Shown: positions 1 through 31,298 of the stretch, one piece after another
Layout: each line of letters starts with the position of its first letter
Position numbering within the stretch: the first letter of the stretch is position 1
Origin: an uncultured delta proteobacterium
GTDB lineage: Bacteria > RBG-13-61-14 > DRUE01
Direction: 5' to 3'
Assembly (NCBI GenBank): GCA_903930515.1
Contig: CAIYYW010000045.1
Span: forward strand, 1 to 31,298
DNA length: 31,298 nucleotides
Made by a program: the position numbers and the translations under genes
Notes under the pieces: model-generated
Databases searched by the model: none
The model's input: the letters and a program-made list of their open reading frames with translations, nothing else
Told to the model about the DNA's origin: nothing

Positions 1-1646
1 GGAGCGGCAAGACCGAGGTTTACATCCAGGCCAGCCAAATGGTTTTGAACCGGGGAAAAACCGTGCTGGTGCTGGTCCCGGAAATCGCGCTCACCCCCCA
101 GTTGATCCACCGCTTCCGCTCTCGGTTCCCCGGGGAAAAAATCGCGGTGCTCCACAGCGGGCTGACCCCGGCGGAGCGCTTTGACCAGTGGTGGCAGGTC
201 CGGCGGAAAGAGGTCTCAATGGTGATCGGGGCGCGCTCCGCGGTTTTCGCTCCGCTTAAGAACCTGGGCCTGATCGTGGTGGACGAGGAACAGGATGGGG
301 CTTACAAGCAGGATCGCGGGGTCCACTATCAGGCGCGGGATTTGGCGGTTTGGAAGAGCAGGAAGGAAAACGCGATCGCGCTCCTGGGGTCGGCCACGCC
401 CTCTTTGGAGAGCGCGTATAATGTTGAGCTGGGAAAGTATCGGTTGCTGGAATTGCCGGAGCGGGTGGATTCCCGGCCGCTTCCGGAAATTGAGATGGTT
501 GATCTCCGGAAAGGGCTTCCCGGGCCGGAATCGGATCAGCCCGAGTTCCGGATCGGGAACAAAGAACTCAGCCCGGAAAAGCGGATACCGGCCGGAGAAA
601 TTATTTCTCAGGAGCTTCGCGCGGCCCTGCTGGATAATTTCCGGAGGGGGAACCAGGCGATCATTTTCCTGAACCGGAGGGGGTTCTCTCCCACCTTGCT
701 TTGCGTCAAGTGCGGGCATCAGTTTGTCTGCCCGAACTGCTCGGTGGCGATGACCTGGCATAAGGGCCGGACTTCCCAGCAGGTGTCCGATCTTTACGGA
801 CCTCTGCCCAAGGACTCTTACCTGCTCTGTCATTACTGCGGGGCTCATCAGCCCTCGCCGACTTATTGCCCGAAATGTCTGTCGGACCAGGTGCGCGATT
901 TCGGCATCGGCACCGAGCGGCTGGAGCAGGAATTGAAAACGATCGTTCCGCAGGCGCGGGTGGCGCGGATGGACCGGGACACGATGTCCAGCCGGAGGTC
1001 TTATTTTGAACTGATCCAGCGGATGGAAATCCGCGAGATAGATATTCTGGTCGGGACCCAGATGGTCGCCAAGGGACACGACCTGGCCGGGGTGACCCTG
1101 GTGGGGGTGATCCTGGCGGACCAGTCCCTGAACATACCGGACTTCCGGAGCAGCGAGCATACCTTCCAGATCATCACCCAGGTCGCGGGCCGGTCCGGGA
1201 GGGGGGAATGGCCGGGCCGGGTGATCATCCAAAGCTTCAACCCGGACCATTACGCGATCCGGCACGCGCTCACCCACAACTACCGCGGCTTTTACCAAGA
1301 GGAAATGGCTCTGCGGAAGAGCTTCGGCTATCCGCCCTATACCCGGATCGCTATGTTCCATATTTCCGGGAACCAACTGGAGGCTGCGGACAAATCCAGC
1401 CGGGAGCTGGGAAAAATCAGCCGGAGCCTGAAAAAGCAAAAGCCCTTCCAGCAAGTCCGGATCCTGGGCCCGGCCCCCAGCCCGATCTTCCGCTTGCGCG
1501 GAAAATACCGGTTCCAGCAATTGGTCTTCTCGGCCAGCCCGAGGCAACTGGGGGATTTTGTAAGAGAGGTCACAAAAAGATTCAAAGCCGAAAGCAAGGA
1601 ATCGGCCCGGCTGGACCTGGACCGGGACCCGAGCTCTTTGCTTTAG
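1..1646 (+). CDS. priA: Primosomal replication restart helicase PriA (5' truncated)
   Basis: PriA is the superfamily 2 3'-to-5' DNA helicase that reloads the replisome at stalled forks. The reading frame is open from base 3 at the window edge and begins inside the Walker A motif (SGKT at bases 3-14), so the N-terminal DNA-binding part lies outside the window. Visible features are the Walker B/DExx box VVDEEQD (the usual H is Q here), eight cysteines in paired CxxC motifs of the zinc-binding domain (bases about 700-880), the GIGTERLEQEL motif, the helicase motif VGTQMVAKGHD and motif VI QVAGRSGRG. The C-terminal domain with GYPPY is present and the gene ends with a normal stop. Family identity is certain; only the start is missing. 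The following gene's promoter overlaps its last codons. Confidence 0.97.
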   Translation, partial: SGKTEVYIQASQMVLNRGKTVLVLVPEIALTPQLIHRFRSRFPGEKIAVLHSGLTPAERFDQWWQVRRKEVSMVIGARSAVFAPLKNLGLIVVDEEQDGAYKQDRGVHYQARDLAVWKSRKENAIALLGSATPSLESAYNVELGKYRLLELPERVDSRPLPEIEMVDLRKGLPGPESDQPEFRIGNKELSPEKRIPAGEIISQELRAALLDNFRRGNQAIIFLNRRGFSPTLLCVKCGHQFVCPNCSVAMTWHKGRTSQQVSDLYGPLPKDSYLLCHYCGAHQPSPTYCPKCLSDQVRDFGIGTERLEQELKTIVPQARVARMDRDTMSSRRSYFELIQRMEIREIDILVGTQMVAKGHDLAGVTLVGVILADQSLNIPDFRSSEHTFQIITQVAGRSGRGEWPGRVIIQSFNPDHYAIRHALTHNYRGFYQEEMALRKSFGYPPYTRIAMFHISGNQLEAADKSSRELGKISRSLKKQKPFQQVRILGPAPSPIFRLRGKYRFQQLVFSASPRQLGDFVREVTKRFKAESKESARLDLDRDPSSLL

Positions 1647-1677
1647 ACCGCCCCCCTTGACTATAATTTACAAAATG
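1638..1677 (+). promoter_or_regulatory. Predicted promoter of the flavin membrane protein, leaderless type
   Basis: A -35 TTGCTT (1638-1643), 18-nt spacer and perfect -10 TATAAT (1662-1667) are followed after 7 nt by ATG at 1675. The expected transcription start falls on or next to the start codon and there is no Shine-Dalgarno sequence. The -35 overlaps the end of priA. Confidence 0.65.
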
Positions 1678-2916
1678 CGGAAAAATTTTTGGCGTTGGAC
1701 GAAAATCGGCCTGGTTATGATCGGGGCCGGCTTGATCATTTTTTCCGACCTGAAAGACCGGAGCCGGAAACTGCGGATGCTTCCGACCCAGGCCGAGTTG
1801 GATTCGGTCCTTCCCGGCAGCCGGATCAAAGACCGGAAGGATCAGCCGATCCCGCACTATCCGGGAATGGTGATGAAGGACGGCAAACCTGTCCCGGCCG
1901 CGGCCTTGCTCACAGCCGAACTCCCGCCCGTGTTCAAGGGCTTCACCGACCAGATCAACCTCCTTTTCTCCATTGACCGGGACGGGAAGATCCTCCAGAT
2001 CAGGGTGATCAGCCAGCGTGAAACCCCGCATTATTTCCGGATGATCCGAGCTTCGGGATTCTTTGAGAAGATGATCGGGAAAAACCTCCGCGAACTTCCC
2101 GAGATCAAGGCCGTGAGCGGGGCGTCCATCAGCTCCCAGGCGATCCTTGATGACCTCCAGACCTCGGCGAGAATGGCGATGAAGGAAATATTTCACCAGC
2201 CGGTTGCGGAAGCCGGGGCGGTTTCCGCGGCTCAAATTTATTTTCAGCCCAAGATCATCGGCCTGGCCGCGATCCTGCTGATGGGTCTGATGGCCCGCTA
2301 TTATCGGAAGGGATGGTTGAGGGGGCTGGTGTTCGGAGCGAGCATCGTCGGGATCGGGGCCTGGCTGAAGACCCCGTTTTCTCTCCCGCATCTGTTCCAG
2401 ATCTTGTCCGGCCAAATCCCGTTCCGGTCCAACCCATACCTGGTGACGCTGGGCGCATTTGTAATCCTGACCACAATTATTTTCGGACCGCTCTGGTGCG
2501 CCCACCTTTGCCCTTATGCCGGCTTGCAGGAATTGCTCTCCCGGCTGGGGAAAAATTTCCGCTGGCATCCCTCCCCAAACGCCGCCCGGCTGGGCAGGCA
2601 ATTGCGCTGGCTGGTTCTATTCGCGTCGGTAGTCCTTTGCTTCGGGTTAAAAATCCGCTCCGGTTCCGAGATTGAGCCGTTCTTCCATCTTTTTTCCGGC
2701 AAGTGGACCATGCCGGGGATGACCCTGGTGGTCCTGACTTTGTCCGCAAGCTTTTTCCTGCCCCGGTTCTGGTGCAGATATTTCTGCCCAACCGGCGCCT
2801 GCTTGCTCCTGCTCAGCAGTCATCGTAAATTGTTCCGCCGAATTGAAGAGGGAATCCGGGTCAGCGGGATTGACACCGGCGGGAGCGGGGAGGAATCCTC
2901 GCGGGACAAAACCTGA
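1675..2916 (+). CDS. NosR/RnfG-like FMN-binding and CxxxCP membrane redox protein
   Basis: Predicted inner-membrane electron-transfer protein of 413 aa. An N-terminal membrane anchor (residues 10-25) is followed by an extracytoplasmic FMN-binding domain (about 60-175) with SGASISS at 148-154. This matches the S/T-G-A-T/S motif where RnfG and NosR carry covalent FMN; a Ser sits where Thr is usual. A multi-helix membrane part follows, with WCAHLCP (C275, C279) and WCRYFCPTGAC (C367, C371, C376), the paired CxxxCP signature of NosR/NapH membrane domains. No C-terminal 4Fe-4S ferredoxin domain is present. A TTG at 1657 is in frame, but it lies in the promoter; ATG 1675 fits the TATAAT spacing and gives a normal N-terminus. 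The electron donor and acceptor are unknown and no nos, nap or rnf genes are nearby. Confidence 0.85.
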   Translation: MRKNFWRWTKIGLVMIGAGLIIFSDLKDRSRKLRMLPTQAELDSVLPGSRIKDRKDQPIPHYPGMVMKDGKPVPAAALLTAELPPVFKGFTDQINLLFSIDRDGKILQIRVISQRETPHYFRMIRASGFFEKMIGKNLRELPEIKAVSGASISSQAILDDLQTSARMAMKEIFHQPVAEAGAVSAAQIYFQPKIIGLAAILLMGLMARYYRKGWLRGLVFGASIVGIGAWLKTPFSLPHLFQILSGQIPFRSNPYLVTLGAFVILTTIIFGPLWCAHLCPYAGLQELLSRLGKNFRWHPSPNAARLGRQLRWLVLFASVVLCFGLKIRSGSEIEPFFHLFSGKWTMPGMTLVVLTLSASFFLPRFWCRYFCPTGACLLLLSSHRKLFRRIEEGIRVSGIDTGGSGEESSRDKT

Positions 2917-2928
2917 GTCGGCTTGCGC

Positions 2929-4200
2929 TCATTTAACCCGGATCAAATAATAATTCTTTTTCCCGGCCCGGAGCAGAATAAAATGTTCGCTGGCCAGGTC
3001 TTTGATCCCGAGCCGATATTCCGAATCCGCGATCCGCAGGTTGTTGAGATAGACTCCGCCTTCCTTGACCTTGCGCCGGGCTTCTCCCTTGCTGGAAAAG
3101 GCCTGGGCCCGGACCAAAAGGTCCACCAGGCCGACCCCTTTTTCCAGGTCGGATTTGCCCAGATCGAAACTGGGGGCTTGGTCAAAGGCCATCAGCAGTT
3201 CGGAGTCGTAAAGCTTTTCCAGCTTCTCGCTGAACAATAGTTTACTCGCCTTTTCCGCCATGCGGCCGGATTCTTCTCCGTGAGCCATCGCGGTGGCCTC
3301 CCGGGCCAGCCTCTTCTGGGTTTCTCTTTTTTCCGGCTCTTTTTTCACCGACTCGGCGAGTTGTTCAATTTCCGGTAGCGGGATCAGGGTAAAACATTTC
3401 AGGTAATTGATCGCATCCCGGTCATCCGCCTGGATCCAGTATTGATAGTATTGATACGGGCTGGTCCGGGTCGGGTCCAGCCAGACGGTCCCCTGCTCGG
3501 TTTTTCCGAACTTGGTCCCGGCCGCGGTGGTCACCAGGGGAAAGGTCAGGCCATAGGCCTGCTTCTGCAGTTTGGCCCGGATCAGGTCTATCCCGGCCGT
3601 GATATTGCCCCATTGGTCGGACCCGCCCACCTGGAGCCGGCAGTTGAAATCCCGGCAGAGATGATAGAAGTCATAGGCCTGGAGCAACTGGTAGCAAAAC
3701 TCGGTGAAGCTAATCCCTTCCTCGCTCTCCATCCGGACCCGCACCGACTCGCGGTTGAGCATCTCGCTCAGGCGGAAATGCTTGCCGGTGTCTCTCAGGA
3801 ACTCAATGAAGTTAAGCTCTCCCAGCCAGTCTCCGTTGTTGACCATACTCACCGAGCAATCGTTTCCTCCGGCTTGCAGGAAATGCTCCAACTGCGCCTT
3901 GATCCCCCGCATATTTTTGGCGATTTGTTCGGGCAAAAGCAGCTGCCGCTCTTTGGTCTTTCCCGACGGGTCCCCGATCATCCCGGTCCCTCCGCCCACC
4001 AGCCCGATGGGCTGATGCCCGGCGCGCTTGAGATGGACCATTCCCATAATCACCAGCAGGTTTCCGATATGGAGGCTGTCCGCGGTGGGATCAAACCCGG
4101 CGTAAAACACCAGTTTTTCCTGATCCAATATTTTTCCCAGCAGCGGGGCGGTGACCTGGCTGACCAATCCCCTTCGGGCCAATTCCTCAAACACTCCCAT
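2929..4200 (-). CDS. tyrS: Tyrosine--tRNA ligase
   Basis: Class I aminoacyl-tRNA synthetase that attaches tyrosine to tRNA-Tyr in the cytoplasm. The 423-aa protein has the usual TyrRS length and order: Rossmann catalytic domain with HIGN (44-47), the tyrosine-binding GGSDQWGN (about 192-199), KFGKT (230-234) as the KMSKS-loop equivalent, then a C-terminal S4 RNA-binding domain (about 355-423). The ATG at 4200 is preceded by GGGGAGG with a spacer of about 9 nt, and upstream lies a good promoter. It is convergent with the preceding flavin protein, with a 12-bp gap and no obvious terminator. Confidence 0.97.
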   Translation of the reverse strand: MGVFEELARRGLVSQVTAPLLGKILDQEKLVFYAGFDPTADSLHIGNLLVIMGMVHLKRAGHQPIGLVGGGTGMIGDPSGKTKERQLLLPEQIAKNMRGIKAQLEHFLQAGGNDCSVSMVNNGDWLGELNFIEFLRDTGKHFRLSEMLNRESVRVRMESEEGISFTEFCYQLLQAYDFYHLCRDFNCRLQVGGSDQWGNITAGIDLIRAKLQKQAYGLTFPLVTTAAGTKFGKTEQGTVWLDPTRTSPYQYYQYWIQADDRDAINYLKCFTLIPLPEIEQLAESVKKEPEKRETQKRLAREATAMAHGEESGRMAEKASKLLFSEKLEKLYDSELLMAFDQAPSFDLGKSDLEKGVGLVDLLVRAQAFSSKGEARRKVKEGGVYLNNLRIADSEYRLGIKDLASEHFILLRAGKKNYYLIRVK

Positions 4201-4221
4201 TCCGTAAAACCTCCCCGGCTG

Positions 4222-4250
4222 ATAGTATCATTCAAAGGTCCAAGCTTCAA
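4222..4250 (-). promoter_or_regulatory. Predicted sigma70-type promoter of tyrS
   Basis: Reading the minus strand: -35 TTGAAG (4250-4245), 17-nt spacer, -10 TACTAT (4227-4222). The start site would be near 4215, giving a short leader that contains the GGGGAGG ribosome-binding site. It is divergent from the promoter at 4262-4290. Confidence 0.6.
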
Positions 4251-4261
4251 ATTTAATATTT

Positions 4262-4300
4262 TTGCAATCGCGGCCCGGGCGCGATATAATAATAGCGATG
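4262..4300 (+). promoter_or_regulatory. Predicted promoter of the zinc-ribbon gene, leaderless type
   Basis: -35 TTGCAA (4262-4267), exactly 17-nt spacer, perfect -10 TATAAT (4285-4290), then 7 nt to ATG at 4298. There is no Shine-Dalgarno sequence. This is the cleanest example of the leaderless arrangement in the window. Confidence 0.75.
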
Positions 4301-4507
4301 ATGGTCAGATGCGAAGCCTGCGGAACCGAGTATGAAAACCCGGTCAGTTCTATCTGCGACAACTGCGGAATGCGGATAACCCGGGCTATGCCCAAGGAGG
4401 CGGATAAACCGGAGTATTCAACCTGCCCGGGCTGCGGCACGCGCAACCGGGATGGGGTGCGGATTTGTTGCAATTGCGGCAATCTGATCCGGCCCAAGAC
4501 CGTCTGA
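4298..4507 (+). CDS. Small double zinc-ribbon protein
   Basis: A 69-aa protein with two CxxC...CxxC units: CEACG with CDNCG in the N-terminal half and CPGCG with CCNCG in the C-terminal half, the pattern of zinc-ribbon domains found in many small bacterial proteins. There is no membrane segment. The function is unknown; such domains often bind nucleic acid or protein partners. The start is the first of two consecutive ATG codons (4298, 4301), 7 nt after a consensus -10 and without a Shine-Dalgarno site, so translation is probably leaderless. The transglutaminase gene begins 10 nt after its stop and is probably cotranscribed. Confidence 0.8.
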   Translation: MMVRCEACGTEYENPVSSICDNCGMRITRAMPKEADKPEYSTCPGCGTRNRDGVRICCNCGNLIRPKTV

Positions 4508-4517
4508 AGCCAAGCCC

Positions 4518-6599
4518 TTGAAGCTGGAGCCGCTGATCGTATATTCCTTGTTTTCCGGCGCGCTCTTCTCCAGCCTGAGCCTGATTTTAAGCCCGCAAAT
4601 TCACCCGGCTCATAAAATCGGCCTGAGCCTGGGCTTGGCCCTGTCCTTTATTTATCAGACCCAAAGGCTGCGCCTGAGCCGGTGGTTCTTCAATTCCGGG
4701 GCGATCCTGGCGCTGGGCTCGTCCCTGATTTACGGGGTCTGGTTCGCCGAGTATCCGATCCAGGCCGCGATTTATTTTTTGGGATACCTGGTTTTGATCC
4801 GGATGTGCGAGCTGGATGCCTCGCGCGATTACAAACTCGCCCTGATCCTGAGCCTGTTTGAGATTGCCGCGGGATCCCTGATGATGGTCCAGTTCCGGTA
4901 CCTGCTTATTTTCCTGGGCTGGCTGATCTCCGCATTGTTCAGCCTGACCCTGATCACCCTCTCGGCCAAGACCACCACCGGAAAAATTCTTCCCTCCCCG
5001 GGCCGACTGTTGTCCCTGCTCGCCGGCGCCGGGATGGCCTCCCTGATCATCGGATTTTTTCTCTTCTTCCTCCTGCCCCGGGTGGGGATGAGCCTGATCA
5101 ATTTTCAACTGGGCTCCGGCCGGGGCTGGAGCGGATACAGCACCGAGATCCGGCTGGGGGAGGTCGTCAGTTTATTGGTAAACCAAACGCCGGTGATGCG
5201 GGCCAGGCTCTTGGATTATTCGCGTCCCGTTGAAGGTTTGAAATGGCGGATGCGGGCGATGGAATATTATGATAAAAACACCTGGCGGGAGCGGAGCGGA
5301 GAGATTTCCAATTTCCCGGTCTATTACAATCAGCCCACCACCATTGACGAGACCCCGCCGCAGGGCCGAAAATTGGAGCAGGAGATTTACCTGGAGCCGG
5401 ACCTCGGGTCCGATCTCCCGGCCGCGGGCTGGGTTTACGCCTACCAGGTCCCGTTCAAATTCCGGAGCCTGAATTGTTCTTCCAACCATTATTGCTCCCT
5501 GCCCGTCCCGTCCGCCGAACGGATCCATTACCTTGCTTACTCGGCGCTGCCTCAGTTTTCCGAGCAGGAAATGCGGATTTCGCTTTCGCTGATGCCGGAG
5601 GTCCTGAAGGACCGGGATTTAAAATGGGTGAACAATTTATTGCAACTGCCAAAAGGGTCTGAGTCAATCTGCGAGATGGCCCAAAAGATCGCCGGAGAGG
5701 AGTCCGACCCGGTCCGCAAAATATCCTTGATCCAGGATTTTTTCTCCGCCAACTTCCGCTACTCTTTGACCGGCCTGCCCACGGGTCCGAACCCAATGGA
5801 AGAGTTTTTATACCGGTCCCGCCGGGGCAACTGCGAATATTTCGCCAGCGCCGGCGCGCTTATGCTCCGGTGCCTGGGCATTCCCAGCCGGATCGCGGTG
5901 GGTTTTCTGGCCGGGGAGTTTAATCCGTATCAAAAATATTATCTGGTCCGCGAGAGCGACGCTCACGCCTGGGTGGAAATATATCTGCCCGGACTAGGGT
6001 TTATGGAATTCGATCCCACTCCGCCGGAAGCGCTGGGGGAGCGGACCAAATCCACCTGGCTCTGGAAGATGGTTGACCCGTTCATTTTCAGATGGAACCG
6101 ATGGGTAGTGGAATTTTCGGTCACGGACCAAATCCGGGGATTCCGGCGGGTGAAGGCTGAAGGTTACCGGCTCAGATACAACTTCCATTTTACCGCGCCC
6201 GGTCTTCGGCAGTGGGTCAGGGGACGGCCGCTCGTGAGCGGGGCAATCTTGTTATCGGCCCTGGCCGCGGTTCTGATCAGCTTCTTGCTCAGCCCGACCC
6301 GGCGCGCGGAGCGGGCTTGGATGAAAAACCTGAGCTGGTCGCAGAGGCAGGCGGCCCGGGTTTACCTGGATTTGCTCAAATTGCTCGGGACCAGGGGCTA
6401 TCCCCGGAACCCGGCCGCGACCGGGCTGGAGTTGGCGGAAAAATATTCCGGACGGCCGGAAGCCCGACAACTGATCCTGGCCGTCACCGTTTTTTATTAC
6501 CGGGCGCGGTTCGGGAGGGAAGCGGCGCTGGAAGAAAACCTGAAACAGGCGGAAGCGGACCTGGACCGCTTGAAGCGGATTATTCTTTCCGGGGAATGA
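4518..6599 (+). CDS. TgpA-type membrane transglutaminase-like protease
   Basis: A 693-aa protein of the TgpA family. About six N-terminal transmembrane helices (residues 1-195, DUF3488-like region) precede an extracytoplasmic transglutaminase-like domain with RRGNCEYFAS, YLVRESDAHAWVEIY and EFDPTPP, giving the triad C439, H483, D499. A further membrane helix (about 575-592) and a short cytoplasmic tail (DUF4129-like) follow. Family members are inner-membrane cysteine-protease/transglutaminase folds with poorly known substrates, often encoded with MoxR and DUF58 genes; these are not present here. The only early start is TTG at 4518, without a Shine-Dalgarno site and 10 nt after the zinc-ribbon stop, so the exact start is uncertain. 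Its end overlaps the convergent response-regulator gene by 20 bp. Confidence 0.88.
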   Translation: MKLEPLIVYSLFSGALFSSLSLILSPQIHPAHKIGLSLGLALSFIYQTQRLRLSRWFFNSGAILALGSSLIYGVWFAEYPIQAAIYFLGYLVLIRMCELDASRDYKLALILSLFEIAAGSLMMVQFRYLLIFLGWLISALFSLTLITLSAKTTTGKILPSPGRLLSLLAGAGMASLIIGFFLFFLLPRVGMSLINFQLGSGRGWSGYSTEIRLGEVVSLLVNQTPVMRARLLDYSRPVEGLKWRMRAMEYYDKNTWRERSGEISNFPVYYNQPTTIDETPPQGRKLEQEIYLEPDLGSDLPAAGWVYAYQVPFKFRSLNCSSNHYCSLPVPSAERIHYLAYSALPQFSEQEMRISLSLMPEVLKDRDLKWVNNLLQLPKGSESICEMAQKIAGEESDPVRKISLIQDFFSANFRYSLTGLPTGPNPMEEFLYRSRRGNCEYFASAGALMLRCLGIPSRIAVGFLAGEFNPYQKYYLVRESDAHAWVEIYLPGLGFMEFDPTPPEALGERTKSTWLWKMVDPFIFRWNRWVVEFSVTDQIRGFRRVKAEGYRLRYNFHFTAPGLRQWVRGRPLVSGAILLSALAAVLISFLLSPTRRAERAWMKNLSWSQRQAARVYLDLLKLLGTRGYPRNPAATGLELAEKYSGRPEARQLILAVTVFYYRARFGREAALEENLKQAEADLDRLKRIILSGE

Positions 6600-6942
6600 A
6601 CTTGGTGATGATCTTGATCAGGTTATCGTAATCAAAGGGCTTGAGCAGGTAGTCGTTGAACAGGTCGTCCCACTGCCCGATATTGCTCTGGGAAGTAAAG
6701 GCGATGACCGGGAGGTCCCGGTATTGCGGGTCCGCGCGCAGCAGACGGGCCGCCTCCACCCCGCCCATCACCGGCATAATGATATCCATAATCACCAGGT
6801 CCGGCCGTTCCTGCTTGATCGCCGTGACCGCCTCTCTGCCGTTATTGGCGAGGACGGTATCATACCCCTGTCGCTCCAGATGCTCGCACAGGGCCTGGAG
6901 CAGGAGTTGATTATCGTCCACAATCAATATTGTCGCGGCCAT
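6580..6942 (-). CDS. Single-domain response regulator (CheY-like receiver)
   Basis: A 120-aa stand-alone receiver domain. It shows the acidic pair in LIVDDN (D9, D10), the phosphoacceptor in VIMDIIMP, the conserved T/S in IAFTS and the lysine in LLKPFD. There is no output domain, so it must act by protein-protein contact, like CheY or Spo0F-type proteins. No histidine kinase is in the window. The ATG at 6942 lies 6 nt after a perfect TATAAT on the minus strand and has no Shine-Dalgarno sequence. The 3' end overlaps the transglutaminase gene by 20 bp on the opposite strand. Confidence 0.93.
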   Translation of the reverse strand: MAATILIVDDNQLLLQALCEHLERQGYDTVLANNGREAVTAIKQERPDLVIMDIIMPVMGGVEAARLLRADPQYRDLPVIAFTSQSNIGQWDDLFNDYLLKPFDYDNLIKIITKFIPRKE

Positions 6943-6978
6943 TTATTTATTATATCATATTTCCCCTGCCCCTGCTAA
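6940..6978 (-). promoter_or_regulatory. Predicted promoter of the response regulator, leaderless type
   Basis: Minus strand: weak -35 TTAGCA (6978-6973), 18-nt spacer, perfect -10 TATAAT (6954-6949), 6 nt to the ATG at 6942. No ribosome-binding site is present between the -10 and the start codon. Confidence 0.6.
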
Positions 6979-7009
6979 ATATACCGGGTTGGCGGGACGG
7001 CGCCGGGAT

Positions 7010-7039
7010 TTGACCGGGCATACCGGACCATCTTATTAT
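7010..7039 (+). promoter_or_regulatory. Predicted promoter of the aconitase X operon
   Basis: -35 TTGACC (7010-7015), 18-nt spacer, -10 TATTAT (7034-7039). The start site would be near 7046, only about 10 nt before ATG 7056. It is divergent from the response-regulator promoter. A direct repeat ATACCGG occurs at 6981-6987 and again inside this spacer at 7020-7026, which could be an operator, but only two copies are seen. Confidence 0.5.
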
Positions 7040-7055
7040 GTTAGGGAACAAGGCA

Positions 7056-8213
7056 ATGAAGCTGTCATCTGAAGAAAAAGAAATCCTGGAAGGCGGCCGG
7101 GGAAAGGCGCTGCAATTGGCGCTCCGGACCCTGGCGCGTTACGGCGAGGCCTTTGGCGCGGAGAGGCTGGTTGAGATCCAAAGCGCGCACCTGGCCGGGA
7201 GCTTCGGGGCTTTCCTCTACCGAACTTATTACGCGATGATCCGGCTGATGGTTGAGGAGGGCCTGAAGGTTCAAGTAACCACCACCCTCAATCCCCGTCC
7301 GATTGAAAACCCTCATTTCATTGACCGGCTGATGCTCAATCATCAGGAGTTCCTGGAACAGAGCCTGGGCCGATTGGGGGTCACCCCCAATTATTCCTGC
7401 GTCTGCTATGACCGGGAAAACCTTCCCGCGGCCGGCTCAATCATCGCCTGGGCCGAGTCCTCCGCGGTCCAGTTCGCCAACTCCGTCCTGGGCGCCCGGA
7501 CCAACCGCAACTCCGTGATGATTGACCTCTGCTCGGCCTTGACCGGGAAAACCCCCGAGTTCGGATATTTGCTGGATAAAAATCGGCGCGGCCAGGTCCT
7601 GATCAAGGTCCAGGCCAAAAGAATAGATTTCCCCTCCCTGGGATTCCTGATCGGGAAAAAAGTCGTCAACCGGGTGCCGGTGATTGAGCATCTGGAATGC
7701 TCCCGCGACGATTTGAAAAATATGGGCGCGGCAATGGCCGCTTCCGGCGCGGTCGCGCTTTTTCACATTGAGGGCGTGACTCCGGAAGCCCCCGGCCTGA
7801 AAGATATTTTTGACCGCGAGCCCTTGCAGACGATCACCATCACCGAAGCCGAGCTTAACTCCTTGCGCTCTTTTGAAAAGAACGCCCCGGAGATGGTGGT
7901 GTTCGGCTGTCCGCATCTGACGGCTGCTGAATTTAATACCATCGGCGAGCGCTATCGCGGGAAAAAGGTCAAGCTCCCAACCTATTTCTGCGTGATCCCG
8001 AGGGTCAAGCAGGAGCTTCAGGGAACTGAGCTTTACCAGGGGTTGATTGAGGCCGGGGTCCGGATCACCAGCCAATGCCCGTTAGCCACCTGGACCATCC
8101 GGATACTGGGACGCAAGACCATTTTAACCAATTCCGGCAAGCTCTATTACTATCTGGATAAAAGCGAATACGGCACGACCGAGGACTGCCTTCGGTTCAG
8201 CGGAGCAGGCTGA
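7056..8213 (+). CDS. Aconitase X catalytic (large) subunit, mevalonate-5-phosphate or hydroxyproline dehydratase type
   Basis: A 385-aa protein of the aconitase X (DUF521) family, [4Fe-4S] dehydratases. Known members are the archaeal phosphomevalonate dehydratase and bacterial cis-3-hydroxy-L-proline dehydratase. The family core IAWAESSAVQFANSVLGART (129-148) is intact, and cysteines sit at the expected cluster positions: C115/C117 (SCVCYD), C285 (FGCPH) and C341 (SQCPL). The small swivelling subunit is the separate next gene, overlapping by 1 bp. An ATG at 7038 is in frame but overlaps the predicted -10 box, so ATG 7056 is preferred. The substrate cannot be assigned: no mevalonate, UbiD-like decarboxylase or proline genes are in the window. 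Confidence 0.88.
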   Translation: MKLSSEEKEILEGGRGKALQLALRTLARYGEAFGAERLVEIQSAHLAGSFGAFLYRTYYAMIRLMVEEGLKVQVTTTLNPRPIENPHFIDRLMLNHQEFLEQSLGRLGVTPNYSCVCYDRENLPAAGSIIAWAESSAVQFANSVLGARTNRNSVMIDLCSALTGKTPEFGYLLDKNRRGQVLIKVQAKRIDFPSLGFLIGKKVVNRVPVIEHLECSRDDLKNMGAAMAASGAVALFHIEGVTPEAPGLKDIFDREPLQTITITEAELNSLRSFEKNAPEMVVFGCPHLTAAEFNTIGERYRGKKVKLPTYFCVIPRVKQELQGTELYQGLIEAGVRITSQCPLATWTIRILGRKTILTNSGKLYYYLDKSEYGTTEDCLRFSGAG

Positions 8214-8656
8214 TGAAAGAATTTAAAGGAAGGGGAATCATCGGCGGTCGGGTTCAGGGCAAGGCCCTGGTGACAGCGCATCCGCTCAACCTGACCTCCG
8301 GTCTTTCCAAGCCGCTTAACCTGTTCAACCGTCTGGCCGGGGTTTATTACGACCGCCATCACGAGCTTTATAAGCAAGACTTGTTTGATCGGATACTGGT
8401 TTTCCCGCAGACCATCGGGTCAACCTTCACCGGGATGGTGGTTTTGGAAACCATCCGGAGGGGGCGCGCGCCCAAGGCGATCATCGTCCAATCCGCGGAC
8501 CCGCTGCTCGCTTCGGGGCTGATCCTGGCCGAGGTCTGGCTCCCGCGCAAGGTCCCCTTTTTGGAAATCCCGGAGCCGGACCTGTTCAACCTGATCCGCA
8601 CCGGCGATTTGGTTGAAGTTGACGGCGATGCTGGAGTTGTGAAAATCCTGGGCTGA
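8213..8656 (+). CDS. Aconitase X swivel (small) subunit, DUF126
   Basis: A 147-aa DUF126 protein, the small swivelling domain that completes the active site of aconitase X enzymes. It has the expected GRGIIGGRVQGKALV start, the central PQTIGSTFTGMVVLE (counterpart of the GSTTGSYVL-type loop) and RAPKAIIVQSADPLLASG. Its ATG shares one base with the large-subunit TGA (TGATG), so the two are translationally coupled and likely form a heterodimer. Two-subunit organisation is typical of the archaeal-type enzymes; many bacterial ones are fused. Confidence 0.87.
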   Translation: MKEFKGRGIIGGRVQGKALVTAHPLNLTSGLSKPLNLFNRLAGVYYDRHHELYKQDLFDRILVFPQTIGSTFTGMVVLETIRRGRAPKAIIVQSADPLLASGLILAEVWLPRKVPFLEIPEPDLFNLIRTGDLVEVDGDAGVVKILG

Positions 8657-8671
8657 CCGTCATCCATCTTA

Positions 8672-8691
8672 TCAACCCCTCAACCCCTCAA
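8672..8691. repeat. Short tandem octamer TCAACCCC, two and a half copies
   Basis: TCAACCCC occurs twice in tandem (8672-8679, 8680-8687) followed by TCAA in the 122-bp spacer between the aconitase X operon and serS. It may be a relative of the heptamer repeats elsewhere in the window, but its period is 8 and no function is apparent. The rest of the spacer holds the serS promoter; I see no terminator. Confidence 0.6.
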
Positions 8692-8714
8692 TGCTTCTCC
8701 CAACAATTCCTCTG

Positions 8715-8743
8715 TTGATTAGTTCCCTTTCCAGTGATAAATT
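8715..8743 (+). promoter_or_regulatory. Predicted promoter of serS
   Basis: -35 TTGATT (8715-8720), 17-nt spacer, -10 TAAATT (8738-8743). The start site would be near 8750, leaving a leader of roughly 28 nt with an AAGAGGG ribosome-binding site (8764-8770). The leader is too short for a T-box. Confidence 0.5.
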
Positions 8744-8778
8744 ATGGGGGCCGTTTAAGAAAAAAGAGGGCTGGCCGA

Positions 8779-10068
8779 ATGATTGACTTGAAATTGATCC
8801 TGCAAAATACAGAAGAAGCGCAAAGGAAACTTTCGCTTCGCCACGAGGATTATGATCTGGCCAAGATCCGGGAGTTGGCTGAAAAACGAGTCCGGATCCA
8901 GACCCAACTGGACCAGGCGCGCTCGGAAAGGAATCGTATTTCCAAGGAAATCGGCAACCTGATCCGGCAGGGCAAAACGGAAGATGCGGAAAGGCTTAAG
9001 GCCGAGGCCGGCCTGATCCCGTCCCAGATGGAGAGCCTGGACCAGGAATTCCATCAGGCGGAATCGGAAATAAACGGGCTGCTGCTCCAGATCCCCAACC
9101 TTCCGGACCAGAGCGTGCCGGTCGGGGCGAGCGATCAGGACAATAAAGTGGAGCGGGTGATCGGCCATCCCCGTAGTTTCAGTTTCAAGCCCAAAGACCA
9201 TATTGAGCTGGGAGAGAGTCTCGGGATTATGGACTTTGAGGCCGCGGCCCGGATCGCCGGGGCCAGGTTCAGCCTGCTGATCGGAGACGGCGCGCGGCTG
9301 GAGCGAAGCCTGATCAATTTTATGCTCAACCTGCATACGCGCGACCACGGCTACACCGAAATCCTGCCGCCATTTATGGGCAACCCCGACACCTTCCTTG
9401 CTTCCGGCCATCTCCCGAAATTTGAGCAGGAATTGTTCAAGGTTCAACCGTTCGGTTGGTATTTGGTGCCGACCGCGGAGGTTCCTTTGACCAATATTTA
9501 CCGCGACCAGATCATCAACGACACTGATCTTCCGATCAAGCTCTGCGCCTATACCCCCTGTTTCCGGAGCGAGGCCAGCTCTTACGGCAAGGACATCCGG
9601 GGGCTGATCCGATTGCATTTGTTTGACAAGGTGGAGCTATACAAATTCGTTGCCCCGGACCAATCGTTCCAGGAACTTGAGGGCTTGGTCAAGGACGCGG
9701 GCAAGGTCTTGGAATTGCTCGGCCTGCCCTACCGGGTGGTATCCCTTTGCACGGCTGACCTGGGATTTTCCTCGGCCAAAACCTACGACCTGGAAGTATG
9801 GCTGCCCGGACAGAACTGTTATCGCGAGATCAGTTCCTGTTCCAACTGCTCGGATTTCCAGGCCAGGCGCGCCGGGATCCGGTTCAAGAAATCCGGCCGG
9901 AAAGGAACCGAACTGGTCCATACCTTGAACGGGTCCGGACTGGCGGTGGGAAGGACAATGGTGGCGATCCTGGAGAATTTCCAGGAAGAGGATGGGACGG
10001 TCCGGATTCCGGAAGCGCTCTGGGATTATATGGGGAAGAAGGAAATAAATCCTTCTAAAAAATTGTAA
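8779..10068 (+). CDS. serS: Serine--tRNA ligase
   Basis: Class II synthetase charging tRNA-Ser. The 429-aa protein has the N-terminal long coiled-coil arm that grips the long variable arm of tRNA-Ser (about residues 25-105, charged helices), class II motif 2 ([19 protein letters not shown]) and motif 3 ([16 protein letters not shown]). [10 protein letters not shown] is the standard N-terminus, and ATG 8779 has AAGAGGG 8 nt upstream; the in-frame ATG at 8734 overlaps the promoter and is rejected. Two tRNA-Ser genes occur further along the window. The next gene starts 16 nt downstream across a heptamer repeat, suggesting cotranscription. Confidence 0.97.
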
Positions 10069-10083
10069 ATTGTAAAGGGTAAA
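10063..10083 (+). repeat. Three tandem heptamers at the serS/thyA-like junction
   Basis: TTGTAAA TTGTAAA followed directly by GGGTAAA fills the sequence from the serS stop codon to one base before ATG 10085. The third unit (GGGTAAA) probably supplies the ribosome-binding GGG. It resembles the GGTNAA-type heptamers in other spacers of the window. Confidence 0.65.
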
Positions 10084-10084
10084 G

Positions 10085-11017
10085 ATGGAAATTAAGGACC
10101 TGATTGAAAAACGGATCAAGGAAAACAAAATTCTGGTGGAGTTGGAATCCGGCCCCGGGCAGATTCCGGTGCTGGCCGCGGTGGGCAAGGGGCTGGCCGA
10201 GGCCTGGGAAAATTCCCTGCTCGCGCTCTGCGCCTTTGGCTGTGAAGTAAGGACCGAGTATGACCGGAAGGACCAGGCGGGGAATTATGAGGATCCTCCC
10301 AGCAAGGATTGCAGTATGCGGATGGTGGTGGAATCCCCTATGTCCGAGCCGATGATTCACCGGGCCTTCCCGGGCGGGCTGGAGGATTTGGAGGAATACC
10401 GGATGGAGGTGGTGGACGGGATCAAGGACGGCTGGATCCGCGACCCGATCGATCCCAATGACCGGCGCTGGGAATATACCTACCACGAGCGGCTGTTCGC
10501 GTATAAGAGAACCCAGGGCGAACCCGCGATTGATCAGTTGAAGGTTCTGGCGGAAAAGCTCGCGAAAACGCCTCATACCCGGAGGGCGCAGGCCATCACC
10601 TGGCAGGTCTGGATGGACCCGGAGATTGAGCATCCGCCCTGCTTGCAGAGCCTCTGGTTCCGGCTGATGCCCATTGAGAAAGATCACTACCGGCTCAACC
10701 TTAACCAGCGCTTCCGCAGCCGGGACGCTTATGACGCCGCGTTTATGAACTGCTTTGCTTTGGTATTCCTGATGGAAAAGGTCGCCCGGCTGATCCAGGA
10801 CCAGGCTGGTTTCCAGGTCAGCCTGGGAAGGTATGTGGACGAGTCGGATTCCTACCATATTTACGGACACCGATTGGATGATTTTAAAAGCAGGTTCCTG
10901 AAACAATGCCTGAATCGAAAATTCGAAGAACGCACCTGGACCCTTGAATTCGCCCAGCCTTTTTTCGACCAGGCCCGGCCCAATATCCTGGACAAGGTTA
11001 AAAAAATGAATCGCTGA
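10085..11017 (+). CDS. thyA: Thymidylate synthase, divergent ThyA superfamily
   Basis: A 310-aa protein whose C-terminal two thirds match thymidylate synthase residue by residue. It has an Arg pair R166-R167 exactly 20 residues before the nucleophile C186 (HPPC), the pyrimidine-binding R211-S212-x-D214, N222 eight residues after that Asp (as D169/N177 in E. coli ThyA), and the H258-x-Y260 pair. Asn at 222 favours dUMP over dCMP. The N-terminal third (1-150) is unlike classical ThyA and lacks an obvious Arg-rich loop; R56 or nearby may serve. It could be an archaeal-type thymidylate synthase or a nucleotide hydroxymethylase. The predicted reaction is dUMP methylation with methylene-tetrahydrofolate. 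It is the probable second gene of the serS transcript. Confidence 0.75.
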   Translation: MEIKDLIEKRIKENKILVELESGPGQIPVLAAVGKGLAEAWENSLLALCAFGCEVRTEYDRKDQAGNYEDPPSKDCSMRMVVESPMSEPMIHRAFPGGLEDLEEYRMEVVDGIKDGWIRDPIDPNDRRWEYTYHERLFAYKRTQGEPAIDQLKVLAEKLAKTPHTRRAQAITWQVWMDPEIEHPPCLQSLWFRLMPIEKDHYRLNLNQRFRSRDAYDAAFMNCFALVFLMEKVARLIQDQAGFQVSLGRYVDESDSYHIYGHRLDDFKSRFLKQCLNRKFEERTWTLEFAQPFFDQARPNILDKVKKMNR

Positions 11018-11053
11018 CCCGCGCGCCGAAAAGAACACCTCCATTGTTGCTCC

Positions 11054-11082
11054 TTGACATTCCCCCTGATTTAAGATACAAT
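11054..11082 (+). promoter_or_regulatory. Strong predicted sigma70-type promoter of carD
   Basis: A perfect -35 TTGACA (11054-11059), 17-nt spacer and -10 TACAAT (11077-11082) form one of the strongest promoters in the window. The start site would be near 11089, giving a leader of about 198 nt before carD. Confidence 0.75.
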
Positions 11083-11088
11083 CACTAT

Positions 11089-11286
11089 CATCTGAAGCTG
11101 ATCCGATGCGGCTAATCCTCCAAGTTCCCAGGTTGATGCTGAAGCAGAATCAGAGGAGTTACTCTTAACTTATTGAAATATAGACTTAAACAGGGGGAAA
11201 TGAGAGGAAATAATAATAGCTTCAACCTAAACTTCCAAAGACTGCGCCAACTCCCACCGGTTGAAAAATTTTTAAAAGGAGAGCGA
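11089..11286 (+). other. Long 5' leader of carD
   Basis: About 198 nt separate the predicted start site from the carD ATG, much longer than any other leader here. It contains a possible 20-codon ORF (ATG 11105 to TAA) without a Shine-Dalgarno site, and a 7-bp inverted repeat TTCAACC (11221-11227) / GGTTGAA (11259-11265) that ends 10 nt before the AAGGAG ribosome-binding site. I do not recognise a known riboswitch or leader family. Regulation through this leader is an inference. Confidence 0.4.
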
Positions 11287-11772
11287 ATGTTTAAAATCGG
11301 GGACACCGCGGTATATCCGGCTTATGGTGTGGGCGTGGTTGAGAGCATTCAAAGCCGGGAGATTTCCGGCCTGGAGAGGATTTTTTATGTTCTGCGGCTG
11401 ATGGATACGGATATGACCATAATGATCCCCAGGGATAATGCCCCGGATGTCGGGATGCGCGCCCTGATCTCTGCGCGCGAAGTCCCCCGGGTGATGAGCA
11501 TCCTGAAGCAGAAGAAGAACATCAAGGTCAATCCTCAAACCTGGAACCGGAGGCAGCGGGAGTATATGGATAAGATCAAAACCGGCTCAATTTATGTGAT
11601 CGCGGAAGTGCTCCGGGAATTGTATCTGCTCAAGCTGGACAAGGATTTGAGCTTCGGGGAGAAAAAGGTCCTGGACACTGCTAGGAATCTGCTGGTCAGG
11701 GAGTTGAGCCTGGTCCAGAAAACCGACGAGAAAAAGGTGGAAAAGCAGATTGATAAAATACTCAACATCTAA
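11287..11772 (+). CDS. carD: CarD/CdnL family transcriptional regulator
   Basis: A 161-aa protein of the CarD/CdnL family, which binds the RNA polymerase beta subunit and stabilises open promoter complexes, especially at rRNA and housekeeping promoters. The N-terminal RNAP-interaction domain starts with the typical MFKIGDTAVYPAYGVGVVE (1-19). The C-terminal helical domain (about 70-161) includes WNRRQREYMDKI and LSFGEKKVLDTARNLL. ATG 11287 is chosen because AAGGAG lies 5 nt upstream and the family begins here; upstream in-frame starts (TTG 11173, ATG 11200) would add an atypical extension. It is expressed from a strong promoter and followed 42 nt later by a small Cys-rich gene. Confidence 0.93.
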   Translation: MFKIGDTAVYPAYGVGVVESIQSREISGLERIFYVLRLMDTDMTIMIPRDNAPDVGMRALISAREVPRVMSILKQKKNIKVNPQTWNRRQREYMDKIKTGSIYVIAEVLRELYLLKLDKDLSFGEKKVLDTARNLLVRELSLVQKTDEKKVEKQIDKILNI

Positions 11773-11814
11773 GATATTTTTGCCTAGCGCCATTTTTTAA
11801 AAATTATTGCCCTG

Positions 11815-12066
11815 ATGCCCATTGACCAATACGATTCTCTGGAACTCCGCTGCCTCAAGCTGGGCGGGCAAGTGCCTTTCAAATATTGCCGGACCGTTGA
11901 CAAGCCCTTCTGCGCCAGGATCATCTCCTGCTGGGCGACTCGGATGGACATCGGGACTTTTCTGGCCGGTAATTTTTCGCCGGAACAAATTCAATCCTGC
12001 CTGGAAACGAAACAGCCGACAAAGCTGGAACAGATTTTCAAGACCATTGACAAAATCAAACCCTGA
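11815..12066 (+). CDS. Small cysteine-rich protein, unknown function
   Basis: An 83-aa protein with five cysteines (C13, C25, C33, C39, C62) in the arrangement C-x11-C-x7-C-x5-CW. I recall a small-protein type of the form CxxLGxxVxFxYC...PCxxxxxCW in various bacteria, without known function. Four cysteines in the N-terminal half could bind a metal. There is no signal peptide or membrane helix. It follows carD by 42 nt. It also has its own weak promoter-like sequence of the leaderless layout (TTGCCT 11780-11785, 16-nt spacer, AATTAT 11802-11807, 7 nt to ATG) and no Shine-Dalgarno site. Confidence 0.65.
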   Translation: MPIDQYDSLELRCLKLGGQVPFKYCRTVDKPFCARIISCWATRMDIGTFLAGNFSPEQIQSCLETKQPTKLEQIFKTIDKIKP

Positions 12067-12078
12067 TTTTGCGCAGAC

Positions 12079-12108
12079 GGAGCATCCACCGGCTCGCCGC
12101 TCCTTTTT
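12079..12108 (+). terminator. Possible rho-independent terminator after the carD unit
   Basis: GGAGC (12079-12083) and GCTCC (12099-12103) can form a 5-bp stem with a 15-nt loop, followed by TTTTT (12104-12108). It sits in the convergent gap between the small Cys-rich gene and the acyltransferase gene. The short stem and large loop make this weak. Confidence 0.35.
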
Positions 12109-12111
12109 CAA

Positions 12112-13431
12112 TCATCTGAACAACTCTTCCTGGAAGAAAGCGAGAAACTTTTTCGCGTCCAGCCCCTGAGAATGGGCAATGGCAAAACTGATGGAGTCTC
12201 CGACTCCCGCGGCAGTGAACATCGGTCCGGCTTTTTCAATATAGGGAAGCGTGAAGCCGAAATGGATCGGATGACAATCTCCGAACCGGAGCTGGTCCGG
12301 GGACACGGTTCCGAGGTTGCTGAAGATAATGGAGGTGCGCAAAATCCGCATCAATTTGCCGGCGTCCAGATGACGATAAACCGCCATCAGAGGCTTCAGC
12401 GGAAGGATATTGATGGGAAGAATGGAGAGGGAAGCCAACGCCAGAGCGCTTTGAGCCTTCTTCTCCTTCATTGACCTTTGATTCACGAGCCGATAAAGTC
12501 TCTCCGGGTCGGCAAGCTCGGAGCCGTTAATTTGAATGGAAAATCCGCCCAGGATATTCCCGACCGCGCGCCATTCCCCATCTTCAATCAAAGCCCCGGG
12601 AGCTACCCTTCCCCAGGGTCGCAGGTCTTGCGGGATCAGATATTTCAGCAGATTGATCTTGCCGTTCCAGCGAAGATAAGTCCGGGCAAGCGCGGAGATG
12701 AAAAGGTCGTTAACCGTGATCCCGAGCGATTTGCACCGGGAGATAATTCCGGCGCGGGAATCTCCGGAAAAAAATAACGGCGTAAAAACGCCGGCGCCCG
12801 TCGTCGGCGCATCCAGCAGATCGCATCGGGCAGAGCCCAGCATCCTGCCCCACACTTTAAAGCCCTGGGCGATCAGGCTCATCCGCCGGCGGAACGAATA
12901 CTGTTGATATATTATGTTGGGAATCCGATCTTTGCGGAACTTCGGACGGATGGATTCCTTCCCGGACGCCAGAGAGGTGTAATGGTCCGCCAAGGCTGAG
13001 ATCAAGTGCCGAATCCCTCTGCCATCGCAAGCCACGTGATGAACATTTATGCCGAGGAAAGCCAAACTTTTTCCGCGCACCAGGCAAAAGGCTGAAAGCG
13101 GACCTTTTTGCATATTTAAAGGCGTACGAAAAAAATTAAGCAAAGGCTCCGGGATGGACTCCGGATCATCCGTAGCATCGTCAGACACTGATAGCGGTGG
13201 CTCAAGCGATTCCGGCAATACATATCTGGACCGAATCCAGCCGGGCTTGAGGCCCGAGGCAATGGCCGGGAATTCTTCTAAAACCCCGATCACCGCCTTT
13301 CTTAAAATTTCCGGATCAGGCGCGCGATCCAAAACCACCCAGCCGTGAATATTGACCGGGAACAAAGCCTCCAGCGCCTCGGCGCTCATATCAAAGGTCT
13401 GGATGGGGATAGGAAAACTAGGGACAGCCAC
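12112..13431 (-). CDS. Condensation-domain superfamily acyltransferase
   Basis: A 439-aa protein of the CoA-dependent acyltransferase/condensation superfamily (NRPS condensation domains, PapA, wax ester synthase, alcohol acetyltransferase). The catalytic HHxxxDG motif is intact as HHVACDG about 130 residues in, and the family's second-half SNxG-type motif appears as IFSNLGTVSPDQL. It is a stand-alone single domain without carrier or adenylation domains, so it probably acylates a lipid, sugar or alcohol from an acyl-CoA or acyl carrier; the substrate cannot be told. The GTG start at 13431 follows recR's stop by 6 bp, with AGAGG 11 nt upstream. An ATG at 13389 is an alternative start. It is probably cotranscribed with dnaX and recR. 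Confidence 0.78.
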   Translation of the reverse strand: MAVPSFPIPIQTFDMSAEALEALFPVNIHGWVVLDRAPDPEILRKAVIGVLEEFPAIASGLKPGWIRSRYVLPESLEPPLSVSDDATDDPESIPEPLLNFFRTPLNMQKGPLSAFCLVRGKSLAFLGINVHHVACDGRGIRHLISALADHYTSLASGKESIRPKFRKDRIPNIIYQQYSFRRRMSLIAQGFKVWGRMLGSARCDLLDAPTTGAGVFTPLFFSGDSRAGIISRCKSLGITVNDLFISALARTYLRWNGKINLLKYLIPQDLRPWGRVAPGALIEDGEWRAVGNILGGFSIQINGSELADPERLYRLVNQRSMKEKKAQSALALASLSILPINILPLKPLMAVYRHLDAGKLMRILRTSIIFSNLGTVSPDQLRFGDCHPIHFGFTLPYIEKAGPMFTAAGVGDSISFAIAHSQGLDAKKFLAFFQEELFR

Positions 13432-13437
13432 CTATTT

Positions 13438-14034
13438 TTAAACCTCTTGCCGTCCGCCTATGGCGAACTTGAGGCTTTCGGAATCCAGGTATTCAATGCT
13501 GGCGGCAATCGGCATCCCCCGGGCCAGCCGGGTGACCCGCACCTTGAAATCCTTGAGCTTGTCGCTCAAATATTGCGAGGTGGCCTCGCCTTCCTGACTG
13601 GAACTCAGGGCCAGGATCAATTCCTTGACCTGGCCGGATTCCAGCCGCTTGAACAACTCGTTGATCCGGAGTTTTTCCGGCCCGATCGCGAACCTGGGCG
13701 AAAGCAGGCCGCCGAGGATATGGTATCGGCCTTTGAAGCTATTGGTCTTTTCAATCACCTTGACCGTCTTCCCGTCCTCAACCACCATCAGCGCGCTTTG
13801 ATCGCGGCCGCTGTCCGAACAAACCGCGCACGGGTCGGAAACCGAATAATCCCCGCACCCCGAGCAGTTTTTAACTTCTTCCCTCAACTCGGAAAAAACC
13901 TTGGCCAAATCGGGCAAGGTCTCCCTACCCTCTCCCAACAGCCAGTAAACCATCCGGGCCGCGCTTTTTTCGCCGATCCCGGGCAGCCGGGCCAGACCCT
14001 TGATCGCCTTATCAATCGGATTCTTTTCCTTCAC
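13438..14034 (-). CDS. recR: Recombination protein RecR
   Basis: RecR acts with RecF and RecO to load RecA on gapped DNA. The 198-aa length is normal for the family. Visible features are the N-terminal helix-hairpin-helix (LARLPGIGEKSAARMVYWLL), a C4 zinc finger (C57, C60, C69, C72), the Toprim domain (about 80-175) and GRYHILGGLLSP, a hallmark of the family. Its ATG overlaps the dnaX stop (ATGA, 4 bp), showing translational coupling. The usual ybaB/ebfC gene between dnaX and recR is absent. Confidence 0.97.
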   Translation of the reverse strand: MKEKNPIDKAIKGLARLPGIGEKSAARMVYWLLGEGRETLPDLAKVFSELREEVKNCSGCGDYSVSDPCAVCSDSGRDQSALMVVEDGKTVKVIEKTNSFKGRYHILGGLLSPRFAIGPEKLRINELFKRLESGQVKELILALSSSQEGEATSQYLSDKLKDFKVRVTRLARGMPIAASIEYLDSESLKFAIGGRQEV

Positions 14035-15674
14035 TTGATCTTGATCTCCTCCAAGCGCGCGCCGAAAATCTCCACCGCCTTCTGCACCAGCGGATGATTA
14101 AGCAGCTCCTGCTGAATTTTTTCCCGCTTGATTCCAGGGGGCAAAACGGCTTCCGACGCCGGGCCGGAATTGGCCGTGGCCTGACAGATAACCTTCAAGT
14201 CCTTTCCGAAAAATTCGCTCGCCAGATGGGCGATCTGTGCCACCCGCGAGGGCTCCGCGAGAAAATCCAGGCAGAAATCGTTTTGCCCGAACTCTACCCG
14301 GATAATTCCGTTTTCCTCCCCGCTGAATTTCCCGTTCTTGAGCATCCCGCCCAGACCGGGCCAACCCTTGGCCAAAAACCCCAGGAATCCCGGCCAGGTC
14401 CTGGGCTCCGGGCTGGACTCGGCCTTGAGCCCGCCCTCCGGGCCGCCTTCCTTGACCGGACCGGCTTGGGAGGGGCTGGGGCCTCCCTCCAGTTCAAAAT
14501 CATCCCGGCTCAAGTTGAGTTTGCCCGACCCCAAATCTTTTTTCAAGGTTTCCAACTCGCTCAATAATTCTTCAACCCTCAGCATCGGCTTGAGCGAGGC
14601 CGCCTTGACCAGGACGAATTCCAGCACCACCTTGGGATGCTCGGTCCGACCCATCCGGTCCTCGGCCTGGAGCAAGAACTCAAAAACCGGCAAGAGCACA
14701 TCCTCGCTCACCGGGTTGACCTGCTTCTTCATTTCCTCCAACTCGGGATCGCTCAATTCCACCAGCTGCGCCGGGTCCTCCACAAACTTCACCACCAGCA
14801 AATCCCGGAAATGGTCGGTCAGCTCTTTCAGGAATTGCTTCAGGTCATACCCGCTCTCATAAACCAGGTCCAAAATCTCCAGCGCCTTTTTCGGCCTGGC
14901 ATTGACCAGGGCCTCGCTCAAATCAAACAGATGCCTCCGGTCAACCGTGGCCAGAAGCTCGTTCAGTTTCTGGTCCTGGATTTCCTTTCCGGAAAAACTC
15001 ACCGCCTGGTCCAGCAGGCTGATCCCGTCCCGCAAGCTCCCCTCGGCCTGCCGCGCCAGAAGCCTCAAGCCCGGATCGCTGATCTTGATCCCTTCCTCCT
15101 TGCTGATCGCCCGGAGCCGGCTGATGATCATCTGGGGAGGAATCCTCCGGAAATCAAACCGCTGACAGCGCGACTGGATGGTCTGAGGAACCTTGTGAGG
15201 CTCGGTGGTGGCGAAGACAAAAAAGACATGATCGGGAGGCTCTTCCAAAGTCTTGAGCAAAGCGTTGAACGCTCCCCGGCTCAGCATATGGACCTCGTCA
15301 ATGATATAAATCCGGTAGGGGCTGGAACTAGGCCGGTATTGCACCGACTCCCGCAATTGGCGAACATCGTCCACCCCGGTGTTGCTGGCTCCGTCTATCT
15401 CCTGAACATCCATACTGTTCCCCTGCGTAATCTGACGGCAGGACGGACATTGATCGCAGGGGGTGTCGGTCGGGCCCTTCTCGCAATTGAGCGCCTTGGC
15501 CAACAGGCGCGCCATAGTGGTCTTGCCCACTCCCCGGGGACCGGTGAACAGGAGCGCGTGCGGCACCCGTTCCATCTTGATCGCGTTCTTCAGGGTCTGG
15601 GTGATGGACTCCTGGCCAACCACCTGGTCAAAATTCTGCGGTCTCCATTTCCGCGCTAATACCAGATATGACAA
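14031..15674 (-). CDS. dnaX: DNA polymerase III subunit gamma/tau
   Basis: Clamp-loader ATPase of 547 aa. It shows Walker A GPRGVGKTT (45-53), the four zinc cysteines C64, C73, C76, C79, Walker B IIDEVHML, sensor 1 FATTEPHK and the SRC (arginine-finger) motif in IQSRCQRFDF, then domain III and a Pro/Gly-rich linker leading to a tau-type C-terminus. The frame is open further upstream, but the start is placed at TTG 15674: the protein then begins with the family's standard SYLVLARKWRP and has AAAGGAG 5 nt upstream. Longer forms would overlap the SRP RNA. An A6 run at 14543-14538 lies at the domain III/linker boundary. Confidence 0.95.
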   Translation of the reverse strand: MSYLVLARKWRPQNFDQVVGQESITQTLKNAIKMERVPHALLFTGPRGVGKTTMARLLAKALNCEKGPTDTPCDQCPSCRQITQGNSMDVQEIDGASNTGVDDVRQLRESVQYRPSSSPYRIYIIDEVHMLSRGAFNALLKTLEEPPDHVFFVFATTEPHKVPQTIQSRCQRFDFRRIPPQMIISRLRAISKEEGIKISDPGLRLLARQAEGSLRDGISLLDQAVSFSGKEIQDQKLNELLATVDRRHLFDLSEALVNARPKKALEILDLVYESGYDLKQFLKELTDHFRDLLVVKFVEDPAQLVELSDPELEEMKKQVNPVSEDVLLPVFEFLLQAEDRMGRTEHPKVVLEFVLVKAASLKPMLRVEELLSELETLKKDLGSGKLNLSRDDFELEGGPSPSQAGPVKEGGPEGGLKAESSPEPRTWPGFLGFLAKGWPGLGGMLKNGKFSGEENGIIRVEFGQNDFCLDFLAEPSRVAQIAHLASEFFGKDLKVICQATANSGPASEAVLPPGIKREKIQQELLNHPLVQKAVEIFGARLEEIKIK

Positions 15675-15705
15675 TTCCGCTCCTTTTCCCCTTTCCCGGA
15701 AATCT

Positions 15706-15821
15706 CCACTATTGATAGCCAGGCGCTCCGCAACACATCTCTTTCCTGGTACCGTTGCTCCCTTCCGGGCCTGGCGGGGTTGGCAGGAACCGATTGTGCG
15801 GTGCCCGGCTATCAATACTGG
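15706..15821 (-). ncRNA. ffs: Bacterial SRP RNA (4.5S type)
   Basis: The minus strand contains the conserved SRP domain IV hairpin, with CAGGCCCGGAAGGGAGCA around 15755-15774: a GGAA tetraloop plus the asymmetric loop bound by Ffh. The ends form a long closing stem: a perfect 10-bp pairing of 15711-15720 with 15807-15816, extendable to 15706-15821 with one mismatch. The length of about 106-116 nt fits the short bacterial type. It lies between tRNA-Ser(GGA) and dnaX, a neighbourhood seen in many bacteria. No terminator separates it from dnaX. Confidence 0.93.
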
Positions 15822-15857
15822 CGATCTCGCGCCCCCGGCTTGAAAATTCCTTTATTA

Positions 15858-15951
15858 TGGCGGAGAGAGGGGGATTTGAACCCCCGAGGCGGGTATAAGC
15901 CGCCTACACAATTTCCAATCGTGCTCCTTAAGCCAGCTCGGACATCTCTCC
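15858..15951 (-). tRNA. tRNA-Ser (anticodon GGA)
   Basis: Complete cloverleaf with acceptor stem GGAGAGA/TCTCTCC, discriminator G, encoded CCA, T-loop TTCAAAT, anticodon loop TTGGAAA (anticodon GGA) and the long variable arm typical of tRNA-Ser (GGCGG/CCGCC region). It reads UCC/UCU codons. The SRP RNA begins about 36 nt downstream, so the two may share a transcript. Confidence 0.96.
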
Positions 15952-15959
15952 TCGCCTTT

Positions 15960-15987
15960 ATTATTTCCCAAAGATATGATAATGCAA
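15960..15987 (-). promoter_or_regulatory. Predicted promoter of tRNA-Ser(GGA)
   Basis: Minus strand: -35 TTGCAT (15987-15982), 16-nt spacer, -10 AATAAT (15965-15960). The -10 ends 8 nt before the mature tRNA 5' end, so the primary transcript would carry almost no 5' leader. Confidence 0.5.
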
Positions 15988-16090
15988 ATCCCCGGCCTGA
16001 AAAAAATTCCCCGCTAAACGCCCCTTGATCTCTCTTCACCCTCAATCAGGGATCAGCCGGGAAAAATCGGGTCAGGGGTCCAGATCCTTT

Positions 16091-16181
16091 TGGCGGAGAG
16101 AGAGGGATTTGAACCCCCGGTACCGCAATGCGGTACAGCAGATTTCGAGTCTGCCGCCATCAGCCGCTCGGCCATCTCTCC
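16091..16181 (-). tRNA. tRNA-Ser (anticodon CGA)
   Basis: Complete cloverleaf with the same acceptor stem as the neighbouring tRNA-Ser (GGAGAGA/TCTCTCC), discriminator G, encoded CCA, anticodon loop CTCGAAA (anticodon CGA, reading UCG) and a long variable arm with a 6-bp stem TACCGC/GCGGTA. It lies 103 bp downstream of tadA and 139 bp upstream of tRNA-Ser(GGA). I see no convincing own promoter. Confidence 0.96.
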
Positions 16182-16190
16182 GCGCAATTG

Positions 16191-16275
16191 CGGTGAACGG
16201 TTCAAGGGCGGCAAAACGGACGATCAAGCTCGTTCCCAATTCCGCTTTGAACCGTGTCCCATAAACCTTTCACCG
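16191..16275. repeat. Inward-facing heptamer repeat arrays between tadA and tRNA-Ser(CGA)
   Basis: Plus strand: CGGTGAA (16191-16197) and CGGTTCA (16198-16204) in tandem. Minus strand: CGGTGAA (16275-16269), AGGTTTA (16268-16262), TGGGACA (16261-16255) and CGGTTCA (16254-16248), all at exact 7-nt spacing. The two arrays face each other across a core of about 43 nt and include a perfect 9-bp inverted repeat (16197-16205 with 16247-16255). They fill almost the whole spacer. Confidence 0.6.
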
Positions 16276-16283
16276 GGAACCTA

Positions 16284-16742
16284 TTATAATTCAGTTCTCA
16301 GCTTTTTAAAGAACCCGCTCAATTTTTCCCGGCACTCCCGCTCCAACACCCCGGATTGAACCTCAAACCGATGATTGAGCCGGCCGTCCCGGCCGAGCCG
16401 GTAGAGCGTGTCAATCGCCCCGGCCTTGGGATCGCGGCATCCGTAAACCACCTTTTTCACCCTTGCCAAAACCAGAGCGCCGCCGCACATCGGGCAAGGC
16501 TCGCAAGTAACATAGGCTTCCGCCCCATCCAGCCGCCAGCTCCCGATCTTCTTGCCGGCCTTTTTCAGCGCCACCATCTCCGCGTGCCCGGTCGGATCGT
16601 TTTTGGCCTCGCGCTGGTTATGACCCCGCGCCATAATCTTTCCCCCAACCACGATCACGCACCCGACCGGGACCTCGCCCTTGGCCGCGGCTTTGTCCGC
16701 TTCCACAAGCGCCGCAAGCATATATTTTTCTTCCTGATTCAA
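16284..16742 (-). CDS. tadA: tRNA-specific adenosine deaminase TadA
   Basis: TadA converts A34 to inosine in the wobble position of tRNA-Arg(ACG). The 152-aa protein has the deaminase zinc site H53-A-E55 (HAE) and PCPMC (C83, C86), with GEVPVG at 22-27 typical of TadA. The start is TTG 16742: GGAGG (minus strand 16753-16749) sits 6 nt upstream and the product has normal TadA length. The longer frame to 16802 lacks these features. Its substrate gene, tRNA-Arg(ACG), lies about 180 bp upstream on the same strand. Confidence 0.95.
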   Translation of the reverse strand: MNQEEKYMLAALVEADKAAAKGEVPVGCVIVVGGKIMARGHNQREAKNDPTGHAEMVALKKAGKKIGSWRLDGAEAYVTCEPCPMCGGALVLARVKKVVYGCRDPKAGAIDTLYRLGRDGRLNHRFEVQSGVLERECREKLSGFFKKLRTEL

Positions 16743-16788
16743 GTCCGGCCTCCAACAAAAAAAAGCGGCCGGCAACCGCCCTGATCGG

Positions 16789-16918
16789 CGGGAAACGGGC
16801 AACCAAGGGGCGCATCCTTAAGTGCGCGCAATAATCGCTCCGCGTTCACCTCGTTTGCCGGCGCCGAGCTCGCCTAATTCTGAACCATCATTTACCGTTG
16901 ACCGCGAACCGTTGATCA
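16789..16918. repeat. Heptamer repeats in the tRNA-Arg/tadA spacer
   Basis: On the plus strand 16891-16918 reads as consecutive heptamers TTTACCG TTGACCG then CGAACCG and TTGATCA; on the minus strand these are CGGTTCG, CGGTCAA and CGGTAAA units. On the plus strand 16789-16802 reads CGGGAAA CGGGCAA, a possible weaker inward-facing partner. The remainder of this 180-bp spacer shows nothing else I can name. Confidence 0.45.
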
Positions 16919-16922
16919 TATC

Positions 16923-16999
16923 TGGTGCGCCCTAAGGGAGTCGAACCCCCAGCCTTGTGGTCCGTAGCCACACGCTCTATCCATTTGAGCTAAGGGCGC
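16923..16999 (-). tRNA. tRNA-Arg (anticodon ACG)
   Basis: Complete cloverleaf with acceptor stem GCGCCCT/AGGGCGC, discriminator A, encoded CCA, D-arm TAGCTCAAATGGATAGAGC, anticodon loop CTACGGA (anticodon ACG) and T-loop TTCGACT. A34 must be deaminated to inosine to read CGU, CGC and CGA, which requires TadA, encoded just downstream. Confidence 0.96.
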
Positions 17000-17009
17000 A
17001 CCCGTCTAT

Positions 17010-17038
17010 ATCTTTAAACATTTCTCGCCGGAGGTCAA
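17010..17038 (-). promoter_or_regulatory. Possible promoter of tRNA-Arg(ACG)
   Basis: Minus strand: good -35 TTGACC (17038-17033). The -10 is ambiguous: AAAGAT (17015-17010) at 17 nt or TAAAGA at 16 nt. A 6-bp hairpin GGCAAA-GGC-TTTGCC (17041-17055) lies directly upstream, without a T-tract. Confidence 0.4.
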
Positions 17039-17073
17039 GCGGCAAAGGCTTTGCCCGGCGTTTGCCGCGCCCA

Positions 17074-18672
17074 TTATTCCGAGGACCGCTGATAAATCTC
17101 AAACGTGCCGATCGTCTTGAGCAGTTGGTAATTTTTCAGGAGGAATTGTTGCAAGTCCGGAAATTCCAGGGCCAGGGCCTGTTTGAGGTTGTACTCGGGC
17201 ATATGATATATGCCTCCCAGATATTCCGGCGCGTTGAAGGTTGAGATCAGGAAAAAACGCGGACGCGCCCGGATCACCTCCCGGGTATATTCGGCCATCC
17301 ATTGCTCCTGCCGGGGCAAAACTTTTCCATCCCAGCGGCGGAAGAGCAAGGTCTCAAAACAGGCGAACCGGGAGGGCAATTTTTTCCGGAGCAGGAATGC
17401 CGGGATCGGGTTCCAGCCCACCAGCTCAATTTCATCCCCGGGCTTGAGCATTGGCCTCAGATAGTCCGCGACCAGGAAATTGGTGTCCGATTGCTCAAGA
17501 TATGCCGGCCTTAAAGACCGGAAGGGAAACCGGATCGCGAATTTCAGGCTCCAGGTGTTGATGGTGATTGCGGCGATAAATATCAGGACCAGGTAAAAAG
17601 TCCCGGAAATAAATTTTGAACGCCATCCCGGGTTTCCCTGGATCAGCCGCTCGCCGATCCAGGCCAGGCCTGCCCCGGAGAGGATCATCGTCAATCCCCA
17701 GAAGGGGATCCAGTAATAGAGAAAATTTTTTCCCTGGATCAGGATGGAAAGGAGAGAGACGATCATCAGGCTGAAAATAATCAGCGCCAGTTTTTTCTCC
17801 GGATATGTCTTCCAGTTTGCGAGCGCGAACAAAGCGGCGAAGAGCGCGGGAAAAAGTGTCAGCGGCCTTTCTCCGGCCAGTTGCCAAAGCATCAGGATGG
17901 TTTGCTTGATTCTTTCAAACGGCGCCACCCGGATCATCTTGCTGTAAACCTCGAAGTTGAACCAGATGGTCGCGTGATAAAGCTCGCTCAGGTAATTCAG
18001 TCTCCAATAATAAAAAATCACCAGCAACGCCGGGACCAAACAACTGATCCCGAAAAGCAACAGTTCCAGCCAGACCTTTTTCGGCCGCTCCCGGAATCCC
18101 TCGGCCAGGAACCATATTCCAAACACCGGCCAGCACAGGCCGAAGGTGGGCTTGACCAGGAAGGCGAAGCCCGCGAGCAACCCCGCAAGCACGGCCCTGA
18201 AATAAACCCGGCGGGCGAGGGATACGGAGAAAAACACCGCGAGCAGCAAGAGCCAGAAAACATAACCCTCTTTCTCGTCGGTCTTGGTAAAGCCGAGCTG
18301 GAAATAGTAAATCGCGTAAAAGATAGAGGCCAACAGACCGGCGATGCCTTTTCCGCTCAGCCTCCGCGCCAGGTAATAAATGACGGCCAGGCCGGAAAGC
18401 TGTGCCAGGAAATCAAAGAGATGGAAGCTGAAGACGCTGGTCCCGAAAATCTGGGCTGCCAGACGATGCAGCAAATGACTGCCCGGCCAATTATGGTTCC
18501 AGCTCCCGATGTACGGGGGCAGATGATAGGTCTTCCAGACCCAGGCGCTGTAGGCGTAAATGGACTGGTCGGTTCCGAAGCTGAACCAGAGAGTCATTGA
18601 AAGCACAGCCCCGCCGGCAATAATAGACAGCCAGAAATAACCATCCTTAAAGATCTTTTTCGGATCAGTCAT
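17074..18672 (-). CDS. GT-C family membrane glycosyltransferase, copy 3
   Basis: A 532-aa polytopic protein, about 10-12 membrane helices, resembling ArnT/PMT-like (GT39/GT83) lipid-linked-sugar glycosyltransferases. The first extracytoplasmic loop carries FGTDQSIYAY, with an Asp at the position of the catalytic/metal-binding acid in GT-C enzymes, followed by WVWKTYHLPPYIG and PGSHLLHR. These are shared with the two upstream paralogues, as is the C-terminal region with PSRFACFE and WMAEYTREVIRARP. Such enzymes transfer sugars from polyprenyl-phosphate donors to lipids or proteins on the periplasmic side; the acceptor is unknown. ATG 18672 starts 46 bp after copy 2 ends. Confidence 0.82.
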   Translation of the reverse strand: MTDPKKIFKDGYFWLSIIAGGAVLSMTLWFSFGTDQSIYAYSAWVWKTYHLPPYIGSWNHNWPGSHLLHRLAAQIFGTSVFSFHLFDFLAQLSGLAVIYYLARRLSGKGIAGLLASIFYAIYYFQLGFTKTDEKEGYVFWLLLLAVFFSVSLARRVYFRAVLAGLLAGFAFLVKPTFGLCWPVFGIWFLAEGFRERPKKVWLELLLFGISCLVPALLVIFYYWRLNYLSELYHATIWFNFEVYSKMIRVAPFERIKQTILMLWQLAGERPLTLFPALFAALFALANWKTYPEKKLALIIFSLMIVSLLSILIQGKNFLYYWIPFWGLTMILSGAGLAWIGERLIQGNPGWRSKFISGTFYLVLIFIAAITINTWSLKFAIRFPFRSLRPAYLEQSDTNFLVADYLRPMLKPGDEIELVGWNPIPAFLLRKKLPSRFACFETLLFRRWDGKVLPRQEQWMAEYTREVIRARPRFFLISTFNAPEYLGGIYHMPEYNLKQALALEFPDLQQFLLKNYQLLKTIGTFEIYQRSSE

Positions 18673-18718
18673 CGCTTCCGCTTTACCATCCCCCTATCCT
18701 TGATTCTACCAAAGGCCG

Positions 18719-20320
18719 TCATTTTCCAAAATAGACATAAACCTCCAGCAGGGAATCATTCAGGTACAATCGGTAATTTTCCCGCAAAAATTTTTCCAGC
18801 TCCGGGAATTGTTCAGCCAGCTCGGTTTTCAAGCCGGGCCCGGGCAAATGATACCTTTTCCAGTCCGGGAATTGATCCTCAACCAGGAAAATTTTCGGCT
18901 TTGCCTGGATCACCGAATCGGTGTATTCCCGGATCCATCGTTTTTGCGGATCGCTCAGCTCGCCGTTTTTATTGCGGGCCAGCAATAGCGCGACATTGCA
19001 AAACCTGGACGGCAATTTTCTCTTGAGCAAATCCGGGAGCAGCGGATTCCCGCCGAAATATTCCATGCCCGGCTCTTTCCCGAGCGCGGCCGTGAGCGAT
19101 TCCGTCAGTTGGTAATAGCGGGCGTCCGGGCTTGAGCCCGAGGAATAGACCTGGTCCAGGGGCCAGAAGGAATCAAAGGCGAAATAATTTATCAACTGCG
19201 AATTGATCCCCGGAATCATAATCAAAAACAGGCACAAATAAAAAGACCCGGAAATAATTTTCCCCCGCAAAGAAGTTCCCGGTCCGCGCAATTGCGCCGC
19301 GATCCAGCCCAGGCCTGCTCCGGAGAAAACGGTCATCAGGCCGATCAACGGGATCAATTGGGAAGGGAAATATTCGGCCTGGACCCGGTAACCGATGGCG
19401 CTGATCAGGATCAGGGATGCCAGGGTCCGGAATAATTTTTTGTTCGGAAAGGCTTGCGGGCTGACCAGCCCGAACCAAATCGTCAAAAGCCCGGAAAAAA
19501 TAATCAGGGATTGCCGGAGATAATCCTTGTGCAGGATATAAAAGATCAGGCCCAGCCCGGACGGATACGGAAGATCGGCCGCGGAACCGCGATCAACCGA
19601 GAGATGATAAATGACCGTGGCCTGATATAGGTCGCGCAGATGGCCCAGATGGCCGTAATAAAATATCAGCAACGCCGGAGCAAGCAGGGCGCCGATCCCG
19701 AAAAGGGTTGACTCCAGAAAAATCCGCTTCGGCCGTTCCTTACGGCCTTCCATCCAAAACCAGGCCCCAAAAACCAGCCAGCAAAAAATATAAGCGGGAT
19801 CAAACCAAACCGCGAGTCCGAGCGTCAGCCCGACCAGGATTGACCGCAGCCGGGCGCGGTTCGCGAAACGAATTCCCAGGGAAGTTGAAGCCAGCAAAAT
19901 CCAGAGCACATATCCTTCCGCAAGGCCGGTCTCCTCGCTCCCCAGGATCGCGTAAAAAATGCCGTAAAATACCCCGGCCAGAAATCCCGCGGGCCTGGAC
20001 CCGGACAGATTTTTGGTCAGGGAATAAATAAAAGCGGCCGCGCTCAACTGCACCATGAAATCAAACAACCGGAACCGGAAAATGCTTTCGCCCAAAATGG
20101 AAATTACCGCCCGATGCAAAATAAACATCCCGGGGAAATGGCAATCCCAGACCCCGAGATAGGGCGGGAGATGATAGTTTTTCCAGACCCAGGCGCCATA
20201 ATCCGCCAGGGCCTGGTCCGCGGAGAACCTGAACCATAAAGTCGGCAGGAGAAAAAAAGCCGCACCCGCCAGGGTGATCCAGAAAATCCGGTCTTGATAA
20301 AGTTTCCCCTGCTTCTCCAT
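18719..20320 (-). CDS. GT-C family membrane glycosyltransferase, copy 2
   Basis: A 533-aa polytopic membrane protein homologous to both neighbours over its full length. It shares the DQ acid motif (FSADQALADYGAWVW), YHLPPYLGVWD and PGMFILHR, a multi-helix core and the C-terminal soluble part with LPSRFCNVALL and WIREYTDSVIQAKP. The loop differs from its paralogues at the residue before Asp (A instead of T or M), so specificity may differ. The start is ATG 20320, three bases after the stop of copy 1, with an AAGAG ribosome-binding site overlapping that stop; TTG 20323 is an alternative. Same predicted reaction class as copy 3. Confidence 0.82.
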   Translation of the reverse strand: MEKQGKLYQDRIFWITLAGAAFFLLPTLWFRFSADQALADYGAWVWKNYHLPPYLGVWDCHFPGMFILHRAVISILGESIFRFRLFDFMVQLSAAAFIYSLTKNLSGSRPAGFLAGVFYGIFYAILGSEETGLAEGYVLWILLASTSLGIRFANRARLRSILVGLTLGLAVWFDPAYIFCWLVFGAWFWMEGRKERPKRIFLESTLFGIGALLAPALLIFYYGHLGHLRDLYQATVIYHLSVDRGSAADLPYPSGLGLIFYILHKDYLRQSLIIFSGLLTIWFGLVSPQAFPNKKLFRTLASLILISAIGYRVQAEYFPSQLIPLIGLMTVFSGAGLGWIAAQLRGPGTSLRGKIISGSFYLCLFLIMIPGINSQLINYFAFDSFWPLDQVYSSGSSPDARYYQLTESLTAALGKEPGMEYFGGNPLLPDLLKRKLPSRFCNVALLLARNKNGELSDPQKRWIREYTDSVIQAKPKIFLVEDQFPDWKRYHLPGPGLKTELAEQFPELEKFLRENYRLYLNDSLLEVYVYFGK

Positions 20321-20323
20321 CAA

Positions 20324-21985
20324 TTACTCTTTTCCCGCAGAATCCGCTTTAAGCTGATATACCTCAATCATCCCTTCCTTCATCAGCAATTGATAGTTCC
20401 GGTCCAGGAATTTTTGCAAATCCGGAAATTTTTCCCGGAGCGCCCCTTTGAGACTGGCGCCGGCCAGGTTGAAAAATTTATGCCTGGACCCGGGAAAGTA
20501 ATCGGAGACCAGGAAAAATTTGGGCCGGGCCGAGATCACGGCTTGGGTGTATTCAGCGATCCATTGCTGTTCCAGGCTCCGCATCTTTGCGGACCCGGGC
20601 ACGAACAACAGGTGCTGGACGCAACCGAAGCGGGAGGGCAATTTCTTCTGGAGCAAAAACGGGATCAGCGGATAGGGCCCGAAATATTCCATTTCATCCT
20701 CGGGCTTGATCATCTCTTTCAGCTTCTTTGCCACCAGGTAATTGTTGGAGCTGTAATGGGTGTCAACCGGACGGGCCAGCCCGGCCAGATAGGCTTGGTC
20801 CAAGCTCCGGAAACTGTGGCGGAATGAAAATGAAACCAGGTCGGGGCTGAGGCTGATCATCATCAAGAAGATCAATCCCGGATAGAACCCCCAAGAAAAA
20901 AGGCGGCCGCGCCCAGCGCTCAACCCTTGCCGGAGCCTGGTCTCAATCCAACTCCAACCCGCTCCGGACAAAACCATCAGCAAGCCCATCAAAGTAATCA
21001 GTTGATAGGGAAAAAACTTTCCCTGGAGCCAATAGGAGACGAGACTGCAAAGGCAGAGCAGGATGGCGCTGAAAAACAGCGCGTTCTCTTTGAACACTTG
21101 CCGATTGGACCATCGCAGCCAGATCGCGAAAATCCCTGAAAAAATAATCAAGGAGTTCGGCCAGCTCAGGCTGGAAATCACGATCAGGGGCTTGTCCCAA
21201 AATGGGCCGGGCCCCGCGGCCGCTCCCGCGCGGTAGGCCTGGAAATTATATAGAATGGTCGCCTGGTAGAGTTCTTTTAAATGGCCTGCTTTCCAATAAT
21301 AGAGGATAATCAGGATGGAAGGGATCAAACAGCAGACCGCAAATAAAACAAGTTTGGACAGGCGGGCGCCAAGCCGATCTTTGCTCTCCCCTTCCCGCAC
21401 AAACCAGAATCCAAAAACCAGCCAGCCCAGTCCGTAAAAGGGCTTGACCAGAAAAGCAAAGCCCAGGATCAACCCGACCAGGATCGCCCGGGACCAGGCC
21501 CGTTTTTTTAAAGTCACGCCCGCGATCAGCGAGATCAGGAACAGCCATAGGATATATGCTTCCCTCTGACCGGTGTCGAAATTTCCCAGCCCGAAATAAT
21601 AAATCCCATAAAAAACGCCAGATAAAAATCCCGCGACCCCGGATCCGGACAATCTTTTGCTCAGGTAAAAAATCATCGTCAGGGAGCTGAGCTGAACCAG
21701 CAAATCAAAAACCCGGAAACCGATGATGCTTTCCCCGAAAATTGCGAAGGCCAGCCGATGAATGATGAAAATGCCTGGAAAATTCTGGTCAAATACTCCG
21801 AGATACGGCGGAAGATGATAGTGAGTCCAGACCCAGGCGCCATAGCTGTAAAGGGACTGATCCATCCCAAAGGAATACCAGAGGGTCAGGGAAAGGAAAA
21901 AGCCTCCGAGCAAAATCGCCATCCAGAAAAATCGGTCGCGAAAAAGATTAAGCCCCTGCGCAACCGGATTATCTTGTGTGATCAA
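20324..21985 (-). CDS. GT-C family membrane glycosyltransferase, copy 1
   Basis: A 553-aa polytopic membrane protein, first of three tandem paralogues. It has FGMDQSLYSYGAWVW in the first periplasmic loop, YHLPPYLGVFD, PGIFIIHR, about ten further hydrophobic segments and the C-terminal LPSRFGCVQHLLF and WIAEYTQAVISARP. The start used is TTG 21985, which aligns its N-terminus with the paralogues; it lies 8 bp after the stop of the ATP-grasp gene, with a distant GGGAG. It is likely cotranscribed with that gene and with copies 2 and 3. Confidence 0.82.
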   Translation of the reverse strand: MITQDNPVAQGLNLFRDRFFWMAILLGGFFLSLTLWYSFGMDQSLYSYGAWVWTHYHLPPYLGVFDQNFPGIFIIHRLAFAIFGESIIGFRVFDLLVQLSSLTMIFYLSKRLSGSGVAGFLSGVFYGIYYFGLGNFDTGQREAYILWLFLISLIAGVTLKKRAWSRAILVGLILGFAFLVKPFYGLGWLVFGFWFVREGESKDRLGARLSKLVLFAVCCLIPSILIILYYWKAGHLKELYQATILYNFQAYRAGAAAGPGPFWDKPLIVISSLSWPNSLIIFSGIFAIWLRWSNRQVFKENALFFSAILLCLCSLVSYWLQGKFFPYQLITLMGLLMVLSGAGWSWIETRLRQGLSAGRGRLFSWGFYPGLIFLMMISLSPDLVSFSFRHSFRSLDQAYLAGLARPVDTHYSSNNYLVAKKLKEMIKPEDEMEYFGPYPLIPFLLQKKLPSRFGCVQHLLFVPGSAKMRSLEQQWIAEYTQAVISARPKFFLVSDYFPGSRHKFFNLAGASLKGALREKFPDLQKFLDRNYQLLMKEGMIEVYQLKADSAGKE

Positions 21986-21993
21986 TTCTGAAT

Positions 21994-22659
21994 CTAATCT
22001 CCCAGGATCACCAGGGCGTCCACCGCCACCGGCCGTCCCTCTTTGGTCAGGATCAGCGGATTCACATCAACCTCTTTCACATTGTCGTTCTCCATCCCCA
22101 GCCGGCCCAGGCCCACCAAGGCCTTGGCCAAGGTCTGCCGGTCCGCGGGAGCCATTGCCCGGAACGACTCCAGGATCTTCTTCCCCTTGATCTCATCCAT
22201 CATCTGAGCGGCGTCCTGCTCCGTGATCGGCGCCACCCGGAAGACCACATCCTTCAGGATTTCCGTGTAAATCCCTCCCAGCCCGAACATCACGCAAGGT
22301 CCGAACTGTTTATCCCGGATCATCCCGATCACCAGTTCCCTCTGACCCTTGATCATCTCCTGGACCAACACCCCTTTCAATTTGGACCCGGCATTGGCCG
22401 CGATTTCCTTGAACGCCTGCCTGACCTCTTTGGCGCTGTTCAAATTGAGTCGGACTATATCCATTTCGGTCTTGTGCAACAACTCCGGCCCGGAACCTTT
22501 CAACACCACCGGATACCCGAGCTTATCCGCTTTGGCCACGGCCCCGGCCGCGTCTTTGGCAAGAGATTCCCTGGTCACCGGGACGCCGTACTTGGACAGA
22601 AGCTTCTTGGACTCATACTCGGTCAGACTCTTTCTCTTTTCCTTTAACGCCTTTTCCAT
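21994..22659 (-). CDS. ADP-forming acetate/acyl-CoA synthetase beta subunit (ATP-grasp)
   Basis: A 221-aa ATP-grasp protein (ATP-grasp_5 type), corresponding to the beta subunit of ADP-forming acetyl-CoA synthetase, which makes ATP from acyl-CoA. Visible features are the N-terminal LTEYESKKLLSKYGVPV, ATP-grasp lysine in PVVLKGSGPELLHKTE, VQEMIKGQRELVIGMIRD, MFGLGGIYTEILKDVVFRVAP and the metal-binding EVDVNPL. The alpha (CoA-binding, phospho-His) subunit is not in the window, so it must be elsewhere or belong to a fused homologue. ATG 22659 has an excellent GGAGGAG 6 nt upstream; the adjacent TTG at 22662 is less likely. It leads a predicted operon with three glycosyltransferases, an unusual pairing. 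Confidence 0.88.
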   Translation of the reverse strand: MEKALKEKRKSLTEYESKKLLSKYGVPVTRESLAKDAAGAVAKADKLGYPVVLKGSGPELLHKTEMDIVRLNLNSAKEVRQAFKEIAANAGSKLKGVLVQEMIKGQRELVIGMIRDKQFGPCVMFGLGGIYTEILKDVVFRVAPITEQDAAQMMDEIKGKKILESFRAMAPADRQTLAKALVGLGRLGMENDNVKEVDVNPLILTKEGRPVAVDALVILGD

Positions 22660-22686
22660 CAATTACTCCTCCTCTATCACCCTATC

Positions 22687-22715
22687 AAATTAAGCAAAAG
22701 AACCGGTTTTGTCAA
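22687..22715 (-). promoter_or_regulatory. Strong predicted promoter of the ATP-grasp/glycosyltransferase operon
   Basis: Minus strand: perfect -35 TTGACA (22715-22710), 17-nt spacer, -10 TAATTT (22692-22687). The start site is near 22680, with a leader of about 20 nt carrying GGAGGAG. The next three genes lack room for own promoters except copy 3. Confidence 0.7.
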
Positions 22716-22754
22716 AAAAGAATTCCCGGCCGGAGAAATCCCGTCCTTTCCCGC

Positions 22755-22782
22755 TTGCACTCCGTCTGATTATCGCTAAATT
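22755..22782 (+). promoter_or_regulatory. Possible promoter of the FG-GAP repeat gene
   Basis: -35 TTGCAC (22755-22760), 16-nt spacer, -10 TAAATT (22777-22782); divergent from the ATP-grasp promoter. A GGAGG at 22798-22802 lies 10 nt before ATG 22813. Confidence 0.45.
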
Positions 22783-22812
22783 CATTTAATAATCAATGGA
22801 GGTTTTTTCAGG

Positions 22813-24318
22813 ATGACTTTTTGGAAAATGATCCTGGTTTTGCTTTTTCCCGGCCTGCTTTTTGCGCAGTCCCCAACTCATTTCCGCGTGCAGGCCTTGA
22901 AGGTCCGGGGGAATATTCAGGAGGCTATCGCCGAGGACCTGGACCAGGACGGGATCAAGGAAATCGCGGTGGTGCATATTGTTGATCCCAACTCGCCGAG
23001 GCGCTTGCTCACTATTTTCTGGCCGGACCCCAATTCCAACTACCGCTCTGCTAATTCTTACGAGCTGGAAGTCCCGGCCAAATATAGCACCTACGATTTC
23101 GGAAGTCTTCCCGGAGAAAAAGAACGCGTGCTGCTTTTTTTGAGCAAAAACAGCGCTGAGTATTATCGCTGGAAAAACCATCAGCTGGAAGGCCCGACCC
23201 GGCTGTTGTCCTTTTCCAGTCAACTGGTCCAGCTCCCGGATTCCGACCGCCTGCTCAACTATGATTTTTTCTACGACTGGAACCGGGACGACTTGAACGA
23301 GCTGCTTGCGTTCCAGATCGGGGAGGCGGAAATTTTTTATTGGCAAGGGGGCAAGTGGAAGGACAATTCTCTTCCCCTGCCCTTTGAGGTGAGTTATTTA
23401 TCGTCACCTATTTTCCGCGAGGTGTATCCGCACTCGGAATTCCGGGTGACCTATTTCACCCCGAGCATTTACCTGGCGGACCTGGAAGGGGACGGCAAGC
23501 AGGAAATGTTCGCCGTTTCCAGGAACAAGGTCTGGGGTTATAAGTTGGGCGGGGACGGCGTCTACGGTTCTGAGCCTTGCCTCAAACTAGACTTGCGGAT
23601 CGCTCCGGAGGAACTCAATCCGATGGGCAGACCGGCGTCCCAGCTCAGCCTGCAGGTGACCGACTTGGACGGGGACCGATTGGCGGACCTGATCTCGAAC
23701 CACCAGCAGGGAACTTTTTTCAGCCAGAAATCGGAGTTGAAAATCTTTCTCGGAAAAGACCGCTGGGCCAACCCGAATAATCCTGCGCCCAAGCCCGGCA
23801 AGACCTACAGCTACGACGCCTGGGTGTTCGGGCCCCTGGTCAAGGACATCAATGCCGATCATCGGCCGGACCTGATTGTGCCCACGGTTGAAATGGGAAT
23901 GATTGATACCGTGAAGGGTTTGGTCGCGCGCGACTTCCCGGTGACTTTCCGCTATTACCTGGCCAATGATCGCGCCCTCCCGGACCTTCCAACCGGATCG
24001 GACCGCGTGGTCCTCCATATTGACTTGGGCCAGGGCCGGATGATGGGAGGAATCCCCAACATCATTGGAGACTTCAACGGCGACGGGGTTGACGACCTGG
24101 TTTTCGGAAAGAGCGAGAAGGAACTGGTGATTTTGATCAAGGATAAAAACGGCCAGAAAACCAATCTTCAGGAAACCGTCCAGATCCCCACTTCCCTTAT
24201 GCCTTATGTGGAAGACCTGAACGGAGACCATAAATCCGACTTGATCCTGACCTATTCCCAGAAAGACCCGGCGCGCAAGGGCGAATTCAATGTTCTGATC
24301 AACCAGGGCAATTGGTGA
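22813..24318 (+). CDS. Secreted FG-GAP/VCBS repeat protein
   Basis: A 501-aa predicted exported protein. The N-terminus (KMILVLLFPGLLFAQS, about 5-20) is a Sec signal peptide with probable cleavage near AQ-S. The mature part contains at least six FG-GAP/VCBS-type calcium loops: DLDQDGIKEI, DLEGDGKQEM, DLDGDRLADL, DINADHRPDL, DFNGDGVDDL and DLNGDHKSDL, consistent with an integrin-like beta-propeller. There is no C-terminal sorting signal or membrane anchor, so it is probably periplasmic or released. The role is unknown; such propellers bind polysaccharide or protein ligands. GGAGG supports ATG 22813. Confidence 0.85.
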   Translation: MTFWKMILVLLFPGLLFAQSPTHFRVQALKVRGNIQEAIAEDLDQDGIKEIAVVHIVDPNSPRRLLTIFWPDPNSNYRSANSYELEVPAKYSTYDFGSLPGEKERVLLFLSKNSAEYYRWKNHQLEGPTRLLSFSSQLVQLPDSDRLLNYDFFYDWNRDDLNELLAFQIGEAEIFYWQGGKWKDNSLPLPFEVSYLSSPIFREVYPHSEFRVTYFTPSIYLADLEGDGKQEMFAVSRNKVWGYKLGGDGVYGSEPCLKLDLRIAPEELNPMGRPASQLSLQVTDLDGDRLADLISNHQQGTFFSQKSELKIFLGKDRWANPNNPAPKPGKTYSYDAWVFGPLVKDINADHRPDLIVPTVEMGMIDTVKGLVARDFPVTFRYYLANDRALPDLPTGSDRVVLHIDLGQGRMMGGIPNIIGDFNGDGVDDLVFGKSEKELVILIKDKNGQKTNLQETVQIPTSLMPYVEDLNGDHKSDLILTYSQKDPARKGEFNVLINQGNW

Positions 24319-24323
24319 AACCG

Positions 24324-24392
24324 CGGTGAAGGGTGAAAGGTAAACGGCATCGCGCCTGAAGGCGCTCGCACATTCGTGAACCGTGAACCGTC
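24324..24392. repeat. Inward-facing heptamer arrays with central hairpin
   Basis: Plus strand from 24324: CGGTGAA GGGTGAA, then AGGTAAA and CGG, at 7-nt spacing to 24347. Minus strand: two perfect tandem copies of GGTTCAC (24389-24376). Between them lies a GCGCC-TGAA-GGCGC hairpin (24352-24365). The element occupies the spacer between the FG-GAP gene and the GT2 gene; the hairpin has no T-tract, so terminator function is doubtful. Confidence 0.6.
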
Positions 24393-24413
24393 CAATGCGC
24401 GCCGCGCTTCCGA

Positions 24414-24452
24414 TTGCTTTAATCCGGAACTGAAAATAAAATATGTTCAATG
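24414..24452 (+). promoter_or_regulatory. Predicted promoter of the GT2 gene, leaderless type
   Basis: -35 TTGCTT (24414-24419), 17-nt spacer, -10 TAAAAT (24437-24442), 7 nt to ATG at 24450. No Shine-Dalgarno sequence is present. Confidence 0.65.
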
Positions 24453-25412
24453 CCCAAGGTCAGCGCGATCATTTGTGTTTATAATCAGCCCCTGGTAAAG
24501 GAAGCGATTGCCAGCGTGCTCGCTCAAACCTATCCGGATTACGAACTGATCGTTATTGACGACGGGTCCACAGATGACACCGGGAAAATCCTCTCCGATT
24601 ATCGGGACCGGGCGCGGATAGTTAGCCAGAAAAACCAGGGGATCGCCCGGGCGAGGAACCGGGGCTTGAGCCTGGCCAATGGTGATTTGATCGCGTTCCT
24701 GGACGCGGATGATCTCTGGCTTCCGCAATACCTGGCCCGGCAGGTGGAATTTTTGGACACCCATCCTCAATATCCGCTCTCATTTACCGACGGCTGGTTT
24801 ATCCGGCAGGAACAGGTCCCATTGCGGCTGGAGTCTCTCAAGCCCTATTTTTCATATTATCCCGCTCCCTCGGCCGGGAAATCGGTTGAGAATTTTTTCC
24901 AGACCCCGATCATCACCTCGCTGCTGATGTTGCGGCGATTTTTTTTCAATCAAGCGGGGTTTTTCACGGACGATTTGAAAATCCACGAGGATGCCGACCT
25001 CTTGCTCCGGGGGTTGGAGCAGGGGTTTGAATTCGGCTTTTTGGATCAGCCGCTGGGGATCAAGCGCCAACTCAGCTCCGGGCTGTCTCAGGACGAGTTG
25101 GAATCTTACCTTGATGCCCGCGAGATTCATAAGATGAGCTGGCAAAGGAGCAAGCGACTCAAGCCCTATCTTCGCAAGGGCCTTCCGGAACTGGACCGGA
25201 CCCTGGCCCGGATCTATTTTGAAAAGGGAGAGTTCCGGGCGGGAAGATTTTTTTTATGGGAAGCCCTTAAGTTCAAGCCCTGGTCGGTCCGGACCTTGTT
25301 GGTCTGGCTGATTTCTTTTTTGCCCTTCTCGCTTTCCGGCTCTTTGATTTACCGCGGCCTGCCGGTTTACAAGAAATGGAAATCAACGGGAGCGGAAAAG
25401 GGTCAGGGCTGA
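24450..25412 (+). CDS. Family 2 glycosyltransferase
   Basis: A 320-aa cytoplasmic GT-A fold transferase that uses a nucleotide-sugar donor. The N-terminus VSAIICVYNQPLVKEAI, the VIDDGSTDDT motif (about 36-45), GIARARNRGL and the DxD-type LDADD (about 84-88) are classical GT2. A C-terminal region (about 265-310) includes a hydrophobic stretch that could associate with membrane. The donor sugar cannot be predicted, although GDP-rhamnose enzymes lie 5 kb away. It is preceded by a leaderless-type promoter. Its last 30 bp overlap the convergent spermidine-synthase-like gene. Confidence 0.9.
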   Translation: MPKVSAIICVYNQPLVKEAIASVLAQTYPDYELIVIDDGSTDDTGKILSDYRDRARIVSQKNQGIARARNRGLSLANGDLIAFLDADDLWLPQYLARQVEFLDTHPQYPLSFTDGWFIRQEQVPLRLESLKPYFSYYPAPSAGKSVENFFQTPIITSLLMLRRFFFNQAGFFTDDLKIHEDADLLLRGLEQGFEFGFLDQPLGIKRQLSSGLSQDELESYLDAREIHKMSWQRSKRLKPYLRKGLPELDRTLARIYFEKGEFRAGRFFLWEALKFKPWSVRTLLVWLISFLPFSLSGSLIYRGLPVYKKWKSTGAEKGQG

Positions 25413-27620
25413 GCCTAATCCCGCCAGGATCAGGAGCGCGAAGAAGAAGAGGGAAAATTCCAGGCCGAAGAGCGGGATCAGGATCACCGAAGTCAGGACC
25501 GCGCCGAGGCTGCCGCCGAAATGGTCCCAGGCATTGATCCAGCCGGCGATAAGTCCGGTCCCGGCCCGGCTCCGGCGCGTGAATAAATACGCGGAAAGCG
25601 GGAAGCAGATTCCTGAAAAAAATGCCGTGGCGATCAATAAAACCAGGACGATACCCAGGGTGACCGGCCCGCCCAGGGGATGGTGGGACAGGGATCGGAG
25701 GACCGGGACGCAAAGGATCATCACCAGGGCTTCGGAAACAAGCGTTAGGGTCAGCCCCGCGATCGGCCAAAGCTGTAATTTAGATTGGAGCTTTTGGAAG
25801 GCGTATGCGCCCAGAGCCAGGCCGGCCATAAATCCCGAGATCAAAATCCCGATCAGGTTGAAGACATATCCGTAGCAGACCTGGAAGGCGAGCATCAACA
25901 CCAGCTCGGAGCCGATCCCGGCCAGGCCGATGGCAAAGATGGAGATGATTGCCAAAGCCCTTTCTCCCTGCCAAAACCCCAGCAACAGGCTGAGCAGCAG
26001 GAACGCGGCCAGGCCGATCAGCAACGGCGGCTTGCCGATCTCAAGAATTTTCTTCATTGATCCGCGCCAATGCGGGTTGGCCTGCTCCAGCCAGAGCAGG
26101 GTGGAAAGATAGTAGCCGCGCGGTTTCAAATCAGTGTTGGCCGGCTGGTTTTGGAAACGGCGGATGGAACTCCGGATGGATCGCAAACGCTCCGGGCTGA
26201 GGTTGTCTTTGAGATAATATTCCCGCACAAACCTGGTCTCCACCCCGCGCCTCTTCAGCTCGGCCACAATCCGGTCCGGATTTTCCGTAAGCAGATCGCT
26301 CGATCGGCTCGCGACCAGGAAGTTCCGGCTCAGGGGCAGGAGCGCGATCTTCGGAAACACCGGCTCCAAGCTGGCCAGGGTATTGGCCAGGAGCGAGGCC
26401 TCGGCGTCGGAAAGGTAATTCCCGGAGATTCCAATCCCGAACCCCAGCACTCCTTTCGGGGTCAGCCGGTCCCGGACCAGCTCGAAAAAATCGCGGGTGT
26501 AATACCGGTTCAGGCCCGCGGTTTCCGGGTCGGGCAGATTGAGGATGATGGCGTCAAACCGCTCGCTGGTTTCGCGCAAAAATATCCGGGCGTCCTGGTG
26601 AAGGATCTGGAGCCGCGGATCCTTTTCCGCGGGTCCGAATTCGGGCAAATATTTCTCCTCCAGCACGGTCAATGCCGGATCAATTTGCAAGTAAACCAGC
26701 TCTTGCGCCGGGTGCTTGAAAATTTCTTTCAGCGCCGGGGTTAATCCTCCGCCGATCAGCAAAACCTTTTTCGGATTTTCAACCATCGCCAGCGGGAGGT
26801 GGATCGCCTGCTCAAACAACTCCGGGTTGGGAGAACTGAAAGCGGGCAAGCCGTCCAAAAAGAAATTGACCTGGCCCCCGGAACGAGTCACCGTGATGGT
26901 AGAGTATTTGCTCTCCTCTTCCATAACCACCTGCTGCCCCTGCCAGCGGGCTTCGGTAAGAATATTTTCCAGACGCCCGGAAAATGCCAGGAGCAATCCG
27001 AAAGCGATCAGGCCGGCGAAAAACATCGCGGTTTTTTTTCGGCCCTCCAGTCCGAGGGCTCCCGCGGCCCAGATCAGGGATCCGCAAATCACGACCTGGG
27101 CGAAGGCCGGGACCCGGCCGGCGAGAGCGAAGCTGAAGACGATCCCGGCCGCGGCCGCCCCGAGCGCTTCCCATAAATAAAGCCGGACCAGGTTGCTCAC
27201 GCCCTCTTCCAGCATCCGGGCCGAGTAATTAAAGGCCGCGCCGAGCAAGAGGCAGGCGGGAGCGGAGATCAAAAAACCGGCCGCGATGATCCGGCCCAAT
27301 CCCGGCATGGCCGCGGGATTGAACCGGAAAAGGTCTCGGGCCAGCCAGGTGGACGCGGCGCTGAGCAGGAACAGTATTGCGCAAAGAAAAAGTATTTTGG
27401 CAAAGGTTGATCCGGGGTTCCGGCTTTGGTCCGAGATCCGGCTGAAGAGAAAACCGCCCACCCCGGTCCAGAACATCCATCCGGCGAAAAGCGCTCCGAT
27501 GGTTAGCTCATTTCCATAGAACACCGCGAGCAATCTCCGGATCAAAATCACCTGGGCCAGGAGCGACACCGCTCCATAAAGAAAGTATATCAGTCTGGCC
27601 CTGGCCCCGGCTTGGTCCAT
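25383..27620 (-). CDS. Membrane-embedded spermidine synthase-like protein
   Basis: A 745-aa protein with about seven N-terminal membrane helices, a central Rossmann methyltransferase-like SpeE domain (about 235-480) and about seven C-terminal helices. This is the fused transporter/spermidine-synthase type found in many bacteria, whose activity is mostly unknown. The SpeE-like nucleotide loop is LLIGGGL (usually GGGDG), followed by LQIDPALTVLEEKYLP, LHQDARIFL and IILNLPDPETAGLNRYYT, where Asn replaces the usual first Asp of the DxxDP region. Loss of these acids suggests that it is not a standard aminopropyltransferase. The start is ATG 27620, 7 nt after a -10 (TATATC); the in-frame upstream start at 27641 lies inside the promoter. 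It overlaps the GT2 gene tail by 30 bp. Confidence 0.82.
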   Translation of the reverse strand: MDQAGARARLIYFLYGAVSLLAQVILIRRLLAVFYGNELTIGALFAGWMFWTGVGGFLFSRISDQSRNPGSTFAKILFLCAILFLLSAASTWLARDLFRFNPAAMPGLGRIIAAGFLISAPACLLLGAAFNYSARMLEEGVSNLVRLYLWEALGAAAAGIVFSFALAGRVPAFAQVVICGSLIWAAGALGLEGRKKTAMFFAGLIAFGLLLAFSGRLENILTEARWQGQQVVMEEESKYSTITVTRSGGQVNFFLDGLPAFSSPNPELFEQAIHLPLAMVENPKKVLLIGGGLTPALKEIFKHPAQELVYLQIDPALTVLEEKYLPEFGPAEKDPRLQILHQDARIFLRETSERFDAIILNLPDPETAGLNRYYTRDFFELVRDRLTPKGVLGFGIGISGNYLSDAEASLLANTLASLEPVFPKIALLPLSRNFLVASRSSDLLTENPDRIVAELKRRGVETRFVREYYLKDNLSPERLRSIRSSIRRFQNQPANTDLKPRGYYLSTLLWLEQANPHWRGSMKKILEIGKPPLLIGLAAFLLLSLLLGFWQGERALAIISIFAIGLAGIGSELVLMLAFQVCYGYVFNLIGILISGFMAGLALGAYAFQKLQSKLQLWPIAGLTLTLVSEALVMILCVPVLRSLSHHPLGGPVTLGIVLVLLIATAFFSGICFPLSAYLFTRRSRAGTGLIAGWINAWDHFGGSLGAVLTSVILIPLFGLEFSLFFFALLILAGLGSALTLFRSR

Positions 27621-27657
27621 CCGTCCAGATATAGCGAACAAGTGCCGGGCCTGTCAA
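27618..27657 (-). promoter_or_regulatory. Predicted promoter of the spermidine synthase-like gene, leaderless type
   Basis: Minus strand: perfect -35 TTGACA (27657-27652), 18-nt spacer, -10 TATATC (27633-27628), 7 nt to ATG at 27620. No Shine-Dalgarno sequence is present. Confidence 0.65.
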
Positions 27658-27737
27658 ATCCGGAAAGGGCTTTGGAACTCTTGCCGGGCCGGGCTTGCCA
27701 GCCGTTGTTTTTTAAGTTATCTTCAGGGCGTTGCTGA

Positions 27738-27766
27738 CTGACAGAATTCGCCGCTTCAGGCATAAG
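27738..27766 (+). promoter_or_regulatory. Possible promoter of the acyl-CoA ligase gene
   Basis: CTGACA (27738-27743), 17-nt spacer, CATAAG (27761-27766). The start site would be near 27773, upstream of GGGAGG at 27784-27789. Moderate match only. Confidence 0.35.
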
Positions 27767-27798
27767 AAATTATTCCAGGCAAAGGGAGGATTCGGAAA

Positions 27799-29550
27799 AT
27801 GGCGGATAAAACCAGCCCCTGGTATGTTCCGGAAGATCGTCCCTGGTTCAAGAAGGAATCGGGCTGGCCGGACGAGGTTCCGAAGAACCTGGATTTTCCC
27901 GGGATCAGCCTGGGGGAGATGCTGAAGGAATCCTCGCAAAAATATCCGGACCTGAACGCGATCTGGTTTCTGGGCGGGTTTATGAAATACCGGGAGCTGT
28001 TCGGATACGCAAGCTCGCTGGCCACCGCGCTGAGCAATCTGGGCCTGAAAAAGGGAGAGGTGGTGGCGTTGATGCTCCCCAACAGCTTCCAGTATGTGGT
28101 CTGCTTCTACGGCTGCCAGATGCTGGGAATAACCTGCACCGGAGTCAACCCCACTTACAAACCCGGGGAAGTTCAGCACCAGCTCAAGATGACCGGCGCG
28201 CGCGCCCTGATCACGCTGGACGCCTTATATCAGCCCTGCATCCAGCCGATCATCGGCAACACCGGAATCGGGATCGTGATCACCACCAACATCGGGGACC
28301 ATCTCCCCTGGCTCAAGCGGACCCTGGGCAAGGCCCTGAAGAAAATACCGACCGGGGAGGTTCCGAAGGACGCCATCTCGTACCGGAAATTATTGGAAAC
28401 CCCGGCCCGGGTTCCGGAGGTGAAGATTAACCCGGAAGAAGACATCGCCACTTTCATAATGACCGGGGGCACCACCGGGGTTCCCAAGGCGGCGATGCTG
28501 ACTCATCTCAATTTGGTCGGCAATGTGATCCAGACCGCGGCCTGGCTTTATAAGATTCAAGCCGGGTCCTGCACCGTGGGCGTGCTCCCGCTTTTCCATA
28601 GTTTCGCGATGACCGGGGTGATGAACATTTCCTTGAAGGTGGGCGCCTGGATGATGCTGTTCCCGCGTCCGCCCGAGACCGAGGAGTTGGTGAAAACGGT
28701 GGCCGAGATCGCCCCGGACGGCGCCACCTTATATCCGGGCGCGGAGATTTTGTTCAAGCGACTGGCGGAATTTCCGGATTTGGAAAAGTATCAGGTCACC
28801 GGCAAATTCTCGCTTTGCGTTTCCGGGGCCGGGCCGTTGCATCGGCCGGTGCAGGAGGCCTTTGAACGAAGGACCGGGGGAAGATTGACCGAGGGATACG
28901 GCTTGACCGAGTCCAGCCCGGTGGTGAGCGCGGGTCCGTTCTGGGGGAAGCGGAAGATCGGCGCGATCGGGTTGCCCTTTCCGGGCACGGATTGGAAAAT
29001 CCTGGAATCGGAGGGGGTGAAGGAAATGCCTTCCGGGGAGATGGGAGAAATCTGCGTGCACGGTCCGCAGGTGATGCAGGGATATTTGAACCAGCCGGAG
29101 GAAACCAAAGAAGTGCTGGCGGAGATTGAGGGCAAGATCTGGCTGCGCACCGGCGACATCGGTTATATGGACGAGGAAGGCTGGATTTACATCCGGGACC
29201 GCAAGAAGCAACTGATCAAGTATAAGGGCTACAGCATCTTCCCCAAAGAGATTGAAGAGCTGGTGGGGCAGCACCCCGCGGTGAGCGAAGTGGCGGCCGC
29301 GGGCATCCCGGACCCGGATACCGGGGAGGTGATCAAGGTCTGGGTGGTTCTGAGGCCGGAATACCAGGGCAAGATCAAGGAGCAGGAACTGATCAACTGG
29401 TCCAAGGATAATATGACCCATTACAAGGTGCCCCGGCTGGTGGAGTTCAAGTCGGATTTGCCCAAGAGTATGGTGGGCAAGGTTATGCGGCGGGAGTTGC
29501 AGGAAGCGGATCCGCTTTATCAGGAGCGGAAGAAGCAGGCGAAGAAATAA
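27799..29550 (+). CDS. Long-chain fatty acid--CoA ligase (AMP-binding, FadD-like)
   Basis: A 583-aa ANL-superfamily enzyme that activates a fatty acid through an acyl-adenylate to acyl-CoA. It has the P-loop-like FIMTGGTTGVPKAAMLTH (about 219-236), LTEGYGLTESSPV (A5 motif), WLRTGDIGYMDEEGW (A7), DRKKQLIKYKGYSIFPKEIE (hinge, A8) and the catalytic-lysine region PKSMVGKVMRREL (A10). Length and order are normal for long-chain acyl-CoA ligases; chain specificity cannot be told. ATG 27799 has GGGAGG 9 nt upstream. It is divergent from the spermidine-synthase-like gene and followed 35 bp later by a membrane-anchored unknown. Confidence 0.93.
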   Translation: MADKTSPWYVPEDRPWFKKESGWPDEVPKNLDFPGISLGEMLKESSQKYPDLNAIWFLGGFMKYRELFGYASSLATALSNLGLKKGEVVALMLPNSFQYVVCFYGCQMLGITCTGVNPTYKPGEVQHQLKMTGARALITLDALYQPCIQPIIGNTGIGIVITTNIGDHLPWLKRTLGKALKKIPTGEVPKDAISYRKLLETPARVPEVKINPEEDIATFIMTGGTTGVPKAAMLTHLNLVGNVIQTAAWLYKIQAGSCTVGVLPLFHSFAMTGVMNISLKVGAWMMLFPRPPETEELVKTVAEIAPDGATLYPGAEILFKRLAEFPDLEKYQVTGKFSLCVSGAGPLHRPVQEAFERRTGGRLTEGYGLTESSPVVSAGPFWGKRKIGAIGLPFPGTDWKILESEGVKEMPSGEMGEICVHGPQVMQGYLNQPEETKEVLAEIEGKIWLRTGDIGYMDEEGWIYIRDRKKQLIKYKGYSIFPKEIEELVGQHPAVSEVAAAGIPDPDTGEVIKVWVVLRPEYQGKIKEQELINWSKDNMTHYKVPRLVEFKSDLPKSMVGKVMRRELQEADPLYQERKKQAKK

Positions 29551-29552
29551 TT

Positions 29553-29582
29553 GCGGCGCGCGCAGGCCGCCCCCTTCAGGGG
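29553..29582 (+). promoter_or_regulatory. Two short hairpins, the second covering the ribosome-binding site
   Basis: GCGGC (29553-29557)/GCCGC (29566-29570) with an 8-nt loop, then CCCC (29571-29574)-TTCA-GGGG (29579-29582). The AGGGG that would serve as the ribosome-binding site of ATG 29586 is inside the second stem. There is no T-tract, so a terminator is unlikely. Confidence 0.45.
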
Positions 29583-29585
29583 TAG

Positions 29586-30218
29586 ATGGCAATGAGGGGA
29601 ATTGTAAAATTTATCCTGGCAATCATCCTGTTCCTGCTGGTCGCGGCCGGGGCCTCAGGGATCGTCGGATTTATATGGACCGAGCGGCATTTATTCACCG
29701 CGGAGCCGCTCCCGGTGTCGGCGTCGGAATTGGACCTCCCCCACCAGGCCAAACTGATCAAGCTGTTGCCTTTATCCGATTTTATCAAAGAGAACGGTTA
29801 CCATCCTTCCCGCCAACTGGTCCTGACGGAAAAGGAAACCAACTGGCTGCTGAATTATTATTTCTCGCGGGAAAAACCCGGGAACAAGATAGAACTCAAG
29901 CTGGAGCAGAACCGAATTACCGGCAAATACAGCCGGAAGCTGAATGATCAAAAATACCAGAACCTGATGTTTGACGCGACCGTCCAATATCAGAATTGTA
30001 TCATTCAGGTTGACCTGGAGCGGCTGCAACTAGGGGATTACCTGGTTCCCACCACCGTGCTCGGCCAGCTCGGATACCTGGCGGAATTCTATCTACAAAA
30101 GCAATATTGCTCTCCCCACGCCCGTGGTTTCACGATCAATGATCTTCAGGTCCGGCCGGATTCAGTTCAATTGACCCTGGTCCGGAAGCAGATGAAATCC
30201 GGTCTCTCCAGTAATTAA
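29586..30218 (+). CDS. Membrane-anchored protein of unknown function
   Basis: A 210-aa protein with one N-terminal hydrophobic helix (about 7-30, IVKFILAIILFLLVAAGAS) and an otherwise soluble, probably extracytoplasmic domain rich in beta-strand-like alternation. The stretch LTEKETNWLLNYYF (about 79-92) faintly recalls YpmS-like (DUF2140) proteins, but I would not assign that family. ATG 29586 follows AGGGG by only 3 nt; ATG 29592 is an equally possible start with better spacing. Its 3' end overlaps the convergent rmd gene by 83 bp. It is likely cotranscribed with the acyl-CoA ligase. Confidence 0.75.
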   Translation: MAMRGIVKFILAIILFLLVAAGASGIVGFIWTERHLFTAEPLPVSASELDLPHQAKLIKLLPLSDFIKENGYHPSRQLVLTEKETNWLLNYYFSREKPGNKIELKLEQNRITGKYSRKLNDQKYQNLMFDATVQYQNCIIQVDLERLQLGDYLVPTTVLGQLGYLAEFYLQKQYCSPHARGFTINDLQVRPDSVQLTLVRKQMKSGLSSN

Positions 30219-31125
30219 GGGTATCCCGCAAAGAGTTCCCGAGCGGTATTTCCGGCAGGAAACCCAGGGCGCGGATTTTGCGGATGCAAATATCCCTTCC
30301 CTTTTTAGGCTCGGGCCGGAACCTGGAACCGGAGATAATGATCTTGAGACAGGAGCGCTTGACGGTGGAGAGTTCAATCAGACGGTCCAGGAGTTCTCTA
30401 ACCTGAACCTTGTTCCCGGACGACAGGTGATAGGTTTCCCCGGATTTTCCTTGCGCCATCAAAAGCAGACACCCTTTTGCCGCGTCTCGCACATCCAGGA
30501 AATCCCGGGCCGCGTCCAGGTTGCCTGCTTCAATCCGGGCCGGCCTTTTCCCGGCCTCAATCTCCGCGAGCGCGCGGGCGAACCCGCTTGCCACATAGTC
30601 CGGGCTTTGGCCCGGGCCGATCTGGTTTCCCGGCCGGGCCAGGACCAGGTCCAGCCTTCGGTTCCGATAATAGAAATTCGCGGCCTCTTCCATCATCAGC
30701 TTGCTCGCGGCGTAGGGGTTGGCAGGACTCGGCTCGCAGTTCTCGCTCAGACCTCCGGGGGTGTCCCCATAAACCTGGACCGTGCTGAGCAGAAGGGTCC
30801 GGCAAGGGGATTTCAGAGCGGAAACCGCTCCCAGAAGATTGATCGCGATTGAGACATTCTCCAAAAGGGATATGCCCGGCTCGCAAAAGGAATTCGCGCT
30901 GGAGCTGTAACCGGCCAGGTGATAGATTTGGGAAGGCCGTATTTCCCGGATCAGGGATTTAACCGATGAGGGATCGCGGAGATCAACCGGCAGGAATTTC
31001 ACCGGCAGTTTGGGTTGGGGAAGGGTTTTCGCCGTGGCAATCACCGGTCCCGGTCCGGATTCCAGCAAGGCTCGGATCAAATGCCTTCCGATGAAGCCGG
31101 AGGCTCCGGTGACCAAGATGGCCAT
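30136..31125 (-). CDS. rmd: GDP-4-dehydro-6-deoxy-D-mannose reductase
   Basis: A 329-aa extended short-chain dehydrogenase that reduces the Gmd product to GDP-D-rhamnose. It has the NAD(P) loop GASGFIGRHL (7-16), HLAGYSSSANSF, the catalytic YAASK (Tyr-x3-Lys), NQIGPGQSPDYVASGFARALAEIE and GNLDAARDFLDVRDAAKG, and the C-terminal RFRPEPKKGRD, closely following the Rmd pattern. Its ATG shares one base with the stop of the upstream gmd (TAATG), so the two are translationally coupled. A C-terminal tail of about 20 residues after NYWRDR extends into the opposite-strand gene. GDP-L-fucose synthase (Fcl) is less likely from these motifs. Confidence 0.85.
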   Translation of the reverse strand: MAILVTGASGFIGRHLIRALLESGPGPVIATAKTLPQPKLPVKFLPVDLRDPSSVKSLIREIRPSQIYHLAGYSSSANSFCEPGISLLENVSIAINLLGAVSALKSPCRTLLLSTVQVYGDTPGGLSENCEPSPANPYAASKLMMEEAANFYYRNRRLDLVLARPGNQIGPGQSPDYVASGFARALAEIEAGKRPARIEAGNLDAARDFLDVRDAAKGCLLLMAQGKSGETYHLSSGNKVQVRELLDRLIELSTVKRSCLKIIISGSRFRPEPKKGRDICIRKIRALGFLPEIPLGNSLRDTLNYWRDRISSASGPGSIELNPAGPEDH

Positions 31126-31298
31126 TAAATTCTCGGGGAGAAGCCGTTTCCGGCCTTCCGTTGTCGCTTAAGCAAGGCCAGATCCGAGTCCACCATTGCC
31201 CGGACCAGTTCCTCAAATTTCAGCTTCGGCTCCCAGCCCAGGACCCGTTTCGCCTTTCCGTAATTCCCCACCAGGTGATCCACCTCGGCCGGCCGGAA
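31125..31298 (-). CDS. gmd: GDP-mannose 4,6-dehydratase, C-terminal fragment (cut by window edge)
   Basis: The 57 residues before the stop, read from the window edge, include [12 protein letters not shown] and [18 protein letters not shown] then [12 protein letters not shown], which match the extreme C-terminus of Gmd (the RPxEVDxLxGD...KAxxxLGWxP signature). Gmd makes GDP-4-keto-6-deoxymannose from GDP-mannose. The rest of the gene is beyond base 31298. It is immediately upstream of rmd with a 1-bp overlap, giving a GDP-D-rhamnose gene pair. Confidence 0.9.

Follow-up and report, generated by a model that had tools for sequence, protein, structure and literature searches.

In the genome examined here, at least 2–5% of the genes are very probably transcribed from sigma-70-type promoters into mRNAs that are leaderless or nearly so (probability of about 0.86, judged from sequence), beside Shine-Dalgarno initiation, the motifs of which are found at about 43% of genes (background 9%). 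The promoters would be of the housekeeping (sigma-70/RpoD) type, with a -10 hexamer that ends 6–8 nt before the start codon, a distance referred to as the gap below. RNA polymerase normally initiates about 7 nt past the -10 element, so that with such gaps the first transcribed base would be the A of the start codon or lie one to two bases earlier. The resulting mRNA would carry no Shine-Dalgarno motif and would contact the ribosome through its 5′ start codon, presumably by the route used in other bacteria (70S ribosomes or 30S-IF2-tRNA). The actual 5′ end and the route to the ribosome are points that we infer from established knowledge.

The analysed window comprises 31,298 nucleotides of contig C45 and belongs to a MAG of 3.65 Mb in 401 contigs (G000), which was compared with a relative of the same genus (G001) and a relative of the same order (G002). 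A search for 16S rRNA, directed at the anti-Shine-Dalgarno sequence of its 3′ end, found none in G000 or G001, and the matches in G002 end at model position 1335. The tyrS region of G002 showed 100% DNA identity to Deltaproteobacteria bacterium RBG_13_61_14. Since G000 and G002 share their order, G000 is placed in the candidate phylum RBG-13-61-14, which corresponds to Candidatus Coxosiota in PMC11382960, where it has three genomes of 3.65–4.74 Mb. The sample used for statistics covers 771 kb of G000 outside the window, i.e. about 21–22% of the genome, with 552 called genes. These were called from codon usage alone, by a caller blind to promoter and Shine-Dalgarno signals and with no protein evidence. 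The window itself holds 25 called genes, and the 69-aa zinc-ribbon gene at 4298 was overlooked by the codon-usage caller. Hexamers were scored with a standard -10 matrix.

For the window, the original prediction had described five genes with a leaderless promoter layout and a weaker sixth, and the hexamers, spacers and gaps of all six are present in the sequence (Table 1). The layouts at 1675, 4298, 6942 (minus strand) and 24450 are graded as strong. That of 6942 additionally features an extended -10 element (TGA-TATAAT), which had gone unmentioned. The fifth, at 27620 (minus strand), is intermediate and retained as probable only, with a perfect -35 element and a weak -10 hexamer that misses the near-invariant final T. 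The sixth, at 11815, was dropped as a leaderless promoter in G000: AATTAT is unusable as a -10 element, and no TANNNT or otherwise acceptable hexamer lies 6–8 nt before the start. When the strict -10 score is applied, 3 of the 25 window genes have the layout, a share above that in the sample.

A Shine-Dalgarno motif is absent at all six candidates, as predicted for the leaderless set, and is found at tyrS, dnaX, tadA, carD, the fadD-like gene and the ATP-grasp gene, in line with the claim that two initiation modes coexist. Immediately ahead of dnaX, and sharing its strand, lies a small SRP RNA (RF00169), after which come tRNA-Ser(GGA), tRNA-Ser(CGA), tadA and tRNA-Arg(ACG). Further features of the window are Aconitase X large and swivel domains in two adjoining genes and a thymidylate-synthase-like protein that covers its family in part only.

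Table 1 Features of the window (gap, distance in nt between the -10 hexamer and the start codon; N, spacer length in nt)
Feature	Coordinates	Strand	Promoter-start unit or site	Elements	-10 score
FMN_bind/Fer4_5 membrane protein gene	1675–2916	+	1638..1677	-35 TTGCTT (1638–1643), N18, -10 TATAAT (1662–1667), gap 7, ATG (1675)	6.0
69-aa zinc-ribbon protein gene, divergent from tyrS	4298–4507	+	4262..4300	-35 TTGCAA (4262–4267), N17, -10 TATAAT (4285–4290), gap 7, ATG ATG	6.0
Lone response regulator receiver gene	6942–6580	-	6940..6978	-35-like TTAGCA (6978–6973), N18, -10 TATAAT (6954–6949), gap 6, ATG (6942)	6.0
Glycosyltransferase family 2 gene	24450–25412	+	24414..24452	-35 TTGCTT (24414–24419), N17, -10 TAAAAT (24437–24442), gap 7, ATG (24450)	5.1
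Membrane protein gene with spermidine-synthase domain	27620–25383	-	27618..27657 (probable)	-35 TTGACA (27657–27652), N18, -10 TATATC (27633–27628), gap 7, ATG (27620)	1.0
83-aa ORF (sixth candidate, dropped)	11815–12066	+	11780..11817	TTGCCT-N16-AATTAT-N7-ATG	
Contrast site upstream of tyrS		-	4201..4220	Shine-Dalgarno GGGGAGG	
Contrast site upstream of the CarD gene		+	11272..11286	Shine-Dalgarno AAGGAG	
SRP RNA/tRNA features	15714–15810, 15858–15951, 16091–16181, 16923–16999	-			
Aconitase X large and swivel domains	7038–8656			PF04412, PF01989	
Thymidylate-synthase-like protein	10085–11017			PF00303 (E 3e-9)	

The arrangement of these genes also bears on the explanation that survives best besides leaderless initiation, namely that extra promoters exist upstream, the leaderless mRNA being one isoform while most of the protein is made from longer transcripts. 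This would be compatible with the sequence, and the gene at 1675, 28 nt downstream of priA on the same strand, could be read through. Longer transcripts would find no Shine-Dalgarno motif, however, and the remaining strong cases are divergent or located 97–131 nt away from the neighbouring gene, so that we consider this explanation unlikely.

Enrichment at gene starts provides evidence from outside the window. The original prediction had called for a scan for -10 hexamers 6–8 nt before starts, and compared with other positions in the sample (~22% of the genome) they were indeed enriched. Good -10 hexamers at gaps of 6–8 nt numbered 15 with the window excluded, compared to 5.0 expected (552 genes, P = 2e-4), and 18 with the window included, compared to 4.8 expected (P = 3e-6). 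For the gaps from 0 to 10, counts of 1, 0, 1, 1, 1, 0, 8, 6, 4, 5 and 3 were obtained (window included; background 1.6 per gap). The near-absence at gaps 0–5 and the sharp onset at gap 6 fit a promoter whose start point is the start codon. Gaps 9–10 are also mildly enriched, so some transcripts may carry leaders of 2–4 nt.

Other motif definitions yielded a range of results. TANNNT at gaps 6–8 was found 32 times in G000 without the window (17.8 expected, P = 0.0016). Outside the window, an ATG located 6–8 nt after an exact TATAAT is a called start in 6/8 cases, compared to 16/105 for other gaps (P = 6e-4). The raw count of TATAAT-N6-8-ATG irrespective of gene context showed no peak, indicating that the signal is confined to gene starts and the class a minority. 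Over the whole genome, 84 such matches compare with 16 for a reversed-pattern control, which is of different composition and hence uninformative. A looser -10 definition (one mismatch to TATAAT) diluted the enrichment to P = 0.05, or P = 0.10 with the window excluded. The excess at gaps 6–8 corresponds to about 2% of genes with the strict matrix and 3–5% with TANNNT, in both G000 and G002. These values are lower bounds because of start-calling errors, and the layout is not general but limited to a few percent of the genes.

The pattern recurs in the same-order relative, in which TANNNT at gaps 6–8 was found 18 times (6.0 expected, P = 6e-5), while the small sample of the same-genus relative alone (50 genes) gave no enrichment. 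Deinococcus deserti is a species known for leaderless mRNA. With the same script, 250 kb of its plasmid 1 yielded a peak (14 vs 2.1 expected, P = 7e-8), and 250 kb of Escherichia coli K-12 yielded none (8 vs 9.3).

Genes with a -10 hexamer at gaps 6–8 share further promoter properties. A -35 element 16–18 nt from the -10 hexamer, the mark of the sigma-70 type, is present at the genes of the window, and the set as a whole is enriched for it: with the window excluded, the mean -35 score at spacers of 16–18 nt was 2.28, compared to -0.48 at control offsets and -0.64 for other genes. The enrichment is significant at P = 2e-5 for 11 genes and at P = 2e-8 for 18 genes under a looser cut-off. Shine-Dalgarno motifs were detected at 0/18 of the gap 6–8 genes and at 239/534 of the others (P = 4e-5, window excluded). 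Neither the -35 enrichment nor the lack of Shine-Dalgarno motifs was observed for -10 hexamers at gaps 1–3, 11–13, 16–18 and 30–32. None of the 14 strict cases, the three of the window included, is operon-internal (at most 25 nt from a same-strand upstream gene), compared to 239 of 563 other genes. Thus, -10 hexamers above background at 6–8 nt, missing Shine-Dalgarno motifs and a position at the head of transcription units coincide, as is typical for TA-led leaderless genes.

The second alternative is that the reader singled out hexamers that are chance A+T-rich matches close to start codons. A+T richness does climb ahead of start codons, the hexamers at 11815 and 27620 (TATATC) are weak, and the raw TATAAT counts have no peak. 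The restriction of the peak to gaps 6–10, the -35 partners, the missing Shine-Dalgarno motifs and the conservation between genomes nevertheless refute chance as a general account, and we regard it as very improbable beyond the site at 11815, which it still explains best.

All four strong layouts of the window are present in G001, with gaps of 7–8 nt. The orthologue of 1675 reads TTGCTT-N18-TATAAT-N7-ATG and that of 4298 reads TTGCAA-N17-TATAAT-N8-ATG; both elements are identical to those in G000 in each pair, with spacer identities of 5/18 and 3/17, respectively. For these two genes, it is clear from the alignments that the -10 and -35 elements were kept while the spacer diverged, although the -35 element of 1675 overlaps the final codons of priA, so that its conservation may partly reflect coding. 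The orthologues of 24450 (TTGCCT-N17-TACAAT-N7-ATG) and 6942 (TGA-TATAAT-N7-ATG, with a less clear -35 element) are weaker evidence of selection, since their spacers are also fairly similar (12/17 and 12/16). The G001 orthologue of 1675 aligned over 401/413 residues with one in-frame TAG reported, and could be a copy with a shorter C-terminus or a disrupted one.

The start codons align between G000 and G001 in the membrane protein (MRKNFW/MRKKLW), the zinc-ribbon protein (MMVRCEACG/MKVKCEACG), the glycosyltransferase (MPKVSAIICV/MSKVSAIICV) and the response regulator (MAATILIVDD/MSSLIMIVDD). That the promoters are real and the start codons wrong, with translation beginning downstream behind an ordinary leader and Shine-Dalgarno motif, is the least probable explanation and hardly credible: the sample starts were called without protein evidence, but the G001 orthologues align from the first codon and later starts would truncate conserved domains.

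The orthologue of 27620 is cut by a contig end in G001 and reads TAAAAT-N6-ATG in G002. The 83-aa protein encoded at 11815 has no Pfam match and no counterpart was found for it in G001; its G002 counterpart shows 42% identity and is preceded by TGATAACCT-N6-ATG. The response regulator orthologue in G002 features a leader with AAGGAG. Judged by these upstream regions, the gene has switched initiation mode between orthologues, from a predicted leaderless start in G000 and G001 to a Shine-Dalgarno-led one in G002 or vice versa. A far-reaching and rather doubtful extension of the leaderless reading would be that a defined gene subset has kept this mode with near-consensus promoters over the long term in the candidate phylum, while single genes switch, possibly enabling separate control of both sets via initiation factors or the ribosome state.

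The mechanism is already well known in other bacteria, and what is new is its occurrence at the level of this phylum. In the literature searched, where the phylum is rarely named, no description of leaderless initiation in RBG-13-61-14 was found. The results extend leaderless initiation to a candidate phylum with only a handful of genomes, in which gene finders relying on Shine-Dalgarno motifs only can assign wrong starts or overlook short genes such as the zinc-ribbon gene at 4298. They also provide orthologue pairs with conserved promoter elements but drifting spacers, as well as one gene with a change of mode.

A survey of 953 bacterial genomes detected TA-led leaderless genes in 207 (Zheng et al. 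2011, PMC3160421). Such genes lack a Shine-Dalgarno motif, have a -10-like signal some 10 bp ahead of the start and occur alongside SD-led ones; the signal reads TAtaaT in medium-GC genomes, and orthologues differ in initiation mode (PMC3160421). G000 resembles these genomes in its TAtaaT-type signal, the missing Shine-Dalgarno motif, the SD-led genes alongside and the mode switch, but its phylum is not listed in that survey, and its proportion is below the 20–40% of Actinobacteria and Deinococcus-Thermus (PMC3160421). The GeneMarkS-2 classification, as presented in PMC9581028, has a class of bacterial species with leaderless transcription (Lomsadze et al. 2018) and rests on representative genomes. 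In Deinococcus-Thermus, the -10 motif is mostly located about 6–7 bp before the ORF, giving leaderless mRNA, with GGAG in other genes and TANNNT in nearly one third of genes (2025, PMC12340547). G000 shares the -10 element adjoining the start, the leaderless layout and the Shine-Dalgarno motifs in other genes. It belongs to another lineage, its motif is closer to TATAAT, the -35 element is kept and the layout concerns a few percent of the genes, compared to about one third with TANNNT there.
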